IMG/VR virus record: IMGVR_UViG_3300022591_000010
Coordinates: 1-58,144 of that record
Length of the DNA stretch: 58,144 bases
Direction: 5' to 3' (one strand)
Source of the DNA: a virus
The notes beneath the pieces were generated by a model. That model did no database searches, was not told the origin of the DNA, and was given only the letters and a program-made list of their open reading frames with translations. The first letter of the stretch is position 1; each line of letters begins with the position of its first letter. This document shows positions 1-58,144 of the stretch, in pieces. Both the position numbers and the translations under genes were made by a program.

Positions 1-1950
1 CGCATCAAACGCCATACCTTCATACACTCCCTTGAGATCAATAGGGAAGAGAGTCATTCGGGCTTCTTCGTACTCATCTGCAGTACTCTGGGTGTACGGC
101 ATCTGAGGATACACCCCATCATCCATAGCCAAGAACGACACAGTCTTTAGTTGCCCATCATACATATGGAGCGCAGTACCGATAGCAGAAGCCTCTGTCT
201 TAGGGTCAAAGGACACAGTCACTGAGACTGAGTTGTCTGACCAATAACGCTGCGCAGTAGCTGCAAGCGCCATCTTCTCATAGATAGATACTTCCTTCTC
301 TGAACGTACGGCTTCAGACATAATTGGGAAATACACCACCGATGTAGTCTCTGGTGAGTTAACTTCAGGCTCTACGCGGTAATTAGCCATCTTAAATAGT
401 GGCAGCATAGGATCATTGTTAGCAAACCGGATCGTACGAAGGAAGTGCTTGCCGCCTGGTGTCCAGTGCACTCCTGGGGACTCTCCCGCTAGGATCGATA
501 CAGTGCCGGATGGCTTGATCGTAGTAGTCTTGATAGACTCACGAACTCCCAACCATTCTGAGTAACTCTTATCATACTGTTGGACTGTGGCATACCCGTC
601 ATCCATCCATTGGCGGAGAACCGGTAGGCCCTTAGTATCTGCAAAGTTTGCTACGCCAGAGATAGAAGTACCGATGCGGCGGTTACGCTGCATGATCGCA
701 TTTGTCTCTTCCCAGTGAGTTGGGAGAAGCGTTACAGTCTTAGCATAGAGATATGCGAACTTGAGAGTACGCTTGAAGTCTTCCAGATTGTCATGCCGGC
801 CGATATAGGTCTCAACGAGAGTACAACATTCCATAGACTCTAATGATTGTTCGGCACATGGGTTGTATCCAGCAGCACGCCAATCTTTATTGTTAAGTGG
901 GTCAGCTAGGCGACCGTACTGACGTGTGACATCCATCCAGATAACTCCAGGCTCACCGTTGCGGGCGATACCATCAATGACGGGAGTTAGGTCTGTACCT
1001 ACCCCGACTTCTACGGAGTTGTTAGACATCCATCCGTGGCCCATGCGGTCTGGGTTGACTTCGTAATTCTTAAGATTAAGAAATACATCGTCGGTAATCT
1101 TACCCATTAGCAGCTCAGCTGATCTACGGACGTTACCGGAGACTACGCATACGCCGATCAAGTTACCTAGGTCAGCAATATCACGTACTGTTAGTTTTTC
1201 TCCTGCTCGTCCCGCAAAGATTCCGCGGATGTGTGTATGTAGTCGTTCCAAAGGCTCTGAACCCGCAGCCGTTCCTCCAAATGTTTTGATCGGCGTTCCA
1301 GCTGGGCGGATCTGGCTGTAATCAAAGACTGGGCTCTTCTGATCTGGCTTAAGGAAGCTATTGATGACCGACGTGGTACTTTCGAACCAGCCTTCCCGGG
1401 TGTCTGGGATGACGATTGGTTCGGTGTCTGGTTGTGGCTCATAGATTGTGAAATCCTTATCTGCACCCTTGGTGTCGAAACCTACGCCCACTCCGAGCAT
1501 AGATGCCTCCATAAGGAATGCGAATGGCTTGGCCGGATTGAGTTTGCTCATCTCGGCTGTAGATACGAAGGAACAATTCTGCAACGCTGCAGAGTTCTTT
1601 TGGATATTGACAAGTGGGGTACCCATCATCCATAGACCACGTCCAGGTGGGGTCCATTTAAAATTAAACATGCGGTCGAAAGCCTCTTTGGCAGAGGAAG
1701 CCGCCTTGGTATCTGACCAAGGGAGCCGCTGTTGTTTTGCGTAATCCTTTTGGAGGGAGTACATTCCGTTGATGACACGCTCACAGGCATCTACCCAAGT
1801 TTCCTTGGTCCCATCCTCTTTAAGACGAGAGTAGGTCCTGATAAAGGTGATCTCACCTACAGAGTTCCCCGCTGCGTCCATATACCCCCAATTTACCTTC
1901 TTGGAGCGGTACGGGTTTACGAAGTCTTCGGCAAGTTTGAACGAAAACAA
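1..1950 (-). CDS. nrdJ: Adenosylcobalamin-dependent (class II) ribonucleoside-triphosphate reductase, C-terminus cut by window edge
   Basis: Reduces ribonucleotides to deoxyribonucleotides for phage DNA synthesis using a B12 radical. The frame is open for 650 codons from TTG 1950 to the window edge. The monomeric family is usually about 740 residues, so roughly 90 residues including the C-terminal redox cysteines are missing. Visible are an NCSF motif (Cys126, first of the active-site disulphide pair), NPCAE (Cys365, the thiyl-radical cysteine, with Glu367) and Cys376 in a CCTLVET segment (second of the pair). The spacing matches the Lactobacillus-type enzyme. The start is TTG because a TAA sits directly upstream in frame and a GAGG lies 6 bases before it. 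A TAGAAT-type -10 at 2017-2022 could drive it separately. Enzyme identity is secure. Confidence 0.93.
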   Translation of the reverse strand, partial: MFSFKLAEDFVNPYRSKKVNWGYMDAAGNSVGEITFIRTYSRLKEDGTKETWVDACERVINGMYSLQKDYAKQQRLPWSDTKAASSAKEAFDRMFNFKWTPPGRGLWMMGTPLVNIQKNSAALQNCSFVSTAEMSKLNPAKPFAFLMEASMLGVGVGFDTKGADKDFTIYEPQPDTEPIVIPDTREGWFESTTSVINSFLKPDQKSPVFDYSQIRPAGTPIKTFGGTAAGSEPLERLHTHIRGIFAGRAGEKLTVRDIADLGNLIGVCVVSGNVRRSAELLMGKITDDVFLNLKNYEVNPDRMGHGWMSNNSVEVGVGTDLTPVIDGIARNGEPGVIWMDVTRQYGRLADPLNNKDWRAAGYNPCAEQSLESMECCTLVETYIGRHDNLEDFKRTLKFAYLYAKTVTLLPTHWEETNAIMQRNRRIGTSISGVANFADTKGLPVLRQWMDDGYATVQQYDKSYSEWLGVRESIKTTTIKPSGTVSILAGESPGVHWTPGGKHFLRTIRFANNDPMLPLFKMANYRVEPEVNSPETTSVVYFPIMSEAVRSEKEVSIYEKMALAATAQRYWSDNSVSVTVSFDPKTEASAIGTALHMYDGQLKTVSFLAMDDGVYPQMPYTQSTADEYEEARMTLFPIDLKGVYEGMAFDA

Positions 1951-1991
1951 TTAGTGCCTCATTTCTGTTAGTTGTTGACTGTTATCAGGGT

Positions 1992-3467
1992 CTAGCTATT
2001 TAACCCTCTATCTATTATTCTACTAGATTCTCCCTCACTGATGCCACCGTTAGGTAGGTTCTGGAGGATGGTAGCTCTGTCACCAAAGAGTTGGGAAAGG
2101 ACTCCGCCAGAGGTTTGACGCTCTGCCGTGATCCGGATAAACTCCTTGTTTTCTTCTAGTTCCTTCATTTGCCCTACCAACTTAAATAGTCGGTCGAGCT
2201 CTTGTCCGGTGTTAGGATCGGGGTAGCCACCGTTCAATTCTTCAGCATATCGTGCAAAAGCGACTCTAGCGCCCTGCATTTCGATCATAGTTGTCAATAA
2301 TCCCTTAAGTTGATCCTTAGTCTTGATCTCAACCGGCAGGCTGAAAGCGCAAGGATTTGACGGTTTGAAGGCCGGACAGTTGGCCGCTACGAAACAAGTA
2401 TCGCATTGGCGCAATGACACCGAGTTGCTATTTAGTACCGAGACGTCCTTGATAACATCTTTTCCGTCCTCATCTTTTTCAATTACCGTCTTACTTTTTA
2501 CCCCAAATACAGGCAGGATTTGGCGCTCATTTGGCTCTCTATCGGCTAAAACTTTCCTACCCTCAGAAGGTCTGTTATCAGGAAGATTACCCCCTGTTTC
2601 CGCAGTTCCTGGATCATCCTTAAACTCACTGTTATCAGATAACTTCTTACCGCTTCTTTTATCCAAGGCTTTCTCCAGCTGCAGATAGGACCAAATAGCG
2701 AGGCGGGTCACCTCGTTACTATCATCATTAATAATCTTGTCGTAGTCTAGGCCGGCCTTCTCAATGATCGCTTTGTATCTAGGGCGAGCTTGATCTTTTT
2801 GCTTCTTCTGGTAACGAACAAGCTTTGTACCGTTCCAAACAATGGTCTCCCCTCTCATCATTGGGGATAGCCACGAAAGACTACTAGCCGTAGACAGAGC
2901 TACCTGGCGGAGATTGTCCGGCTTAGCGCAGGCAACCCCATGGAACTGAAGGTCAGGGAACTGGCTCAACATAGCCTTAGAACGTGCTGACAGGCTCGTA
3001 TCATCCTCGAGTGACTCTCCGAGTAGGGCAACGTTTGTAAACCGCTCACAGAGGGCATACAAGGCCGTATGACCGGCCTCCTGGTGCCACACAACCCAAA
3101 GCTTATCGCCAAGAATCTCTTGAGCTTGGCTTCGATGGTATGTGTTCCAGGCTTGGCCCATTGCCTTGACGTCCAGCTCTGTAGCGCCTGAAATTCTATC
3201 GGCATTGACAGCTAGGAAGTCCAAGTAACTATCAGCATACTCCTGTAGCTCTCGCTCGGTCAGCTTCAGATCATTGATCTGGTGACCTCCACCATCTACA
3301 TAGACTTTAACATCATCCGGGAATCTTCCCTGGATGAGGTAATCCTTGGTCTTAGGCAGCCCACGTTTGGCCAGGCGGTAATAGTTAATCGATACGTGCT
3401 TGACTCCCATATTAGTTAGGAGGATACGGTGGGACGGCACTTCAGCCCCCATGAAGATTAGGTTCAT
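1992..3467 (-). CDS. TGT/DpdA-like TIM-barrel protein with C-terminal Cys4 module (tentative)
   Basis: 491 residues, not firmly identified. The N-terminal ~230 residues have the feel of tRNA-guanine-transglycosylase-like DpdA proteins, which insert deazaguanines into phage DNA: VDGGGHQ near 58-63, ELD near 97-99, VWH near 126-128, then FHGVACAKPDN (175-185) and a STASSLSWL segment near 192-200 that resembles the S-x-D-S-x-SW region of that family. A charged linker (about 270-350) follows. A separate C-terminal module carries Cys355, Cys358, Cys364 and Cys373 and a long predicted helix pair (about 380-460). No queuosine biosynthesis gene is seen in this window, so the substrate is unclear. It overlaps the HAD-like gene by 4 bases (ATGA). 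Confidence 0.4.
   Translation of the reverse strand: MNLIFMGAEVPSHRILLTNMGVKHVSINYYRLAKRGLPKTKDYLIQGRFPDDVKVYVDGGGHQINDLKLTERELQEYADSYLDFLAVNADRISGATELDVKAMGQAWNTYHRSQAQEILGDKLWVVWHQEAGHTALYALCERFTNVALLGESLEDDTSLSARSKAMLSQFPDLQFHGVACAKPDNLRQVALSTASSLSWLSPMMRGETIVWNGTKLVRYQKKQKDQARPRYKAIIEKAGLDYDKIINDDSNEVTRLAIWSYLQLEKALDKRSGKKLSDNSEFKDDPGTAETGGNLPDNRPSEGRKVLADREPNERQILPVFGVKSKTVIEKDEDGKDVIKDVSVLNSNSVSLRQCDTCFVAANCPAFKPSNPCAFSLPVEIKTKDQLKGLLTTMIEMQGARVAFARYAEELNGGYPDPNTGQELDRLFKLVGQMKELEENKEFIRITAERQTSGGVLSQLFGDRATILQNLPNGGISEGESSRIIDRGLNS
2017..2025 (-). promoter_or_regulatory. Putative promoter for nrdJ (TAG-TAGAAT -10)
   Basis: The minus strand reads TAGTAGAATAATAGATAGAGG here, inside the 3' end of the upstream gene. 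The TAG-TAGAAT core is the same as at 56656-56664 and close to the GCGG-TAGAAT sites at 4033-4038 and 32568-32573. No good -35 is visible. It would give nrdJ a leader of about 60 bases. Confidence 0.45.
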
Positions 3468-3925
3468 TCGAAGCGGTTCACCCTGCTACCCAAATGGGCA
3501 TCGAGCAGAGCGTCCTTTTGACGATCCACTTCGGTCTGGAGATCTTCCCAGGCTTTTACATTGCGGGTAGTTCTAACAAAGCGCGGAGAAGCAAACATAA
3601 TAGTTGGGATACCCATTGCCAGAGCTTCGGCACAGAAGTCTGAATCTGAATCGATAAAGAGCTCAACCTTACCTTTAGACTTTGCTACAGCTAGATGTCG
3701 GGAGCGTAATTCCTGGCCAACAAAGAACATACTACTATCATAGATCTCGCCGTAGCCCACAATCATGTGGCTACGAAGCCAGTGCTCAGTCTTTTTGGTA
3801 TCCATGTCAGATGAGAGTACGACACGATAAAACTCTGAAAGAATTCTGAACAGCTTGATGCCCTCTGGGATAGGGTCGCCCGTCTCAGTCTTTAAAACAC
3901 CCTCTAAAGCAATTATCGCTGACAT
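3464..3925 (-). CDS. HAD-superfamily-like protein lacking the usual nucleophile
   Basis: 153 residues. The N-terminus IIALEGVL aligns with the HAD motif I (D-x-D-G-x-L), but the first Asp is Ala and the second is Glu. A motif II-like LSSD lies near residues 37-40, and LFIDSD followed by an alternating hydrophobic stretch and GIPTIMFA near 90-112 resembles motif IV and the last Rossmann strand. Phages of Actinobacteria often carry small HAD proteins, but without the nucleophilic Asp phosphatase activity is doubtful; a binding or structural role is possible (inference). It is coupled to its neighbours by TAATG upstream and ATGA downstream. Confidence 0.6.
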   Translation of the reverse strand: MSAIIALEGVLKTETGDPIPEGIKLFRILSEFYRVVLSSDMDTKKTEHWLRSHMIVGYGEIYDSSMFFVGQELRSRHLAVAKSKGKVELFIDSDSDFCAEALAMGIPTIMFASPRFVRTTRNVKAWEDLQTEVDRQKDALLDAHLGSRVNRFE

Positions 3926-4026
3926 TATTCCTCTTCATCGTTGTCCAAATGTTTCTGCTCGCAATGTCTTGCGAGAGAAGTTACCACGTACATCTTGTTG
4001 CATAACTGGCATTGGTACCTGTCCAT
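3925..4026 (-). CDS. 33-residue C2H2-type zinc-finger protein
   Basis: A very short gene: 33 residues with Cys6-x2-Cys9-x11-His21-x4-His26, a single C2H2 zinc finger, followed by an acidic tail. The fold suggests nucleic acid or protein binding. The stop overlaps the next start (TAATG), so it is translationally coupled to the HAD-like gene. A -10-like TAGAAT at 4033-4038 ends six bases before the ATG, so the transcript probably begins at the start codon (leaderless). The intact zinc-ligand pattern and gene coupling make it likely real despite its size. Confidence 0.7.
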   Translation of the reverse strand: MDRYQCQLCNKMYVVTSLARHCEQKHLDNDEEE

Positions 4027-4032
4027 ACACCT

Positions 4033-4041
4033 ATTCTACCG
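4033..4041 (-). promoter_or_regulatory. Promoter placing the start site at the ATG of the zinc-finger gene
   Basis: The minus strand reads GCGG-TAGAAT-AGGTGT-ATG. The six-base discriminator puts +1 on the A of ATG 4026, so the message would be leaderless. The GCGGTAGAAT core recurs at 32568-32577. Confidence 0.55.
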
Positions 4042-4953
4042 CAAAGTTCTCCTGATAAGTGTAGAAGTGTCTGGTAGCTCTACGCCGTAAAGCTCTTTAT
4101 TCTCTTGTTTTACTCTGGAATCCCTTTGATCTTTAATAGATCTTAGAGCCTGGACCGCACCAGATTTCTTTCCAGCCTGCCAACGGTAATTATTATAATC
4201 TGCGTATCCTGCGCCGGTTTGGCTGAAGGCTTTCTTACGACCATGGTGTATATCATCGAAGTAAGCAGCAGCTTGATCTTGAGCTAACTTGATCTTACGT
4301 TCAGCATTGATCTGGTATGCGCTGTTGGTAGAAGATCTAAGTTCATTAATAGCGTCATTGTGACGAGTCAGAATCTCTGAAGCCATCTCGTAATCACGAT
4401 TAGCTTTTTGCTCCCACTCTCGACTATATGGCGCTTGAGTGTTCTTGCTTGGAGGTACAGTCCAGAAGTCGCCAATCAAATCGTAAGCAGCGTATGGATT
4501 TATGTTTCTAATATCCGTTTGCTGGTTAACATAGAATGTAAGCTCATAGCCATTCCAATTCCTAGTATTAGGCATGATTTCAGCATTGAACCCCTCATTA
4601 AACATAGCGGCGATCTCTTGATCGCTGTAACCCGCATACTCAGGATTACTCTGGCGGAACTTTGTATACTCTACGCCTACTAGGCAATCTAGATCACCAG
4701 GTTGGCGAGATGCCTCCCATTGATAGGAGACTCCGGACCCAGCTAGCCAAGCCTTAGTCCAACGATGTGGGTCATTGAAGTTACGGATTAGGTAGTCAAA
4801 GAGAATAGAAAGTATGCCCTCTCTTATTGTCAGCCTAAGTTCCATATCTTGGAAGAGCTCTGGATCTAGCTCATTCGAAGGAGCACTAAAATACGAAGTA
4901 GCCCCGGGCGTGATGCCCGGAGCTGCTGCGTAACTGTACTTTTCCATACCCAT
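4036..4953 (-). CDS. Nucleotidyltransferase-fold protein
   Basis: 305 residues. The segment WLAGSG near residue 69, followed about 15 residues on by GDLDCLVGV, matches the GS...DxD signature of Pol-beta-like nucleotidyltransferases, and YELTFYVN near 147-154 could supply the third strand. The C-terminal third is helical, charged and rich in Lys, Arg and Glu, likely coiled. Such proteins are common and mostly uncharacterised in phages of Actinobacteria; the acceptor (RNA, protein or small molecule) cannot be told. It overlaps the promoter of the zinc-finger gene downstream. Confidence 0.65.
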   Translation of the reverse strand: MGMEKYSYAAAPGITPGATSYFSAPSNELDPELFQDMELRLTIREGILSILFDYLIRNFNDPHRWTKAWLAGSGVSYQWEASRQPGDLDCLVGVEYTKFRQSNPEYAGYSDQEIAAMFNEGFNAEIMPNTRNWNGYELTFYVNQQTDIRNINPYAAYDLIGDFWTVPPSKNTQAPYSREWEQKANRDYEMASEILTRHNDAINELRSSTNSAYQINAERKIKLAQDQAAAYFDDIHHGRKKAFSQTGAGYADYNNYRWQAGKKSGAVQALRSIKDQRDSRVKQENKELYGVELPDTSTLIRRTLR

Positions 4954-5002
4954 ATTCTTCCATCCCTTACGTCATTACGTCTCGGCTTGAAGGGTACGAA
5001 TA

Positions 5003-5311
5003 TTAAGCGGAGATAGTGTCTCCGGTTGCCCCTACTGACTGATCTGCCTGAATTCGCAAAGAAGTGTACTCTGCGGATGCTTGGGCCTGAAGATCCATGA
5101 GGATTTCAGAGACATAGCGGCGGATCTCGATAAGAGTGGCTTCTCGTTCTACTGGAATAGAGAATAGAGAAAGGTTCTTTTCAATGTAAACTGTACCCTC
5201 ATCGTTGACGAGTACGGCAAAACCGTACTTAAACGCTGGCAACTCTGGAGTTGACTGGTCTGCGTTCGGTGTGGTATCTGGTGTGGTATCTTTTGTTGTA
5301 TCTTCTGACAT
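5003..5311 (-). CDS. Hypothetical protein, 102 residues
   Basis: Not recognised. The first 25 residues are Thr/Asp/Pro-rich and probably disordered (repeated DTTPD/DTTKD units). The rest is a compact domain with a YGFAVLVNDEGTVYI strand pair and a helix (about 60-90). Start ATG 5311 is preceded by AAGGAGACAAA, a good ribosome site. It lies 11 bases after the 194-residue gene and is presumably cotranscribed from the 5925-5945 promoter. Confidence 0.7.
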   Translation of the reverse strand: MSEDTTKDTTPDTTPNADQSTPELPAFKYGFAVLVNDEGTVYIEKNLSLFSIPVEREATLIEIRRYVSEILMDLQAQASAEYTSLRIQADQSVGATGDTISA

Positions 5312-5322
5312 TTTGTGTCTCC

Positions 5323-5907
5323 TTATTCGTACATGCCGGCTTTTTTACGATTTTGTTCTACTACGAACGTCTTAGCTGGACAGAAGTCGCAAAGGTATAC
5401 CTTAGTACTCTGAGATTTTGCGGCACTGGCCAACCCGAGATCCTTTCGGATATCGTCGGTACCTTTCGGAACCAATCTTTTACTTTCTACCTTCCAATCG
5501 TAACACCCCTCTACAGGGCGGAGATGAAGGTTAAAGCACTTCATGGCGTCTTCGCCAAAAGTAGCCTTAGTTGTATAGTAGTCTGGGTCAATGTCTGCAA
5601 GTCCTCCACCAACACGGTTACGAAGGTTTTCAATAACTTGCTTTCTTACCTCGGGGCGAGAGTAAAGTTTGACTCCGATTTTAGATAGAAAACCGGTATG
5701 AGGAATACCAGCAGACTCATGCTTCTCTACAAGAACTTGAAGCAAAACATCGTCATCTGGATGACCTTCAAAATCTGGAAGCTCTTCAATAGTCTTACAG
5801 TTGTAACAATAGAGCAGACGAATTTTAGGACCGGTGTCCTTGATCTCTGTGTACTTGCCTTCATCGGCAGCGCCTGCGCCACCTTGTCCAAGAATTGGAA
5901 CGCCCAT
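5323..5907 (-). CDS. Hypothetical protein with two CxxC motifs, 194 residues
   Basis: Function not recognised. Two CxxC pairs, YCYNC near residues 33-37 and CDFC near 173-176, probably bind one zinc between N- and C-terminal parts. The first ~15 residues are Gly-rich. The middle is alpha/beta with many charged residues. ATG 5907 has AAGGAGG seven bases upstream. The gene is the first after the strongest copy of the repeated promoter (5925-5945), so it leads a transcript with the 102-residue gene and probably those beyond. Confidence 0.72.
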   Translation of the reverse strand: MGVPILGQGGAGAADEGKYTEIKDTGPKIRLLYCYNCKTIEELPDFEGHPDDDVLLQVLVEKHESAGIPHTGFLSKIGVKLYSRPEVRKQVIENLRNRVGGGLADIDPDYYTTKATFGEDAMKCFNLHLRPVEGCYDWKVESKRLVPKGTDDIRKDLGLASAAKSQSTKVYLCDFCPAKTFVVEQNRKKAGMYE

Positions 5908-5924
5908 ATGTCCTCCTTATTGTG

Positions 5925-5945
5925 CCCCTATTAAATATTGTACCA
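5925..5945 (-). promoter_or_regulatory. Repeated phage promoter box, copy 1
   Basis: The minus strand reads TGG-TACAAT then ATTTAATAGGGG: an extended -10 (TGnTANNNT) at 5937-5945 followed by a conserved initially transcribed segment. No convincing -35. It lies 18 bases upstream of ATG 5907. Confidence 0.7.
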
Positions 5946-5947
5946 CA

Positions 5948-7444
5948 CTATTCGTTGCCGGACTCTAGCTCTGGACGTCCTGCGGATTCATTAAATGCTT
6001 TACGACTACGTCCATAGGCAAGTTGTTCTCTAGGGGACATCTTTTTAACAGATTCTATCTCACGAAGTCTCGCTGCTGTAAGCGCCTCTACATTTGAAAT
6101 AGCAGTGCCTTGTTCCCCTACTTGCTTAGTAAGTCTTTCTTCAGCAAATTTTTCCAAAGGAGTTGCAGCTCTGGCGCCAGTAAACTCATCATTAACAATC
6201 ATATGAGCAGGAAGAGTTTGCTTAGCCCACTCCGCTTCAGAACCATAAGGGACAGACTCACGGGTAGCGGCTTCACTAGGAAGACTTTGTCCTACACGCT
6301 TAGGTCGTTCTGGCACAGGGCCGGAAGCATTTCTTACGTCAGGTGCATCATCTCCTTCAGCCCAACCAGGCCTACGCAAAACTCCCGCAGAGTTCTTACC
6401 TTTAAGACTAAAGCCACTATATGATGAGTAACCTTGAGGAGTTGGAGCATCCTTTGCTGCATTCTCTACTGTTCTGGTATAAATTGCAGAACAGATAGGG
6501 CAGTCTTTTAGATCTTTGCTAGCCCCTGGAGAGTGATAGGTCTCCATATGCTCATCATGCTCTTCTGGAGTAATATCGCTTGTTGACCTCAAATTTTCAA
6601 GAGCTCTATTAAGCAGGTCTTCTTGCTCTAAGTTGCTACGACGCTTTTTAACATCAAAAAGTGGCCCACGCAAAGACGCACCACGCCTACCCGCAGCTGG
6701 TCCGCCAGTTTCATGTCCCCACAAAACGTCTGCAGGTGGAAGTGTTACAGATCTAGGAGGTGTAGGTGAGTCTGATGAGCCTGGGAAATAATAACCGCCA
6801 GTCAATAAGCTGGACTCCATAGTACCGGTAGCGCTATCTTTCATTGCTTGAAGACGTGCTTTGTGCTTTTCTATATCTTGTGGCTTGATAGGATCAAATC
6901 TAATATCAGGATCTGCCTGGTGTTGTATCTGCTTTAGTTGCAAATGGTGCTTACAAAGAACATAGGGAGTTGTAGTAAATGGATTGTCTTTAGCACTAGA
7001 CATGAAGTGAGTTCCTTCAGAGCCACCAGGCCCATGCTGGTAAGAATTACCTGGAACATCACAAGTTAGCCCTAGTTTTCCTGGAATACTTTGACGTAGA
7101 TCTGTTAGGCCTGGACCAGAAGCAGTAAAGGAAGCAACTCCTCTAGGATCATTGTTACCCGGAAGAGTTGAGAGGATCTCCCCGCCATCTTCGTGCAAAT
7201 GCTCTGGGATACCTTCAGTAGTTACTCCTGGAGTAGTCTGATTATGACGGGCTACAATCCTATTTCCCGACTTAATTACTCTACGAGAAGATCTATCTGG
7301 AGCCGGCTTATCATAGCTAGGACTAAAACCTTCGGGAATACCAAAATCTTCTGAAGCGGAAGCATCAGAAGAAACCTCGACATTGCCATTAAAGGCATTG
7401 GAGGTTGCATAGATATCCTGAGAGGATACGTCTTTTTTAGCCAT
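5948..7444 (-). CDS. Large, mostly disordered hypothetical protein, 498 residues
   Basis: Not recognised. Composition is Pro/Gly/Ser/Glu-rich with few hydrophobic runs, so much of it is probably disordered. One structured element is visible: HMETYH near residue 300 followed about 16 residues later by CPIC, a His2Cys2 zinc site. It ends three bases after the repeated promoter box begins. It is followed and preceded by short genes of similar polar composition, suggesting a set of co-expressed accessory or virion-associated proteins (inference). Confidence 0.7.
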   Translation of the reverse strand: MAKKDVSSQDIYATSNAFNGNVEVSSDASASEDFGIPEGFSPSYDKPAPDRSSRRVIKSGNRIVARHNQTTPGVTTEGIPEHLHEDGGEILSTLPGNNDPRGVASFTASGPGLTDLRQSIPGKLGLTCDVPGNSYQHGPGGSEGTHFMSSAKDNPFTTTPYVLCKHHLQLKQIQHQADPDIRFDPIKPQDIEKHKARLQAMKDSATGTMESSLLTGGYYFPGSSDSPTPPRSVTLPPADVLWGHETGGPAAGRRGASLRGPLFDVKKRRSNLEQEDLLNRALENLRSTSDITPEEHDEHMETYHSPGASKDLKDCPICSAIYTRTVENAAKDAPTPQGYSSYSGFSLKGKNSAGVLRRPGWAEGDDAPDVRNASGPVPERPKRVGQSLPSEAATRESVPYGSEAEWAKQTLPAHMIVNDEFTGARAATPLEKFAEERLTKQVGEQGTAISNVEALTAARLREIESVKKMSPREQLAYGRSRKAFNESAGRPELESGNE

Positions 7445-7447
7445 GGG

Positions 7448-7678
7448 TTATTTACCCTTGTTCTTAGGCTTCTTACCGCTAATGTCGATCTCTTTGCCAG
7501 AAGCATCACGACGGATATTATTATTGTCTACTTCTTCATCTGAAGATGCATAATCTGGGTGGTCTTTAGGTAATGCAGCACGACGAGCCATATCTTGTTG
7601 AAGGCGTGTTTTAAACTCAGCAGCACGAGAGACAAATACGGGCTTGCGAGCACCTGAACGATCTGGTAGATCTGACAT
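7448..7678 (-). CDS. Small basic hypothetical protein, 76 residues
   Basis: Not recognised. N-terminal Arg-rich half (RSGARK, FKTRLQQDMARRA) then an acidic patch (SDEEVDNNN) and a Lys-rich tail ending KKPKNKGK. It abuts the 498-residue gene with three bases between and overlaps the stop of the upstream gene by one base, so it is a cassette member. No domain is visible. Confidence 0.65.
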   Translation of the reverse strand: MSDLPDRSGARKPVFVSRAAEFKTRLQQDMARRAALPKDHPDYASSDEEVDNNNIRRDASGKEIDISGKKPKNKGK

Positions 7679-8004
7679 TAGTATCCCTCCGGTGGGGTCT
7701 TACGTTCTCTAATTGCAAAGCCATTCATAATAGAGCTTACATTGCCCTCTTTAAATGTTTGAGGGGCAACACCTTGTGCATGGTGCTGATTAACAATATC
7801 CTGAGCATGAGGCAAATCTGATGCTCTTACAACCATATCTTGGTGCTCTGTAGATCCATGATCAAAATGGTCACTACGACCCATAGAGGCTTCGTCAAGG
7901 CCAAGATACCCACTAACTGCTTTACCGACTTTTTTAATGTCGTTAGCAGCACGTGAGTTCTTAATCTTGCCTATACGGCCTTTATGCCATGGGTCTTTAG
8001 CCAT
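7678..8004 (-). CDS. Hypothetical protein, 108 residues
   Basis: Not recognised. The start chosen is ATG 8004, two bases after the TAA of the upstream gene, rather than an upstream start at 8061 that would lie wholly inside it. The N-terminus is basic (KDPWHKGRIGKIK), followed by a helix with a His-rich patch (SDHFDHGSTEHQD). It stops in a one-base overlap with the next gene. Confidence 0.65.
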   Translation of the reverse strand: MAKDPWHKGRIGKIKNSRAANDIKKVGKAVSGYLGLDEASMGRSDHFDHGSTEHQDMVVRASDLPHAQDIVNQHHAQGVAPQTFKEGNVSSIMNGFAIRERKTPPEGY

Positions 8005-8005
8005 T

Positions 8006-8284
8006 TTAGTAGTTAGCACCCATCTGATCATTCTCAACATGCGCAACTGGTGTAGCTGCACGTGCCTTTGAAGCAGCTGAGCTAGCTCCTGGAGCTACCT
8101 TGCTTGGCGCCTCTTGATCAATAAAATCATAGTTCCAATATGGGTGAAGCGCACGACGGTTAGCCAACATGATGTCTTCGCCTGTACCTGGAGCTACAGT
8201 TGTGTTAGGACGTACCTTGCGATACTTTCCGTCAGTAGCGCCATCTTTCATGCTGTTGTTAAGAGACTTATTTTCTGTACGCAT
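8006..8284 (-). CDS. Hypothetical protein, 92 residues
   Basis: Not recognised. Polar, with NTTVAPGTGEDIMLANRRALHPYWNYDF in two short segments that look like the only ordered part, followed by an Ala/Ser-rich tail. It starts in a TAATG overlap with the upstream gene. Gene-tight packing supports it being real. Confidence 0.65.
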   Translation of the reverse strand: MRTENKSLNNSMKDGATDGKYRKVRPNTTVAPGTGEDIMLANRRALHPYWNYDFIDQEAPSKVAPGASSAASKARAATPVAHVENDQMGANY

Positions 8285-8565
8285 TAGTCATTGTCCTTTG
8301 TTAGTCTTGCGGGGTAAACTCCCTCGTAACCGCCCTTATCATTAATTGGCCAACCATGTTCATCTTCCCCTTTAAGCCGAACATGTCCACGTCCAAGGGC
8401 AACCGATTCACCGGTCCTCATATTTACTGAATCAACAGCCATTCTGTCAAATCCTGGATTAAGAGCTCGCATAGTTGCTTGATGACCAGCCATACCCATT
8501 TCAGTAGCCTTAAATGCTTTAGCTTTACGAGCAGCATGGTCTTCTCTACGAGGTAAGAACTTCAT
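8284..8565 (-). CDS. Hypothetical protein, 93 residues
   Basis: Not recognised. Begins with a basic segment (KFLPRREDHAARKAKAFK) and continues with polar sequence rich in Gly and charged residues (VALGRGHVRLKGEDEHG). Start and stop both overlap neighbours by one base (TAATG), typical of translational coupling. Confidence 0.65.
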   Translation of the reverse strand: MKFLPRREDHAARKAKAFKATEMGMAGHQATMRALNPGFDRMAVDSVNMRTGESVALGRGHVRLKGEDEHGWPINDKGGYEGVYPARLTKDND

Positions 8566-8729
8566 TATTTCTTCGCTTTCGTTTTAGGTGCTGGACTATG
8601 TTTAGATTTGGCTTTAGCCTCGATCTCTGCTTTACGTTCTGGAGTCATGACCTTAAGTTTTTCAACTTTATAGTCCATGTCCTTACCGTGTGGATCTTTG
8701 ACCTTGCTTTTAGCCTTATTAGTTGCCAT
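8565..8729 (-). CDS. 54-residue Lys-rich protein
   Basis: Short gene: about a third of the 54 residues are Lys or Arg, ending KTKAKK. ATG 8729 has AAGGAG nine bases upstream and the stop overlaps the next start (TAATG). It resembles in composition, not in clear sequence, the basic small proteins at 50436-51097. It may bind DNA or another acidic partner (inference). Confidence 0.65.
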   Translation of the reverse strand: MATNKAKSKVKDPHGKDMDYKVEKLKVMTPERKAEIEAKAKSKHSPAPKTKAKK

Positions 8730-8753
8730 GGTGTAAGTATCTCCTTAATTTTA

Positions 8754-8948
8754 CTATTTGTCAGGGTTATGATGTTTTTTAACCCTAGGGCGGCTGACTT
8801 TTTTGCCCCTAGCGTGGCTAGTTGCCTGGCGTCTTTTAGTACTAGCCGATTTGCTACCAGGATTGAGGCTAGAAGACTGTCCGCCTACCCAATGTCCGGC
8901 AGAAGCCTTAGACCAGCTAGCTACGGATGTAAATTGTTTACCTGTCAT
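8754..8948 (-). CDS. 64-residue basic protein
   Basis: Not recognised. N-terminal half contains Ser/Gly/Trp-rich SKASAGHWVGGQSSSLNPG; C-terminal half is very basic (KRRQATSHARGKKVSRPRVKKHH). Its ATG lies inside the 3' end of the zinc-ribbon gene (11-base overlap). Longer open frames on the opposite strand here lack ribosome sites and run against all neighbours. Confidence 0.6.
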   Translation of the reverse strand: MTGKQFTSVASWSKASAGHWVGGQSSSLNPGSKSASTKRRQATSHARGKKVSRPRVKKHHNPDK

Positions 8949-9114
8949 CTGCCATCAAGTTTCTGGCATGCTTTTCATACTTCTCATTGCGGCAGTATGG
9001 GCATAGTCCATCATCGCTGTACATAGCTTCTAGCGGAGTCATAGGGTACCCACACTTCTTACATGGCAAAGTACCATCATAGACAGTTAGAGTTGAAACA
9101 TCATCCATAGCCAT
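8938..9114 (-). CDS. 58-residue zinc-ribbon protein
   Basis: Short gene with CKKC (residues 18-21) and CPYC about 20 residues further on, a minimal zinc ribbon joined by MTPLEAMYSDDGL. The C-terminal tail is helical and charged. The start ATG 9114 follows the preceding stop as TAATATG; a second ATG two codons on is an alternative. Small zinc ribbons like this often mediate protein or nucleic acid contacts; no specific role is visible. Confidence 0.65.
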   Translation of the reverse strand: MAMDDVSTLTVYDGTLPCKKCGYPMTPLEAMYSDDGLCPYCRNEKYEKHARNLMADDR

Positions 9115-9115
9115 A

Positions 9116-9475
9116 TTACCACACCGATTCCGAAATGTTGCGAGCCGTTCCTTGATACGAGCCCTTTTCTCCTGTAAAGTCTACACGAGTTGGCTGGAAG
9201 GTTGAGTTGACGTCCATGACATCCTCAATACCTAGCTCACGACTACGATATCCGTAACGTGGAGGAAATAGTTGAATCTGAGGTAGTGGTGGGCGAACTA
9301 AGTCCGTAAGTAGAGCTGCTGGGATAGTTGCGGCTTTAAGAGCGCGAGCCATAAATGCCTCTTGAGCATTTGCAAATGGCCCCATAAAGTCATAGCGAAG
9401 TAGCGATGGATCCGGATCCTCATTAGTGATAGGACGGCCCTTACTATGATCATAGACTCCGTCTTGCTTATCCAT
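9116..9475 (-). CDS. Hypothetical protein, 119 residues
   Basis: Not recognised. Middle section has AQEAFMARALKAATIPAAL as a likely amphipathic helix followed by Pro-rich DLVRPPLPQIQLFPPRYGYRS in two pieces. ATG 9475 is chosen because AGGAG lies five bases upstream; a GTG at 9481 would sit on top of that ribosome site. It overlaps the upstream HTH gene by a few bases. Confidence 0.65.
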   Translation of the reverse strand: MDKQDGVYDHSKGRPITNEDPDPSLLRYDFMGPFANAQEAFMARALKAATIPAALLTDLVRPPLPQIQLFPPRYGYRSRELGIEDVMDVNSTFQPTRVDFTGEKGSYQGTARNISESVW

Positions 9476-9890
9476 TTTCACTCCTATGCATCTTGTCGTG
9501 AGCTAGAGCATCTTTAATAGGTACGTCAAGATTACACGAATCGCAATGCAGTGTTCCTACACCGTTAACGTAGTCATCTGATTTTATAGTAGGTGCATTA
9601 GTAACCGCGTTGTTGCCCTGTTGAGTCAATTTGTCTCTTAAAGCATGAATAGCATCTTTAGGATAGTACAGGTCATGGCGTAAGTTACCTTTAGAATCCG
9701 GTAGTCCCTTTTTTCTACGCTCTACAGGAATTCTTTCCACTCGTGTTAAAGAATGTACAGTATCTGGATGTAGCCCAAGAAGTTGTGCCACTTCTCTATG
9801 ATTATAGAAACCTTCATTTGATCGTGCTTGATCTAATGTAGGACGCTTGCCGGTTCTAGGACGGCCGCCTTTATTCTTAGGCTGGTCCAT
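9468..9890 (-). CDS. DNA-binding protein: AT-hook-like N-terminus, HTH and C-terminal zinc finger
   Basis: 140 residues. Starts with GGRPRTGKRP, an AT-hook-like segment (residues 8-17). REVAQLLGLHPDTVHSLTR (about 32-50) has the pattern of a MerR/excisionase-type helix-turn-helix, and YYPKDAIHALRDKL is the helix that usually follows. The C-terminus has CDSC then HDKMH (C-x2-C-x12-H-x4-H), a C2H2 zinc finger. Three DNA-binding elements in one small protein suggest a regulator or nucleoid-type protein of this accessory block. It overlaps both neighbours by about 10 bases. Confidence 0.7.
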   Translation of the reverse strand: MDQPKNKGGRPRTGKRPTLDQARSNEGFYNHREVAQLLGLHPDTVHSLTRVERIPVERRKKGLPDSKGNLRHDLYYPKDAIHALRDKLTQQGNNAVTNAPTIKSDDYVNGVGTLHCDSCNLDVPIKDALAHDKMHRSENG

Positions 9891-10107
9891 AGCGCTTCTT
9901 AAACTTATTCTCTAGCATACCCATCTTAAGATGTGTACTTAATCCCATTTTAGCTTCCATGCCTCGTGAGATAGCCTCATTACACCAAGCACAGGTGTCA
10001 CCGTGTCCAAAATCTTTATGAGATGCTTGTCCAGTCTTAACATACTCATCAAGATGTACTTGATCCCAATCAGGGTTGTCCGGTAAAAAGTTATGATCTT
10101 CTTGCAT
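9877..10107 (-). CDS. Small Cys/His protein, 76 residues
   Basis: HGDTCAWCNEAISRG then STHLKMG in the second half gives C-x2-C followed by histidines, a possible zinc site. Start ATG 10107 is two bases after the preceding stop, with GGTGG about ten bases upstream; a GTG four codons further up would overlap the previous gene. Role not recognised; it is the fourth small putative zinc protein in this block. Confidence 0.6.
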   Translation of the reverse strand: MQEDHNFLPDNPDWDQVHLDEYVKTGQASHKDFGHGDTCAWCNEAISRGMEAKMGLSTHLKMGMLENKFKKRYGPA

Positions 10108-10109
10108 GA

Positions 10110-10655
10110 TTACTGCCACCGCGGCTTTAAGTGAACAAAGTTTTCAGAGATACGTGGATTAAACTCTGCAGGAACATTGGAAGAAATGTTTGCTTTACCA
10201 TCATTAACAAGGTGTGGTGCTGGAGCTAATGCCATTTTGGGAGCGTTTCTCTTACCCATGTAGACCACTGCCCCGGCAACCTCTTGGACCTTATAGTTTT
10301 TAGATTTGACTCCTCTATCGTCCTCAAGTCCTTCAGGCCAAAGATACTGGGCTGGATCGATTCGTTCTCCACGGTGCACACCACGTTGATAAGCACGTTG
10401 GTTCTGACGATTCTTAAGTGAGTCAAGAACAGTGTCACCAACAGAGTAAGGCTTGCCTTTATCATCACGACGAGTACGAATTGTTCCAAGGTAACCGTCT
10501 GGATATTCTGCTTGAGGAGCACGACCTACACCCATACGCAAGAAGTCCATAGAACTTCGTGGAGTTACAGGAGTACCGCCACCACCTGTGGTAGTGTACG
10601 CACCGATATAACCGCTAGCACCTAAGTACTGCCAGTTTTGGTGTGACTGAGGCAT
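10110..10655 (-). CDS. Hypothetical protein, 181 residues
   Basis: Not recognised. Gly/Thr-rich N-terminus (TTTGGGGTPVTPR), then a polar basic domain rich in Arg, Tyr and Asn. ATG 10655 is chosen because of AAGGAG six bases upstream. It is the first gene after the terminator at 10700-10736 and the -10 TATACT at 10691-10696, so it heads the small-protein block that runs down to about 8 kb. Confidence 0.7.
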   Translation of the reverse strand: MPQSHQNWQYLGASGYIGAYTTTGGGGTPVTPRSSMDFLRMGVGRAPQAEYPDGYLGTIRTRRDDKGKPYSVGDTVLDSLKNRQNQRAYQRGVHRGERIDPAQYLWPEGLEDDRGVKSKNYKVQEVAGAVVYMGKRNAPKMALAPAPHLVNDGKANISSNVPAEFNPRISENFVHLKPRWQ

Positions 10656-10690
10656 GTAGTCTCCTTGGATAGTATCTGACTGCTGCCTAC

Positions 10691-10699
10691 AGTATACCC
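10691..10699 (-). promoter_or_regulatory. Promoter for the small zinc-protein block
   Basis: The minus strand reads GGG-TATACT-GTAGGC just past the terminator of the holin gene. A TATACT hexamer with a start site near 10684 gives a leader of about 29 bases carrying AAGGAG before ATG 10655. A GGG-TATTGT-AGG relative lies at 15110-15118. Confidence 0.55.
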
Positions 10700-10700
10700 T

Positions 10701-10735
10701 GAAAAGCAAAAAGCCGGGGGTGTATTCCCCCGGCT
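10701..10735 (-). terminator. Rho-independent terminator after the lysis cassette
   Basis: Stem AGCCGGGGG (10712-10720) pairs perfectly with CCCCCGGCT (10727-10735) around a six-base loop, and the minus strand continues TTTTTGCTTTTC. A near-perfect intrinsic terminator for the holin-like gene. Confidence 0.9.
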
Positions 10736-10750
10736 AATTACTTAGTTAAA

Positions 10751-10930
10751 TTACTTAGCAGCAGGCTTTGCCTTGTCAACTACGGCCTTAAGTACTGGGC
10801 CAAGAACACCTACGAGGGCTGCCCATGCAACCTTCTTAATGTCGTGGTTTCCGCCTTGGTAGATGGCTACGCCAGCGGCTGCAGTTGCATAGAGATAATG
10901 CTCTACGAGCACCTTTGTCTTTGAATTCAT
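10751..10930 (-). CDS. r1t-like holin, 59 residues
   Basis: Short membrane protein with two hydrophobic helices: HYLYATAAAGVAIY (about 10-23) and VAWAALVGVLGPVLKAVV (about 34-51), separated by a short polar GGNHDIKK turn and ending Lys-rich. This matches the layout of r1t-type holins of phages of Actinobacteria, which permeabilise the membrane for the endolysin. ATG 10930 has AAAAGGA upstream. It is flanked by the repeated promoter (10964-10984) upstream and a terminator downstream, so it can be expressed as a single-gene transcript. Confidence 0.65.
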   Translation of the reverse strand: MNSKTKVLVEHYLYATAAAGVAIYQGGNHDIKKVAWAALVGVLGPVLKAVVDKAKPAAK

Positions 10931-10963
10931 TCTATGTTCCTTTTCTCAGGAGCACCTTTTTGC

Positions 10964-10984
10964 CCCCTATTAAATATTGTACCA
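10964..10984 (-). promoter_or_regulatory. Repeated phage promoter box, copy 2
   Basis: The minus strand reads TGG-TACAAT then ATTTAATAGGGGG, identical to copy 1 over 21 positions. The -10 is at 10976-10981. It stands directly upstream of the holin gene. Confidence 0.7.
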
Positions 10985-10994
10985 GATTTATCGG

Positions 10995-11228
10995 CTACTC
11001 GCTAACTTCGAGGTTATTTACATAAGGGGTAATTACGTGAGATTCTTCAGCCACGTTTGGTTTAGAGGTGCTGCTTGTTGGGACAGCTGATCCAGCTAGA
11101 ACTGTAGAGGCTACAGCTACGAGATGCTTTGGGTCCGTTGGGTAGCCCATAGCAGCCCAAGTAGTCATACCTGCTGACCCAGAGATTCCCATCGTAACTG
11201 GGTTGGTGAGGTTTAGTTTGACGCCCAT
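10995..11228 (-). CDS. Hypothetical lysis-cassette protein, 77 residues
   Basis: Not recognised. Contains a moderately hydrophobic stretch PKHLVAVASTVLAGSAVP (about 33-50) that could be a weak membrane helix, then a polar tail. It lies between endolysin and holin, starting in a TAATG overlap with the endolysin stop, so a lysis-related or accessory membrane role is possible but unproven. Confidence 0.6.
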   Translation of the reverse strand: MGVKLNLTNPVTMGISGSAGMTTWAAMGYPTDPKHLVAVASTVLAGSAVPTSSTSKPNVAEESHVITPYVNNLEVSE

Positions 11229-12076
11229 TATTTTTTAGCCTCTGCCACCAATGCTGCATAGGTTACTGGGCCTACGATTCCATCGGCCTTTCCTAGTGAC
11301 GGGTTCTTCTTTTGATACGCTAATACAGCTGCCTCAGTAGCAGCATCAAAGGTAGTGTCAGCCACAGTCAAAAGCTTTAGCTTAACCAAACCCTGTTCAA
11401 TAACAAAGACAGCCTGGTTTTTAGCACCGATAACAAAGCTACCAGTTCCTGGGAATGCTGGAGCATTAATAGTTGTAGTAGGTTTTGTAGTTGCTGGAGT
11501 TGTAGTATTAACTACCGCTGCTCCACCTCCTGCAACAGCTGTAGCTCCTGCAACAGCTCCTGCAACCTTCTTGTTCTGTGACAATGCTGATGTTGGCTTT
11601 GTTGTTACAGGGTACTTAGGACGAGCAATAGCCATAACGTTTAGATATGGACGATGGCGTAACCAAACACCGTCGCCATTAGCTTGGCTTCCGATCTTAT
11701 GATCAGCGCTAGTGTTTCCTTCCATAGTAGTGATGCCATCTTTAGAGGCGGCTACAATGATACCAACGTGCTCTGCAGTGTGACCGCTCCAGCTAAAGAA
11801 CACAATGTCACCTGGTTGTCCAGAGTACTTGTCTACAATCTGACCCTTTTTCTGAAACCAAGACAAGCCATCTGGGCAGTATGCAAATCCTTTAGGCGTA
11901 GTGGCTGCAACGATAGAGCTTAGCCCGGCCTGCGCAAAGCACCAGGATACGAACATAGCGCAGTAAGGCGCGTGGTTCATTCCATACCACTCACCGTATT
12001 TATTAGCATTGTTAGGGCCTTCTAAGTACCCGGCCTCTTTACGAGCAAAACTTATAACATCTAAACCGCTGCTCAC
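11228..12076 (-). CDS. Endolysin: CHAP/NlpC-type peptidase with peptidoglycan-binding domain
   Basis: 282 residues. The N-terminal domain (about 1-155) has APYCAMFVSW with catalytic Cys39, PGDIVFF and EHVGIIV with His103, and MEGN, the Cys-His-Glu/Asn layout of CHAP amidases/endopeptidases. An Ala/Thr-rich linker (about 160-205) includes a Gly/Ala-rich hydrophobic run. The C-terminal domain (about 215-280) with FDAATEAAVLAYQKKN, DGIVGPVTYAAL is a PG_binding_1 repeat. No signal peptide, so release needs the neighbouring holin. It overlaps the upstream peptidase gene by 4 bases. Confidence 0.88.
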   Translation of the reverse strand: MSSGLDVISFARKEAGYLEGPNNANKYGEWYGMNHAPYCAMFVSWCFAQAGLSSIVAATTPKGFAYCPDGLSWFQKKGQIVDKYSGQPGDIVFFSWSGHTAEHVGIIVAASKDGITTMEGNTSADHKIGSQANGDGVWLRHRPYLNVMAIARPKYPVTTKPTSALSQNKKVAGAVAGATAVAGGGAAVVNTTTPATTKPTTTINAPAFPGTGSFVIGAKNQAVFVIEQGLVKLKLLTVADTTFDAATEAAVLAYQKKNPSLGKADGIVGPVTYAALVAEAKK

Positions 12077-12555
12077 TGATAGACCAACCTCTCTGCTAGA
12101 TCTCCTGGAGTTACTAAATCATCTTTCTTATTAATAAGAGTTAACCCTGCTTCACGATAGCAATGGGCTACAAGTTCTGAACAGAACCAGCTCTGGGTGC
12201 TTGCAAGCTTCTTCCAAAAAGCATTAGGGCGTATGAATCTTAACCCTATGATACGGAAAAATAAAGCTGCGATGTCTAGAAAAGCATACGGCTTTCCTAC
12301 TTCTCTGATAGCACGATCAACGATCTCTTCTCTTTGGTATGGTGAAAGAGTGTCGTGCTGATTCCAAGCAATTTTTGGATACTTATTGGCTGGGCTTAGG
12401 GCAACACCACTAGGGTTAGCCTCAACAATTACCCCATCGCCTATGTAGATAAAGGCATGGTTCCAACGAGAAGCTGTGCCTACGCGGATAAGCTTGCCTA
12501 CGATTCCGTTGGTCTTTACAACCCCAAAATCTCCTGGTTGTGGAGTATAGGACAT
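12073..12555 (-). CDS. Permuted NlpC/P60 (YiiX-like) cysteine peptidase family protein
   Basis: 160 residues. RWNHAFIYIGDGVIVEA places His33 and Glu45 before FCSELVAHCY with Cys125; the His-Glu-Cys order is that of permuted papain-like NlpC/P60 proteins such as YiiX. Members hydrolyse or bind peptidoglycan peptides or lipids. It sits between the membrane protein and the endolysin, so a second wall-active enzyme of the lysis cassette is the natural reading. AAGATG-start with AGAGGTTAAG upstream. Confidence 0.75.
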   Translation of the reverse strand: MSYTPQPGDFGVVKTNGIVGKLIRVGTASRWNHAFIYIGDGVIVEANPSGVALSPANKYPKIAWNQHDTLSPYQREEIVDRAIREVGKPYAFLDIAALFFRIIGLRFIRPNAFWKKLASTQSWFCSELVAHCYREAGLTLINKKDDLVTPGDLAERLVYQ

Positions 12556-12556
12556 C

Positions 12557-12868
12557 TTAACCTCTATTTAGGGAATGCTCTTCGATATGCTGCTCAAATT
12601 TTCCCTCTAGTTTTGAGACAGTCTGTTGAACTTCTACCTGGTTTTCACGAAGTTCTTGTACTAATGGTAGCACCTGAAGCTTTAACACATCGTTCATAGA
12701 GGACCCGTGATTTGGGGATACTTCGGCTTTAATTACCTTTAGATCCTCCATGCTTTCTTCGATTACATGGTGGATTGCCTTCTTAGCCACAAACCATATG
12801 GCGCTAAGTACACCTGCAGTAACAAAGAAGTAAGAGTAAACAATAGTCGCTAGGTCAGAAGCAGCCAC
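12557..12868 (-). CDS. Single-TM membrane protein with coiled coil (DUF2746-like, candidate second holin)
   Basis: 103 residues starting at GTG 12868, with AAGGA about seven bases upstream. One N-terminal transmembrane helix (IVYSYFFVTAGVLSAIWFVA, about 9-28) is followed by a long amphipathic helix (LPLVQELRENQVEVQQTVSKL) typical of coiled coils. This resembles DUF2746-type phage membrane proteins found beside endolysins of phages of Actinobacteria. It is the first gene of the lysis cassette. Confidence 0.7.
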   Translation of the reverse strand: MAASDLATIVYSYFFVTAGVLSAIWFVAKKAIHHVIEESMEDLKVIKAEVSPNHGSSMNDVLKLQVLPLVQELRENQVEVQQTVSKLEGKFEQHIEEHSLNRG

Positions 12869-12888
12869 AATATCGTCCTTTTAATAGA

Positions 12889-12930
12889 ATAAGCCGGCGT
12901 ATGCACATATTGTGCACTACACCGGCTTAT
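12889..12930 (-). terminator. Long hairpin, probable terminator after the phosphoesterase gene
   Basis: ATAAGCCGG (12889-12897) pairs with CCGGCTTAT (12922-12930); inside it TGCAC pairs with GTGCA around an AATAT-type loop. The minus strand continues CTATTAAAAGG, only weakly U-rich, so it may attenuate rather than stop transcription or serve as an RNA-processing structure. Confidence 0.6.
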
Positions 12931-12947
12931 ATGTATCGCTAAATTAG

Positions 12948-14096
12948 CTATACGTTTGCGTGAATTTCCTGTCCACGGTACATGGTTTTACCCTTATGTA
13001 TATGCACCTGATCAAAGTGGAAGCTGTCGTCGTCCCCATCTTTAAAGAAGATAACGCTTACTCCTTGCTGCCAGTTCTCAAAATACTGTAGAGCTTGGCC
13101 TTTGACATCAACACCGCCCTTAACGGAAGGGACTGCACCGTCAACCCTGCAGAGGCATCCCGGGCTAAAAGAGACACTTTTAATGGCCTGGTCACGATCA
13201 AATACAGTCTTGGATTGCTGTTCCATGCGATGAGTATGACCAAATAACGTAGAGATATTTGGATTCGAATTCGCATATTGTGCAGCCGTTGAGCCAGAAG
13301 AGTTAGCACGATCGCCGTGCACAGCACGTAGGCGCTTATTAATCCAGTGTGCTCCAGCTGGGTAACCATCGATAAACTCCACTCCTAGTTCGTCACAGCG
13401 TAATAGATTCTGCAGGCTTAAAACCGGCCAAGAATCAGGCATGTTGGCTACTTTGAGGCCATATGCCGCAGCAGCATTAGTGTTAATAAAGCGATTGAGA
13501 CGCTTATCGTGATTTCCCTCAAGAAGAATGATGCGGGCATCTGCCCCACCGTTCGCCCTTTGTTCAGCAAGAAAACGATGGCCCCTATTAATAGCGAGCT
13601 GAGCAGTATGAGCAAAGTTAGACTCCTGTTCATATGTTCCAAACATAGGGAGATCTAGGAAGTCACCCAAGTTAATAATCTGGTCTAGTGGATGTCCGTG
13701 ATCTAAGCCTACGATCTGAAGCGCCACATCCATGGCAGCCTCATCATGGAATGGGTCTAGTGTGCCATCCTCATTCTTACGGTACCCAATTTGTGGATCT
13801 GGCAATGCGACAGCAACCTTCCAGCCACTGCTGATCAGAGCAGGGGTCGGGGTTGGTTTTGGATTAATGATTACTGGGTCTGCAGGCTGTACAGGCTGCC
13901 ACTTAGGACCTTCGCTCCACTTAGGAGAGAGGATAATCTTAGTGTCGTCCGGGTTATTAGAAAGACTTACCTTACTAATCTTGCCTACGTCTTCAGGTGT
14001 AAGGCCATTAGCTTTTAGCAGCTTATCGATAGAGCTTAAGCCACTGCTGGCAGAAATTTCTGACTTGGCGGTATTGTAGTTTTCTTCTAGTGACAT
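12948..14096 (-). CDS. Calcineurin-like metallophosphoesterase
   Basis: 382 residues. The first ~95 residues are a polar, Pro-rich region. The catalytic domain carries the family motifs in order: DPQIG (D-x-Q in place of D-x-H), NLGDFLD, EGNHD, AVHGD and FGHTH, giving the two-metal centre. Substrate unknown; phage relatives may act on nucleic acids or cyclic nucleotides. The usual first-motif His is Gln. ATG 14096 is preferred over GTG 14102; both overlap the upstream gene's end. A strong hairpin follows the gene. Confidence 0.85.
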   Translation of the reverse strand: MSLEENYNTAKSEISASSGLSSIDKLLKANGLTPEDVGKISKVSLSNNPDDTKIILSPKWSEGPKWQPVQPADPVIINPKPTPTPALISSGWKVAVALPDPQIGYRKNEDGTLDPFHDEAAMDVALQIVGLDHGHPLDQIINLGDFLDLPMFGTYEQESNFAHTAQLAINRGHRFLAEQRANGGADARIILLEGNHDKRLNRFINTNAAAAYGLKVANMPDSWPVLSLQNLLRCDELGVEFIDGYPAGAHWINKRLRAVHGDRANSSGSTAAQYANSNPNISTLFGHTHRMEQQSKTVFDRDQAIKSVSFSPGCLCRVDGAVPSVKGGVDVKGQALQYFENWQQGVSVIFFKDGDDDSFHFDQVHIHKGKTMYRGQEIHANV

Positions 14097-14326
14097 GTGC
14101 ACGTCCCGTTTCTATGCTCTCTTAGAGAGGTTAGTCCGAATGTTGCTCCTGCTGCTTTATAAATATCAAATAGACTTCGTGTAGAGAAGTCGTCATCATC
14201 TAAAGATGTTTTAAATGCGGCTAAATCTTTTTCATTGAGTGAGGTAGACCATGCGCCTACGACACACATCCCAGCCACAAAGGGATTCTTTTCTTTTGCT
14301 TCTGAATACAAATCTTCTAAACTCAT
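14087..14326 (-). CDS. Small hypothetical protein, possibly HTH DNA-binding, 79 residues
   Basis: The sequence starts SLEDLYSEAKEK and ends SLFDIYKAAGATFGLTSLREHRNG. The second part has the rhythm of a helix-turn-helix with a basic recognition end (REHR), as in small proteins found before phosphoesterase genes in phages of Actinobacteria. This is weak evidence. ATG 14326 has AAGGAGG seven bases upstream and is the first gene after promoter copy 3. Confidence 0.6.
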   Translation of the reverse strand: MSLEDLYSEAKEKNPFVAGMCVVGAWSTSLNEKDLAAFKTSLDDDDFSTRSLFDIYKAAGATFGLTSLREHRNGTCTCH

Positions 14327-14343
14327 TGCGCCTCCTTGTTTAC

Positions 14344-14371
14344 TTAATAGGGGTTTTTAGGCCCCTATTAA
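14344..14371 (-). repeat. Inverted repeat formed by the promoter's downstream box
   Basis: TTAATAGGGG (14344-14353) and CCCCTATTAA (14362-14371) are perfect 10-base inverted copies around TTTTTAGG. The second arm is the conserved start of promoter copy 3, so the 5' end of the transcript would fold into a 10-bp hairpin just before the AAGGAGG ribosome site. Confidence 0.7.
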
Positions 14372-14382
14372 ATAGTTTACCA
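14362..14382 (-). promoter_or_regulatory. Repeated phage promoter box, copy 3
   Basis: The minus strand reads TGG-TAAACT then ATTTAATAGGGG; the -10 is at 14374-14379. Same spacing as the other copies. Drives the 79-residue gene and the phosphoesterase. Confidence 0.68.
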
Positions 14383-14386
14383 CAAA

Positions 14387-14737
14387 TTAGTAAGCAGAGC
14401 TAATTCCACTTTCGAAACCGCCACGCTTCATGACTGGAGGAATGATTGGCGCGTTAGCCAATGTTGCTCCAGCAGCGGGCTCGTTCTGCTTTACAATGCT
14501 TGTAACGATAGTGTGTGCAGCACCGTTACGTTCTGATGCAGACATTGGACGGTTTGGACGAGCAACCCGTGTTCCTGCTGCTGTTGGGTCTCCTGCTTGG
14601 CGGTTGCCCTTAGGCATTACCTTACCTGAAGCTGGCTTTGCTGATGGTGCTGAGAAGGCTGTGCCTCCACGACCCTCTGCAGAGCGACCCTGATTCGTTT
14701 CAGATGCGATTGCTGCATCCATATCTGATTTTGCCAT
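14387..14737 (-). CDS. Hypothetical Ala/Gly/Pro-rich protein, 116 residues
   Basis: Not recognised. Low-complexity composition (Ala, Gly, Ser, Pro, Asn) with RVARPNRPMSASERNG and AAHTIVTSIVKQNEP as the only segments that look ordered. Probably largely disordered. It lies between the SpoVS-like gene and promoter copy 3. Confidence 0.6.
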   Translation of the reverse strand: MAKSDMDAAIASETNQGRSAEGRGGTAFSAPSAKPASGKVMPKGNRQAGDPTAAGTRVARPNRPMSASERNGAAHTIVTSIVKQNEPAAGATLANAPIIPPVMKRGGFESGISSAY

Positions 14738-14759
14738 GTTGGTACCTAACTGTTAGAGG

Positions 14760-14769
14760 TGAGATCTCA
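14760..14769. repeat. Perfect palindrome TGAGATCTCA
   Basis: Ten-base palindrome in the 46-base gap between the SpoVS-like gene and the 116-residue gene. On the minus strand a weak -10-like TATAAG lies about 10 bases upstream, so it could be an operator. Evidence is positional only. Confidence 0.3.
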
Positions 14770-14783
14770 TCTCAAATCTTATA

Positions 14784-15062
14784 TTAATTTGCGGTAATTG
14801 TAAAGACAATTGCACTAATCTGTCCGTCTCTTGAATCCACTGTAGTGAATCCTGGTCGGCAGCTTAGATTCATACCACGCGGTGCTACGTAACCACTTGC
14901 AATAGCAATGGCCTTAACCGCTTGGTTAACTGCTGAGGCACCTACGGCGCGTAGATATACCTGAGGCTTTTCATATAGGGCATGGGCAATAGCTGAGCCC
15001 ACTGATTGTGCATTGGATCCTGCGCCTACGCGGAGGAACTTTTCTTCTGTTGATTCAGTCAC
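14784..15062 (-). CDS. SpoVS-family protein
   Basis: 92 residues, full length for the family (about 86). Matches Stage V sporulation protein S: an N-terminal strand (KFLRVGAGSNAQSVGSAIAHAL), the signature AVGASAVNQAVKAIAIASGYVAP (about 40-62) and a terminal strand (AIVFTITAN). SpoVS has an Alba-like fold and is thought to bind nucleic acid; in Bacillus it influences septation and sporulation. Its presence in an actinobacterial phage is unusual and suggests interference with host development or nucleic acid binding (inference). Start is GTG 15062 with AAAGGA upstream. Confidence 0.85.
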   Translation of the reverse strand: MTESTEEKFLRVGAGSNAQSVGSAIAHALYEKPQVYLRAVGASAVNQAVKAIAIASGYVAPRGMNLSCRPGFTTVDSRDGQISAIVFTITAN

Positions 15063-15109
15063 GATTTGTAGTCCTTTAGGTTCGATTATTGGTCGCCCAC
15101 CTAGGTCCT

Positions 15110-15118
15110 ACAATACCC
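15110..15118 (-). promoter_or_regulatory. Candidate promoter for the SpoVS-like gene
   Basis: The minus strand reads GGG-TATTGT-AGGACC, similar to the GGG-TATACT-GTAGG site at 10691-10699. It lies just after the nuclease gene and gives a leader of about 40 bases. Confidence 0.35.
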
Positions 15119-15139
15119 TTTAAACGGCCGTCAGTACGG

Positions 15140-15487
15140 CTATAAGCCGTTTTTATCTCGAAGTCGGATAAGAAGGTCAACCCAGACCTGAGCGGGCATA
15201 GTGGCGTACCACTGGCCTACATCGGTAGTGCCCTTCTTCTTATGGATGACTACGCCGGTCCATGCCCCATCGTTCTTCATCTCGGTCTCAAGCTCTTTGA
15301 GCCACTCAGAAAGCTTCATGGCAGACTGGTTCTTAATTTCAATAGTAACTCCAGGGATTCCGGAGACATCCCCCTTATCCAGGGCGGCTCCAGCTAGCCT
15401 GCGGTCCACGTAGGGGAACCACTGTTTAAGCCATGCCACAACAGCACGCTCAGCGCCGCTTCCCTTTGCTTTAGCCGGGTTGCTCAC
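15140..15487 (-). CDS. Holliday junction resolvase-like PD-(D/E)XK nuclease
   Basis: 115 residues, typical of archaeal-type Hjc-like resolvases. GSGAERAV (Glu13), LDKGDVSG (Asp40) and TIEIKNQ (Glu50-x-Lys52) form the E...D...ExK catalytic set. It would cleave branched recombination or replication intermediates before packaging, in keeping with the recA, Cas4-like and second nuclease genes upstream. Overlaps the preceding gene by 4 bases. Confidence 0.8.
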   Translation of the reverse strand: MSNPAKAKGSGAERAVVAWLKQWFPYVDRRLAGAALDKGDVSGIPGVTIEIKNQSAMKLSEWLKELETEMKNDGAWTGVVIHKKKGTTDVGQWYATMPAQVWVDLLIRLRDKNGL

Positions 15488-15720
15488 TTCTCACCCCTAG
15501 CGATAGCGGCGGCTTCACCACAAGGCGCACAAACAATCCAAGGAGCGCCGTCTAGTTCAGGGTCAAAGTCGTGACATTTTTCTATGCACTTCGCCTCAAT
15601 CTCCCGCGCTATCTGCTCGCGGAGTTCTTGAATCTGTACGGCCACTGTTTTTTCAATTTTCTTAGGACCTTGTAGTCCTAATTCTTCATCTGTAAACAAT
15701 GGTAGTTGTTCCCAGGTCAT
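15484..15720 (-). CDS. Hypothetical protein with Cys/His site, 78 residues
   Basis: A long helix (KTVAVQIQELREQIAREIEAK split at residue ~45) is followed by CIEKCHDF and, about 13 residues on, CAPCGEAA, giving four Cys that may bind zinc. Function not recognised. Overlaps both neighbours by 4 bases (ATGA). Confidence 0.65.
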   Translation of the reverse strand: MTWEQLPLFTDEELGLQGPKKIEKTVAVQIQELREQIAREIEAKCIEKCHDFDPELDGAPWIVCAPCGEAAAIARGEK

Positions 15721-16196
15721 GTTGTATACCTCCGTTGTCGTGATCGTAATCCGCCATCTGAAGTGCGGCGGGTAAGCTCTCTGGACACTACGTTAGCATC
15801 CCTCTCAATGTTTTGAGTTCTAGTCTCAATGATCTTACGAAACGCATACTTAGTATCGTAGTCATATGTGAGATTTTGAATCTCTTTTGACCCTTGGATC
15901 TGAGCCTTTATTAAAGTTACCTTATCGTCCTTAGTTCCTGTCCAACTCCTGAGCAAGGCTAGAGACTCTGCAGTCTTTAAGGCACTCTCTGCCTCACGCT
16001 CGTTAACCACAGCAATAGCAAAGGCACCGGCTAGGTGGTCATTCCACTGAGTGTATTGAACGAATAGATCCATGAGACCCTCGTCATCCAGCTCAGTGAT
16101 ATCACGTGGAAGAGAAGGGATGTCGTACTCAGGCTTGGGAGTAAGAGCAAACCCCAACTCATTGAGAGCCTCTACTACTTTAGTGCTTATACTCAT
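15717..16196 (-). CDS. Conserved-type hypothetical helical protein, 159 residues
   Basis: Not assigned. Largely helical; LDDEGLMDLFVQYTQWNDH (about 36-54) and SALKTAESLALLRSW look like packed helices, and the C-terminus is Arg-rich (ELTRRTSDGGLRSRQRRY). Proteins with this pattern occur between recombination genes in phages of Actinobacteria, so a recombination or DNA-binding accessory role is possible (inference). Coupled by ATGA overlap on both sides. Confidence 0.68.
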   Translation of the reverse strand: MSISTKVVEALNELGFALTPKPEYDIPSLPRDITELDDEGLMDLFVQYTQWNDHLAGAFAIAVVNEREAESALKTAESLALLRSWTGTKDDKVTLIKAQIQGSKEIQNLTYDYDTKYAFRKIIETRTQNIERDANVVSRELTRRTSDGGLRSRQRRYTT

Positions 16197-16618
16197 TGAT
16201 TGACCCCAAATGTTGTGCTGGTAGTTGTTACGGTGCCTGAATTATAATACCGCTTTAGATCCTCAAACGTATTAGGATGTACGAATACAGTGTTCCCATA
16301 AGTATTTAGTTTAACCGTGTTGTGTATAGGTGAAGGGCCTGGATCACTAGCCGCCTCTTCTTTGTAAGGGAAGAGAGCTTCTACAACAGCCTTAGCGATC
16401 TCTACTGGAAGATCTTTATGCGAGTCAGGTAGGAAGTCAGCGATCAAGTTTTCAATAGAGGCTGCCCTATCTTCATTTGTTAACTGCTTAGGCTCATCCC
16501 AGTTAAAAGGAGCAGATGGGCGCAGAGTGTTAGCGATATTTGATGCGATCAGATTACTGGCAGCAGCCTGTATATCTTGGAATGCTATGTTGGCTACACT
16601 AGTGCTGGAAAGGCTCAC
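16193..16618 (-). CDS. Hypothetical protein, 141 residues
   Basis: Not recognised. N-terminal two-thirds is helical and acidic (AASIENLIADFLPDSHK), the C-terminal third beta-rich (TVKLNTYGNTVFVHPN, then Thr-rich). It lies between the Cas4-like gene, which it overlaps by 20 bases, and the 159-residue gene. Confidence 0.65.
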   Translation of the reverse strand: MSLSSTSVANIAFQDIQAAASNLIASNIANTLRPSAPFNWDEPKQLTNEDRAASIENLIADFLPDSHKDLPVEIAKAVVEALFPYKEEAASDPGPSPIHNTVKLNTYGNTVFVHPNTFEDLKRYYNSGTVTTTSTTFGVNQ

Positions 16619-17471
16619 AACGCTTACATCCTTTCATTGGATCTATATTACATACTGGTGGACGGTTATTTTCTGCGGCCCAAGCTACATCACGCGCCTT
16701 CTCAAACAGCTCTGCGGTGTACTCTGGGTTGTACTTTACAACGAACTCTTTATATTCTTGGTTGGCCTTAAGCTCATAGAGAAATACAATCTCCTCAGGA
16801 GCAGTATTTAGTAGGCCTTCCTCCACCATTAGATGGCAAAGGTGTAGGTAGATTTGGCCCTGGAGCTGGTGAGATCTAAGAGGTGTGCGGATGTTCTTCC
16901 AGACTACATCGATATCGTTATTGTATTGAGCCATAAGAGCCGGCATCTCCATACGAATAGTGCCTGTGCCAATAGACTTAATCTCAATGAGGCAATCATC
17001 ACCCAGACCCTTGATCCAGCCATCAGCATGCCCGCGCATCATATGCTTGTCGCTACGTAGAGGGACCTCTGCATACTCAATAACATTCTTAATACCTGCT
17101 AGGTCTTTAGAGGTAGCCCAGGTGTAGTCATTAGTCTTTGGGCTGTACCACTTACCGTACAAGACGCCCATATCTTTAAACCACTTCTGCCACTTAGCGT
17201 GGATAGTGTGGCCCTCAGCAAAGATAGATGCTAGACGTAGTGTAGGCTTGTCTCTAGTCTCTACATAGTTTCCTTTAAGCGCATGATACTGAGCCAGAGC
17301 ACACCACTCTGGCTTGATAATATCTGAGGGATGTATGTAAGACTGATCTCGCTCATCAAACGGCTGTGCAAGTACATGGCGCTCTAAAGCACCAAGCAAC
17401 CGGCTATCACGCTTATTACTGTTTAGAAACGCCTTTAGATCTTTGCTCGGTATTGTCGTCGGCTTTCCCAT
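16599..17471 (-). CDS. Cas4/RecB-like iron-sulphur exonuclease
   Basis: 290 residues, PD-(D/E)XK fold: MMRGHADGWI (Asp), CLIEIKSIG (Glu-x-Lys) and a Q-rich SHQLQGQIYLHL helix (motif IV, Q-x3-Y type). One Cys near residue 57 (PEWCALAQY) plus three C-terminal Cys (CNIDPMKGCKRC) make the Cas4/AddB-type 4Fe-4S cluster. No cas genes are nearby, so it acts in phage recombination or DNA end processing, with recA and the resolvases. It overlaps the WhiB gene by 56 bases. Confidence 0.85.
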   Translation of the reverse strand: MGKPTTIPSKDLKAFLNSNKRDSRLLGALERHVLAQPFDERDQSYIHPSDIIKPEWCALAQYHALKGNYVETRDKPTLRLASIFAEGHTIHAKWQKWFKDMGVLYGKWYSPKTNDYTWATSKDLAGIKNVIEYAEVPLRSDKHMMRGHADGWIKGLGDDCLIEIKSIGTGTIRMEMPALMAQYNNDIDVVWKNIRTPLRSHQLQGQIYLHLCHLMVEEGLLNTAPEEIVFLYELKANQEYKEFVVKYNPEYTAELFEKARDVAWAAENNRPPVCNIDPMKGCKRCEPFQH

Positions 17472-17787
17472 ATTTGCCCTCCAGCTCTAACCATTCATCC
17501 AATGTCAAACCTTGTTTGCGCATCTTACGTTCGGCTGCGTTACGCTCTCTGTGGGACAACCCCCCAAAGATTCCGTGCATCTCCTCGTTAATCAACGCTT
17601 CTTTAAGGCATTCTTTACGTACAGGGCAAGGTGGTCTACCATCTTTACCCCAACATATTGCCTTAGCATTATCCGCAATAGGTTTGTACAAGGCTTTGTC
17701 TCTGGGTGGAAAGAACATCTCTGTATCTTCTCCCTGACACTTGGCTTCGTATCTCCAAGCCCATGGCGGGTCGTATTTAGTAGGCAC
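17416..17787 (-). CDS. WhiB-family Fe-S regulator with enlarged Cys loop
   Basis: 123 residues. Cys17, Cys45, Cys54 and Cys60 are the cluster ligands and GIFGGLSHRERNAAERK is the G[VI]WGG turn with the basic DNA-contacting helix. Canonical WhiB spacing is C-x2-C-x5-C; here the middle pair is C-x8-C because of a GKDGRPP insertion. WhiB proteins bind sigma factor region 4 and redirect host transcription, and are confined to Actinobacteria and their phages. GTG 17787 overlaps the upstream stop (TAGTG). The 3' end overlaps the Cas4-like gene. Confidence 0.88.
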   Translation of the reverse strand: MPTKYDPPWAWRYEAKCQGEDTEMFFPPRDKALYKPIADNAKAICWGKDGRPPCPVRKECLKEALINEEMHGIFGGLSHRERNAAERKMRKQGLTLDEWLELEGKYGKADDNTEQRSKGVSKQ

Positions 17788-18104
17788 TACTCTCCTCTTA
17801 CTGCATTGCGCAGTTCAAAAAAATCCTCCTCCAGTAGTACCACGTAGTTTTCACCATCAAGATGCAAGCCTAGGACAGGAGTCCTGCTATCTAGAATTGC
17901 TTCCTTAGTAATCTTCTCAAGTACTTCTGACTTGATAGTTACCGATTTCTTACCGGTCCACTTATGTTCGATAAGGAGATCATCTGTCCTGACGTCTCCC
18001 TTACGACTCCAAAAGGCACCGGAGGCGGCGTTGCGCTTGCCGCCTGCGACTTTCTCTAAACGCTTTTCATGCTTTATAGACTGCTTCTGTCCCTCACTCT
18101 TCAT
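17787..18104 (-). CDS. PD-(D/E)XK endonuclease-like protein (second resolvase-type nuclease)
   Basis: 105 residues. HEKRLEKVAGGKRNAASGAFWS at the N-terminus, then KGDVRTDDLLIEHKWT with Asp37 and Glu46-x-Lys48, the D...ExK core of small phage Holliday-junction-type or nicking nucleases. The N-terminal basic helix may contact DNA. It overlaps recA by 11 bases, placing it firmly with the recombination genes. Whether it cuts junctions or other structures is not clear. Confidence 0.7.
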   Translation of the reverse strand: MKSEGQKQSIKHEKRLEKVAGGKRNAASGAFWSRKGDVRTDDLLIEHKWTGKKSVTIKSEVLEKITKEAILDSRTPVLGLHLDGENYVVLLEEDFFELRNAVRGE

Positions 18105-19155
18105 CTGGACTCAACATCAAGACTGGAGTTGACTTAAGGGTATCCATAACCGCTGCGGTTAGTTCTTCCTTTAGGCCAATCTCTTCACGAATAGAGTCGA
18201 TAAGAGCTTGGGAGCCTTGCCACTTACGATCATTATAGTACATCCAGCCACCACGTCGTTCCACGATACCGTTCAGGATAGACAAGGCTACGATTTCCTT
18301 ACCAGAATCATAGCTACCGGCATCGATAGGTCCGCCATCAGCAAAGTAGAAGTCTAGATAAGCTGTCTGCTGTGGTGGGTAAGTCTTATTTTTAATAGTA
18401 CGGACACGAATAGTCTGACCTACCCGGCGCTTCTCCTGACCAGTACCAACCTCTAGCCACTCATCACGCTTTACTTCGCAACGAATACTATAGGCATAGT
18501 CTTTGCCAAGTCCACCAGGAGTAGTACGAGGATCGCCGTGCAATACGCCAATCTTCATACGATACTGGTTGATCATCATGCCTAGGACAGGACGTTCTGA
18601 TTCAATAAGATCTCGCTTAGTAGCTGAGGCTACCTTACGGAAGAACTTGTTAGTAATTAATGCTCCGCGTCCGACGGTGAACTCATCCATTTCTTTCTCA
18701 TCTTCTGCCCCAGGAACCAAAGCGGGAAGAGAGTCAATAACGACCATATCAACAGCCTTACTTTCCATGAACTTAATAACCGCTTCATAAGCATCCTCCA
18801 TATTATTTGTTTCTACAAGAATGACTCTCTCAGTATCCACGCCACATAGCTCTGCATACTTAGAGTCAAAGTCCTCTGCTGCAATCCATACAGCAGTAAA
18901 GTCAGGGTTAACCTGTTGGTTCGCAGCGATAGTTCGAAGAGCGATAGCTGTCTTACCATGGGAGGCTTCACCAATAAGCTCTACCCAACGATTCATAGCC
19001 CAACCACCACCTAGAACCACGTCTAGTGTCAAGGACCCTGAGGTAATGCGTGGGTTGAGAACCACATCGCTAGCGGCAACAACAGTATTGGCACCTAGCT
19101 TTTTATTAAGCTGAGCCACAACCTTTAGAGCGTCTGAATTAATTGTCATTGCCAT
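18094..19155 (-). CDS. recA: RecA-like recombinase
   Basis: 353 residues. Walker A is GEASHGKT (62-69); DMVVIDSLPAL is Walker B; LGMMINQYRMKIG and TTPGGLGKDYAYS correspond to the L1/L2 region and following core of bacterial RecA. It would promote strand exchange and recombination-dependent replication. It lacks the usual N-terminal helix seen in full RecA, and residues after 290 are a short C-terminal domain. Start overlaps the preceding stop (TAATG) with AGGA upstream. Confidence 0.93.
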   Translation of the reverse strand: MAMTINSDALKVVAQLNKKLGANTVVAASDVVLNPRITSGSLTLDVVLGGGWAMNRWVELIGEASHGKTAIALRTIAANQQVNPDFTAVWIAAEDFDSKYAELCGVDTERVILVETNNMEDAYEAVIKFMESKAVDMVVIDSLPALVPGAEDEKEMDEFTVGRGALITNKFFRKVASATKRDLIESERPVLGMMINQYRMKIGVLHGDPRTTPGGLGKDYAYSIRCEVKRDEWLEVGTGQEKRRVGQTIRVRTIKNKTYPPQQTAYLDFYFADGGPIDAGSYDSGKEIVALSILNGIVERRGGWMYYNDRKWQGSQALIDSIREEIGLKEELTAAVMDTLKSTPVLMLSPDEE

Positions 19156-19550
19156 TAACCGATCCTGTCTACGATAATATTTGGATTAAACCCGCCACCT
19201 TGACCTACTTGCTTTGCTGGAGTAGAAGGCCCTGAGGCACTACCTCCAGGCATTCCAGCCCCGCTACCTGACTGAGCGATTGGGTAACCACAGTCATAGC
19301 AACGCATACGCTGCGTACCCATAGGAGCAAAGTAGTTTCCTGAGTAACAGTTCGGGCAAACATCTGACTTCTTAGCACTCTGTGCTTTAGTCATTAGCTG
19401 ATCCGCATTAGGATCATAGTTTACCTGAATGTAAGGTTGCTGTGCCGGAGGTGTGTACGGCACCGGTTGAGAAGGTCCTGTTGGAGGAGTGGCTTGACGA
19501 GGAGCAGCAGGTGCTCCCATCTTTCTTGACCACCAATCGTTATTCGACAT
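19155..19550 (-). CDS. Zinc-ribbon protein with Pro-rich N-terminus, 131 residues
   Basis: N-terminal half is Pro/Gln/Ala-rich (about 12-50). CPNC (about 65-68) and CYDC about 16 residues later form a zinc ribbon with MGTQRMR between. The tail is Gly/Ser-rich. Proteins of this layout may be adaptors in replication or transcription. It overlaps the next upstream gene by 11 bases. Confidence 0.7.
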   Translation of the reverse strand: MSNNDWWSRKMGAPAAPRQATPPTGPSQPVPYTPPAQQPYIQVNYDPNADQLMTKAQSAKKSDVCPNCYSGNYFAPMGTQRMRCYDCGYPIAQSGSGAGMPGGSASGPSTPAKQVGQGGGFNPNIIVDRIG

Positions 19551-19965
19551 GTGTTTCCACCTTTGATTCTAGTAATCCAAGATTAAATAAAGTTGATATG
19601 CAGGAGATGGAAGATGAGATCGCCACTACTTTAAACAAACCAGTGATCTTATCTAGATCTATATCTCCCAAAGATTCTAAATGGTCTTCTTCATCTTCAA
19701 TAAAGTATGCTGCAGCAGCTATACGAGCAGCCATATCTGAGTGGGAATCAATGAACGGAAATAGTTTTGCAAACCTTTCTAACCGTTCTTGACTAGCTGC
19801 AATCTCCATCTCAGCAACTTCATCTGAGATAGGAGGAAGACCCATGGCTTCGGCAATACCCTCTGACGGCTCCAACATAGTGTCGTAGATGGCTTGACGA
19901 ATAAGTATAGGTAAAGGTATGTGCTTTACCTCTACACGCTTGTGTTTTCTTTTACGTCTAAACAT
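19540..19965 (-). CDS. Hypothetical protein, 141 residues
   Basis: Not recognised. Starts with a strongly basic run (FRRKRKHKRVEVKH), then helical and acidic; FIEDEEDHLESLGDIDLDKI is near the C-terminus and is followed by a hydrophobic patch (GLFKVVAISSSISCIS). ATG 19965 is used because the polymerase stop codon overlaps it (TTAATG); an upstream ATG would lie inside the polymerase gene. Confidence 0.65.
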   Translation of the reverse strand: MFRRKRKHKRVEVKHIPLPILIRQAIYDTMLEPSEGIAEAMGLPPISDEVAEMEIAASQERLERFAKLFPFIDSHSDMAARIAAAAYFIEDEEDHLESLGDIDLDKITGLFKVVAISSSISCISTLFNLGLLESKVETHVE

Positions 19966-21944
19966 TAATCCTTTGCCTCTCCCCATTTATCTACAATTTT
20001 AACATCTGCTAGCATAGGGATAGACAAGGCTTTGATGCCTTCCATAGCCTCACGGATAGCGGCTGCTGTTTCTTCGATGATCTCTTTTGGAGCAACTGTT
20101 ACCAACTCGTCGTGAATAGTAAGGATCATGGCAGCACCGTCAGGTAGCAAGCCATCAGCCCGGACCATAGCCAACTTAATAAGGTCGGCTGCAGAACCCT
20201 GGATAACTGTATTAAAGGCCTGGCGCTCTGCGCTGGCACGCTTTCCCATCTCACGAGATAGGAGATCAGGCAGATAGCGACGGCGATTCATATAGGTAAG
20301 AGCGTAAGGCACAGGACCACGTCTACGAGTCTCTGCCACAACCTGACGCTTGTACTTTGAGATAGCAGGGAACTTACGACCAAAGCTGTCTAGCAGGTCC
20401 CTAGCTTCCTTGCCAGAGACGCCGATAGATGCAGCAATCTTCTCAGGCCCAATGCCGTACATCATACCTAGTACAAGAGTCTTAGCCCCACTACGATCCA
20501 CACCCACAGTATCACCGATGGTGGTATAGATATCTACACCGTCGATGTAGTTCTGGCACAGGACTCGGTCGTTGCTAAAGGAAGATAGGATACGTGGCTC
20601 GATCTGCGAGTAGTCGGCAACAACAAGTTGATGACCTTCCGGAGCAACAAAGAGATTACGGATAGCCTTTCCATTAGCTGTACGAGGATTAGGTACGTTC
20701 TGTAAGTTTGGGTTCCGACTTGAGAAGCGCCCGGTGTCAGCACCATATTGAATGAAGTCAGTATGGATACGACCCTTTAATAGAAGAGACTTCTTAGCAA
20801 CAGTCTTGGCTTTGCCAGACGTGGTACGTGTGATGTCCCCGCCCAGATAAGGAATGACGTAGGTCGTAAGCAACTTGTTCAAGTCAGAATAATTGAGAAG
20901 GGCGTCAACTAAAGCATCCTTGCCTTGGAATGACTTTAGCGCAGGCTCAGACACCGAGTAGTCTGAGATAACGGGAGCGAGACCGTTTTCGCTATTTGTG
21001 ACGCCCTTCGGGGTGAGAACGCGAGGTCGAAGTCCGCGACCCCCATCCTTCTTCGCAGAAAAAAGTAACTTTTGTTTTTCAGGACCACTGTTAATGTTAA
21101 AAGCTTTACCGGCTAGTCGATAGATCTCTGCCTTAGTAGTCTCCAACTGGAGCTCTAGGTTTGCCTTAAGAACCTTAAGAGCCTCCACATCAATCTCTGC
21201 ACCATGCAGTTCCATCTTAGATATGACATGCAAGATATCCATCTCAAGCTTAAAGACGCCATGAACATTGTCCTCCTCTAGTTTAGGAGCGTACCTGTTC
21301 CAAAGCTTCCATGTCCACTCAGCGTCAAGGCCGGCGTATGTAGCTACATCATCAAAGGTATGAGCCTCAATCTGTGCACCTACTCCTTTGACCATGTTGT
21401 AATCAAACTCGCGCTTGAGACAATCATCTAAACCTAGGTGACGGCTGTTGCGGGTATCAAGAATAAATGCAGCATTAAGAGTACATGCATATGGTTGGTG
21501 TGGGAGCTCGCCAAGGTACTTGGTGACGCTCTGTATATCAAACTTAAGGTTGTGACCGATCTTTAGAATGTCACTAAAGAACAATGGCTTCAATGCCTTG
21601 AATACTTCTCCAGGAGTAAGCTGATCTGGAGCTTCGCTAAAAATCTTTGTGGCTTTGCGCTCGTCTTTACTGTAATCGCTTGCACGCAATGGCAAGCCCT
21701 TGATCAAACGATCTTGTGCAGAGGGCAGCAACGGATACTCAGTACGGACATACTCGCCGTTTGGGTGCCCCATAGGAATAACATCTACGCGGTTGTGCGT
21801 AGCCATAGCGATCCATACAACCTGGTTCTGACGTGGGTCTCCACGGTGATCGCCCATAGTTTCAACGTCGAATACAAAAGCATCCTGCTTTGAGTAGTAC
21901 TCAACTAAATCTGATAGCTGTTTCTCGGTGGTAATAATATTCAT
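19965..21944 (-). CDS. polA: Family A DNA polymerase (Pol I-like) with 3'-5' exonuclease
   Basis: 659 residues. Exonuclease motifs: VFDVET (Asp26, Glu28), KIGHNLKFD and YAGLDAEW. Polymerase motifs: DTGRFSSRNPNLQNVP, VVADYSQIEPRIL (motif A), RSGAKTLVLGMMYG (motif B) and TIHDELV (motif C). There is no 5'-3' exonuclease domain. The residue equivalent to E. coli Phe762 is Leu (codon 20469-20471). The DYSQIE motif is followed by Pro rather than Leu. ATG 21944 is chosen because of AGGAGG six bases upstream rather than the longer frame from 22010. It replicates phage DNA with DnaB, primase and SSB. Confidence 0.95.
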   Translation of the reverse strand: MNIITTEKQLSDLVEYYSKQDAFVFDVETMGDHRGDPRQNQVVWIAMATHNRVDVIPMGHPNGEYVRTEYPLLPSAQDRLIKGLPLRASDYSKDERKATKIFSEAPDQLTPGEVFKALKPLFFSDILKIGHNLKFDIQSVTKYLGELPHQPYACTLNAAFILDTRNSRHLGLDDCLKREFDYNMVKGVGAQIEAHTFDDVATYAGLDAEWTWKLWNRYAPKLEEDNVHGVFKLEMDILHVISKMELHGAEIDVEALKVLKANLELQLETTKAEIYRLAGKAFNINSGPEKQKLLFSAKKDGGRGLRPRVLTPKGVTNSENGLAPVISDYSVSEPALKSFQGKDALVDALLNYSDLNKLLTTYVIPYLGGDITRTTSGKAKTVAKKSLLLKGRIHTDFIQYGADTGRFSSRNPNLQNVPNPRTANGKAIRNLFVAPEGHQLVVADYSQIEPRILSSFSNDRVLCQNYIDGVDIYTTIGDTVGVDRSGAKTLVLGMMYGIGPEKIAASIGVSGKEARDLLDSFGRKFPAISKYKRQVVAETRRRGPVPYALTYMNRRRYLPDLLSREMGKRASAERQAFNTVIQGSAADLIKLAMVRADGLLPDGAAMILTIHDELVTVAPKEIIEETAAAIREAMEGIKALSIPMLADVKIVDKWGEAKD

Positions 21945-22022
21945 TGCGCCTCCTGAAGTGAGGTTGGGGAGCCGGTAGAAAGGAGGTTTAAAAACCCGAC
22001 TCCCCAACATTAGTGGGATAGA

Positions 22023-22724
22023 TTAGATGCCGGCTGCGATTTCTCGTGCGACTTCAGCGAGCTCTTGACGTGATGACATGTAGATGGCATCAGAGGTATA
22101 AGGCTTTAGAGTCTTTACGTAATCAGCAGTGGCGACTGGATCGATATCCCAATCTTCAGCTAGATCGCGTTCCTTTACAGGTACGATCGTATGTGTTGTC
22201 TTTGTTCCTGTGCCAGACTTGCTTACTGCATAGTACATGTCTGAGCGATTAAGAGGACCTGTCTTAGGATCCGAAGCAAGCTTTTCAATTTGCTTACAAA
22301 GACGAATACCTACAGTCATGAGTTCAAGCTGTGGGCCCTCTGGATCAGACAAATTAAGAACAGTGAATGCGAACTTCTGAGAAGGAACGCTTCCTACTGC
22401 AATTAGCGGATCGTCTTCACCAATGCTAACAAAGGATTTCTTACCTGGACGGTTAACCCAGTGTTGCATGAACGACATTGGTTCAGAAGAAATGAACTTG
22501 ATAAGTTGTAGATCTTCATCAAACTTGAAGTCGGTAGCAAACTTGTTGCTCTTTGCAGAAGCCTGCTTGGCTGCTGCCCAACCTGATTGGATGATGGATG
22601 AATTGCCAGATGAAATATTCTCATCTTCTTCAATAAACAGATCTGTATCTTCTACAGATGCTGGGGTTGTGTATGAATCTACATTTGGAACAGTAGACTT
22701 TGCACGTAGTGATGATGTGGTCAT
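22023..22724 (-). CDS. Phage single-stranded DNA-binding protein
   Basis: 233 residues. Resembles the SSB-like proteins next to DNA polymerase in phages of Actinobacteria: GWAAAKQA followed by FDEDLQLIKFISSEPMSF, QHWVNRPGKKSF and SQKFAFTVLNL, an OB-like beta core, with an acidic N-terminus. The usual Cys zinc site of related phage proteins (after the GKKSF segment) is absent. It protects replication forks. Start ATG 22724 has AAGGAAA seven bases upstream. It is preceded by three direct repeats. Confidence 0.75.
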   Translation of the reverse strand: MTTSSLRAKSTVPNVDSYTTPASVEDTDLFIEEDENISSGNSSIIQSGWAAAKQASAKSNKFATDFKFDEDLQLIKFISSEPMSFMQHWVNRPGKKSFVSIGEDDPLIAVGSVPSQKFAFTVLNLSDPEGPQLELMTVGIRLCKQIEKLASDPKTGPLNRSDMYYAVSKSGTGTKTTHTIVPVKERDLAEDWDIDPVATADYVKTLKPYTSDAIYMSSRQELAEVAREIAAGI

Positions 22725-22736
22725 TAGGTTTTCCTT

Positions 22737-22760
22737 AGGTCGATAGGTCGATAGGTCAGT
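22737..22760 (-). repeat. Direct repeat AGGTCGAT x2 plus AGGTCAGT
   Basis: Three head-to-tail 8-base units (two perfect, one with 2 changes) fill the gap between the HTH gene stop and the SSB gene start. They could be an operator for the HTH protein encoded directly upstream or reflect slippage. The last unit overlaps the HTH gene's TGA. Confidence 0.6.
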
Positions 22761-23229
22761 TAACTTCTTGATCGTGAATCTTCTTCCAAGAATCTACCAA
22801 CTCAATGGACAGATCCGGATGACGATTCCAATCTATTCGTGGAGCGTCTATAAGCCCTCGAGCTTCAAACGCAGCCACTGTAGCCTCAACAATTGCTCTG
22901 CTGTACATCCGCCAACCTGGCTTCTTTACACCATCTACAATTGGTGACTTTAGTCTGTAAGGCGCACGTGGAATGTATCCTTTGCGCTCCCATAGACGGA
23001 TAGTCACTAGAGGTCTACCTAGTGCAAGAGCAAAATCCCCTGCACTAAATAATTGTACCACATTTCCGTTAGGTAATGTTTTCACCTGAGGCTTTGAATC
23101 CCAGGCTCCCTCTTCTTTTACTTTAGGTTTCTTAGCCTCAGGATTCAGAGGACGACGCTTCTTCTTAGAACCAGGGTAGTACTCGTCTAGTTCTGATAGA
23201 AGGCGATCTACTGGATCCAGCTCGTTCAT
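22756..23229 (-). CDS. MerR/excisionase-like HTH DNA-binding protein
   Basis: 157 residues. LFSAGDFALALGRPLVTIRLWERKGYIPRA (about 60-89) has the MerR-type winged-HTH form, and GWRMYSRAIVEATVAAFE is the usual helix after the wing. The N-terminus is charged and Lys-rich. It probably regulates transcription of the replication region; the AGGTCGAT repeats just downstream are a plausible target (inference). Overlaps the next gene by 4 bases. Confidence 0.75.
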   Translation of the reverse strand: MNELDPVDRLLSELDEYYPGSKKKRRPLNPEAKKPKVKEEGAWDSKPQVKTLPNGNVVQLFSAGDFALALGRPLVTIRLWERKGYIPRAPYRLKSPIVDGVKKPGWRMYSRAIVEATVAAFEARGLIDAPRIDWNRHPDLSIELVDSWKKIHDQEVN

Positions 23230-23663
23230 GACTTGCTAGGAATGAAGGCGTAGGAAACGGATTTAGGAAACATCGAGTCGATCTCCTCTTCTGTAAGAAG
23301 ACTCTCGTATAGGCAAGCCATTACCTCTGCCTCGTCTAGGATAGGGACAAGCTTGTAGCAACGGTCTGTAAGACCCTTTTGCTTTAGTATGGCACGAGCA
23401 GTATCCTCGTCAAGACGCTGGGATACTCTGCGCTGGCGTTGTAGAGATTGGTAGCCATCTACTTCTTCTGGAAGTGAATACCAGATATGGCCCTTGTCAT
23501 CTGCAGTACCCTCTTTATCAACAAGCTCTGAAAGCTCAGACTTAAGTAGAGACTGTTCTTTGGTAAGGTCATCGATACGACCTCGTAGTGAAACATACTT
23601 GCGGACTTTACTTACGATTGAGTCGCCCTCTTTAGGCGTCTCTCTTTGAATAACTTTTGGCAT
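23226..23663 (-). CDS. Hypothetical coiled-coil protein, 145 residues
   Basis: N-terminal region has a coiled-coil segment (KYVSLRGRIDDLTKEQSLLKSELSELVDK in two turns, about 24-52), then GHIWYSLPEEV and mixed alpha/beta. Similar small proteins lie next to SSB and HTH genes in other phages of Actinobacteria, function unknown. The ATG 23663 lies about nine bases after a GGGGGG run that is part of promoter copy 4 and could double as its ribosome-binding site. Confidence 0.68.
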   Translation of the reverse strand: MPKVIQRETPKEGDSIVSKVRKYVSLRGRIDDLTKEQSLLKSELSELVDKEGTADDKGHIWYSLPEEVDGYQSLQRQRRVSQRLDEDTARAILKQKGLTDRCYKLVPILDEAEVMACLYESLLTEEEIDSMFPKSVSYAFIPSKS

Positions 23664-23673
23664 GTTATTTACC

Positions 23674-23694
23674 CCCCTATTAAATATAGTACCA
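23674..23694 (-). promoter_or_regulatory. Repeated phage promoter box, copy 4
   Basis: The minus strand reads TGG-TACTAT then ATTTAATAGGGGGG. The -10 is at 23686-23691, with TTGCAA 17 bases upstream as a weak -35. The RNA leader is only about 16 bases. Confidence 0.68.
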
Positions 23695-23699
23695 CAAGT

Positions 23700-23858
23700 T
23701 TAGGAGTCTTGCAAACCGTCCTTTACGTACTCCTTTAGGGCAACGATGATGACATCGGTGACTGTACGTCCATCGATCTGAGCCTTGTCCTTGACAGCAG
23801 TCCATAGCTCATCTGATACCCGGATGGTGCGGGTTGGGGTCTTAGGTGCGTTTGGCAT
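23700..23858 (-). CDS. Ribbon-helix-helix (CopG/Arc-type) DNA-binding protein, 52 residues
   Basis: Short gene. TRTIRVSDELWTAVKDKAQ (8-26) is the strand plus first helix of a ribbon-helix-helix fold, and GRTVTDVIIVALKEYV is the second helix. Such proteins dimerise to repress promoters. A TATATA hexamer ends six bases before the ATG (23865-23870), so the message may be leaderless. It lies directly upstream of promoter copy 4, which is a natural target (inference). Not among longer reading frames, hence easily missed. Confidence 0.8.
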   Translation of the reverse strand: MPNAPKTPTRTIRVSDELWTAVKDKAQIDGRTVTDVIIVALKEYVKDGLQDS

Positions 23859-23864
23859 AGTAGA

Positions 23865-23873
23865 TATATACTA
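23865..23873 (-). promoter_or_regulatory. Candidate leaderless promoter for the ribbon-helix-helix gene
   Basis: The minus strand reads TAG-TATATA-TCTACT-ATG, giving a start site at ATG 23858. The TAG-TANNNT layout is the same as at 2017 and 56656. Confidence 0.45.
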
Positions 23874-25454
23874 GACCATAGTCTGTTGTAAAAATGCCTT
23901 AAGACTGCCCAAATTTAATTCAACTCCTCCGGCATCATTTATGCCTTCACCATCCATGATCGCATCAGCTACTGAGTTTTTCTGCAACAACATGTCGTGC
24001 TGGCGCTCTTCAATAGAGCCTTCCATTAAGAAGTCTTGGATGACGATCGACGGCCATGTACTAGACGCACGACGGATCCGACCGTTACGTTGTAGAGCCA
24101 AGCCAGCGTTCCAAGGAAGATCGTAATTAATGAGAAGATTAGCTTGAGGAAGATCGACACCGTAACCTCCAGCATCAGAAGAAATAAGGACCCTACAATC
24201 TGCATTAGTTTGAAAAGTAATCTTAGCGGCTTCTTTGTCTTTTGCATTCATTTCTCCTGTGTACATTTGCGGTGAATATTCTTCTAAAATCCTATGTAAA
24301 ATCTTAACCATATGAACGTAGCTGGTGAAGATAACAACCTTATTCTTATCATAGCTATCTAAGAAGTCACTGACATACCTCTGAAGAGCATCAGCTTTAG
24401 GGTGAGCCTTCAATGACTCAAGCTTTCCTGACTCCTCTAGATCGTTGACATACTTAGAGCCATTATCCCCATCGTTCTTGTATCTACTAGAAGAGTTAAA
24501 GAGCAGTTCCGGCCCGTCACACAGCATTCTTAATGCTGTTAGTTTGGACATTATCTTGCCCTTCAAAGCATTAGCTGCCTCGTTCTGGTTCTCCCCAGAG
24601 TAGTGGGAGAAGAGGTCAAACGAAGAGCCGTAACTATCTATGGCATTGTCTAGATCCTCTAAGATTTCCCCGGCAATATGGTTGTAGAGCTTTACACCGG
24701 CCCTATCAAAGGGAACCCTGATAGGTTCTGCAAAGATAGTGTCCGGTAGGTAAGGGGCTACATCGGGATCCTGCTGGCGTTTACGCACACTTACTGTAGA
24801 CATAGCTGAGTTAAGGGTAGGCAGGTTACGGTAGCGCTCTACGCCCCCAAAGTGGTTGCGTACTATAAAGGTTTTATCAAAGAGATCAAAGCGACCAAGA
24901 ACCTTTGGGTCTACAAACTGCATGATGGAGTACAGCTCTTCCGGTTTACCATTCTCAATAGGAGTTCCGGTGAGAGCATACTTGACAGGGCTAGTAAGCT
25001 TCTTTACATGCTTAGATCGTTTTGATCTAAAGCTTTTTATTGCGGTTGCTTCGTCGCAGACGATGAACCCTCTTGAGAGCTTTGATACTTGCTCCCAGTC
25101 GTTAACAACTTGCTCATAGTTAATGATGACATAATCGACGAGCGAATGGCCCCAATCCAGGGCCTCTTCATATTGCGCTTGGCGTTGTTTTGGTGTTCCA
25201 TCAATGACCAAAGGGTTTGAAGTGCCATCGGTAAACTTCCTAATCTGCTCTGACCACTGATACTTTAATGATGATAAGCAGATAATGATACCAGGCTCAG
25301 TTATTTTTCCTATGCTTTTCAGCTCTTCAAGTGCGGCAATAGTAAGAACAGTTTTGCCCAGGCCAAGGTCGTAGGCCACCAGCATCTTCTTACGAGATAC
25401 CATGGCTTCTACGGCCTCGACCTGATAAGGTAAAAGTGTTCCTGTAAATGACAT
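23871..25454 (-). CDS. SNF2-type DEAD/DEAH helicase
   Basis: 527 residues. Motifs I (DLGLGKT, 29-35), II (DEAT, 134-137), III (ALTGTP) and VI (RNGRIRR with QRNG) in order, plus the SNF2 QYEE/YQVEAVEAM N-terminus and a C-terminal helicase lobe with DLPWNAG. It would remodel or translocate on DNA or displace bound proteins. It stands between the ribbon-helix-helix gene and a membrane protein and overlaps the latter by one base. Confidence 0.88.
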   Translation of the reverse strand: MSFTGTLLPYQVEAVEAMVSRKKMLVAYDLGLGKTVLTIAALEELKSIGKITEPGIIICLSSLKYQWSEQIRKFTDGTSNPLVIDGTPKQRQAQYEEALDWGHSLVDYVIINYEQVVNDWEQVSKLSRGFIVCDEATAIKSFRSKRSKHVKKLTSPVKYALTGTPIENGKPEELYSIMQFVDPKVLGRFDLFDKTFIVRNHFGGVERYRNLPTLNSAMSTVSVRKRQQDPDVAPYLPDTIFAEPIRVPFDRAGVKLYNHIAGEILEDLDNAIDSYGSSFDLFSHYSGENQNEAANALKGKIMSKLTALRMLCDGPELLFNSSSRYKNDGDNGSKYVNDLEESGKLESLKAHPKADALQRYVSDFLDSYDKNKVVIFTSYVHMVKILHRILEEYSPQMYTGEMNAKDKEAAKITFQTNADCRVLISSDAGGYGVDLPQANLLINYDLPWNAGLALQRNGRIRRASSTWPSIVIQDFLMEGSIEERQHDMLLQKNSVADAIMDGEGINDAGGVELNLGSLKAFLQQTMV

Positions 25455-25663
25455 TACTCAGCCTTTGTCCAACTTCTATGGTTCTTTACGTACACAGTCA
25501 TGTAGGCTATTGACCCCAAGTAAAACCCATACTGCTTAGTCTGCGTGGCGTAGATAAGCCACAGAGTCTCATTAAAAAACAAGACCACCCAGCCCAGCTT
25601 ATTCTTGGTGCCTACAATATATGTCCCTGTGATCCCACAAAGAGCTAGTACCCAAGACCACAT
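25454..25663 (-). CDS. Small multi-pass membrane protein (PnuC-like fragment), 69 residues
   Basis: Two to three hydrophobic helices: WSWVLALCGITGTYIVG, GWVVLFFNETLWLIYA, and GFYLGSIAYMTVYV. The pattern of aromatic-rich helices resembles half of a PnuC-type nicotinamide-riboside transporter and similar small phage membrane proteins. At 69 residues it could not be a whole transporter. Coupled by one-base overlaps to helicase and dNMP kinase. Confidence 0.6.
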   Translation of the reverse strand: MWSWVLALCGITGTYIVGTKNKLGWVVLFFNETLWLIYATQTKQYGFYLGSIAYMTVYVKNHRSWTKAE

Positions 25664-26208
25664 TATACGTACTGCATCAATCTAGTCTTAACAGCAAACT
25701 CTAGATCTTCTAGAGAGGTGTTGTTGTGGATGTAGGCGTCAAACTCCCAGTTATCTAGGTCATGCTCTGACACATGGTCGTTGACCGCATCGATGCCGAT
25801 ACGCTCTACTCTCCAGATTACACCGGAGAAAACAGACTTGATCCAGTCAGCCTCATTCTGAAAGCGGACATCGGTAATAACATAATTCTTATCTCTATCT
25901 AAGAACTTTGTTGCTTCTACAACCCAGTGGTTATCCCCGAATACTTTGCGGGCACCTACGCCTAAGTCTTGAAGTAGACGGCGAACTTCCGGCTCCTGCT
26001 TAGCAGCATCCCATCCATAGGTATCGACTGCGTATCTCAAATCATAGCCTCCGCCATCCAAATCAAAATTAACAACTGGGCTCATCTCATAGAGCAGGTC
26101 TTTAATCTTGTCTGCAAAGGCGATGCGTTCAAAGCCATGGTTCTCTACTAAAAACTTAGCTACAGTATCTTTACCTGACTGTGCGTATCCTGATAGTCCA
26201 ATAATCAT
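25663..26208 (-). CDS. Deoxynucleoside monophosphate kinase
   Basis: 181 residues. P-loop GYAQSGKDT (7-15), a helix with GFERIAFADKIKDLL, and VITDVRFQNEAD (nucleoside-binding/LID region) match phage dNMP kinases of the T4 gp1 type. It phosphorylates dNMPs to dNDPs, supplying DNA synthesis and working with the ribonucleotide reductase. Start ATG overlaps the preceding stop (ATGA). Confidence 0.88.
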   Translation of the reverse strand: MIIGLSGYAQSGKDTVAKFLVENHGFERIAFADKIKDLLYEMSPVVNFDLDGGGYDLRYAVDTYGWDAAKQEPEVRRLLQDLGVGARKVFGDNHWVVEATKFLDRDKNYVITDVRFQNEADWIKSVFSGVIWRVERIGIDAVNDHVSEHDLDNWEFDAYIHNNTSLEDLEFAVKTRLMQYV

Positions 26209-26363
26209 TTTGATTCCTTTTCTAAAACGTATTTTTCACATTCTTCACAACGGTACCCCTTGATACCTGTTTCTGAGTCTACCCAATCTGGAGTATAAAA
26301 CCTATGACCAGCAACGCCGTACCAACCAATAGGCTTCATATTTGAGAAGGAATCGGTAATCAT
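26205..26363 (-). CDS. 52-residue protein with C-terminal CxxC
   Basis: Short gene. Aromatic-rich N-terminal half (GWYGVAGHRFYTPDW) and CEEC near residues 39-42, possibly a half zinc site. Start and stop both lie in ATGA overlaps with its neighbours, so it is translationally coupled between an exported/membrane gene and dNMP kinase. Function not recognised. Confidence 0.6.
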   Translation of the reverse strand: MITDSFSNMKPIGWYGVAGHRFYTPDWVDSETGIKGYRCEECEKYVLEKESK

Positions 26364-26629
26364 TTATTCCCCTTGTAATATGGATTAGGTGCGGTCTTGT
26401 CGCAAATCGTTCGTGTATCGAATATCCAATGATAACTGTATTTTCCATCAGGACCTAATCCATAGCCGTAATGGGAGTGGTCAACTGTATGGGACTTCAC
26501 GCAAATAAGAGGCTCTTTAGCCCGTTGCCAGTGGTCAATTCCCACTGCTGCTTTGAAGATTAAATAGCCTAAGGCTGGGACTGCTATTACAGCAATCCCA
26601 GCGATTAGTGCCTTGAGTTTAGAACTCAC
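26360..26629 (-). CDS. Membrane-anchored or exported protein, 89 residues
   Basis: N-terminal signal-anchor (LKALIAGIAVIAVPALGYLIFKAAV, in two parts about 5-29), then a polar domain with two Cys (CVKSH, TICDK) that could form a disulphide outside the cell, ending KGNK. It is five bases from the SPFH gene and may act with it at the membrane (inference). Confidence 0.65.
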   Translation of the reverse strand: MSSKLKALIAGIAVIAVPALGYLIFKAAVGIDHWQRAKEPLICVKSHTVDHSHYGYGLGPDGKYSYHWIFDTRTICDKTAPNPYYKGNK

Positions 26630-26634
26630 TTAAA

Positions 26635-27543
26635 TTACTTACCGTTGACAATCACGGAACTAGTAGCAGAAGAGCAAGGGTTGGTGTACACAGGCACGCC
26701 CTTATCAATTCCCTTAGAAATTACCTGTTGCCATACCTGCATACAGACAGATTGCAACTCAGAGGCAGTCATACCTGCTGCTGCAGAAGCGGCTGTCTTA
26801 AGACCCTGTGCTTCAATCAAACGACGTTGCGCTTCGATTGTTGCAGTCTTTGTTGCCTCTTGAGCAATACGGGTAGCCTGTTGTTGGCTTGCATACAGCG
26901 AGATTGTAGAAGCAGTAGCAGCGTCAGGTTCTACTGAGCGCATGCTTACAGTGTCTACGGTAATTCCGTAAGGAATCAACTGTTTGTTGAGTTGGATACG
27001 AATATCCTCTGCAACCTTGTCACGGTTAGAAATAGCGTCCAAGTTACCCGTTACTGAGTAAATCTGACCTACAGCCTGACGAAGGTTAGGAAGAACGATG
27101 TTATCGCTAATCGCATTCAAGTCTCCTGTGCGAGACTGGTAGTAAAGTTTTTCAGCGTCTTGCTTTTCTACACGCCAACGAGCCGCAATTTCTACGGACA
27201 TCTGTCCAGCATCTGCAGTACGAGCGATTACCTTTTCGTTGCCTGTTAGTTGAACTGTGAGAGGACGAATGGGGTATTCCTCAACGTTTGTCCAAGGCGC
27301 AACAAAGTGAATGCCGTTATCTAGCGGCTTACCAACGTGCCCAAAAGACACAGGTACGCCTACTTGCGTGGCCTGTACGACCGTGAAACTGCTAAAAAAC
27401 AATCCAATGATTCCAATTACCAATGCACCCAAAGAGACTCCAGTCCCAATGGCTTTAAGGTCGGTGTCGGTTGATTTGCGTGAGTAAGGAAGACCAATTA
27501 GGCCGCCCAAGATAAGTAGAACAAGAATAATTGCCATTACCAT
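26635..27543 (-). CDS. SPFH/Band 7 (stomatin/prohibitin-like) membrane protein
   Basis: 302 residues. Two N-terminal hydrophobic stretches (about 2-20 and 34-53) followed by a Band 7 domain: TQVGVPVSFG, GIHFVAPWTNVEEYPIR, and YGITVDTVSMRSVEP. The C-terminal coiled region has many Ala/Gln/Glu (EATKTATIEAQRRLIEAQG). SPFH proteins organise membrane microdomains and can stabilise membranes or regulate proteases. GGAG lies nine bases before ATG 27543. Phage Band 7 proteins are known but their role is unsettled. Confidence 0.88.
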   Translation of the reverse strand: MVMAIILVLLILGGLIGLPYSRKSTDTDLKAIGTGVSLGALVIGIIGLFFSSFTVVQATQVGVPVSFGHVGKPLDNGIHFVAPWTNVEEYPIRPLTVQLTGNEKVIARTADAGQMSVEIAARWRVEKQDAEKLYYQSRTGDLNAISDNIVLPNLRQAVGQIYSVTGNLDAISNRDKVAEDIRIQLNKQLIPYGITVDTVSMRSVEPDAATASTISLYASQQQATRIAQEATKTATIEAQRRLIEAQGLKTAASAAAGMTASELQSVCMQVWQQVISKGIDKGVPVYTNPCSSATSSVIVNGK

Positions 27544-27630
27544 TTGTATTCTCCGATTTAGTTAGTGTACGGGTGGTGGTTCAGTGAAACTGTATACACA
27601 TAAAACAAGTTACGCAAGTTTAATCTTTTT

Positions 27631-27647
27631 GATTAAGGCTGAAAAGA
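27631..27647. repeat. Small inverted repeat in the SPFH leader
   Basis: TTAATC-TTTTT-GATTAA, a 6-base stem with 5-base loop about 90 bases upstream of the SPFH gene start. Too weak to be a sure terminator. The 161-base gap otherwise has no gene with a normal start codon. Confidence 0.35.
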
Positions 27648-27704
27648 AAAATAATTCCAGCAAGTACTAACAGGAATACTCCTATGTTTATCGTAATAAT
27701 TTTA

Positions 27705-28673
27705 TTACCCCTTAATAGCGGACTCTCCGAATACGGAATGTTTTGACCCCCCTATACAATAGTGTACCAAATCTTCTGGCATATCGCCAATATCTTTGAA
27801 TTCACTATCCTGATAGTTTAGGAACCAACATTCCATACCTTCTTTACGGGTACGGCTGAGAAGATCTACCGCTGCTTTATTACCGGCAGCATCGTTATCC
27901 ATAGCAATGATCAGCTTGTCCGCCTGCTTCATAAGCTGAACCTGCTCGTTACTTACAGAAGCTCCAAAGGTTGAGACGCCTCCTGCAATTCCCAATGATC
28001 CTAGGCGTACGGCATCCAAAGGAGACTCTACTACGATCATAGTTCCTCCCTTGAATACATCTAGACCAAACAAAGTCTTTGACTTAGCTACGCCGGTAGG
28101 ACGATTGCGGAACAATCGCTGAGTCTGACTCTTCTCCTGCCAGCCCATAAGCTTGTGAGATTGTGGGCTACGGATAGGTGTGATCCAGGAGTTGGTTGCA
28201 GGGTTCCACTTAACCCCATAGAGTACACAGCCATCCTCGTTCAACCCTCTAGCAGATAAAGCCCACTCAGGAGGAAGTGCGTCGAAAATCGACAGACGTG
28301 CTTCGCTCATACCTACGGGAGCTGGGATAGGTACGTAGGATGTACGAGCCTCTTCCAACTGACGAGCAAGATATTCGAAGTTAACCTCGATGTTATTTCT
28401 AAGCCACTCTTTGGCAGCATCGAAGTCAATGATTCCCCACTGAGTAGTGAACTCTTTAAGTTCAGCAACTAAGGTTAGAAGTGTTCCTTTGTAGCCACAA
28501 GAGAAGCAATGATGAACTCCAGTCTCAGCATTCATAGACCACGAAGGGTTGTTGTCTTGCTGACCGGTACGCTCTAAGTGCATAGGGCATAGACCAAGAA
28601 GCTCGTCGCCTCTTTGGTTTGTTTCAATACCCAGCGTAAGCAGCACGCCTTCTACTGAACCCTCTGAATACAT
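27705..28673 (-). CDS. dnaG: DnaG-like DNA primase (CHC2 zinc finger plus TOPRIM)
   Basis: 322 residues. Zinc finger ligands Cys29, His32, Cys56 and Cys59 (CPMH, CFSC) open the protein; the TOPRIM domain has VVESPLDAVR and AMDNDAAGNKA with the acidic metal-binding residues. There is no C-terminal helicase-binding domain, so interaction with DnaB must be through another region. It primes lagging-strand synthesis. One-base overlap with the upstream gene. Confidence 0.92.
   Translation of the reverse strand: MYSEGSVEGVLLTLGIETNQRGDELLGLCPMHLERTGQQDNNPSWSMNAETGVHHCFSCGYKGTLLTLVAELKEFTTQWGIIDFDAAKEWLRNNIEVNFEYLARQLEEARTSYVPIPAPVGMSEARLSIFDALPPEWALSARGLNEDGCVLYGVKWNPATNSWITPIRSPQSHKLMGWQEKSQTQRLFRNRPTGVAKSKTLFGLDVFKGGTMIVVESPLDAVRLGSLGIAGGVSTFGASVSNEQVQLMKQADKLIIAMDNDAAGNKAAVDLLSRTRKEGMECWFLNYQDSEFKDIGDMPEDLVHYCIGGSKHSVFGESAIKG
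27749..27769 (-). promoter_or_regulatory. Repeated phage promoter box, copy 5
   Basis: The minus strand reads TGG-TACACT then ATTGTATAGGGGGG; the -10 is at 27761-27766. It lies inside the 3' end of the primase gene and would drive the SPFH gene with a leader of about 210 bases. Confidence 0.55.
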
Positions 28674-28855
28674 TAGTCCTCCTTCAAATAACCTGGCTTG
28701 TCTATAGGTGTGGGCGCTGTGGCCTTAGAGCCACAGAGCGCACACTCCATCTCCGTGAAGTACATAGAGATCTCGTAGTCCTCAAACATTGCATGAAGAA
28801 TCCAAAGCTTGGAACCACAGATACATACGTGAATAGGATCTCCTCTTAGATCCAT
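28673..28855 (-). CDS. 60-residue zinc-ribbon-like protein
   Basis: CICG near the N-terminus and CALCG about 28 residues later give C-x-C and C-x2-C, a small zinc site, with a hydrophobic strand between (LWILHAMF). ATG 28855 overlaps the WhiB stop (TGATG). It separates primase from WhiB; role not recognised. Confidence 0.65.
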   Translation of the reverse strand: MDLRGDPIHVCICGSKLWILHAMFEDYEISMYFTEMECALCGSKATAPTPIDKPGYLKED

Positions 28856-29109
28856 CACTTCTTTTTCCTTCGTAACATTAGGCGACGCTCACGAGGAGTA
28901 GTACCGCCCCATACGCCTTCGTTTTCTCTATTAGCTACTGCATAGGATAAACACTTTGTATTTAACCAGCAGTCTCCACAGATGCTCTTAGCCTTAGCTA
29001 CAGATTCTTCTGTGTACTCTTCCGGGTAAAAGATATCCGTATCATACATGGAACAAAGCTGAGTCCCATCAAATGGACTGGATACCTGAAAAGGCTGCAT
29101 ACTCTTCAA
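28855..29109 (-). CDS. WhiB-family Fe-S regulator
   Basis: 84 residues. Cys19, Cys44, Cys47 and Cys53 (canonical C...C-x2-C-x5-C) bind the cluster, and EGVWGGTTPRERRLMLRRKKK gives the G-V-W-G-G turn and basic tail in two parts. TTG 29109 is chosen because a GGAGG lies about nine bases upstream; an ATG at 29100 is an alternative. It overlaps the helicase gene by about 40 bases. Small WhiB of this type in phages can block host WhiB-sigma contacts (established for WhiBTM4). Confidence 0.9.
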   Translation of the reverse strand: MKSMQPFQVSSPFDGTQLCSMYDTDIFYPEEYTEESVAKAKSICGDCWLNTKCLSYAVANRENEGVWGGTTPRERRLMLRRKKK

Positions 29110-30304
29110 AACGACCCTCCTCCCAATCCCACAGTAGATCTGTGGATCCCATTCCTGAAATACGACTTGCTGCCACTGTTAGAGAACGAGAGCTATCGTC
29201 CTCTTCATCTTGACGCTGCAGAACTAGAACGATGTCTGAATCCTGTAAGAATGATGACGTGTAACCAATAGAGTCAGCAGTCACCTTTCCACCGCGCATC
29301 TTAGATCGCAGAGTTTGAGTACTGACTACAACTGGAATATCATACCGTTGAGCCACACGCTTCATACCACGAGTAAGGCTACGAAGTGAACGCTCTGACT
29401 CTGTTTCGCCAGTCTCTTCATCAAACATAAGATACATACCGTCAACGAACAAGATGTCAGGTTGGTACTTCTCTACCTTTGCACAGAGACCGGTGATAGT
29501 TCTAGAAGCCACTGTGTCCGGCATCCAGAAATCATCACGATCAATAGCTAGGTGTGCGAGAAAGCTCTTCTCTTCATCTGGGTTCAACGAGCTGGTGATC
29601 AAACGCTTGTGCGATATGTGAGAACGCATAGCATCATAGCGAGTCTTCATTTCACGAGCAGTCATCTCAAACGACTGGAACATGACACGCTGGTTCTCAT
29701 CCTGAGCCTTGATAGCCATCTGCATTGCAAGCACTGACTTACCTGTCTTAGGAGGAGCAGCGATTGTCCAGAGCTGTTGCTTCATGACACCAGAAGTAAT
29801 GTCGTCAATGGTTTTAAAACTAGTAGATAAACCGAGTAGACCGTTAGGACGAGTCTTGATAGACATGTACTCGTCATAGCGCTCCATAGGATTATCGCTG
29901 AGGTTTTCATCCAAAGACTCTCGCATGCCGTCGTTCATAAGAACTTGGGCTGCCTGCGCCATAGTCTGCAAAGCAGCGTTGTGATCCTGCTGAGACACAG
30001 CCTGCTGAGCATCCAGTAAAGCATCGATAGTCTTTTGACGCTTACGGTATTCGATCAGCTGGTCTAGCAGATAATCGATACTATCCTCTACAGCAAGAAG
30101 CGTGTAGGTAGGGAAGTTATCCTTAAACGTTACCGCTGTAGGAACTTCTCCATACTTCTCGTTGTGCTTGACAATAAACTTCCACACCTGACGGTTCAAG
30201 TCATTAAAGAACCAGTCGTCTTGAACACCGCACTCAATAAGCGGCTTGATGTTTCTGTCTCGAATAGCCTTGGATAACAAGCGCTCTTCATTATTTGCTG
30301 CCAT
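29069..30304 (-). CDS. dnaB: DnaB-like replicative helicase
   Basis: 411 residues. Short N-terminal domain, then RecA-like core: TIAAPPKTGKSVLAMQ (Walker A near 185-195), FQSFEM, PDILFVDGMYLMF (Walker B), VVVSTQ and SFLQDSDIVLVLQR. Unwinds DNA at the replication fork. The loader-type ATPase (31003-31644) and SWIM protein lie immediately upstream. Overlaps the preceding gene by 14 bases. Confidence 0.93.
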   Translation of the reverse strand: MAANNEERLLSKAIRDRNIKPLIECGVQDDWFFNDLNRQVWKFIVKHNEKYGEVPTAVTFKDNFPTYTLLAVEDSIDYLLDQLIEYRKRQKTIDALLDAQQAVSQQDHNAALQTMAQAAQVLMNDGMRESLDENLSDNPMERYDEYMSIKTRPNGLLGLSTSFKTIDDITSGVMKQQLWTIAAPPKTGKSVLAMQMAIKAQDENQRVMFQSFEMTAREMKTRYDAMRSHISHKRLITSSLNPDEEKSFLAHLAIDRDDFWMPDTVASRTITGLCAKVEKYQPDILFVDGMYLMFDEETGETESERSLRSLTRGMKRVAQRYDIPVVVSTQTLRSKMRGGKVTADSIGYTSSFLQDSDIVLVLQRQDEEDDSSRSLTVAASRISGMGSTDLLWDWEEGRFEEYAAFSGIQSI

Positions 30305-30707
30305 ATGTCGCCCCCTCTTCTAAATACCAATGCCCATACCGCAATCCACGACTAGGCATATCGATAACATATTTTACTTCTGGCCTATACGGAAGCTCCG
30401 CTACAAGATCGGAGACTACGTTGTAAGCTTTTGAATAGTTAAACGGGTTTGTACCCAGGTTGTCCAAGTCTTCTAGGACTTGGTCCATTTCTTTTTGAGA
30501 ACGTTCGAAGCCAACCAGTTCAAGAACATAGTCGTTCTTTTCTCTGAAGCGCCAGAAGTGCGCAAGCGCTTGTCGATCATAGGTAACTTCCTGATACGGA
30601 ACACGAAGACCCAGAACCTTATTAACCTTAGGTTCAATCTTGAGTAGGCAATCAACCGCAACCAATACTCTTTTAGGAACTTCATTTGAAATATCGCCCC
30701 CCTTCAT
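30291..30707 (-). CDS. Hypothetical protein, 138 residues
   Basis: Not recognised. Alpha/beta with VLVAVDCLLKI near the N-terminus and a polar middle (ERSQKEMDQVLEDLDNLG). Lies between dnaB and the SWIM gene, so replication-linked (inference). ATG 30707 with AAGGGGGGC nearby; GGGGGG upstream overlaps the start region. Confidence 0.68.
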   Translation of the reverse strand: MKGGDISNEVPKRVLVAVDCLLKIEPKVNKVLGLRVPYQEVTYDRQALAHFWRFREKNDYVLELVGFERSQKEMDQVLEDLDNLGTNPFNYSKAYNVVSDLVAELPYRPEVKYVIDMPSRGLRYGHWYLEEGATYGSK

Positions 30708-30709
30708 AA

Positions 30710-31006
30710 TTAAAGCGCTTCGATTTTGCCGTAGTTGACGAGCAACTCTCTAAACGCTATAGGATCTTCACTAGCCATAAGACTCTGATCCTTATCTACA
30801 CGGTTCGATACTTCTACTGGATAGATGCCACCGTTCTTGTCCATCTTAGTTTGGACAAAACGAGTATGCTTACAAGAAGCACGGGTCTCAAACCCCGGAC
30901 AATTGCAACGCAACTTATGACTGTTGTTGTTAACATGCACTTCATGAACACCTGTGTCAGATAAAAAAATCTGAGTAATCATCCAGTTCAATGTCTTCTC
31001 TTTCAT
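30710..31006 (-). CDS. SWIM-type zinc-finger protein
   Basis: 98 residues. LRCNCPGFETRASCKHTRFV (33-52) matches the SWIM signature C-x-C-x(n)-C-x-H (Cys35, Cys37, Cys46, His48). SWIM domains bind DNA or proteins, for example in recombination mediators (Shu complex) and MuDR-type enzymes. Its place between a DnaC-like ATPase and DnaB makes it a replication or recombination accessory. Overlaps the AAA+ gene by 4 bases. Confidence 0.78.
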   Translation of the reverse strand: MKEKTLNWMITQIFLSDTGVHEVHVNNNSHKLRCNCPGFETRASCKHTRFVQTKMDKNGGIYPVEVSNRVDKDQSLMASEDPIAFRELLVNYGKIEAL

Positions 31007-31644
31007 TTGCGTCGATCCCCCATCTCCGATTCTACAGCAACTGATACGAAAGCTTCATGCGCAAAGCTTTCCATTGGTTCTCCGTATGTGACTCTCCACT
31101 TGCTTAGCGGTACATTTGTAGTTACGATTGTTGGTAAGCCTGCATTAAATCTTGCACGTAATAGTGCATCAAATGTATTCTCTGACCAACCTGTTTGAGT
31201 TCGATACTCTTTTCCCAAGTCATCTAGAACAAAAAGTGGTATAGAGAACTTTGCATCACCAAAGATTTCTTTAACCTTCTCCTTGAGATCTCGATCTGTC
31301 CAAGACTCTTTCTCCATCCGTAGGAACTTTGGGTAGTCCATAAATACCCCCGGCTGGGAGGAAGAAAAGGACATGGTCCTAATTAGGCTTTGAAGGGCCA
31401 CAGAAGCCAGTGTAGTCTTGCCGTGACCTGGTTCCCCTACCAATAGGAGTCCGAGGCCGCTAGAGGGGCTTCCAGGGCTTTTAATGACCACTCCAGATTG
31501 GACTGTACTGACCCAAGATTCTGTAACCGACTTTGCCTTAGAATCGTCTAGGTCTGAGAACTCCATACCCAAGGTCTTCATAGGTACCTCGGCACGCAGG
31601 AGAGCGTGCTTGACAGTAGGTGACTCTTTGCTGATGTCGTACAT
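31003..31644 (-). CDS. DnaC-like AAA+ ATPase (helicase loader)
   Basis: 213 residues. Walker A GEPGHGKT (70-77), Walker B FVLDDLGKE, and sensor-like PTIVTTNVPLSKW give the DnaC/IstB-type AAA+ fold. With the initiator-like gene immediately upstream it would load DnaB at the origin. Coupled by one- and four-base overlaps. Confidence 0.88.
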   Translation of the reverse strand: MYDISKESPTVKHALLRAEVPMKTLGMEFSDLDDSKAKSVTESWVSTVQSGVVIKSPGSPSSGLGLLLVGEPGHGKTTLASVALQSLIRTMSFSSSQPGVFMDYPKFLRMEKESWTDRDLKEKVKEIFGDAKFSIPLFVLDDLGKEYRTQTGWSENTFDALLRARFNAGLPTIVTTNVPLSKWRVTYGEPMESFAHEAFVSVAVESEMGDRRK

Positions 31645-32549
31645 TACTTGCCTCCTCCTAGTAACTTGAGCATCTTCTCTTGATGAGCTAAGAATGCTTC
31701 ATCTTCATAAACAACCTTTTCCTCTGTAAGAGTCTTTCCTTCTACGCTTTGATAGAACCCGATGAACTTACGCCACAGAGGAGCCCCTACTCCCGCACCG
31801 TTTAAGTTGCGAGGATCTTCAAAGAACATTCTGATCGCTGCGAGGATGTGAAGTCTTGTAGACCCATTGCCTACAGCCTTGTTAATCCAGATAGCTAACT
31901 GCTGAGTATTCAACTGCATCGTTAGATGTCCGGCAGAGCTGTTGTTAAGCAGCGAGGAGAACTCTGAGACTAGGTCCTTGGTGTTCCACTCTTCCTCAGG
32001 CTTGTTGCTGCGGTGATCTACAGAGGCTGTGCTCAAACCTTTACCGCCGTACTTAGCCTTCCGCATAGCAACCTTGTCCTGAATCTTACCTACGGATCCT
32101 GGAGCCTCATCTACTTCGCCGCGAACCTTCGCTGGCTTCTCTTCTTCCCCATCAAGATTCCAAGGCATCTCAGCTCCTTCCTCATTCGAGGACGCAGTCC
32201 TCGTTATAGTAGAAGTACGAAGTACTTCTACTATAGGTTTACTATTAGTAGTATTACTATAGTCAAACAAGAGCCCTGAAAATCCGGTATTCAGAACTTT
32301 AGGGTTAGACATTATTGCCTCTTTTGTAAACTTCATGACACTGATCCATTTGGTGCCGTTCCACTCTCGTGTGGTTCGGATATACCCGGCTCGTCGTAGC
32401 TCATTTATGGCAGCCTGAATAGCGTCACGCCCCTCAGGCATGACGGCAGACATTTCATCGGCTGATACTGGACGACCCAGTTCAGAATAGAACGCAAAGA
32501 TTCCCTTAGCCCGTGCAGAAAGATACGGGTTTGAGTATGGTGATTTCAT
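31644..32549 (-). CDS. Replication initiator / loader with N-terminal winged helix
   Basis: 301 residues. The first ~75 residues (GIFAFYSELGRPVSADEM, DAIQAAINELRRAGYIRT) are a winged-helix domain as in phage O- and DnaD-type initiators. The middle (about 85-190) is a low-complexity linker that contains the inverted-repeat cluster at 32187-32262. The C-terminal domain (about 195-295) is helical with NTQQLAIWINKAVGNGST and may bind the loader. The lambda O gene likewise has its origin inside it. Its ATG lies just after a G-run of a TAGAAT promoter (32568-32573). Confidence 0.75.
   Translation of the reverse strand: MKSPYSNPYLSARAKGIFAFYSELGRPVSADEMSAVMPEGRDAIQAAINELRRAGYIRTTREWNGTKWISVMKFTKEAIMSNPKVLNTGFSGLLFDYSNTTNSKPIVEVLRTSTITRTASSNEEGAEMPWNLDGEEEKPAKVRGEVDEAPGSVGKIQDKVAMRKAKYGGKGLSTASVDHRSNKPEEEWNTKDLVSEFSSLLNNSSAGHLTMQLNTQQLAIWINKAVGNGSTRLHILAAIRMFFEDPRNLNGAGVGAPLWRKFIGFYQSVEGKTLTEEKVVYEDEAFLAHQEKMLKLLGGGK
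32187..32262. other. Inverted-repeat cluster, candidate replication origin
   Basis: Inside the initiator gene: CGAGGAC-gca-GTCCTCG (32187-32203), then a perfect 14-base inverted repeat TATAGTAGAAGTAC/GTACTTCTACTATA (32205-32218 and 32222-32235, 3-base loop), then further TACTA/TAGTA pairs to 32262. The AT-rich stretch and position in the linker of the initiator, as with the lambda O origin, suggest an origin. mRNA folding is an alternative. Confidence 0.55.
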
Positions 32550-32552
32550 TTT

Positions 32553-32577
32553 CCCCCCTTTATAAATATTCTACCGC
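32553..32577 (-). promoter_or_regulatory. TAGAAT promoter for the replication initiator operon
   Basis: The minus strand reads GCGG-TAGAAT-ATTTATAAAGGGGGG just before ATG 32549. It is a relaxed copy of the repeated box (A-rich downstream part, G-run at 32553-32558) with a short leader of about 12 bases. The G-run ends only three bases before the start. Confidence 0.55.
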
Positions 32578-32837
32578 GGAGGTATGCGCTTTGGCAAATC
32601 TCCTTTTGGTAGGCCCGTAAAGATCTGTTCTACTAAGAGGGACAGCGTGAGCCCTATGAAAGTAGACGACAGCATGTACGGTATTAAATGTCTCAACCCC
32701 ACATTGAGAGTTAGACAAAACACGATACTAAGTCCAATACCCAATAGGCCTCGCCATTTGCCAATAGAAAGTAGAAATGCTTCCACCGCAGACAAGATGC
32801 ATGCGGTAGCTAAAGCAGAAATTAATATAGTGTCCAT
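32571..32837 (-). CDS. Multi-pass membrane protein, 88 residues
   Basis: Hydrophobic helices: LISALATACILSAVEAFLL, LLGIGLSIVFCLTLNVGL, and LSSTFIGLTLSLLVEQIF; basic C-terminus (KGDLPKRIPPR). No family recognised. TACAGT at 32845-32850 lies seven bases before ATG 32837, so it is likely leaderless with its own promoter. The reading frame on the opposite strand of similar length lacks a promoter and any membrane or protein signature. Confidence 0.65.
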   Translation of the reverse strand: MDTILISALATACILSAVEAFLLSIGKWRGLLGIGLSIVFCLTLNVGLRHLIPYMLSSTFIGLTLSLLVEQIFTGLPKGDLPKRIPPR

Positions 32838-32844
32838 ATAAATT

Positions 32845-32853
32845 ACTGTACCA
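32845..32853 (-). promoter_or_regulatory. Extended -10 promoter for the membrane protein gene
   Basis: The minus strand reads TGG-TACAGT-AATTTAT-ATG, an extended -10 seven bases before the start codon, consistent with leaderless transcription. It lacks the AATAGGGG part of the repeated box. Confidence 0.55.
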
Positions 32854-32857
32854 CAGA

Positions 32858-35800
32858 CTACTGGCGGAACACAACTCGGTCAAGATCGAAAGCTTGACCA
32901 GCAGCAAATGATGTAGGTGTGCAAGTAACCGTAAGGATTACATATGCTGCTGCCGAGATATTTCCTACCGCATAGCTGTTAGAGATATACGCCCAACGAG
33001 TAAGCAGAGTAACGCTGGCTGTCTTAGTAGTTGTATAGACCTGGACGTTGTTAGCATCGTAGAACGTAGCAACAAGTGCATAAGTTCCCGCGCCATTTGT
33101 TTCAGGACGTACAGCGATAGATGCTACAAAGTTACTGTTAGGAGTTATGTAAATCTTTCCTGTAGATGTACCAAAAGCTGCGGTTCCATTTACTGTTGTC
33201 ACCTTAGCATAGGCTTGTCCATGGGACACGTTGTCACCAAACAGCGATCCTCTAGAAACTACTCGAGTAAGGGTTGCGTTATTTCCAACCCACGATCCTA
33301 GATCTTTTTCAAAAGATCCGGAAGGTACTAGAGACTCTGTAAGATCTTGGTAGTCATTGTCAGCAACACCCGTTTTAATAGCTGTGGTAGAGCCCATAGG
33401 AGCTACCAAAGGTAGTGTTGCCTTTAGACGAGATGCTTTAAGATTATAGTTGTAGAAGTAGTTTCCTTTAGCCCCGCCAACAGCTTCACCTTGAGTTGCA
33501 TAGATAGTCTTAGCAGCGTTTGTAGGATTGATGATGGTGATGATGTTCGTACCTGTGATAGGTACGTATGGGCTAGGACGACGTCCGTACTCTACCTGTG
33601 CAGCATCAAAGTGGAAGTATGTTCCTGAGTTAACAGAGATCTGGAATACAACTGTAGTGGCACCAGCCGCTAGCTTTTGTACAGTAGAGATTCTGGTCCA
33701 ACCAGTAGCTGCGGTAGCTCCTACGATATAGGAATCTGTTCCGATAGTGTAGGTTGTTGTAGCTCCTCGAACATATACAGAGACAACCACATCTTCTCCA
33801 CCTACTGCTGCCCATGGAAGGTATGCAGTTCCAGTAACAGATCCTGTAGTTGTGTATGCTGCCTTACCCCAGTAGGTTCCGCTAAAGGCAGTGGTGTATC
33901 CGTTATCGCTGGCTGTTCTAGTAACTGTTGTTGTACCAATAGATCCAGCTGCCCAGTCTGAGGTATCCACTTCAAGGGAAGAGTTAGACATGTAGTTAAA
34001 CATGTTGCGTGTTTCCCAACGACAGTTGTTAATATTGTAATAGATAGTTGTCAATGGGTTTGCAGGATCTATCCCGCCGCTTCCAGAGAAGTACGGGCTT
34101 GCAGATTGAGAGCGCTCAAGCAGTGCACCATCTACCCAAAACTTAGTTCCAATAGATGCGCCAGTAACGTAGATAGAGACTTTAGCTAGCGGGTATCCGC
34201 TGTCTTGTCCATATGGAGGAGTAATAGCAGTTACAGAGATTTGCTTAGTAGCAGTTGTGGATAGCGTTACTGCTGTAGAGCTAGCCGAGTAGATGCTGGT
34301 TGGGTAGTACTGACCGTTAGTATCTGTAGAGATTGTTGTTTGGGCAGAGCTACTTGCTTGGCTAGAGAACTCGATTAACGCTGTAGCGCTTAAGGCTGCG
34401 CTTCCCATTACATAACCACTAAAGGTGTATGTAGCATTAGGATCCACAGCAATCCAGTCTGAAACAAATGCTGCTGTTCCAGCCACAGTAGATGTAAGCA
34501 GACCGGCGTTAGTTCCGTGAACTACAGCCGCTGCCGTAGTAGTATCTGTGCTAAGAGTTCCGTTATATCCAGACCAGGAATGAAGTCCTGATTCAAAGTC
34601 AGGGTTTGGAATAAAATTTTCTTTTTGTCCACGCACGTTGACTCTTACACGCCTAGCATCCTCATACTCAAAGCTCTTAGAGGCTTCAGCTAACTGGAAG
34701 AAGTCAAAGATGTAGGCGCTAGATGTTCCGGCACTAGGAGTTACGGTAATCGTTACCGTAGCAAAGTACGCATTGATTGGAGAAAGCTTTCCGTTTCTTC
34801 CTGAGTCAGAGCTGCTAGTAAACTCTTGCCATAAAGTAGTTGTAGTCGTTGCGGTCGGCGCTGTGGTTGTAGAGATAGTATTTGAGTATCTATCTTTCCA
34901 AGTAATCGTAGTAGAGACTGTAGCAGAAGTATTAAGGTGCTGCACCCATCCGCTAAATACATATCTAGTATTAGCTTTAATAGGGATAGGAACAGAGCCA
35001 GTAATAGTTACTGCAGTTGTAGCTGCAGTTGTAAGCTTTGCATATCCCGCTTTACGAGGAACAGTAGTTAAATCGTACAGAACGTTTGTAGGGGGCTGAG
35101 GAGTAGTAGGAGATACTGGATAAGCAAGAGATGCCCAGGTTCCGCTGCTTGCTGTCCATGTTCCTACAGACTCTTCAAAAGAAGAATCGTTATAGTCTAG
35201 AAGTACATTGTGTCCTGTAGTTATGTTATTGTTCCAGTGAGTCAAGCCGTTTGTATATAGGTTAATCGCTGTAGCAGTTCCACGATACTTTCCAATGTAA
35301 TAGCCAAGGCTAGTCAATGATCGGTTATAGCTATCTCCCAAAGACACTTCGTAGTTAAAGCCAAAGTCTAAAACTCTCTGTTCAGAGATAATAGATGGGA
35401 TGTAGTTGCTGTCAGAAATTCTAGCTAGCAGGTCAGCTTCTACTCTAAACATGTCGTAGGTAAGAGAGAAAGCTTCTAGGATCTGTACTAGAGTGTTAGA
35501 TGATTCTGGTTCTCCTAGAGCATCTCCTTGACCAGAAACATTGTTCAGCCATGCTCGTGGAAGCCAAGAAGTTACTCGTGCAAGTGTTCCGTTATCCCCA
35601 ACAATAACAGTTCTAGCTGAGCCGCAGTTAACCCAAACGCCAGTACCACCACTAGTAGCCGTACCAGTAAAAACCCAAAGAGTGTAGGTTACCTCTTTAC
35701 CTGAGTTGGTGTAGTCAATATCTGAATATGACAAAGCAAAGCTAGAGCTAGCTCCGCCATATATTCCACCGGTAACGTATACACCGTCATCAGGGTTGTC

Positions 35801-36013
35801 TAAGCCTCCTACAAAACTCTTAGTAAGCTTCCAATACCAGTTAGAGCCTACAGTTCCATCAGCAGGGTCTTCTTTAAAACGACCCCATGAAACAAGGATA
35901 GTGTTGTAGTCGGAAGAGACAGCTGTGATTCCAGAGTTATAGTAAACACTGATAGCAGTTGTTTCACCATATTTGATTCCGGAACCATATCTACTAGTAC
36001 CGTACTTAGCCAT
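32858..36013 (-). CDS. Large tail/baseplate fibre with four carbohydrate-binding-like repeats
   Basis: 1051 residues. The N-terminus to about 150 is beta-rich; about 150-260 (LPRAWL, FSLTYDMFRVEADLLARI, ISEQRVLDFGFNYEV) matches the P2 gpI-type tail attachment module that anchors a fibre to the baseplate. Thereafter four segments open with an F-E-x(n)-W type motif, near 275 (SFEESVGTW), 470 (DFESGLHSW), 685 (NSSLEVDTSDW) and 900 (SFEKDLGSW), each leading into a beta-sandwich of about 140-200 residues similar to CBM_4_9/jelly-roll sugar-binding modules. It probably binds cell-surface glycans. Confidence 0.75.
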   Translation of the reverse strand: MAKYGTSRYGSGIKYGETTAISVYYNSGITAVSSDYNTILVSWGRFKEDPADGTVGSNWYWKLTKSFVGGLDNPDDGVYVTGGIYGGASSSFALSYSDIDYTNSGKEVTYTLWVFTGTATSGGTGVWVNCGSARTVIVGDNGTLARVTSWLPRAWLNNVSGQGDALGEPESSNTLVQILEAFSLTYDMFRVEADLLARISDSNYIPSIISEQRVLDFGFNYEVSLGDSYNRSLTSLGYYIGKYRGTATAINLYTNGLTHWNNNITTGHNVLLDYNDSSFEESVGTWTASSGTWASLAYPVSPTTPQPPTNVLYDLTTVPRKAGYAKLTTAATTAVTITGSVPIPIKANTRYVFSGWVQHLNTSATVSTTITWKDRYSNTISTTTAPTATTTTTLWQEFTSSSDSGRNGKLSPINAYFATVTITVTPSAGTSSAYIFDFFQLAEASKSFEYEDARRVRVNVRGQKENFIPNPDFESGLHSWSGYNGTLSTDTTTAAAVVHGTNAGLLTSTVAGTAAFVSDWIAVDPNATYTFSGYVMGSAALSATALIEFSSQASSSAQTTISTDTNGQYYPTSIYSASSTAVTLSTTATKQISVTAITPPYGQDSGYPLAKVSIYVTGASIGTKFWVDGALLERSQSASPYFSGSGGIDPANPLTTIYYNINNCRWETRNMFNYMSNSSLEVDTSDWAAGSIGTTTVTRTASDNGYTTAFSGTYWGKAAYTTTGSVTGTAYLPWAAVGGEDVVVSVYVRGATTTYTIGTDSYIVGATAATGWTRISTVQKLAAGATTVVFQISVNSGTYFHFDAAQVEYGRRPSPYVPITGTNIITIINPTNAAKTIYATQGEAVGGAKGNYFYNYNLKASRLKATLPLVAPMGSTTAIKTGVADNDYQDLTESLVPSGSFEKDLGSWVGNNATLTRVVSRGSLFGDNVSHGQAYAKVTTVNGTAAFGTSTGKIYITPNSNFVASIAVRPETNGAGTYALVATFYDANNVQVYTTTKTASVTLLTRWAYISNSYAVGNISAAAYVILTVTCTPTSFAAGQAFDLDRVVFRQ

Positions 36014-36025
36014 TTATTACTCCTT

Positions 36026-37813
36026 TTAGATTCCACCAGTAGCGTTAATGATTAGGTTTGCTGCTGTTAAGAATGGGATCTGGCTAGCAGTTAACGTGAT
36101 GTCTGCAGCAGTAGCTGCGTTTGTTGTGTTTAACTGGGTTACGCTTACGTTCAGAATTCCACTAGAGGCGTTCTTAATTGTAGAGATGACGTTTGCAAGA
36201 TAGACGGTGCCTGCAAAGATGTTGTTGTTATAGTAGAACATGCCTCCAGAACCAAGCATAGCCTGATACACAGCTAGCTTCGCATCAGTATTCTTATACG
36301 CAGCAGAGACAGTTACTGTCACTGTTAGGTAGACAGGTACGTATGTTGGTGGAAGAACTGTAAGGCTAACTCCTGCAGGAATCTTATCTGACATGTACTT
36401 TGTAACTGCTGGGACCAGGGTTCCTGAGAAAGAAGATGTAGGGGTCAAGTCAATTACATAACCACCAAGTACGTTAGTGTTATTGCCAGCTGCATAAGCG
36501 CTAGTAACTGTAAAAGAAGTAGTTGTAGGTACAGTTGCAATCTGAGCATTTGATAGGTTATAGGCTATAGGGAGCAAGCCCGAGATGTTCACATAGTCAC
36601 CTACTGCAAATCCATGAGCAGTTGTTGTAGTGTATGTGATAGCAGTACCGCTACTTACTGCAGCAGAGGTGCTACTTACTAGGGTAGCTTGTGGGTAACC
36701 TGGGGCCGGAGAGTTATCGTTCTGTGGCTGAACGTATAGGTTTACAGCAGAGTAGACTGAAGCTGAAGCATTAGCTTTTCCTACTTGAGATACCATCAAA
36801 GCTAGGTTTGCGTAGTCTGCTAATGTTACTGCTCTTCCACGAGTAAATAGTGCAGCCTTAATCTTTTGTCTGATTTGAGCTGTGTTGTCTGGGTCAGCTC
36901 CTCCTGAAGCAGGTAGGGAGTTAGACACTGTAAGGTATGAGATAACCTGAGGGTCTAAGTTTCCAGGAACAAAGGTGAGTTCTGTAACAGAGTTTGACTT
37001 AACGTTTCCTGCAGCACCTACGCTTACTTTGTACAGGGCGCTGATGATTTGTCCGCTTGCTGGAATAGCGCCGTTAACTCCGTCTCCAAAGATAACAGTT
37101 GTAGTTCCATCTGGGTTTCTCTGTGTAGTAAAGACAGCATCTGTAGATCCCCATTCAAGAAGAGAGTCTTCATATGCCCATTGGGTAAAAGCTACACCTT
37201 GTCCTACGTAAACTACCAAAGAACTATCAATGATATTACTATCAACGATAGTAAAGTTCTGGTTTGTAGCTCCAGTAGAGTTACCCAGGTTTACCGGCAA
37301 AGCCTTGTTATATGTGCTGTCGATAAGGTCAGGTCGGTCTGTGTTTACCGTCTTGCCTTCAAGAGCTGCCAAGGTTACTGATGCTCCAGCAGCTAGGCCA
37401 GGATATGCAGCAGTAGTTTCAAAGTATACCTGGCTATATGGGCCGTAAGATAGCGGCGCCATAACCTGGGTTCCAATAGGAATGTCAATAGAGTTTGTAG
37501 TGTTATTGGTAAAAGTAATATTGATAGCTGCAGGTGTAGGACCAGAAGGCTTGTAGTCTACAAGGTTAGCAAAGTTTAACAATGTGCTTAGTTGCACAGC
37601 TGTATCAACGGTAGTTTCATTTGCAACTCGGTCTAGGTAGTGAGACATGACGTCGCCCATATAGGCGAATGCTTCAACCAGCACGTTACCTAAATCTGAG
37701 TAGTCTGTAGGGTTCCAGGTGTAACCAGTAGAACTTGTTCTTGCTCCAATAAGAGCAATCAGGTCAGATTTAAGAGAGTCAAAGTCTCTAGAGGTGTAGT
37801 CAATTTGTGCCAT
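36026..37813 (-). CDS. Baseplate J-like wedge protein with inserted Ig-like module
   Basis: 595 residues. IDYTSRDFDSLKSDLIAL and GNVLVEAFAYMGDVMSHYLDRVANE at the N-terminus, and GRAVTLADYANLA near 330, are typical of phage Baseplate_J proteins that form the wedge (T4 gp6 counterpart). A domain of about 75 residues (375-452; FAVGDYVNISGLLPIAYN) is inserted and resembles the insert in the tail sheath. Followed by the C-terminal wedge domain. Twelve-base spacing to the downstream fibre gene. Confidence 0.88.
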   Translation of the reverse strand: MAQIDYTSRDFDSLKSDLIALIGARTSSTGYTWNPTDYSDLGNVLVEAFAYMGDVMSHYLDRVANETTVDTAVQLSTLLNFANLVDYKPSGPTPAAINITFTNNTTNSIDIPIGTQVMAPLSYGPYSQVYFETTAAYPGLAAGASVTLAALEGKTVNTDRPDLIDSTYNKALPVNLGNSTGATNQNFTIVDSNIIDSSLVVYVGQGVAFTQWAYEDSLLEWGSTDAVFTTQRNPDGTTTVIFGDGVNGAIPASGQIISALYKVSVGAAGNVKSNSVTELTFVPGNLDPQVISYLTVSNSLPASGGADPDNTAQIRQKIKAALFTRGRAVTLADYANLALMVSQVGKANASASVYSAVNLYVQPQNDNSPAPGYPQATLVSSTSAAVSSGTAITYTTTTAHGFAVGDYVNISGLLPIAYNLSNAQIATVPTTTSFTVTSAYAAGNNTNVLGGYVIDLTPTSSFSGTLVPAVTKYMSDKIPAGVSLTVLPPTYVPVYLTVTVTVSAAYKNTDAKLAVYQAMLGSGGMFYYNNNIFAGTVYLANVISTIKNASSGILNVSVTQLNTTNAATAADITLTASQIPFLTAANLIINATGGI

Positions 37814-37824
37814 GGTTTACCTTT

Positions 37825-38217
37825 CTAGCTTACAAATCCGTCGATAGATATAATTGCTGTATTGATTGGTACTGAAATTAGTGTACTGTCCGGCAGTATA
37901 AGAGATAGCTGTACAGACTCAACACCGCTAGAGTAGCTGTATTGAACGTCAACTCGGTCTACCTTTACCGCAGGAATCCAAATAGCTATAGCAGTTCTAA
38001 TAGCTGCCTGTATTGCAGTCTGAGCATCCCCGTCATGCTCAAACATAGACTTGTGCCAATCCACACCATAGGTAGGTAGCATTGGCCTTTGCCCTACGCT
38101 TGTTGATAACAAGGTAAGAACCCTGTCTAAGTATATCTTAGAGCTAAGGGTGGTTGTAGATACAACTCCATACGGACTTACCGTATATGGGTATGAAATA
38201 GCTACGTCTGTGTTCAT
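37825..38217 (-). CDS. GPW/gp25-like baseplate wedge protein
   Basis: 130 residues. IYLDRVLTLLSTSVGQRPMLPTYGVDW and IQAAIRTAIAIWIPAVKVDRVDVQY match gp25 family, the conserved lysozyme-like fold protein that links wedge and sheath. ATG 38217 (ATGA overlap with the spike gene) is preferred over a start six codons upstream. Sits in the usual gp25, J, fibre gene order. Confidence 0.85.
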   Translation of the reverse strand: MNTDVAISYPYTVSPYGVVSTTTLSSKIYLDRVLTLLSTSVGQRPMLPTYGVDWHKSMFEHDGDAQTAIQAAIRTAIAIWIPAVKVDRVDVQYSYSSGVESVQLSLILPDSTLISVPINTAIISIDGFVS

Positions 38218-38879
38218 GCTTGTACTCCCATCCAAACAGGATTATCTGGTAAACCTCCAACAAACATGACCCAAATCAACTGACCGATAGCCGGTACAGA
38301 TCTGTGGAAGGTATGCTCTGGGGTGGTTGAGTTAGTGATGTCGTTTAAAGTTCCAGTTTGGTTATGTGCGTAGTTTCCTGCTGGGTATGAGCTATTCTCT
38401 AAAGCGTCTGTAGTGCTGCTGATAGTAGGTTTAACAGTACTAATGTTCTGTTGATTTGTGGCCAACATTGTTTTAGTAGGGGTTGCGTGGGCATGGTTGA
38501 GCTGGTACGTAGAGTTCTTTGCAACAATAGTTAAAGCAGGTATTGTGGTAGAGGTTGTAACAGTAACCGCCCCACCTGTTGCTGAGGATCCTGAACCTGT
38601 TCCAGCAGCCGCTACCGAGGTAGTTGTTAGCATGTTAGCTATATCAGATGCTAGATGCGCCTTGTGGTCAGGGTGATACGAGGTGTCTGTTACCGGCAAG
38701 CATCCAGGAATCCAGTTAGTTTTAGAAACTCCGGTTGCCTGATATACCTGGACTTTTAATCTGCTTTTGTTTAATGGGTCTTTGTTATCAATGACGACAG
38801 CAGAGTATATACCAGGAAGTATAGGTCGACCTTGTGGGTCATGCCCATACTCACTCTCATGTGCTTCATGTTGTCTCAT
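38214..38879 (-). CDS. Baseplate spike OB-fold protein (gp5/gpV-like)
   Basis: 221 residues. The N-terminal part (about 15-60; YSAVVIDNKDPLNKSRLKVQV) is the OB-fold typical of gpV/gp5 spikes and the C-terminus (PAIGQLIWVMFVGGLPDNPVWMG) is the conserved OB-end. A Ser/Thr/Ala-rich insertion (about 85-140) is in the middle. It lacks the lysozyme domain and beta-helix of T4 gp5, so piercing may need the tape measure's hydrolases. Confidence 0.78.
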   Translation of the reverse strand: MRQHEAHESEYGHDPQGRPILPGIYSAVVIDNKDPLNKSRLKVQVYQATGVSKTNWIPGCLPVTDTSYHPDHKAHLASDIANMLTTTSVAAAGTGSGSSATGGAVTVTTSTTIPALTIVAKNSTYQLNHAHATPTKTMLATNQQNISTVKPTISSTTDALENSSYPAGNYAHNQTGTLNDITNSTTPEHTFHRSVPAIGQLIWVMFVGGLPDNPVWMGVQA

Positions 38880-39490
38880 ATTACCAGTGTACCATTCTTT
38901 TTAGCTCTAAATCTAGTTACAGGTTTTACATTAGATGTGTTAGGTGCTGATCCTAAGTAAGGCGTTGAACCAGAGACAGTAGGGACTGCAACATCAGAAG
39001 ATTTTGTAGCTGCAGTTGGAGGTACTACTCCAGTGGATGGAGTAAAGGAACTAGAGTTAGGTGAGGTCGATACGTCTATCATAATAGTTTCGTCTTCTAT
39101 AAGAGCTTGACCGGCAATCTCAGCCTGTACATCTCTAGTGCCGCCAGCATAAGCTGCAGAAGGATTTTGATCTCCTAAAATATCAGTACCGACTTCTACC
39201 TCTACAACATAGTTAGCTGGTGATCCACCAAATCTATGTATAATAGATAGTACTATCCAGTACCCAGACATCCCATTAGGAAGACCATCTAAATAGATGG
39301 GGTCATATGGCCGCAAGGCTGGGTCTCCTACAAGAAGTACTTTTGCTCTATGCTGCCATTTATGTACATTGCTGTACCCATCTGCAAGAAGCTTAGATTC
39401 AGCTAGGCTGCCTACTAAGTCTCTAACATGGTGCTTTTTAAAGATAGAGTCTGAGGCAACCCCAGAGTCATTAGAAAAATTACTGCTCAT
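38876..39490 (-). CDS. Baseplate hub protein, C-terminal half (gpD-like)
   Basis: 204 residues. VLLVGDPALRPYDPIYLDGLPNG then SGYWIVLSIIHRFG (about 50-100) is the terminal tube-like domain that in gpD/gp27 hubs follows the domain encoded next upstream. The last third is Ser/Thr/Pro-rich, probably disordered. It overlaps the upstream hub gene by 4 bases, as if one hub gene were split in two. Confidence 0.65.
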   Translation of the reverse strand: MSSNFSNDSGVASDSIFKKHHVRDLVGSLAESKLLADGYSNVHKWQHRAKVLLVGDPALRPYDPIYLDGLPNGMSGYWIVLSIIHRFGGSPANYVVEVEVGTDILGDQNPSAAYAGGTRDVQAEIAGQALIEDETIMIDVSTSPNSSSFTPSTGVVPPTAATKSSDVAVPTVSGSTPYLGSAPNTSNVKPVTRFRAKKNGTLVI

Positions 39491-40338
39491 ACTAGGAAGT
39501 ACCCCGCAGACGGCTTTACAACTCCCTTAGATCCTTTAGGAGTTTTAACATATGGGTGGGTTGTCTTGATTACTAGCCCGGTAGTCTTATTAATTCCAGT
39601 AACAACACGATCTACCCTTACGCCAATTTCAGGAGCATTGTCTGATACTTCAGGGCTGAAGCTTAGAATGCTTCCAAGACCTCTTAGGGCTGGAGTCACT
39701 GCTCCGCCTTCCTCAGAGTCCACGTATATAAAGTATGGGGCAGCATATTTTTTAGCGTTATAAATTTTATCCTTAGACATATAAAAGATAGTAGTGTTTG
39801 AGCAGTAGAGCGCAAACCCAGATTGCTTTGCAAGACTCTTGATAAGCTGCCAGTCACTTTGACCAGACTGAGCTACGCTGTCTCTAACTCTAGGGTCTCT
39901 CTGACAGATTGCGCTGAAGCCGTGCTTAGCTGCGATCTTAGATACCACTTGATCTGAAGTAAGGTTGGTGTAAATAGTTTGGTCTGTATCTTTAAGGGAT
40001 CTAGACGCACCAACACATACTATATCTGTGTTTCCGCCATCAAGCCCATGACTTTGAACAGTGTGGTTTATATATCCGTACCAAGTCAGGCCTACACCAC
40101 TCTCTGTAGTAACAGTAAAGATAATTGGGTCGTGGCTAGTAAGGGCCTCTCTATCTATGTAGGGAGTTCCTTTATAGTGCAGCACCAATCTATCATGTGC
40201 TTCCATGTCCTGGTGAAGCTCCGCTCCAATAAGAAGCAGGTCCATATCAGGAGCTTTGGGAAAGGTAGCGTTAAACGCTGGGTTAGTTGAAGCGTTCCAT
40301 ATAAAGTTTCTAAGTGGGTTTACTAGACTAGTTTCCAT
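39487..40338 (-). CDS. Baseplate hub protein, N-terminal half (gpD/gp27-like)
   Basis: 283 residues. MEAHDRLVLHY, TWYGYINHTVQSHG and DIVCVGASRSLKDT form the first hub beta-barrel; SDQVVSKIAAKHGF and SDWQLIKSLAKQSGFALYC (about 125-180) are the characteristic late-control gpD middle segment. It should form a trimeric hub between tube and spike together with the next gene. Ends in an ATGA overlap with that gene. Confidence 0.75.
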   Translation of the reverse strand: METSLVNPLRNFIWNASTNPAFNATFPKAPDMDLLLIGAELHQDMEAHDRLVLHYKGTPYIDREALTSHDPIIFTVTTESGVGLTWYGYINHTVQSHGLDGGNTDIVCVGASRSLKDTDQTIYTNLTSDQVVSKIAAKHGFSAICQRDPRVRDSVAQSGQSDWQLIKSLAKQSGFALYCSNTTIFYMSKDKIYNAKKYAAPYFIYVDSEEGGAVTPALRGLGSILSFSPEVSDNAPEIGVRVDRVVTGINKTTGLVIKTTHPYVKTPKGSKGVVKPSAGYFLV

Positions 40339-40609
40339 ATGGAATCCTTATAACAGTTCCAGGGTCAATATAGAATGGGTCTAATAGCTCTGGATTAAGA
40401 TCAGTAATCTTCCACCAAAACTTAGGCTGTATGTTAAAAGCATCTGCAACCAGAGCAAGCTCATCTCTTTCTTTCCAGGTATAAGGAACATAGTTAACTG
40501 ATTCCCCACTAGGAAATTTTCTGTATACAGAGATTACGTACTCGCCGCTACTCTTATCTTTAAGCTGGGCAATAGGACCAGTGTAGTATCTAGAAGTTCT
40601 TCCGATCAT
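40328..40609 (-). CDS. LysM-like tail protein (gpX/gp53-like)
   Basis: 93 residues. DELALVADAFNIQPKFWWKITDLNPELL followed by DPGTVIRIPYG matches the LysM-type repeat of phage gpX and gp53 tail proteins, which help stabilise the baseplate by binding the hub. N-terminal half is beta-rich. Overlaps the hub gene by 11 bases. Confidence 0.75.
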   Translation of the reverse strand: MIGRTSRYYTGPIAQLKDKSSGEYVISVYRKFPSGESVNYVPYTWKERDELALVADAFNIQPKFWWKITDLNPELLDPFYIDPGTVIRIPYGN

Positions 40610-40620
40610 TTATATTATCC

Positions 40621-42687
40621 TTATGGCTTCTTAGGTGGGGTAGTGCCAGTACCAGTAGTATTAGCTGCAGCGTTTTGAGCATTAAGGTCCTTAGCAATAG
40701 ATGCGGCTCCGCCTTGCTTAGAGAACAGTGTGCCGTTCCATAGGGCAGGGTATCTAGTAAAGCCGATAGTGACAGTGCTTAGAATAGGAACCATGTCTAG
40801 ATTAAACATAACATGGTTTACTGAGATGCTGGCTACCGAACCAAAGTATCTCATGTTATCGTTTAAATGCATCCAACATGGCATGGCTGTTGTGTACCCA
40901 AAGTCTGATGTAGGTTCGTTATAGCTACTTCCGAACAGTAATGAGTTCTTTAGGGGATCCCCATTTACTACTCTATATAGATATTCAATATCATATTCAG
41001 TTCCTCGGTTAAGAATTCCTTGAATAGCCTTGTCGCTTATAGCATGCCCATAAGCTTGGCTTAAAGAAACAGAGCCTTTATGGGCAGTACTTGTATACTC
41101 TCTTAGATACGCCATATCAGGAATGCGGTTTATATAGAGCTGTACAGTTACGTTCTGGTTACCAGCAAGTAAAACCGCAGGATCTTTTCTTCCAAGACTC
41201 CAGTCAATAGAGTTATCAGAAGCAGTCGTATAGTTAATTGTCTGAGGGTTGTACATAAATCTAAAGCCCCAAAGCTTAGATCCTGTATAGTTCTTAGAGT
41301 CAAAGGTAAGGTTATCTGGGTTTGTATTCAAAGCCTTAGCTCCTTGAGAGTCTTGAATGATTCTACCTAGATTCGCTGTCCTTTTATTTTCTCCGCTATA
41401 GCCTAAGCTCATAGGTTTAATTGCAGGTTGAGCCATAGCTTCGTAGTAAGCGCTCAAAGCATCCGGATCTTTTACGATAGCGTTGCTCTGCATCATTCTC
41501 TGACCATAAGAAATATCCCTAGCTCCAATATGTGGAGGTGGGTTGTAGCGTTCTTCTTCAGCAGGCTCGACAGTAGGTCCTATTGCATCTGCTGGAGGCG
41601 TAGCCCCCCCGGGTCCTGTAGCAGTAGTTGACCCTGTGTTGTTGCAGTTAGCAAGAATGGCCAGCCTCGCCTTAGTTAATACCGCTGATAGTTTTGGTCC
41701 TGCCATAGTTCCAATAGAAGACGCATTAGTAGGCATCTTTTCATTGGTAACTGTTTCGATAGCTTTAGGAGTAGACCCATTTATATCAGATATATAAACT
41801 GTGTAGTTATATGTTCCGTTAGTAATTCCGCTAGGCCCTGCATTAGCAGCAATTTTTATACCAACCCATTGAGGTTTTGTGGTCCCATTAAACAACCCAC
41901 AGTAATCATAGTACAGATACCCATACAATGGCCAACCACCATTTGATACAGCCACCTGAGTAGCTGTAATGGCGGAGGTCATGTTAGCTGGTACTGGCGG
42001 GGTAGTCCTCTTAGTGCTTACATTGAAGCCTGGGCAGATACCTAACAATGTAGGATGTTGAGGGTTAGCGTTACCATCATAGAACTGACCATTGTTTATA
42101 ATATTGGCGTTAAAGGTAACCGCATTGTACATATTCCAGCCGGTAGCTTTAGGACTTACAGTTACTTTAAATACATCTCCATTTGTATTTTGAGTTGTAA
42201 TGTTAGTAGTTCCGCCATTAGTAATATTATAGCCACCATAGTAAGTAGTTCCTGTGCCACCCTGAACTCCGCCAGGCCACATGTTTCCTGTGTTAGCGAC
42301 TGTAATCTTTACGTTATCTACTATGTTAGCATTTTTTCCGTTAACGTTTGTAGCACTTTTACTTTTAGACCCAAGCCAATAAAACTTAGCAGCACCGTTT
42401 CCATTTGTTCCATCATCGTACATGTAAACTCTGAAAGCGTATATAACTTGAAAGTTAGGTTCAATAACCATGCTGTTGTTGGCAGTAGTTGCTACTCCTA
42501 CTGTGGGGCTTGTAGGCTTTGTAGAGTTTCCCTTGTTTTCTTGATAGGTTAAAACAAGGTTTGGAAAGTTTGAATTGTTTTCAAGAACAGCAATGTTCTG
42601 AGCTTGAAGGCTTAAATCTTGGTTAGCGTAAGCAGCAGTCTGCCAATCTACATAGGTGGAGACGGTGTAGTGGTATGAGTATGCCAT
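40621..42687 (-). CDS. Tail/baseplate protein, 688 residues (tube-end/adaptor candidate)
   Basis: N-terminal ~360 residues are beta-rich and Asn/Thr/Gly-rich, resembling an adhesin or fibre-like domain. The C-terminal ~240 residues (LWGFRFMYNPQTINY, VTVQLYINRIPD, IEYLYRVVNG) look like a tail-tube-adaptor or LysM-carrying baseplate protein (XkdP/T4 gp48 type). It lies between tape measure and the LysM-like gene, which is where such adaptors occur. Overlaps the tape measure by one base. Assignment is moderate. Confidence 0.6.
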   Translation of the reverse strand: MAYSYHYTVSTYVDWQTAAYANQDLSLQAQNIAVLENNSNFPNLVLTYQENKGNSTKPTSPTVGVATTANNSMVIEPNFQVIYAFRVYMYDDGTNGNGAAKFYWLGSKSKSATNVNGKNANIVDNVKITVANTGNMWPGGVQGGTGTTYYGGYNITNGGTTNITTQNTNGDVFKVTVSPKATGWNMYNAVTFNANIINNGQFYDGNANPQHPTLLGICPGFNVSTKRTTPPVPANMTSAITATQVAVSNGGWPLYGYLYYDYCGLFNGTTKPQWVGIKIAANAGPSGITNGTYNYTVYISDINGSTPKAIETVTNEKMPTNASSIGTMAGPKLSAVLTKARLAILANCNNTGSTTATGPGGATPPADAIGPTVEPAEEERYNPPPHIGARDISYGQRMMQSNAIVKDPDALSAYYEAMAQPAIKPMSLGYSGENKRTANLGRIIQDSQGAKALNTNPDNLTFDSKNYTGSKLWGFRFMYNPQTINYTTASDNSIDWSLGRKDPAVLLAGNQNVTVQLYINRIPDMAYLREYTSTAHKGSVSLSQAYGHAISDKAIQGILNRGTEYDIEYLYRVVNGDPLKNSLLFGSSYNEPTSDFGYTTAMPCWMHLNDNMRYFGSVASISVNHVMFNLDMVPILSTVTIGFTRYPALWNGTLFSKQGGAASIAKDLNAQNAAANTTGTGTTPPKKP

Positions 42688-45365
42688 TATAAACTGTGTC
42701 CAAGTCTGTCTAGAGAATACGGATTGCTTGATAATTCTTTCTTTAGGCGAGCAGCTACAGTACTTACTAGTCGCTCTGTCTCTGCAACGCCGGCGTTTCT
42801 AATGTTAACTGTCATGTTCAAGTTGACAGTTGCTGTGCCGCTAGCGCCTCTAGAAGAAATGGTACCAGAGCTTACAGCAGACATTGCAGTTCCTGCTCCA
42901 ACAGAGCCTACGTTCATGCCTTGATGTGGACCACCATATCCAGGAATATTAGTTCCCCAAGGTGAGTGGTCTACAGCAGTTAGGACTGATGCGCTATCTG
43001 TTCCCTTAGAAAGGGCAGATAGAATGTTCTTATATCTACCATTATTAAGAGTTTGGATGGTAGCTGAGTAGCCGTCCTCCCAAGACTTATAGGCCTGTAC
43101 ACCCATGCCATGGCCCAAATCATTCATTGACGTTGAGCCATTATATTGCTGTGTAGTGTTTAGGGGATTATAGTGAGCAGAGTTCTTCCACTGACCGCCT
43201 TCCCAAGCTGCCCATGTAGTCAAGGCATTGATGTTCTCTTTTGTTACAGGCTTGCCAAGCTTTGCAAGAAGTGTCTTTGCCCAAGTTAGCTTGCTGCCTG
43301 TACCTAAAATAATTCCTCTTGTAGGCTTGACTGTTCCTGAAATCCAAGAGAGAGATTTATCTTTTCCGATATTCTTTGCTCCACCGTTTCCAAACGGATC
43401 TGTGATTCCTGATAGCGCTGAAGATGCGGAAGAAGAGTTAAGGATAGTTTGTAGGTCAGAACTAGATAGAGAGCTCCCACCAGACATATCAGCAGATGCA
43501 AAGTTTCTTTGGCTAACAGATCCGCTTCTTGAGCTGTTTGAAGATACTGTTGTGCTCTGAGGAGGAAGCGGTGGTTGAGGAGAGGCCCCGCTTAGGTATG
43601 GGGTAGGATCTACCTTCTTACCATTAACAAGAACTTCAAAGTGAAGGTGTGGGCCGGTAGAGCGTCCAGTAGAACCAGAGAAACCAATTACTTCTCCGGC
43701 CTTTACTTTTTGCCCTCTAGTAACCTTTACGCTTTGTAGGTGGGCATAACGAGTAGCAGTTCCATCTTCATGCTTTACTTCGACCCAGTTACCATAACCG
43801 TTAGCTTCGTTACCTATGATTGATACTACTCCAGCTTTAATAGCTGTTACAGGAGTTTTTAGCTGAGCACCAAAGTCTGTTCCTGGGTGTCCGTTATGTC
43901 CGTATGGTTGGGTTATAGGCGTGGACTTAGGTACAGGAAGAATAGAAGGGCCGGCAGCAACTGCCGGAGTTTTAGAGTTCTTTCCTACCGTGCCTACGCC
44001 ACCATGATCTTTAGGACCACCGGCAGCTACAGCAGCTACTTCTCCAGTAGCTAGTATGTCTTCTGCGGCCAACCCCACATCTTCTAAAAGACTTCCTCCC
44101 TTTAGAGGATTGTGGAACTGTCTTTTTACAAAATTAAATGCTTTGCCAAATATGTTGCCACCTTTAGAAGCTACCTTAGATTTAGCTAATTTAGCTCCTA
44201 GTGTAGACTCTCCAACATTAACTCCTAGCTTTCCTAAAATACTTGGTCCGTACTTAGAGATTGCCTTGTAGGCAAGGTAGTCTTGTCCTATGTTCATAGC
44301 AGTTCGGCCCACACTAGATATAGTGCTACCAACGTTGCCTGTATTAGGGAAGGTCTGTAGTGCGCCCTTGAATGTCATAAGTGCTTCTGTTACCGGACCA
44401 AGTGCGTTAGCAAGATCAGCAAAGCCACTAGTAAGTGCTGCATTAGTTCTTACGGCAGCATCGTATCCACCTACTAAACCTTGTTCAGTAGCTTGAAGAA
44501 CCTTAGCTTGAGCAGCGGAACCTCTAAAGTTTGCACGAATAGGGCTGCTCTTATCCACACCCATAAGATCCAACATCTTGTTTGGATCCTTGTTATTCAT
44601 TGCAGCACTAAATGTTTTAGCATTCGTGCTTGCTCGTGCAATAAGTCCAGAAGTAATAAGTTCAGTTAGATTTGGATCTCCTCCGGCAATTGCCTGGATA
44701 GATCGAGCACCCTTGCTATTAGGGTTGCGAAGAGTAGCCGCCTGTTCCTGTGTGATCTTTTGTCCACGGTACAAGAAGTTGTAGACCTGATTAATAATCT
44801 GGTCCATAGGCTTTAGGTTGCCTTGAGAGTCACGGATGTTTACGCCCATGCGTAGGAACATCATGCCGTTCATAGCGCCAGCACCTGCAGCAGCCTGCTG
44901 ATTTGTCATGCCAGAGAAAGCGCTCATTCCAGAAAGCTGTCCCATTATGGTCTTAGAGCTTAAGGAGTTTGCAGAATAGCCGCTATAGAATAAAGCTTGC
45001 TGCGCTTGTACTGCGCCCATAGCGCTTGTAGCGCCACCGCCAACAGCTTTGTTTGCTCCAACAATAGCTTGACGAGAAGACATTCCGCTTAGACCGGCAT
45101 AAGAATCAGCAGTAATACGTTGAGTTACAGCCGCCATAGTATCTGGCGACATACGGTACATTGCGCTGCCCACACCAAAAGCTGCTAGGCCTAAACCGAT
45201 GCCCATCTTTTCAGCTTTAGAGAAAGAACCTAAACCAAGTCGTCCTGATCCAGTTCTGTCTTTAGCCATGCCGTTAGTGGCATTAGTTGTTTCTCTAAGA
45301 GTGTCTGACCACTTCTTAGAGATAACATCTACATACTTTTCAACTTCTTTGAACAGGCGAAGCAT
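42687..45365 (-). CDS. Tail tape measure protein with M23 peptidase and glucosaminidase-like domains
   Basis: 892 residues, short for a tape measure. N-terminal half is helical and Ala/Met/Gly-rich (about 50-360). Residues ~480-590 form an M23 endopeptidase: HPGTD (His493, Asp497), RYAHLQ and PHLHFEV (His573, His575). Residues ~690-810 (WAAWEGGQWKNSAHYNPLN, Glu722) resemble a glucosaminidase or lysozyme-like domain. Both would degrade host peptidoglycan during DNA entry. A CTG at 45455 with GGCGGTG upstream would add 30 residues (SSSNLGIAS and on) and is a plausible true start. Confidence 0.9.
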   Translation of the reverse strand: MLRLFKEVEKYVDVISKKWSDTLRETTNATNGMAKDRTGSGRLGLGSFSKAEKMGIGLGLAAFGVGSAMYRMSPDTMAAVTQRITADSYAGLSGMSSRQAIVGANKAVGGGATSAMGAVQAQQALFYSGYSANSLSSKTIMGQLSGMSAFSGMTNQQAAAGAGAMNGMMFLRMGVNIRDSQGNLKPMDQIINQVYNFLYRGQKITQEQAATLRNPNSKGARSIQAIAGGDPNLTELITSGLIARASTNAKTFSAAMNNKDPNKMLDLMGVDKSSPIRANFRGSAAQAKVLQATEQGLVGGYDAAVRTNAALTSGFADLANALGPVTEALMTFKGALQTFPNTGNVGSTISSVGRTAMNIGQDYLAYKAISKYGPSILGKLGVNVGESTLGAKLAKSKVASKGGNIFGKAFNFVKRQFHNPLKGGSLLEDVGLAAEDILATGEVAAVAAGGPKDHGGVGTVGKNSKTPAVAAGPSILPVPKSTPITQPYGHNGHPGTDFGAQLKTPVTAIKAGVVSIIGNEANGYGNWVEVKHEDGTATRYAHLQSVKVTRGQKVKAGEVIGFSGSTGRSTGPHLHFEVLVNGKKVDPTPYLSGASPQPPLPPQSTTVSSNSSRSGSVSQRNFASADMSGGSSLSSSDLQTILNSSSASSALSGITDPFGNGGAKNIGKDKSLSWISGTVKPTRGIILGTGSKLTWAKTLLAKLGKPVTKENINALTTWAAWEGGQWKNSAHYNPLNTTQQYNGSTSMNDLGHGMGVQAYKSWEDGYSATIQTLNNGRYKNILSALSKGTDSASVLTAVDHSPWGTNIPGYGGPHQGMNVGSVGAGTAMSAVSSGTISSRGASGTATVNLNMTVNIRNAGVAETERLVSTVAARLKKELSSNPYSLDRLGHSL

Positions 45366-45460
45366 CTCTTTGGGGAAATCCTCAAAGAGTGCCTTCTCAT
45401 TAACTTTAGGTGCTTGTGGCCCATCAGAGGCTATACCTAGGTTACTACTACTCAGTTAAA

Positions 45461-45610
45461 TCACCGCCTTAAACGATTTTGCAATCTACCTAACCACATC
45501 AAACGTTCTCTAAAACTTAGAGCCCGTATCTCTTCCAGAGTCCATCCAGGGTAACCTTGACTCATATAGTCAAAGGTTTCCACTAAAAGGGTGTAGTCAA
45601 TCTCTCCCTT
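45461..45610 (-). CDS. Frameshift extension of the tail-assembly gene, 49 residues
   Basis: Short helical segment ending in TLEEIRALSFRERLMWLGRLQNRLRR, in the +1 frame relative to the upstream 270-residue gene. Sequences of the form TLEEIRxLxxRER.xW are typical of the second part of phage tail assembly chaperones. A ribosome on TTT-TAA (45614-45609) can slip +1 onto TTT and read AAG, fusing this to the upstream protein. Independent starts (GTG or ATG further in) lack clear ribosome sites. The product lies just before the tape measure, as usual for these pairs. Confidence 0.7.
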   Translation of the reverse strand, partial: KGEIDYTLLVETFDYMSQGYPGWTLEEIRALSFRERLMWLGRLQNRLRR

Positions 45611-46421
45611 AAAACAATTCCGCTAGTGTTAGCGGAAGCGGTACCTCCTGGCCGCAAGACTGACATTCCTTTGTAATAGCTCCGAGTTGTGGTCCTGGGT
45701 TACGGCTTGTGATTTCGTTCAAAAGTTCTCTGCGGTCCTTTAGACCTAGGCTTCTAACAACCTCTGGGTTTAATACCGGGGTTCCGTTAATAGCCTTTAC
45801 GCAGTTCTTTAGCAAAATTGTATCTAATTCTGCTGAGGTTTTGTCGTTAGACGCAACCATTTCTTTCTGGGTAGAGCCAGTAGGGAAGACTACCTCTACC
45901 TCTCCCACCTTACACTTTACGGTGAACTTACGATCACCATCTAAAGTCTTGATAGGAACATCTTTATCTAGATCAATATCAAACACCTGCTCAGTGCCAC
46001 AACTTGGGCAAGTTCCTGGACCTACTTTTACATCAGATCCAAAGGTAACCTTGCGAATTGCCAGCAACAGCATCTCTCGATCTCCTGCATACATTGCATC
46101 TAGAAGATCTTTAGAAGCCGGTTCGTCTCCAATTTTCACAGTAGCTCGTTCAAGAATAAGCAATAGGGACTTGCCAATATTGTTGAGCTTAGCTACCGCT
46201 TCTTCATCTGCCCCGTTCAGTTCTCTTACCTCAGCAGTATTGATGACTCCTGAAATAGGGTCTAGCAATCCTCCTGGTAGCTCAACTTCTGGACTAGGAG
46301 GCAACTGGATTTCTGGCGTAATTGCCGCAACAGTTGCCTCCTGTTCAGTCATAGCTTGTTGAGCTAGCTTGTTAAGAAGAGCTGGGTTTTGTTCCGCTGT
46401 TATAGTCGTTGTATTAGACAT
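45609..46421 (-). CDS. Tail assembly chaperone / gp26-gp51-like protein with zinc ribbon, +1 frameshift site at end
   Basis: 270 residues. CPSCG and, near the C-terminus, CQSCG form a zinc site (a CxxC pair each). LLLAIRKVTFGSDVKVGPGT and similar segments match the T4 gp26/gp51-type baseplate assembly proteins of myoviruses. N-terminal ~60 residues are Pro/Glu-rich and likely disordered. It ends TTG-TTT-TAA, and the +1 frame continues for 49 residues. Position directly upstream of tape measure supports a chaperone or hub-assembly role. Confidence 0.75.
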   Translation of the reverse strand: MSNTTTITAEQNPALLNKLAQQAMTEQEATVAAITPEIQLPPSPEVELPGGLLDPISGVINTAEVRELNGADEEAVAKLNNIGKSLLLILERATVKIGDEPASKDLLDAMYAGDREMLLLAIRKVTFGSDVKVGPGTCPSCGTEQVFDIDLDKDVPIKTLDGDRKFTVKCKVGEVEVVFPTGSTQKEMVASNDKTSAELDTILLKNCVKAINGTPVLNPEVVRSLGLKDRRELLNEITSRNPGPQLGAITKECQSCGQEVPLPLTLAELF

Positions 46422-46446
46422 GTTATTTTCCTTATTAGATTAGAAG

Positions 46447-47148
46447 TTAGCCGTTATTAATTGCTGGTGCTGATCCCGCTACAGTGTAGTTGGTTGCGTA
46501 TGTTACATCCCAACCTTCATGGACAATTGTCATCTCTTCAACCATGATGCTGTTTGAGCCGGCATCTAGATTGCTGTATGACAAGTTTGTAATCCATGCA
46601 CGATATACGCGGAAGCGTAAAGACGTGTGTTGCTCTTGTGGGGTAGGGGCAGTAACACCTGCAGTGGCGCCTCCACCTAGGTTGATTGTTTGTCCAGTAG
46701 TAGCCTGTGGGTTTGGATGGCTGAGTACTTGGATATCCAAATTACAGCGGAATCCTCCACCGACTCCCGCAGTAGCTCCTGTAGAGGCAGGAGATCCTGA
46801 AGTAAGAACTGAGAACAAACGCTTCATCCAAAGAGCATTGTCTCCCTGACCCAACATAACTCCCTTAGAGAGAGTAATTGGTGTGAAGGCAGACTGTCCA
46901 GGAATCTGGTGTGTATTGGTGTTGTATCCGCCTTCACGGTAAGCAATTGCTTCAGTAGCAACACTTAATCCGGAAACAGATACGAACCCCATTGAACCAA
47001 AGTTTGATCCGTAAGATGCCGTATCTCCGGCACTTTCGGTAGGGGTAAAGGTTACTAAGAACTTAAAATTACGTACTGGATCAGTAAGTAAATTACTAAG
47101 TGAGTTAGTAACTGGTGATGGTGATGAGCCATTATTTTGCTGTGCCAT
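46447..47148 (-). CDS. Tail tube protein (T4 gp19-like)
   Basis: 233 residues. DPVRNFKFLVTFTP, SVSGLSVATEAIAYREGGYNTNTHQIPGQ in two parts, and MEEMTIVHEGWDV-type ending match T4 gp19-family tubes. The N-terminal ~25 residues are Asn/Ser/Pro-rich. It assembles into the inner tube surrounded by the sheath encoded directly upstream. ATG 47148 has AAGGAGATAGATA upstream. Confidence 0.9.
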   Translation of the reverse strand: MAQQNNGSSPSPVTNSLSNLLTDPVRNFKFLVTFTPTESAGDTASYGSNFGSMGFVSVSGLSVATEAIAYREGGYNTNTHQIPGQSAFTPITLSKGVMLGQGDNALWMKRLFSVLTSGSPASTGATAGVGGGFRCNLDIQVLSHPNPQATTGQTINLGGGATAGVTAPTPQEQHTSLRFRVYRAWITNLSYSNLDAGSNSIMVEEMTIVHEGWDVTYATNYTVAGSAPAINNG

Positions 47149-47162
47149 TTTTATCTATCTCC

Positions 47163-49232
47163 TTATGCCGAAGCATTTCCGGTAAGTTGTCCAAGCTTAA
47201 TGACAACGAACTCTGCTGGATATTGTAGTGCCACACCAACTTCAATATTTACGATACCGGCTTGGATATCGCTAAAGCTTGTAGTAGATGAGTCAACCTT
47301 TACGTAGTAGGCCTGAGAAGGAGAGCTTCCACGAAGTCCACCTGAGTTCCAGTAATTAAACAAGAACGAGCCTAGGATTGTTTGGAGCTTGCTCCATAGA
47401 CGGGTATCGTTGTTCTCGAACAAAGCAAAAGAGCTTAGGTTCTGCATCTGCTTTTCAATGTAGATAAGAGAACGGCGGATATTGATATAGCGATTGGTTG
47501 GCGTGTTGTCCATAGTACGAGCACCCATGATCACAATTCCAGAACCTGGAACCTGACGGATTGGGTTGATTGGGTCAACAGAGGTGTTGATTGCATCTAG
47601 CTCAGCGTTTGTGAACAAGTGTTCAGTAGACACTGCAAGAGCCATCTTATTTAGAAGACCTGCTGGAGACTTTGCTGGGCTACGAAGAGCATCTGTAGAG
47701 AGGTACTGACCAACTACACCTGCGCCAGGAGCCTGAAGACGAAGAGCACCAATAGCCTTGTTTGGATCTGGGATGTTGTACCAAGGCCAGTAAGCAGCCG
47801 CACTTCCACCAGAGGTAGATGCAGCGAAGTTAGAGGCTGTGGTGGATACGCTAGACTGAGCAGCTGTTGCGTTAGCCAATCCTGATGGTGTATCGATAAC
47901 TGCAAACGTATCTGTACGACCTGCAGCATAAGTTACTGCGGCGCCATGAAGCTGGCTGCATAGTGAGCTCGTAGATGCATATGGAGCATCAGGAGCGTAT
48001 ACAACGATTGAGTTATTAACACTATCAAATGTAGTCCAACCAGTGGTGTAGTCTGAGAGTGTTGGTGCTGTACCGTCTGTTCCGCCAGATAGCGAAGTTG
48101 GGTTAGCGTTAAGTGTGTATGGGTTCTTAGTGCTATCGATGCTTCCTACAGTAACAACTGCAGAGTAAGCAGGGATGATAGAACCGATGTAGTTAGCATC
48201 AGTTGAGCTCATGCTTAGGTCAGAATACCGCTCTACAACGCTTGTTGAAGTTACGCCACTAGATGTAGTTGTTGCATAAATAGTGAGGTTAAAGCGGCTA
48301 GAGACACCAGCAGGAGTTACCTGTGCTGAGTAGCTATTTGCCCAAGAACCTGGGTTAAGAGCTGTCAACGTAAACGAGTTGTTTGAAGGCGTGGTTACTA
48401 CTCCAGAAGCTGTACCAGTCTGAGCTGACAAAGCAACTGCAGGCAAGGTCTGGCTTGCTGTAGGGGTCACAGTAATAGCGAACGCTGAGGTTGTCAAACC
48501 AGTAGAGTTGATTGTACCTGTGATGTTGTAACCAGATGTTACTGAGAAGGTAGCTCCAGTAAATACTGCAGTACCTGCGATAGTAGATGGTGAGGCTACA
48601 GCAGCTGTGAAGCTTGTATTAGCTGTAACTGCGCTTACATAGTAAGTACCGTTAAAGCTACCTGTAGTAGCACCAGTTACGCCTGCCACAGTAACAATAG
48701 AACCTACCACAATACCTGTGGTGTTAGTGGTTGCCCATGTTACAGTAGTAGATGCACCCGTACCGTTAATAGTAGCTGAGGTAACTGTAGGTGTTGCTGT
48801 AGCACCAAGGCCGGTGATTGTAACTGTCTGACCAGCTGTGTATGTATTAGCAGCTGTATAGGTGATTGTATTTGATACTGGGAGAGAAGCAGCAGTTACA
48901 GTAGCTGTAACAGTAGTGCTGGTACCAGAACCGTCATTGATAGTTACAGCAGCTTTTAGTGCAGAAGAGCTTACAACGCGCTTTACATAGAGTGCAGTTC
49001 CATGGTTAGCAAAAAAGTTGTACGCAGCCCAAGAGGTTGGGTAGGCGTCGTTAAGTCCACCAAATGTCTTTGTAAACTGACCCCATGTAGATACTAGTAC
49101 TGGTGCGTCTGTTGGTCCTTGAGGAAGGGACCCGCAGAATGCTCCTACAGCACTGGCGGTATCTAACACGGTAACAGCTTGTGGCAAAGGCATTTCTTGG
49201 ATATATACGCCGGGGCGGCTATATGTTGCCAT
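47163..49232 (-). CDS. Tail sheath protein with large Thr/Val-rich insertion
   Basis: 689 residues. Starts SRPGVYIQEMPLP, and the C-terminal half has IMGARTMDNTPTNRYINIRRSLIYIEKQ and FVVIKLGQ, the sheath core signature. An insertion of about 175 residues (105-280), Thr/Val/Ala/Gly-rich with repeats such as VGSIVTVAGV and AGQTVTITGL, is probably exposed on the outside. Similar to the insert in baseplate J. ATG 49232 has AAGGAGTAAC upstream. Confidence 0.93.
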   Translation of the reverse strand: MATYSRPGVYIQEMPLPQAVTVLDTASAVGAFCGSLPQGPTDAPVLVSTWGQFTKTFGGLNDAYPTSWAAYNFFANHGTALYVKRVVSSSALKAAVTINDGSGTSTTVTATVTAASLPVSNTITYTAANTYTAGQTVTITGLGATATPTVTSATINGTGASTTVTWATTNTTGIVVGSIVTVAGVTGATTGSFNGTYYVSAVTANTSFTAAVASPSTIAGTAVFTGATFSVTSGYNITGTINSTGLTTSAFAITVTPTASQTLPAVALSAQTGTASGVVTTPSNNSFTLTALNPGSWANSYSAQVTPAGVSSRFNLTIYATTTSSGVTSTSVVERYSDLSMSSTDANYIGSIIPAYSAVVTVGSIDSTKNPYTLNANPTSLSGGTDGTAPTLSDYTTGWTTFDSVNNSIVVYAPDAPYASTSSLCSQLHGAAVTYAAGRTDTFAVIDTPSGLANATAAQSSVSTTASNFAASTSGGSAAAYWPWYNIPDPNKAIGALRLQAPGAGVVGQYLSTDALRSPAKSPAGLLNKMALAVSTEHLFTNAELDAINTSVDPINPIRQVPGSGIVIMGARTMDNTPTNRYINIRRSLIYIEKQMQNLSSFALFENNDTRLWSKLQTILGSFLFNYWNSGGLRGSSPSQAYYVKVDSSTTSFSDIQAGIVNIEVGVALQYPAEFVVIKLGQLTGNASA

Positions 49233-49282
49233 TTTTGTTACTCCTTAGTTAGGTTGTTTTCTTTGAGTTGCGAACTTGTTTG

Positions 49283-49873
49283 CTAGATTGTGAACGGTAC
49301 GGTCTGATATGTTGTAGAGATATTTGGTTGTTGTGTTACTTGGTAAGCTTGTACTAGCTGATCTGGGAAGAGCTCAGAACTAATACGTATATTATATACG
49401 TTATTGAATAGGCGTTTCTCCGATTCAATAAAGTCTCTTTTTGAGAATCCCAGTACATCCACGCGGCGGTTAGTACCGTCCTCAGGAATAGGGAGTTGCC
49501 CAAACCTTAATGGTAGTCTACCAGGGCTATAGAGTGCCGCAATCAATTGGCGGTCGTGCCTTGGTTGACGTGACCATGTAGCTACCTGGTAAACCAGGTC
49601 TACAGGGATAGGAAAGTTAGTGTGGGTAATGTTAGTAGTGTCTACACCTTCTGGGGTATAGGTCAAAGGCACATAGCCACGGTGAGCACGGGTAGTATCC
49701 TCAGTAACGCTTACCAAATCTATAGTGATATATGGGTAGGACTGCTGACGAATTTCTTTGTCAGGCTGTCCATAATATACTCCTACAGGTCGAGCTGAGT
49801 TACCTGAGTCGGACACTGTGATACCTGTGAGAAGTGTCTTAAGTGCAGCTTCCTCATTCAAGATAAATGGCAT
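49283..49873 (-). CDS. Tail terminator/completion-like protein
   Basis: 196 residues. Not firmly recognised. YPYITIDLVSVTEDTTRA, VDLVYQVATWSRQPRHDRQL and VDVLGFSKRDF resemble tail-terminator/gp15-like neck proteins, and the gene lies just upstream of the sheath where such a gene is expected. No start-site peculiarity. Confidence 0.6.
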   Translation of the reverse strand: MPFILNEEAALKTLLTGITVSDSGNSARPVGVYYGQPDKEIRQQSYPYITIDLVSVTEDTTRAHRGYVPLTYTPEGVDTTNITHTNFPIPVDLVYQVATWSRQPRHDRQLIAALYSPGRLPLRFGQLPIPEDGTNRRVDVLGFSKRDFIESEKRLFNNVYNIRISSELFPDQLVQAYQVTQQPNISTTYQTVPFTI

Positions 49874-50166
49874 TAGTTTGCTCCCATCGTAAATGTGCTC
49901 AAGGCAGGAGAAGGAGGAGTATCCGGAGTCCCATAGTTTAGACGTTGGATCTCATGCTCTAGCTCTTTAGGGAAAGCAATCTGAGGAGCTTCACCATCAT
50001 GTGTAATTTCCAGCTGGTTGACAATGTGATCAGGCCAACCGTAAGAACTTGCGTGGCTTCTTAGAGCCTGCGTGTATACCTCTAGCGCTCTGTACTCAGC
50101 CAGAATTAAGGCTGAATTTAAATACATGTCTAAAGAAAAATGAAGACTCGTCTTAGATGTTAGCAT
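49873..50166 (-). CDS. Hypothetical structural-region protein, 97 residues
   Basis: Not recognised. Helical: LNSALILAEYRALEVYTQALRSH followed by polar, Pro-rich tail. It has no clear ribosome site for ATG 50166; an inner ATG at 50130 is possible. Overlaps both neighbours slightly. Confidence 0.6.
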   Translation of the reverse strand: MLTSKTSLHFSLDMYLNSALILAEYRALEVYTQALRSHASSYGWPDHIVNQLEITHDGEAPQIAFPKELEHEIQRLNYGTPDTPPSPALSTFTMGAN

Positions 50167-50332
50167 TTTTACGGGGCTTCTTCGTTAGTATGTATCCAGT
50201 AGCAATTAACAGGGCCGTTTTGTTGAAACCCTTATGCTGTTTTTCTGGAAGCAGATTACACACTCCACGAATAAACTCCGTTTTATCGGCGTCGGTTTCA
50301 TACCGACTCATCCGATCATACAGACTAGTCAT
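50153..50332 (-). CDS. 59-residue hypothetical protein
   Basis: Not recognised. RGVCNLLPEKQHKGFNKTALLIATGYILTKKPRK in two parts: a short helix and a hydrophobic one followed by basic residues. The start ATG 50332 has GGAGGAATT eight bases upstream, deciding against an upstream start. Located between terminator of the basic-protein block and the tail genes. Confidence 0.62.
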   Translation of the reverse strand: MTSLYDRMSRYETDADKTEFIRGVCNLLPEKQHKGFNKTALLIATGYILTKKPRKNANI

Positions 50333-50372
50333 AATTCCTCCATAGGAAGGCGCAAGGTAAAGCAGCAGGGTT

Positions 50373-50386
50373 CCGGACAAGTCCGG
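50373..50386. repeat. Small inverted repeat CCGGAC-AA-GTCCGG
   Basis: Six-base perfect stem with a two-base loop, about 40 bases upstream of the 59-residue gene start, just after the terminator 50401-50430. Possible operator or attenuator; evidence is positional only. Confidence 0.35.
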
Positions 50387-50400
50387 CGTCAAGGTCAATC

Positions 50401-50430
50401 ATAAAGCAAAAGAGGCCCTTTCGGGCCTCT
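50401..50430 (-). terminator. Rho-independent terminator after the Lys-rich protein genes
   Basis: AGAGGCCC (50411-50418) pairs with GGGCCTCT (50423-50430) across a four-base loop, and the minus strand continues TTTGCTTTAT. The 3' tail repeats the TTTTTGCTTTTC tail of the terminator at 10701-10735. Confidence 0.88.
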
Positions 50431-50435
50431 AAAGC

Positions 50436-50633
50436 TTACTTCTTTTTCTCGTCCTTCTTGATTTTCTTTACGATGGCTTTATCCTCGGCACGGTCTTCCG
50501 CCATATCCTTAGGCTTCTTGTGCTTCTTGTCCATCTTCTTGAACTTTGCCTTTTCAGCAGGAGTCAGGTTCTTGGTGTCCTTCTTATCCTGAGGCTTATC
50601 GTTCTTCTCGTTATAAGGCTTTGACTTGGCCAT
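50436..50633 (-). CDS. 65-residue Lys-rich protein
   Basis: Lys is about a third of all residues; there are also many Asp/Glu, ending IKKDEKKK. No structured domain visible. Terminator directly downstream. Belongs to a run of four very small basic genes; similar in kind to the 54-residue protein at 8565. Confidence 0.7.
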   Translation of the reverse strand: MAKSKPYNEKNDKPQDKKDTKNLTPAEKAKFKKMDKKHKKPKDMAEDRAEDKAIVKKIKKDEKKK

Positions 50634-50708
50634 TTACTTGCCTTTCTTTTTCTTGCAGGCGCCCTTGCAGTTAGGTTTAGAGCATCCGCATCCGCATGAC
50701 TTGCACAT
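50634..50708 (-). CDS. 24-residue Cys-rich, Lys-tailed protein
   Basis: Short gene: 24 residues with six Cys in CKSCGCGCSKPNCKGACK (residues 2-19), then KKKKGK. ATG 50708 has GGAGAATAAT upstream (a good ribosome site) and the stop is followed immediately by the next start (TAAATG). Metallothionein-like metal binding is suggested by composition only; a zinc- or thiol-based role in the virion or in lysis is equally possible. Confidence 0.7.
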   Translation of the reverse strand: MCKSCGCGCSKPNCKGACKKKKGK

Positions 50709-50709
50709 A

Positions 50710-50940
50710 TTATTCTCCGCTTCCCTTTTTACTATGGTATTTCTTGGTGGCTGTTACACCGGCACCGATGGTGACGGCTCCGGCAAGCTTGGTCAGATTC
50801 ATGGTTTTACCTCCACCTGGGTGGTGGACTTTTACGTCTTTGCCGTGCTTGTCTACAATGTGTGTCTTGCCGTCTGCCTTAAACTTGGCAGCGGCTTTCT
50901 TCTTTTCTACCGCCTTTGGGCGTGCTTTACTTTTTGGCAC
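50710..50940 (-). CDS. 76-residue basic protein
   Basis: Starts KSKARPKAVEKKKAAAKFKADG, then Gly/Lys/His-rich with a hydrophobic patch (LAGAVTIGAGVTA). GTG 50940 overlaps the end of the upstream gene. No known domain. Confidence 0.65.
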   Translation of the reverse strand: MPKSKARPKAVEKKKAAAKFKADGKTHIVDKHGKDVKVHHPGGGKTMNLTKLAGAVTIGAGVTATKKYHSKKGSGE

Positions 50941-51097
50941 CCTTTACCTTCTTCAAATTAGGATTCTTAGCCTTCGCCTTAGCTGAAGCCTTGCGAGAGG
51001 ATGATGCTAGTATAGCACCGGCTGCCTCCTTAGAGACACCTTCTTTTGCTGCAATTTTATTCTGTGCGGCCTTAAAGCCTGGGTGTTCTTTTGCCAT
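50927..51097 (-). CDS. 56-residue basic protein
   Basis: Short gene: KEHPGFKAAQNKIAAKEGVSK with a helix (AAGAILASSSRKASAKAKAK) and Lys-rich end. AGGAATAG upstream of ATG 51097. Its GVSKEAAGAILA pattern resembles common small phage proteins of unknown role. Overlaps the downstream gene by 14 bases. Confidence 0.68.
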   Translation of the reverse strand: MAKEHPGFKAAQNKIAAKEGVSKEAAGAILASSSRKASAKAKAKNPNLKKVKGAKK

Positions 51098-51105
51098 TTC
51101 TATTC

Positions 51106-51609
51106 CTATCCTACGTTATAGATTGTTAAGGTAGCTGACGGGGAAGCTGGACGGGTTGGGTTTGTACCCGCTGCTGTAGCAAGAAGGGACATTCCTGATG
51201 CGCCAGACCACCAGTGAAATTGAATGTAGTCATTTGCCAGCACAGAAATAGGAGCTTCAATGTTTGCTAAAACCTGTGAGTTCTGTGCACTAGCTGTGGT
51301 AAAGCTAAAAGCAGAGCTTGGAACTTGAACGCCGTTTTTAGAGAACCAAGTTGTGATGTGATAATCACTTGTACCGCCAGTGAAGTTAAACTGACCTAAA
51401 AAGTTAAGGTTGTATGTTCCTGGGTTTGCAAAAACAATCTTACTTTTATCCGATGAGTTAAGGGTCATGCCCTTGCTTATATTGGTCGTGTCCCAAGTAA
51501 TAAGGTTATCTGTTGTGGTTCCTCCGCTAGCTTGATTTGTGCTTAAAGCAAAGTTGCCGTAGAAAAGAATGGCTGCGGGAATTACAGGGCTGTTTATACG
51601 GATGCTCAC
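51106..51609 (-). CDS. C1q/TNF-like jelly-roll structural protein (fibre or decoration)
   Basis: 167 residues. Beta-rich; GTYNLNFLGQFNFTGGTSDYHITTWFSKNGVQVPSSAF and VLANDYIQFHWWSG in parts resemble the C1q/TNF-like trimeric jelly roll found at tips of phage fibres and decoration proteins. Likely in the virion. Overlaps the next upstream gene by 4 bases. Confidence 0.65.
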   Translation of the reverse strand: MSIRINSPVIPAAILFYGNFALSTNQASGGTTTDNLITWDTTNISKGMTLNSSDKSKIVFANPGTYNLNFLGQFNFTGGTSDYHITTWFSKNGVQVPSSAFSFTTASAQNSQVLANIEAPISVLANDYIQFHWWSGASGMSLLATAAGTNPTRPASPSATLTIYNVG

Positions 51610-51911
51610 TTTAATACCGCCAGTACAGATACGCTAGATGAAGCAGATGAAATTGCATAAACTGGCTCATTAACACTTAGGCTATCAATAGAGACAGAAG
51701 TTCCTGGCAACAAAGTAAGTCCGTATGAAGACGAGGTTACTGAAGGAGAACCAATATACACTGTAGCTACAAGGTCTACATTTTGAATGTTAATGGACAT
51801 GCTATTCCATGTAGGATAGTTTTCTCCATTAACTGTTACTGTTGGATTTGAAGGGGTAACAGATACTGCATTTGAGCTGTTTAAAGCTACAACGTTATGT
51901 GATAGTGCCAT
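51606..51911 (-). CDS. Beta-rich structural protein, 101 residues
   Basis: Not assigned. Ser/Val/Thr-rich; LVATVYIGSP, YGLTLLPGTSVSIDSL suggest a beta-sandwich such as a decoration or fibre head. Located between the jelly-roll gene and a 192-residue gene. Confidence 0.6.
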   Translation of the reverse strand: MALSHNVVALNSSNAVSVTPSNPTVTVNGENYPTWNSMSINIQNVDLVATVYIGSPSVTSSSYGLTLLPGTSVSIDSLSVNEPVYAISSASSSVSVLAVLK

Positions 51912-51920
51912 GGTATTTCC

Positions 51921-52499
51921 TTAGTAGGTAGTAGGGTCAAAAGCAGAGTAGTTAGCGTAATGCTGGAACTGGCTGTCGTTGACAAGTTCTTCCGCATTTA
52001 CTTGGTTACATTGTACACGCAAAAGGGTGTAGTTATTCTGGATAATGCCCTCAGGCAGTACCCGAACCGGTGTAAATACTTCGTGCCTAAAGACTATACG
52101 ATCCCGAAGGTAGGAGTCCGGGTTGGTCTCGACATTGCCTAGCTCTGGGATGTTGTTGTAGTTGGCACCGTAGAAGTTTAGCTTGTTCTCGATTACGTCT
52201 ACATTTATGACAATAGTTAGCTGGTCAGCGTTATAGAAACCGCGGTCAGTTTGGATAGATACACCTTGCTCTAGGTGAGCATTGACTACTGGGATAGTAA
52301 GTGGGGTTTTCCACATACGTCCTGTGCCAGAGTTGCCTCCCACATCGTAGATAGGATCTACAACAGTATTAGCAGAGTCATACTGCCACCACTCTACGGT
52401 GGTACCTACAGTCTTGACTAGCTCTGTGCTGGTACCAGAAACGATGGAGGCATGCTCTGAGGGTATGCTGAACCGTCCCTGTCTATTTTCTCCGCGCAT
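51921..52499 (-). CDS. Hypothetical structural-region protein, 192 residues
   Basis: Not recognised. Beta-rich with ANTVVDPIYDVGG and LTIPVVNAHLEQGVSI; TLLRVQCNQVNAEELVNDSQF near the end. Gene position before the small decoration proteins would suit a head- or neck-related protein (inference). Confidence 0.62.
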   Translation of the reverse strand: MRGENRQGRFSIPSEHASIVSGTSTELVKTVGTTVEWWQYDSANTVVDPIYDVGGNSGTGRMWKTPLTIPVVNAHLEQGVSIQTDRGFYNADQLTIVINVDVIENKLNFYGANYNNIPELGNVETNPDSYLRDRIVFRHEVFTPVRVLPEGIIQNNYTLLRVQCNQVNAEELVNDSQFQHYANYSAFDPTTY

Positions 52500-52509
52500 A
52501 GATTAAATC

Positions 52510-53490
52510 CTAACGATTGTACTTAGGAGGTATGAACCAGTCTGTAAACGGACCATACTTAAGATTAACCCTAGTGTACTCTGAAAACCTCTTGATTTTG
52601 TCCTTATTGGCAGGGTCTTTAATGTAGGTAACCCAATTCTCTTCAATTTTTCCAAAGTACTCCTCCTTGCTAAGGTTGGTAGGGTTTGCCCCGCTAACTC
52701 TAAAGCTTGGGTCCTTTGGGTCCTTGCTAGTATCGTTTTGAAATAAATGGCTTACTGGCAACGTCATATTTGGAAATACTAGTGAGAAGCCCTCAGCTAG
52801 TAAGTTCATGGTTTGTATAACTTCTTCTTCCCAAAATATAGTTTTTGTAGGAAGTCCGCTATTTTCTACAAAATGCTTATTAGCAAACGCAAACTGGGCA
52901 TTAAATTTTATACATGGGACAAACAACCTATCATCTCTTTTATTAGATGTTCTAAGGTCATTGTCTCTCCATGCAGGGATAGTGGTGTGGTCCCATGTCT
53001 TAAATAAAAATATAGCGTAGGATGCAAACTTATCCTTTAGAGTAGAAACTCTAGATCCATCGTTAAGGTGCTCATAGGAAGGAAGATAGGAGGTAATAAT
53101 AGTCTTATCATTTTTAGTCTCTTCTAAAGCTTTTTTATATATGTCTACTAAGATGGTATCCCAATGTTTTTCAAATAGGGTGTGGGAGTCTACCTGTAAG
53201 ACGTAGTCTTCTCCACCGTACATAGACAAAGCCTCGCTCCGACCAGAACCTACAGATACATCACATTCGTCTTTTTTATATCTTTTAAACTTAACTTGTG
53301 GGTACTTAAGTAAAGGTTCAAGCTTGTTCTTATAGAACTCTTCAAAATCTATTCCCTCCCTCTCATACGTCTCAAACATTACCAAACCAATAGTTATATC
53401 GTTTGGGTTGTCTGCACAGGTGATAGCTTCTTTTACCGTAAACTCAATTTGATTATCGTACAGTGTAGGGATCGCAATATAGATTGACAT
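52510..53490 (-). CDS. GT60-like glycosyltransferase (GlcNAc transferase family)
   Basis: 326 residues. YIAIPTLYDNQIEFTVKEAITCADNP at the N-terminus and VLQVDSHTLFEKHWD (about 95-110, DxD-like VDSH) match the Glycosyltransferase (GlcNAc) family related to Skp1 GlcNAc-transferases. Phage members may glycosylate virion proteins or host envelope glycans. It lies among fibre genes, and a GH130-like gene lies across the divergent promoter. Confidence 0.75.
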   Translation of the reverse strand: MSIYIAIPTLYDNQIEFTVKEAITCADNPNDITIGLVMFETYEREGIDFEEFYKNKLEPLLKYPQVKFKRYKKDECDVSVGSGRSEALSMYGGEDYVLQVDSHTLFEKHWDTILVDIYKKALEETKNDKTIITSYLPSYEHLNDGSRVSTLKDKFASYAIFLFKTWDHTTIPAWRDNDLRTSNKRDDRLFVPCIKFNAQFAFANKHFVENSGLPTKTIFWEEEVIQTMNLLAEGFSLVFPNMTLPVSHLFQNDTSKDPKDPSFRVSGANPTNLSKEEYFGKIEENWVTYIKDPANKDKIKRFSEYTRVNLKYGPFTDWFIPPKYNR

Positions 53491-53690
53491 TACTTCTCCT
53501 TAGTCTTATATTCGCTCATGTCTACAAAGGTAGGGTTGTGTAGAAATAGCGAGGCCACCCTGGGATTACTAACTGCAAACACATCCACTAGCTCATCGTC
53601 TAGTATTACTCCAAGAACAATAGGCTTAGCAGCAGCTTCTTGAGGTTCAGGAACAGCCGGTTCTTCCTTTTTCTTATTAAGCTTAAACAT
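53490..53690 (-). CDS. Hypothetical protein, 66 residues
   Basis: Not recognised. Lys/Glu/Pro-rich N-terminus, then IVLGVILDDELVDVFAVSNPRVASLFLHNPTFVDM-type alpha/beta fold in about 40 residues. The start is uncertain: ATG 53690 or GTG 53699; both lie at or near the stop of the upstream gene. Confidence 0.58.
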   Translation of the reverse strand: MFKLNKKKEEPAVPEPQEAAAKPIVLGVILDDELVDVFAVSNPRVASLFLHNPTFVDMSEYKTKEK

Positions 53691-53692
53691 AT

Positions 53693-53881
53693 TTACCACT
53701 TACCTAACGGACACGTAGCGTGTTCCAATCTAGTTTTTGCTTCCATAAAACACATACATTTTTTACACTGAGCTAGTTTTGAATTAAACTCGGGGCACTC
53801 CCTACATATAGAGAGGCGGTCGTCGCTTCTCTTTTTATTCTCTGGCCCTAAGATTTTATCTATTAGGTCAAATGCCCCCAT
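53693..53881 (-). CDS. Cys-rich protein (DUF6171-like), 62 residues
   Basis: CRECPEF, CKKCMCFM and CPLGKW (five Cys in C-x2-C pattern) with basic residues between, as in DUF6171-like phage proteins. ATG 53881 has AAAGGAATACTA upstream. Function unknown; a zinc site is probable. Confidence 0.68.
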   Translation of the reverse strand: MGAFDLIDKILGPENKKRSDDRLSICRECPEFNSKLAQCKKCMCFMEAKTRLEHATCPLGKW

Positions 53882-54561
53882 TAGTATTCCTTTTCTTTTC
53901 TCCAAAGCTTTTTATAGACGCCTTCTCCCTTGCGAATTTCTTGGGATTTTCTAACCTGTTCAGCCGTGCTGTTCCAGGATTGAGCATAGACCCACTTATC
54001 TCTTTTAATTGGAATTAGTTGGGCTATAGGTGTGCCTGCAGGGATGACCCCTTCAAACCCAGACTTAATAAAGAATGGGATATTACCCCAACCATTAAAA
54101 TCATCTGCATCCATAATTCCAGATGTAGTTGTAAATGGTAGGTCAAACCTATTTAAAGGGTGGGTAACTAAAGTGCTGTAGCCTTTTGGTACCTTCCAAC
54201 CCCATTGACATGTCCAAGCAAGGTGGTTTTTCTCATGTCCTGGTGGTCTAGGAATAGTGTGTCCTGTAAGACCAACTCTTTCATTTACCGGGTTAGTCTG
54301 GATATCATCCCAGGTAATCTTTAGCTCACCATCTTCGGTTTTAGTTACGTAGATGTTTACTGGGGTTACTAAAGCATAGCCAGAAATCATGGCGTCTAAG
54401 AATGGTACGCAAGTTTTTAAACCCTCAAATCTCATACCATGCTTATCTGTATAGTAACGCTCAGCATTTCTATACCATTCAGGAATAAGCCCCTTCATAG
54501 GGATTGGTGCTTTATGGTCCGGATCAACCTCTGGACTAGGTACGAACTTAAATATCTTCAC
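53881..54561 (-). CDS. Phage protein of DUF6065 type, 226 residues
   Basis: GLIPEWYRNAERYY and NHLAWTCQWGWKVPKGYSTL, GIMDADDFNGWGNIPFF and AGTPIAQLIPI are typical of the DUF6065-like proteins seen in other phages near glycosyltransferases. A double-stranded beta-helix fold is likely; enzyme activity unknown. The family name is from memory and not certain. Confidence 0.6.
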   Translation of the reverse strand: MKIFKFVPSPEVDPDHKAPIPMKGLIPEWYRNAERYYTDKHGMRFEGLKTCVPFLDAMISGYALVTPVNIYVTKTEDGELKITWDDIQTNPVNERVGLTGHTIPRPPGHEKNHLAWTCQWGWKVPKGYSTLVTHPLNRFDLPFTTTSGIMDADDFNGWGNIPFFIKSGFEGVIPAGTPIAQLIPIKRDKWVYAQSWNSTAEQVRKSQEIRKGEGVYKKLWRKEKEY

Positions 54562-54579
54562 TATAACCCTCCTACCGGT

Positions 54580-55689
54580 TTAGTTCAAAGAAGCGCTGAA
54601 ATACCCCAACGTATATCCTTGGGCAACATCTGATTTAGTAAGAATAATACCATGGTTTGTAGCAGTCGGGGTCGCGCCTAGGGTGTAGGCGGCACTACCT
54701 ACAGAGGTAGTTTGAGCGTTATCGCTATAGGCTGTGGCTGTTACGGCGGTTCCAACAATGCTTACTTTCAAAGAGCTAGCCAAGGCTGATAGGGCGGTGT
54801 TGAAGATGGTGCTTACTGTTCCAGCTACAGAGTTATAGACTCGTAGGTAGTAACCTACAGTTGCTCCTGAAAAGGTGTATGAATAAGAACCTGTGTAGTA
54901 AGGTGAGTAATATGGGGTAGATCCACTTGCGTTATATGAGTAATAGTTGGGCGTGCTGGATGTGCCATATGTAGCGGATGAAACAAGCGTATAGTATGAA
55001 TAAGTGCCGTAGTTTATTACATATGTATAGTAATAGCCAGAAATATATGAGCCAAGGACGCGATCATAAGTGTAGACGGCTATAGGGTTTGCGTACTGTG
55101 GTACGTAATAGCTGTACGATCCGTGCTGCCATGAGTAGGTATCTGGGGTTATTTGGTAGGTGGTGGTGGTATATGTTCCAGTAGGGGCGTATGCCGTATA
55201 GTAATATACGGTTGAACCCGCATAGTTATAGCCTAAAGGAGTAGCTGAAGTATAGGTACCGGACACTACATAGCTATATGCGGTATCTGTTCTCTCAGTT
55301 ACAGCAGCCCACCAGTTATTAGCGTCAGCTACTAAGAAAGAAATACCTGTACCAAGATCCGTAGCCTGAGCGATAAGGGTTACGTTAGGAGATCCTAAGG
55401 TCATAGTTGCAATGGAGTTATTTGTAGGGGCGTCGTTAGATTGCGCCTTGGTTCCGTTGGCAAACCAGATGCCTTTAATAGCTGTCCAGGTTCCACCGCT
55501 ACTTGATGTTCCTAAAGAACCAGTAGTAGTACGAGCAAATGTATCAGAGAATGCTCCTACGAACCATTGTCTCCAGGTTCCTCCGATCTTGACCCATCCT
55601 GATGAAACGCTGTGCCACGAACCGCTAACCTTTACAAACTGCCCGGCTATGTTCCTCCAGGTACCGCCTACCTTTATTTGACCAGGCAT
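54580..55689 (-). CDS. Tail fibre/adhesin with Tyr-rich middle and GTW repeats
   Basis: 369 residues. Three N-terminal repeats of about 12-17 residues with VGGTWR, VSGSWHS and IGGTWRQW look like short fibre-attachment repeats. Residues about 135-275 are very Tyr/Ser/Thr/Gly-rich (YYYTAYAP, YSYYVP, YYYTYVI), and C-terminal ~90 residues are beta-rich. No enzymatic signature. Probably an adhesin extension of the fibre. One-base overlap with the upstream fibre gene. Confidence 0.65.
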   Translation of the reverse strand: MPGQIKVGGTWRNIAGQFVKVSGSWHSVSSGWVKIGGTWRQWFVGAFSDTFARTTTGSLGTSSSGGTWTAIKGIWFANGTKAQSNDAPTNNSIATMTLGSPNVTLIAQATDLGTGISFLVADANNWWAAVTERTDTAYSYVVSGTYTSATPLGYNYAGSTVYYYTAYAPTGTYTTTTYQITPDTYSWQHGSYSYYVPQYANPIAVYTYDRVLGSYISGYYYTYVINYGTYSYYTLVSSATYGTSSTPNYYSYNASGSTPYYSPYYTGSYSYTFSGATVGYYLRVYNSVAGTVSTIFNTALSALASSLKVSIVGTAVTATAYSDNAQTTSVGSAAYTLGATPTATNHGIILTKSDVAQGYTLGYFSASLN

Positions 55690-56621
55690 TATACGTATAC
55701 CACCCAGATATCTCCGTCAATTCCGTTTGTTGAAATAGGAGCTACTGTGCTTGCCCATGTATTTCGAACTACACCTAAAGTAGTAGATGCGGTTGTGACA
55801 GTTCCGTTTGTCTGGTTAACATAAGGTGTGCTCAAGGTCTGCCATGAAGGAAGTCCTCCAACAACAGTAAGGATCTGACCTGTGGTTCCAATACCAAGTC
55901 TAGCGTTTGTAGAGTTCCAGTATAGGAGGTCTCCGTTAGTGGTCAGCAAGCTTGCTGAGATATAGGAAGGAAGAGTAGACCACTGAGGAATTCCTGTACC
56001 GGCAACTGTTAGATACTGGCCGGTAGTTCCAATTGTAAGGTTGGCAGGAGTAGATGCAGCTGATGCATAGATCAAGTCACCTTTAGCTACGAGAGATGAT
56101 TTAGCAATCGCTGCGCCACCTGTACCAGAAGCAGCGTTAATGCTAGATACGAGGTTGTTATAGTCAGTGCTATTTACATAAAGAACGTTGTTGGAACCCA
56201 TCTTTGGAGTTCCTGTATAGTCTACGTTAAAGCCTAAGGTAGGGCCTGCAGCGTAGGTTTCAAAAAGGTTGTTAGTTCCACTACCAAGAGAAAGGACTAA
56301 GCCCTTTACGTTGTTAGCAGTGATAGTGCTACCACCGGTCTTCAATACATATGGGGCGTTAGACACGCCGTTTACTAGGCCGGCTTCGATATTTAGAAGA
56401 CGATCGGCAATTGTGTTCCAAGAGAGGGTCGCAGTAGAGAAGGTTCCCGCATAGGTAGAGGTAAGGGGGTTTGTAGATGTGGCTGTGCCAAGGGCAGTTT
56501 CAAGAGCCACAATCTCTTGCTGCAAAGAGTTTACGTTATCGGCTGCTACAGTGCTTACAAGATCAACTTCAGCCGTATAGCTTCGTACTTGGTTGGGAAA
56601 TCCACTAGGATTGCTTACCAT
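55689..56621 (-). CDS. Tail fibre protein
   Basis: 310 residues. The N-terminus VRSYTAEVDLVSTVAADNVNSLQQEIVALETALG (two parts, about 12-45) is a coiled-coil anchor typical of such fibres. Repeats such as TIGTTGQYLTVAGTG and GIGTTGQILTVVGG look like beta-helical/trimeric fibre units. First gene of the leftward transcription unit; ATG 56621 has AAGGAGACAAT upstream. Confidence 0.75.
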   Translation of the reverse strand: MVSNPSGFPNQVRSYTAEVDLVSTVAADNVNSLQQEIVALETALGTATSTNPLTSTYAGTFSTATLSWNTIADRLLNIEAGLVNGVSNAPYVLKTGGSTITANNVKGLVLSLGSGTNNLFETYAAGPTLGFNVDYTGTPKMGSNNVLYVNSTDYNNLVSSINAASGTGGAAIAKSSLVAKGDLIYASAASTPANLTIGTTGQYLTVAGTGIPQWSTLPSYISASLLTTNGDLLYWNSTNARLGIGTTGQILTVVGGLPSWQTLSTPYVNQTNGTVTTASTTLGVVRNTWASTVAPISTNGIDGDIWVVYV

Positions 56622-56655
56622 ATTGTCTCCTTACGATAATTGCCGCCCAGATATG

Positions 56656-56668
56656 TAGTAGAATTGTA
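56656..56668. promoter_or_regulatory. Overlapping divergent promoters (plus: TAG-TAGAAT; minus: TACAAT)
   Basis: The plus strand reads TAG-TAGAAT-TGTAGC-ATG, giving a leaderless start at 56671. The minus strand over the same bases reads GC-TACAAT-TCTACTA (-10 at 56663-56668) and would serve the tail fibre gene at 56621. The two hexamers overlap by two bases, so polymerase can use only one at a time. Confidence 0.55.
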
Positions 56669-56670
56669 GC

Positions 56671-57666
56671 ATGAACTTGGTGCAAAAATCGGTAGAATTT
56701 GGGGGAAAGCTGGCCCCTATCGTTATTCCACAGGGCCTTTCTTCTGGACTTATGAACCCCTCCATCTTTATAGATGAGGATGGGGACATTCTGGTTAACC
56801 TACGGCATGTTAACTATACCCTCTATCATTCTGAGAATACCCAAAGGTTTATCTCACATTGGGGCCCCCTAACGTATCTTCACCCTGAAAAGGATATGCG
56901 ACTTGTCACTGAGAACTACCTTTGCCGACTAAACTCTGACCTTGAGCTTACAGACTATTCTTTGGTAGAGATGCTATCTTTACACGAGCCTATATGGGAG
57001 TTCCACGGTTTAGAGGATGCCCGTGTAGTTCAGTGGGATGGGGAGTACTTTTTGATAGGGGTAAGGAGAGACACGACCCCTAATGGCGTAGGTCGTATGG
57101 AATATACAAATATTGAGATAGATAAGAGCACCTGGACAGTCAAAGAAAAAGCTAGAAAGAGAATCGCAGCTCCAGGCGAGGACTCAACTTACTGTGAGAA
57201 AAACTGGATGCCTATCTTAGACAAGCCATACCACTTTATAAAATGGACTATGCCTACCGAGATTGTAATGTCTACCCCAGACCCAGACTCAGGAACTGAA
57301 CAGGTGGCTGTAAAAGACACTCCCCCAGCTCCTATGGATCAACGAGGCAGTTCTCATGTCATTAAGTGGGGGGATAACTATATCTGTATTACTCACGAAG
57401 TTGCTTTATTTAGTAATTACCTAAGACAAAAAGATGGTATCTATAAGCATAGGTTATGTCTTTGGGACTCCGAGTTTAACTTTATAGGTCTTTCTAACTC
57501 CTTTACTTTCTTAGACGCCAGGATTGAGTTTTGTGTGGGAGCAGCCATACTTGAAGACGATCTTCTTTTAAGTTTTGGGTTCCAGGATAATGCTGCTTTT
57601 GTTTTGAGAACGCCTAAGGTAGTAGTAGAAGATCTTATAGAGGAGGCACGTAATTATGGCAATTGA
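56671..57666 (+). CDS. GH130-like glycosidase/phosphorylase-fold protein
   Basis: 331 residues. Five-bladed beta-propeller traits: NPSIFIDEDGDILVNLRHVNY near the N-terminus, HGLEDARVVQWDGEYFLIGV (about 112-131; the G-x-E-D-x-R segment of GH130) and repeated strand-rich blades to residue ~320. GH130 enzymes phosphorolyse or hydrolyse beta-mannosides; phage relatives are poorly known. The catalytic Asp equivalent needs alignment. First plus-strand gene, probably leaderless. Confidence 0.65.
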   Translation: MNLVQKSVEFGGKLAPIVIPQGLSSGLMNPSIFIDEDGDILVNLRHVNYTLYHSENTQRFISHWGPLTYLHPEKDMRLVTENYLCRLNSDLELTDYSLVEMLSLHEPIWEFHGLEDARVVQWDGEYFLIGVRRDTTPNGVGRMEYTNIEIDKSTWTVKEKARKRIAAPGEDSTYCEKNWMPILDKPYHFIKWTMPTEIVMSTPDPDSGTEQVAVKDTPPAPMDQRGSSHVIKWGDNYICITHEVALFSNYLRQKDGIYKHRLCLWDSEFNFIGLSNSFTFLDARIEFCVGAAILEDDLLLSFGFQDNAAFVLRTPKVVVEDLIEEARNYGN

Positions 57667-58144
57667 AGATGTAGTAGTAGATCTTTCTAAAGATCCGTTC
57701 AACCCTTGGTTAAACTTTAGATGTGCAGTTGAGTACGCACATAGACAGCAAAACGCATCTGCCGTATCTTTCTATTTAAGAACTGCAGAATACGGGGACG
57801 GCATACTTACATACAACTCATTACTTAGAGTAGCTCAATGTATAGATGACCAAGCTGAGAGAGTAACAAGTGTTACTCACGCACTTCTTCAAGCTCTATC
57901 CTATATGCCTAAAAGACCGGAAGCATACTTCCTTATGGCTCAGTTCCATGAAAGAGCCGGTAATTGGCAGCAGGCCTATACGTGGGCTGAGCTAGGCCTA
58001 TCTATGAACATTGATAGTGATCCATTACCAGACTCCGTAGGATACTTTCCTGAGGCCCTCAGCTTTGAGAAAGCTGTGTCCGCTTGGTGGATTGGTCGTA
58101 AAGAAGAGAGCTTAGATTTACTTTTAAAGTTATCTGAAAAAGAA
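57656..58144 (+). CDS. TPR-like protein, cut by window end
   Basis: 163 codons visible from ATG 57656 to the window edge. The sequence is helical with TPR-like pairs (TYNSLLRVAQCIDDQAERVTS, RPEAYFLMAQFHERAGNWQQAYTWAELGLSM in parts). TPR segments often precede glycosyltransferase domains in phages, so the rest may be a GT (inference). AGGAGG lies about ten bases upstream; it overlaps the GH130-like gene by 11 bases. Confidence 0.6.
   Translation, partial: MAIEDVVVDLSKDPFNPWLNFRCAVEYAHRQQNASAVSFYLRTAEYGDGILTYNSLLRVAQCIDDQAERVTSVTHALLQALSYMPKRPEAYFLMAQFHERAGNWQQAYTWAELGLSMNIDSDPLPDSVGYFPEALSFEKAVSAWWIGRKEESLDLLLKLSEKE

Follow-up and report, generated by a model that had tools for sequence, protein, structure and literature searches.

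Repeated sequences before non-structural phage genes are probably sigma-A-type promoters with a clade-specific discriminator

The window analysed here, that is the whole 58,144-nt stretch of viral DNA, carries a short repeated sequence, TGGTANNNT-ATTTAATAGGGG, which raises the question of what these repeats are and what reads them. The original prediction had described five copies sharing an extended -10 and a conserved segment, and all five were found on the minus strand exactly where it had placed them. A relaxed version had been given as 32553-32577; it was located at 32556-32576 with 5 mismatches to TGGTACAATATTTAATAGGGG, and a second relaxed copy at 32833-32853 also had 5. The features are listed below, with the mismatches of each of the five copies to TGGTACAATATTTAATAGGGG in brackets.

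5925-5945, minus strand: copy 1 (0 mismatches); TGG extension, TACAAT -10 at 5937-5942, ATTTAAT discriminator at 5930-5936, putative start A 5929, 22-nt leader to gene 5323-5907 (g5); no convincing -35
10964-10984, minus strand: copy 2 (0 mismatches); TACAAT -10, ATTTAAT discriminator, putative start A 10968, 38-nt leader to gene 10751-10930 (g10); predicted hairpin near +1; no convincing -35
14362-14382, minus strand: copy 3 (2 mismatches); TAAACT -10, ATTTAAT discriminator, putative start A 14366, 40-nt leader to gene 14087-14326 (g14, phrog_1738)
14341-14374, minus strand: inverted repeat; 5' arm formed by the copy 3 discriminator and AGGGG, 3' arm in the g14 leader
23674-23694, minus strand: copy 4 (1 mismatch); TACTAT -10, ATTTAAT discriminator, putative start A 23678, 15-nt leader to gene 23226-23663 (g23); GGGGGG probably also a Shine-Dalgarno sequence
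23709-23714, minus strand: TTGCAA, -35 of copy 4, 17-bp spacer; within the Arc-like gene (23700-23858), at its 3' end
27749-27769, minus strand: copy 5 (3 mismatches); TACACT -10, ATTGTAT discriminator, putative start A 27753; within the primase gene (27705-28673), in its final codons
32556-32576, minus strand: relaxed promoter; TAGAAT -10, putative start at about 32560, 11-nt leader to gene 31644-32549 (g31)
32592-32597, minus strand: TTGCCA, -35 of the relaxed g31 promoter, 18-bp spacer
32833-32853, minus strand: relaxed promoter; TACAGT -10 seven bases 5' of the start codon (ATG at 32837) of the leaderless gene g32 (32571-32837)
2005-2025, minus strand: weak, doubtful match in the 3' end of a queuine gene (1992-3467)

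Simulated genomes (50, order-1 Markov, both strands) contained no match with up to 3 differences, and 0.02 and 0.12 matches per genome with 4 and 5 differences, respectively. A matrix scan above 14 bits produced 9 matches in the window compared to 0.2 in order-3 simulations (n = 5), a count that is partly circular because the matrix was trained on sites of the same window; the placement of the matches is not circular. When genes were called by a simple in-house script in six related genomes, 31 of 44 matches were intergenic (8.1% of positions), 12 lay in sense coding sequence and 1 in antisense coding sequence, corresponding to densities of 45.4, 3.1 and 0.26 matches per 100 kb. An equal density in coding or shuffled sequence was thus not observed and matches were concentrated between genes. 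For 25 of the 49 matches above 12 bits, the putative start was 10-33 nt past a same-strand stop codon. The copy at 27749 lies within the 3' end of the primase gene. In close relatives the motif was found before orthologous genes although the flanking sequence differed, and in two relatives it preceded tRNA genes, about 40 nt upstream of tRNA-Asn (G001, match at 17194) and about 225 nt upstream of a tRNA cluster (G002, match at 34022). Inspection by eye of the regions before 12 structural genes showed no box. The distant relatives BRock and Alone3 had -10-like hexamers in inverted repeats at two corresponding genes, with no common box by eye. Overall, the reading as promoters was backed by position, strand, orthologous conservation and the copies upstream of tRNA genes, and it provides a testable promoter map for uncultured phages.

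The repeats are probably sigma-A-type promoters of non-structural genes, which the host RNA polymerase would read from a start at A17. The enzyme would recognise a TANNNT -10, mostly TGG-extended and accompanied at some of the promoters by a -35 at 17-18 bp, and transcription would begin at A17, the box being made up of the discriminator ATTTAAT and the first five transcribed bases AGGGG. The genes served would be those for replication, metabolism and other non-structural functions, as well as the tRNA genes of the two relatives. The hosts are probably freshwater actinobacteria because the phages carry whiB. A search of 257 Gb of bacterial genomes gave 5 exact copies of the motif, close to the chance estimate of about 7 and with no title naming an actinobacterium, and a class of host promoters was rejected on this count.

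The -10 was of the TANNNT type in all copies and the TGG extension was present at the five copies. T4, A5 and T9 were invariant in 25 of 25 tabulated sites of the window clade, which were partly pre-selected by the TANNNT pattern and leave out the relaxed and coding copies. Independently of pattern-chosen sites and with no distance range imposed, TANNNT was found 6-8 nt upstream of the ATG of g32 in 21 of 22 distinct upstream sequences, only 1 of which had a Shine-Dalgarno-like tetramer. We infer from this leaderless gene that transcription starts at A17, a purine 6-8 nt past the -10. ATTTAAT would therefore be an untranscribed discriminator and AGGGG alone would be transcribed, so that the earlier statement that the conserved part lies downstream of the start was mostly wrong.

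With -10 positions searched within distance ranges set gene by gene, as also for the coherence values given further below, a -35 was kept in several sets of orthologues: for g32, 19 of 22 distinct upstream sequences had TTGACA at 17 bp; for g31, 21 of 23 had TTGCCA at 18 bp; for g23, 27 of 44 had TTGC at 17 bp (16 more scored one base off in register); and for g14, 28 of 32 had a TTG at 17-18 bp. The case rests on the constant hexamer and spacing, as the best-of-four-spacings means lack a matched control. Orthologues of g5 had no consistent -35 (TTG in 2 of 11), and the window copies at 5925, 10964 and 14362 had no good one, so at these copies only the extended -10 argues for sigma-A. A phage-modified polymerase had been proposed as the reader. 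This is not supported: -35/-10 pairs are kept, none of 11 genomes scanned had a match to the sigma region 2 profile (Sigma70_r2), the control for which was positive in 10 of 14, so that no phage sigma factor with region 2 was found, and no RNA polymerase was found by Pfam and PHROG scans among the large proteins tested, in proteomes annotated in part from which a divergent factor could escape. Since neither a sigma factor nor a phage RNA polymerase was found in these searches, a phage-modified enzyme is not needed.

However, the uniformity of the discriminator exceeds what a plain sigma-A promoter predicts. Discriminators were alike between genes of one genome and different between clades: for 125 pairs, within-genome coherence was 0.564 compared to 0.400 after permutation (z 9.2, whereas the upstream control gave z 1.15), the permutations ignoring phylogeny. 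The 13 representatives outside the window clade showed z 4.5 (upstream control z 0.27), 3.7 without the hairpin promoter and 3.5 without the leaderless promoter. Exact-base identity beyond the A/T versus G/C class gave z 6.0 over all 19 and z 3.1 (p 0.004) for one window-clade genome plus the 13, with p 0.06 for the 13 alone; coherence of the exact bases is secure only when the window clade is part of the set. Genome-specific matrices found 10 matches in G006 (5 being training sites) and 5 in G005 (4 being training sites), compared to 0 in the reversed genomes, and had little or no advantage over the reversed genome in G007 (120 vs 125) and G009 (69 vs 58). As different genes within a genome have the discriminator in common while clades do not, a constraint acting in trans is inferred, and the pattern suggests that selection may act in concert on the discriminators of several promoters of one phage.

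Sigma region 1.2 and the core enzyme contact the discriminator in the open complex. The constraint could come from such a preference of the host polymerase at the open complex or from a phage factor, and the data favour neither. In the first case the box could be of use in assigning uncultured phages to their hosts. The second is a possible, though tentative, alternative, in which a phage-encoded protein (activator, repressor or polymerase-binding factor) reads the discriminator and start region and co-evolves with them into clade dialects; it is compatible with initiation by the host enzyme. Coherence across non-orthologous promoters, strongest at the discriminator and holding in the 13 representatives outside the window clade, points to such a reader, as do the further sites found in G006 and G005, while the p of 0.06, the disregard of phylogeny and the matrices of G007 and G009 count against it. 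The proteins considered as readers were the following.

17416-17787, minus strand: WhiB protein A, candidate regulator
28855-29109, minus strand: WhiB protein B, candidate regulator
23700-23858, minus strand: Arc-like ribbon-helix-helix protein (phrog_6506)

The WhiB proteins had been named as candidates; 2-3 whiB genes were present per genome in 11 of 11 genomes, but nothing ties WhiB to the box. The presumed recognition strand of the Arc-like protein, which we take to be its DNA-reading part, was nearly constant across clades despite their differing discriminators (with small exceptions, e.g. L008 and L077), and this protein is therefore an unlikely reader of a clade-specific discriminator. 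HTH17 was rejected as well, being listed only in G000, G004, G013 and G014. It is doubtful, if conceivable, that a putative phage factor reads a lineage-specific discriminator dialect in trans, between the -10 and the start and through the host sigma-A enzyme; equally speculative is that such a factor would co-evolve with all its promoters at once, like a phage polymerase with its promoters. If a phage factor does read the discriminator, it would be an unusual way to mark a promoter class on the host polymerase.

The transcribed part of the box may have a second role: at 14362, and possibly at a few further promoters, it would also open a leader hairpin. The inverted repeat at the g14 promoter was present in 34 of 34 distinct sequences, 23 of which had a fully paired discriminator; its loop length varied and its arms changed with compensation between relatives. 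Over 35 promoters, 3.0 of the first five transcribed bases were paired compared to 2.0 when shuffled, and a 5'-terminal hairpin at every copy was rejected; the inverted repeat was constant only at g14. The suggestion of an early-RNA signal is partly supported, in that some transcripts would open with a predicted hairpin at +1. No window match was found in Rfam at gathering thresholds. That the boxes are stoperator-like operator half-sites of a repressor, with the promoter incidental, is unlikely: the box at 14362 does form an inverted repeat of itself, but the variable loop and compensated arms do not fit an operator, and the box without a -10 (≤1 mismatch, six genomes) recurred only as the 3' arm of the hairpin and at one coding site common to G000 and G013, and a stand-alone operator was rejected on this count.

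Sigma appropriation, by analogy with AsiA of phage T4, would have a phage WhiB occupy sigma region 4 and make the phage promoters depend on the extended -10. It would agree with the WhiB genes in every genome and with the extended -10 without a good -35 at 5925, 10964 and 14362, but the relatives retain -35 hexamers at g31, g32 and g23, and WhiB binding alone would not account for conservation between the -10 and the start, which makes it improbable. A promoter of a T7-type single-subunit RNA polymerase, which the 21-bp length and the GGGG run near the start resemble, is very improbable, as the scans of large proteins revealed no such polymerase (the window being a fragment), PF00940 was absent in 14 relatives in a search without a working control, and the TANNNT and -35 pattern fits sigma-A. 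Scarcely credible is a ribosome-binding signal with GGGG as the Shine-Dalgarno sequence: the G-run is just 5' of the ATG at 23674 and 32556 (leaders of 15 and 11 nt), but separate AGGAGG sequences downstream at 5925 and 14362 and the copies before tRNA genes refute it as a general account.

The closest known system to these probable sigma-A promoters is the ESAS promoters of Cluster K mycobacteriophages. An inverted repeat is the defining feature of ESAS, which stand 5' of the SAS 13-mer (PMC3203893, PMC11373665), contain SigA-like -35/-10 hexamers at 17-18 bp (PMC11373665) and differ in consensus between subclusters (PMC3203893). Both are repeated motifs limited to non-structural genes of an actinophage, with SigA-like hexamers and a clade-specific consensus; unlike ESAS, with an inverted repeat at each copy, the window promoters have a constant one only at g14, and what they have in common is the discriminator with the first bases. 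The SAS 13-mer, GGGATAGGAGCCC, which in those phages precedes the start codon, had 0 window matches at ≤2 mismatches. Promoter-early stem-loop (PeSL) cassettes of T4-type phages are mobile and occur in many places. The promoter at 14362 is likewise followed directly by a stem-loop, but here the constant stem-loop, which overlaps the discriminator, is found in front of a single orthologous gene. Among phage promoter classes, T4 middle promoters (AsiA/MotA) have an extended -10 and T7-type promoters a conserved sequence around the start; unlike the former, -35 elements were kept in several orthologous sets, and unlike the latter, no T7-type polymerase was found in the large proteins tested.

In the copy at 27749, the codons TTG GTA CAC TAT formed four consecutive single-codon columns in 16 sequences, a synonymous constraint, and the hexamer was missing in distant relatives. 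Two promoters, this one within primase codons and the one at g14 with its overlapping inverted repeat, give concrete examples of overlapping information. Finally, the weak match at 2005-2025 precedes a gene for a class II ribonucleotide reductase that is truncated by the contig end (about 1950 to 1).

The repeated promoter is real and is best read as a host sigma-A type promoter in which the conserved box (ATTTAAT and AGGGG) is mostly discriminator. All five positions of the original prediction were verified for the 21 bp motif, which consists of an extended -10 (TGG-TANNNT), ATTTAAT and AGGGG; the copies, in order of position, differ from the core at 0, 0, 2, 1 and 3 bases. The sites referred to here were:

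5925-5945, minus strand: promoter copy upstream of g5
10964-10984, minus strand: promoter copy
14362-14382, minus strand: promoter copy upstream of g14
23674-23694, minus strand: promoter copy upstream of g23
27749-27769, minus strand: promoter copy within the primase gene
32556: relaxed site upstream of g31
32833: relaxed site upstream of g32

The 50 order-1 simulations produced 0 matches at up to three differences and 0.02 at four. The pattern with three or fewer mismatches was present in 7 of 14 related viral genomes examined (reversed control, 0 of 14). Above a cut-off of 14 bits, a matrix built from window-clade sites showed 9 matches in the window (G000), 11 in G001, 7 each in G002 and G003 and 6 each in G013 and G014, compared with 0.2-1.0 in order-3 simulations (5 each), while G006, G009 and G010 showed 0, 1 and 1 with 0.4, 0.6 and 0 in simulations. 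With the final matrix, 44 matches were found in the first six genomes; 31 were intergenic, 12 sense coding and 1 antisense coding, where intergenic sequence made up 8.1% of positions according to our own gene calls. Motif sites were found again upstream of orthologous genes in the relatives, and others were located approximately 40 nt ahead of tRNA-Asn in G001 and approximately 225 nt ahead of a tRNA cluster in G002. Strong window sites were confined to the non-structural half, and no box was seen by eye upstream of 12 structural genes and those orthologs found by tblastn. In Cluster K mycobacteriophages, SAS and ESAS repeats are found in the half of the genome that holds non-structural genes, with inverted repeats specific to the subcluster (PMC3203893), and ESAS were later reported to include putative SigA-like -35/-10 hexamers (PMC11373665). 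No paper on this motif was found in the literature searched, which had partial coverage, and no claim is made that it is unpublished.

The transcription start was placed with g32 (32571-32837), where all but one (locus L036) of 22 distinct upstreams had TANNNT 6-8 nt ahead of ATG and a Shine-Dalgarno-like tetramer was found in only one; the g32 mRNA is therefore probably leaderless. Since the TANNNT-ATG spacing of the window g32 is 7, transcription from the motif would start at A17, and the box thus divides into an untranscribed discriminator (ATTTAAT) and a transcribed AGGGG, while the original prediction had placed the conserved part downstream of the start. Positions 4, 5, 9, 11, 12, 16 and 17 were invariant and position 6 held 0.12 bit in 25 tabulated window-clade sites, which were partly pattern-selected. 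As -35 elements, g32 showed TTGACA at 17 bp (19 of 22 distinct upstreams), g31 TTGCCA at 18 bp (21 of 23), g23 TTGC at 17 bp (27 of 44, and 16 more with the scorer register one base off) and g14 a TTG at 17-18 bp (28 of 32); g5 upstreams had TTG in 2 of 11. The -35 scoring showed no convincing element at window copies 5925, 10964 and 14362, and the window g31 and g23 elements sit within the coding end of the preceding gene. Judged by sequence, this -35/-10 arrangement has the architecture of sigma-A promoters.

The copy within the primase gene was assessed by codon comparison of 16 distinct sequences with at least 70% identity. Only 16 of 214 conserved degenerate columns used a single codon, and four of these were consecutive, TTG GTA CAC TAT, which is the extended -10; its leucine was the sole single-codon one among 25 leucine columns. 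The following bases drift (TGT ATA, TGC TTA, TCC TTA) and the hexamer is missing from distant relatives. The called gene starts 42 nt past the inferred start in 4 of 6 genomes, 56 nt in G002 and 210 nt in the window. We are moderately sure that this copy is a functional promoter with a relaxed box.

The promoter is ordinary in kind; what is unusual is the coherence of the discriminator within genomes and an overlapping inverted repeat. Five orthologous promoters (g5, g14, g23, g31 and g32) were anchored on the -10 in 19 representative contigs with less than 60% mutual upstream identity. The six bases after the -10 agreed between different genes of one genome at 0.564 compared with 0.400 when permuted (z 9.2, n = 125 pairs), the permutation shuffling genomes within each gene and ignoring phylogeny. 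A control region running from 20 to 5 bases ahead of the -10 gave z 1.15. Coherence was retained without the hairpin promoter (z 7.1), without the leaderless promoter (z 7.5) and in the 13 representatives that do not belong to the window clade (z 4.5; upstream control 0.27). In a preceding analysis of 17 representatives, z was 9.25 at the discriminator, 4.8 for variable -10 bases, 4.2 for all 20 bases upstream (extended -10 included), 4.0 for the 8 bases after the discriminator and 0.85 further downstream. When A/T versus G/C class was held fixed, identity gave z 6.0 over all 19 representatives and z 3.1 (p 0.004) for one window-clade genome plus the 13 outside; the 13 alone were not significant (z 1.6, p 0.06), which speaks against a strong reading of the coherence. 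Genome-specific matrices gave 10 matches in G006 (5 trained) and 5 in G005 (4 trained) with 0 in either reversed genome, and, compared with the reversed genome, 10 vs 6 in G010, 3 vs 1 in G011, 30 vs 16 in G008, 69 vs 58 in G009 and 120 vs 125 in G007. From these matrices and the class-fixed tests, an exact-sequence dialect, shared by the promoters of one genome, is well supported in the window clade, with partial support in the other genomes.

The exact motif is not a widespread host promoter, since bacterial genomes totalling 257 Gb contained it 5 times, never in a record titled as an actinobacterium. An Arc-like protein was considered as reader of the dialects and cannot easily explain them because its PTRTIRV is almost constant across clades. 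WhiB proteins, proposed as candidate readers with a phage-modified polymerase, bind sigma region 4, a contact from which conserved bases between -10 and start would not be expected. None of 11 genomes had a match to phage sigma region 2 (control positive in 10 of 14), no RNA polymerase was seen among the tested subset of proteins (overlapping sets of 6, 10, 10 and 10), and no PF00940 was found in 14 relatives by a search whose control was silent. According to PMC10202952 and PMC6802176, whiB is a recognition mark of freshwater actinophages and two cultured Nanopelagicales phages have a sigma-70 factor besides whiB, unlike the 11 genomes scanned here for sigma region 2.

The inverted repeat overlaps the g14 promoter. 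Compared from the -10 onward, the 60 g14 upstreams comprised 34 distinct sequences, some nearly identical, and all 34 contained a repeat of 9-18 bp with a variable loop, its outer end lying within a span from 5 bases upstream to 7 bases downstream of the first discriminator base. The discriminator was fully paired in 23 of 34, with 5 of 6 bases paired in 5, 4 in 2, 3 in 2 and 2 in 2. Its pairing with the leader arm was 0.833 natively and 0.462 with arms swapped among 21 distinct types (maximum of 2000 permutations, 0.651), and that of the transcribed arm was 0.994 versus 0.561, with a bias towards the native value, since the stem selected was the best-paired one. RNA begun at A17 would hold the inner stem only and RNA from upstream the whole stem, which suggests, as the likeliest reason for the pairing, a read-through RNA structure that closely follows the stop codon of the upstream gene and serves as a 3' end or in processing or termination; the g14 promoter would be built into it. 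Across 35 promoters, the first five bases were paired at 3.0 positions on average (2.0 shuffled), and constant repeat pairing is not common to the other promoters of the class.

Similar arrangements, with a -10-like hexamer within a long inverted repeat, were seen near 30750 of L187 (Alone3, upstream of recA) and, at the same place, near 37230 of L186 (BRock, before a gene annotated as hypothetical). Similar leaders at G006 89332, G010 67469 and G009 19335 had a hairpin from +1, and another hairpin predicted in them would mask the Shine-Dalgarno. The small g14 gene adjoins 12948-14102, which strongly matched a phage metallo-phosphoesterase family (phrog_20266, 5.8e-99).

The window, a linear whole IMG/VR record of 58,144 bases, is probably a fragment of a virus genome. 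Its DNA polymerase had 225 related stretches in viral contigs, whose records reach 104 kb, and 80 loci were retained. The closest named relatives were Streptomyces phages BRock, GiJojo, Alone3, LuckySocke and pSt2308 (polymerase identity approximately 39%). Contractile tail genes (sheath, baseplate) and two WhiB genes were present. A class II ribonucleotide reductase gene (1-1950) runs off the contig end with 85% identity to its G002 counterpart. In the tail-sheath gene leader (49233-49265), a stretch like AACCTAAC..TAAGGAG, common to many listed relatives, is a possible late-gene signal. Finally, an inverted repeat of 14 perfect pairs with a loop of 3 (32204-32236) lies inside the g31 coding sequence (31644-32549), the product of which had weak HTH and DnaD-like matches; hairpins with different arms occupy fitting positions in G001, G002, G006, G009 and G010, and the repeat is a candidate replication origin within an initiator gene.

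Follow-up and report, generated by a model that had tools for sequence, protein, structure and literature searches.

The locus described here raises the question of how a phage tail gene and the short, out-of-register open frame behind it come to be translated. It lies in a viral DNA stretch of 58,144 nucleotides (IMG/VR record IMGVR_UViG_3300022591_000010; hereafter the window), where a first-pass annotation had noted a 270-residue gene ending TTG-TTT-TAA and had proposed that tRNA-Phe undergoes a programmed +1 shift at TTT, adding 49 residues to a tail chaperone. Both the gene end, on the minus strand, and the 49-codon +1 frame (45610..45464) proved to be as described, and the proposed shift has strong comparative support, drawn from 78 relatives, 47 loci and a slip codon that is TTT in 35/35 representatives. 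At the level of sequence, comparison establishes the gene, the frame, the slip site, the absence of a start codon, selection on the extension and an upstream hairpin. We regard it as very probable that in this group of contractile-tailed phages a single gene of the PF12322 family would give a lambda G/GT-type pair of chaperones by +1 shifting at TTT.

The Locus and Its Shift Site

The features of the tail region are as follows.

47163-49232, minus strand: tail sheath, first in the direction of the genes
46447-47148, minus strand: gp19-like tail tube, directly before the PF12322 gene
45609..46421, minus strand: PF12322/phrog_150 (T4 gp26-like) 0-frame gene, 270 aa, from Pfam and PHROG matches
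45609..45617, minus strand: shift site TTG_TTT_TAA; across the family TTT is invariant and the next base is T (stop) or C
45461..45610, minus strand: +1-frame extension, open in +1 in all relatives
45461-45470, minus strand: SD-like AAGGCGGTGA, which includes the stop of the extension
45453-45455, minus strand: predicted CTG start codon for tape measure; in homologues this position holds ATG, GTG or TTG
42687-~45455, minus strand: tape measure gene with M23 peptidase domain (ORF 42687-45365 plus an upstream part)

The 0-frame protein matches Pfam PF12322 (T4_baseplate; E=1e-10, 41.9 bits against a gathering cut-off of 24.5) and PHROG 150 (E=2e-9). In gene direction the order is sheath, tube, PF12322 gene, extension and tape measure. 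The PF12322 gene lies between those for the tube and the tape measure, as a gene of the lambda G/GT type does, and the overlapping frame that lacks a start of its own and is fused through a conserved frameshift also agrees with that type. The 270-aa product would be the short form of a tail assembly chaperone, a function that is predicted. Residues ~225-243 of this protein carry a motif, VVRSLGLKDRRELL, that resembles EIRALSFRERLMWL in the extension, perhaps as a repeated helical unit.

The gene closes with GAA TTG TTT TAA, so that Leu occupies the E site, Phe (45614-45612) the P site and the stop the A site, and base 45611 would be skipped. A TAG ~4 codons before the 0-frame stop blocks the +1 frame further upstream, which confines the switch to GCG GAA TTG TTT; within these codons cognate +1 re-pairing is possible only at TTT_T. 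After TTT the extension runs for 49 codons (45610..45464) to a TGA at 45463..45461, and its +1-frame translation, KGEIDYTLLVETFDYMSQGYPGWTLEEIRALSFRERLMWLGRLQNRLRR, matched no family in Pfam or PHROGs. No tRNA genes were found in the window, and thus no phage tRNA explains the shift.

Downstream, AAGGCGGTGATTTAA followed by CTG (45470-45453, minus strand) is the apparent start of the tape measure gene; CTG stands at this place in the window and in three close relatives (L003, L006, L009). ORF callers would place the start at an ATG at 45365, 30 codons late. Elsewhere in the window, three successive small lysine-rich ORFs stand amid the structural genes (50436-51097, minus strand), and an SPFH/Band_7 domain protein is encoded among the replication genes (26635-27543, minus strand).

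Conservation of the Junction

A first search returned 80 viral relatives with 44-100% identity in the 0-frame protein. Two of the 80 are cut short, and in all of the 78 that reach the stop a +1 ORF of 42-54 codons follows the junction. From these relatives and the Streptomyces phages BRock, LuckySocke, pSt2308 and GiJojo we drew 35 representatives (<90% identity); in the four distinct Streptomyces phages, too, the extension is in the +1 frame. Across the representatives this frame holds no stops, against 4.7 and 4.1 per 44 codons in the other two frames, and is open far beyond chance. A separate search of viral contigs with the extension only, built from seven closer sequences, found 47 distinct loci, partly on the same contigs as the first search, and at 47/47 a PF12322 frame lies upstream and ends in TTT followed by CGN, CAR or a stop.

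The slip codon is TTT in all 35 representatives, while elsewhere in these genes 26% of Phe codons are TTC and 74% TTT (P = 2e-5, a value that ignores phylogeny). It is preceded by Leu in 34/35 and by Ile once. The base that follows is C or, always as part of a stop, T, and the A-site codon is CGN in 21, CAR in five and a stop in nine. The 0-frame stop falls 0 to 3 codons past TTT, and the fused proteins are nonetheless colinear at LF|extension, without displacement. In the BRock group (13 distinct sequences), TTT is followed by CGN or CAG, two further codons and the stop, and the extension lies in +1. TTT serves as slip codon in 13/13, though these phages prefer TTC elsewhere (72 TTC, 50 TTT). 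For LuckySocke and Alone3 the junction predicted after a +1 slip at TTT CAG reads ...NVGILF|RNSDYELAYQEYEQ... The long form is unannotated in BRock (L082), LuckySocke (L083), pSt2308 (L084) and GiJojo (L085); for BRock, LuckySocke and GiJojo the extension is entered as a hypothetical gene of its own, and in pSt2308 it is unannotated.

The first-pass annotation had asked for conservation of TTTTAA. The slip site TTT_Y is indeed kept, but the literal TTTTAA occurs only in some members of the clade that contains the window and in L033, and the conserved element is, from these alignments, TTT_Y rather than TTTTAA.

Selection on the Extension and History of the A Site

The ratio pN/pS is 0.48 over the extension, 0.44 over its first ~10 codons and 0.34 over the 0-frame gene. 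Comparison among relatives thus places the extension under purifying selection as a coding sequence.

The history of the A site was followed on a midpoint-rooted protein tree with 56 members. A-site classes changed six times on this tree, while TTT stayed unchanged throughout; the stop form needs at least two origins and CAR three. TTT TAA, the form of the window, occurs in only 10/56, and members with the stop form use UAA, UAG and UGA. CGN or CAG is found in the members that fall outside the main clade, the Streptomyces phages among them; the simplest reading is therefore that the RF2-like TTT-TAA of the window derives from a TTT-CGN site. This displaces the emphasis that had been put on an RF2-like slow stop: most relatives have TTT-CGN or TTT-CAR, a sense-codon site gave rise to the stop on at least two occasions, and a hairpin takes the place of a Shine-Dalgarno (SD) element. 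UUU_CGN is present in those 21 of the 35 representatives with a CGN A site, whereas the window has UUU_UAA; its site would work like those of the UUU_CGN class without belonging to it, and a shift is predicted.

TTT_Y is avoided elsewhere in the genes of the window, where a pyrimidine follows TTT in 13.6% of cases (40/295) vs. 31.6% for the remaining NNT codons (P = 1e-12); TTT-CGN has a single occurrence against 8.3 expected. This avoidance fits a shift-prone tetranucleotide, and it may partly reflect a general codon-context bias.

The Upstream Hairpin

Directly 5′ of the E-site codon, and ending 3 nt before the P-site TTT, the window has the following element.

45618..45637, minus strand: hairpin UUCCGCUA-ACAC-UAGCGGAA, 8 bp with a 4-nt loop, from synonymous nulls, linked codon choice and pair counts

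Hairpins in the family have 5-8 bp and leave 3-7 nt between their 3′ end and the slip codon; the BRock-like stems leave ~7 nt before TTT. Over the 30 nt before the slip codon the 35 representatives have a mean folding energy of -9.0 kcal/mol, against -2.3 +/- 0.37 for random synonymous codons, and none of 500 within-column synonymous shuffles among the sequences reached the observed mean. The Streptomyces group, with a stem CCCAC...GUGGG, has a mean of -7.6 vs. -4.5 +/- 0.59. The stem occurs in two registers, CCG(Pro)...GCG(Ala) and CCA...GCA. Pro CCG is paired with Ala GCG in 37/38 sequences and the Ala codon is GCG in 2/16 otherwise (P = 5e-10, uncorrected for shared ancestry). In the main register 80% of cells are paired across 56 sequences, compared with 21-49% when the register is slid, and its covariation score was matched by 1/500 shuffles; the second register gave weaker pair figures. 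Compensatory changes inside one register are few, and the support for the hairpin therefore comes mainly from codon choice and register switching. In L073 and L075 the hairpin is no better than in random synonymous sequence, and in L196 it is weak.

An engineered hairpin stimulated +1 shifting in yeast when it stood ahead of a +1 site (PMC3639245), so that a mechanism for stimulation by an upstream hairpin is available. The comparative data suggest a natural upstream-hairpin stimulator of +1 shifting, and we think it likely that the hairpin has this role.

The Wider Family and T4

Beyond these relatives, +1 extensions behind TTT were found in Bacillus SP-15, Listeria LIS04, Streptococcus GXN1 (TTC TTT CGT), Microcystis Mel-JY01 and several marine phages; SP-15 and LR756508, used as queries, returned few or only distant relatives. 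In Agrobacterium Atu_ph07 (L092) and Pseudomonas PA5oct (L093) the extension follows T_TTT_TTC in the -1 frame, which looks like a -1 frameshift missing from the annotation. In two further members (L215, L216) the extension is a separate gene with an ATG start.

T4 has been stated to be an exception to the conserved chaperone frameshift (PMC5009743). Its gp26 and gp51 (L173, NC_000866, 3803-5229) are both PF12322 proteins: gp26 is without an extension, and gp51 consists of PF12322 plus ~48 residues, an in-frame tail like the frameshift extension. When a gp51 profile was compared with the fused products, residues 61-244 were aligned, including the final motif, with a probability of 95% (P = 2e-8). 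The extension alone gave a weak, suggestive match to gp51 tails (P 0.007-0.05). The predicted fold of a T4-type gp51 had a pLDDT of 80, with C-terminal blocks at ~54-66. On the full-length alignment, the simplest reading is that gp26 may be the short form in T4 and gp51 the long one. For phage 0305phi8-36, an earlier study had argued that G/GT is recapitulated with no frameshift (PMC2147016).

Alternative Explanations

The extension could be a separate small protein made by reinitiation past the 0-frame stop, for example from the in-frame GTG at 45583, which lies 25 nt beyond the stop of the window and has an SD-like AAGGGAGAG right after that stop. GenBank lists the extensions of BRock and LuckySocke as separate small genes, and the distant L215 and L216 do have a downstream ATG gene. 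However, neither the start codon nor the SD is conserved: the first 25 extension codons hold no ATG, GTG or TTG in 13/35 representatives, and none of these codons is conserved in position across the family, so that the check for an independent start proposed in the first-pass annotation came out in favor of a shift. The codons from the slip site to any such start are under purifying selection (pN/pS 0.44), and a start at 45583 would lose nine selected codons. These observations make reinitiation very improbable in our judgment, and it would also give the invariant TTT_Y no role. Entry into the same frame by a -2 shift, as known for Mu chaperones (PMC5009743), is extremely improbable: in the window (TTG TTT) it would set tRNA-Phe on UGU with a mismatch at the middle position, and the conserved Y after TTT matters for +1 re-pairing alone.

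It is also quite improbable that the hairpin and its T-rich tail form a transcription terminator or attenuator instead of a frameshift stimulator. A scan did flag 45637-45618 plus TTGTTTTAAG as terminator-like, but it gave nine hits in 2.2 kb and is unspecific, the tail in relatives is TTGTTTCG with no conserved U run, and the BRock-like stem stops ~7 nt short of TTT. A terminator would leave the invariant TTT and the extension unexplained. Finally, the four-T run at the junction of the window might point to a sequencing error, or to a decayed gene that mimics a frameshift, an explanation whose probability is practically nil. The same frames recur in dozens of independent contigs and isolates, many of them without a four-T run (TTT-CGN), and the extension is selected; the relatives exclude error and decay. 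A +1 shift at TTT, with the hairpin as its probable stimulator, is accordingly the reading we carry forward.

Discussion

In the proposed mechanism, most ribosomes would halt at TAA and release the 270-aa short form. In the remainder, tRNA-Phe (GAA anticodon) would re-pair one base further on, from UUU to UUU in the window and from UUU to UUC in relatives, and the shifted ribosomes would continue in +1 to a 319-aa long form with the 49-residue C-terminal extension. The hairpin would re-form behind the ribosome at the mRNA exit, where it probably pulls on the mRNA and favors +1 movement. Judging from lambda, the short form would cover the tape measure protein, and tube subunits would be brought in through the extension. 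Shifting itself and its efficiency, like the chaperone function and the part of the hairpin as a stimulator, are what we infer from the comparisons above.

Tail chaperone frameshifts are usually -1 and sometimes -2 or +1 (PMC5009743). The PF12322 locus resembles lambda G/GT in its place between the tube and tape measure genes and in its short/long design with an extension added by frameshift, but differs in protein family, in a shift of +1 instead of the usual -1, and in the combination of a UUU_Y slip with an upstream hairpin. That a +1 shift would be unusual here, as first supposed, is a fair statement, but precedents have been proposed: a +1 chaperone shift in the haloarchaeal myovirus HSTV-2 (PMC5009743) and a TTT-CGC +1 shift in HF1-group haloviruses (PMC7230728). 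We confirmed the arrangement in HF2 (AAG TTT CGC AGA TAG, with the extension in +1). Like the PF12322 phages, the HF1 group and HSTV-2 are predicted to shift +1 at TTT-CGC, close to where a chaperone gene ends; unlike them, they infect archaea, have no upstream hairpin described and are represented by few genomes. The HF2 chaperone did not match PF12322, and the TTT-CGC common to both is therefore probably convergent, as judged from the proteins.

The UUU_CGN class takes its definition from influenza PA-X and further viruses of eukaryotes, amalgaviruses included (PMC3498833). Its P-site slip from UUU_C to UUC with a CGN A site is the commonest form in the PF12322 family. In contrast to PA-X, the phage sites would act on bacterial ribosomes, have CAR or a stop in the A site as well, carry Leu instead of Ser in the E site and have an upstream hairpin, whereas PA-X is without an evident stimulator. 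With RF2 (prfB) the window shares the A-site stop and a P-site tRNA that would slip +1 onto U. An RF2-type SD ~3 nt upstream of the slip codon is absent; the window has TAGCGGAATTG there, the 3′ arm of the hairpin. In the PF12322 family, unlike RF2, the stop form is derived and UAA, UAG and UGA are all used, so that RF2-specific feedback does not apply. SPP1 and Listeria PSA likewise have +1 slips in structural genes, just before the stop in tail genes (PMC6316719, PMC5009743), but there the slip codon is for proline, the product is a structural protein (major tail or capsid) and no chaperone, and the SPP1 chaperone pair is predicted to use -1. T4 gp26 and gp51 share PF12322, and gp51 aligns with the long form through the extension, but the two are separate genes without a frameshift, and their annotations are those of a baseplate hub protein (gp26) and a hub assembly protein (gp51).

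A search of the literature, which was short on subscription journals, found no description of a frameshift in the PF12322 family or of a +1 site in prokaryotes with a natural hairpin upstream. As far as that literature goes, the bacterial-phage version of the +1 chaperone shift and the upstream hairpin are new here. A broader generalization is somewhat better than even in our estimation: bacterial phages would possess a class of +1 sites in which re-folding of a hairpin behind the E site drives tRNA-Phe to slip on UUU_Y and the A site accepts CGN, CAR or stop codons interchangeably, and PF12322 would be one ancient long/short system that uses +1 shifting, -1 shifting or, in T4, duplication into gp26 (short) and gp51 (long).

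Signals for +1 frameshifting in bacteria are few and poorly understood. The family offers dozens of divergent natural sites, isolated Streptomyces phages included, in which slip context, A-site codon and hairpin vary semi-independently, and the role of each is therefore directly testable. A motif of influenza and plant viruses, UUU_CGN, recurs in bacterial phages, and the long form is one that annotators overlook. The reading of gp26 and gp51 as short and long forms would explain why T4 seems to lack the widespread frameshifted chaperone.
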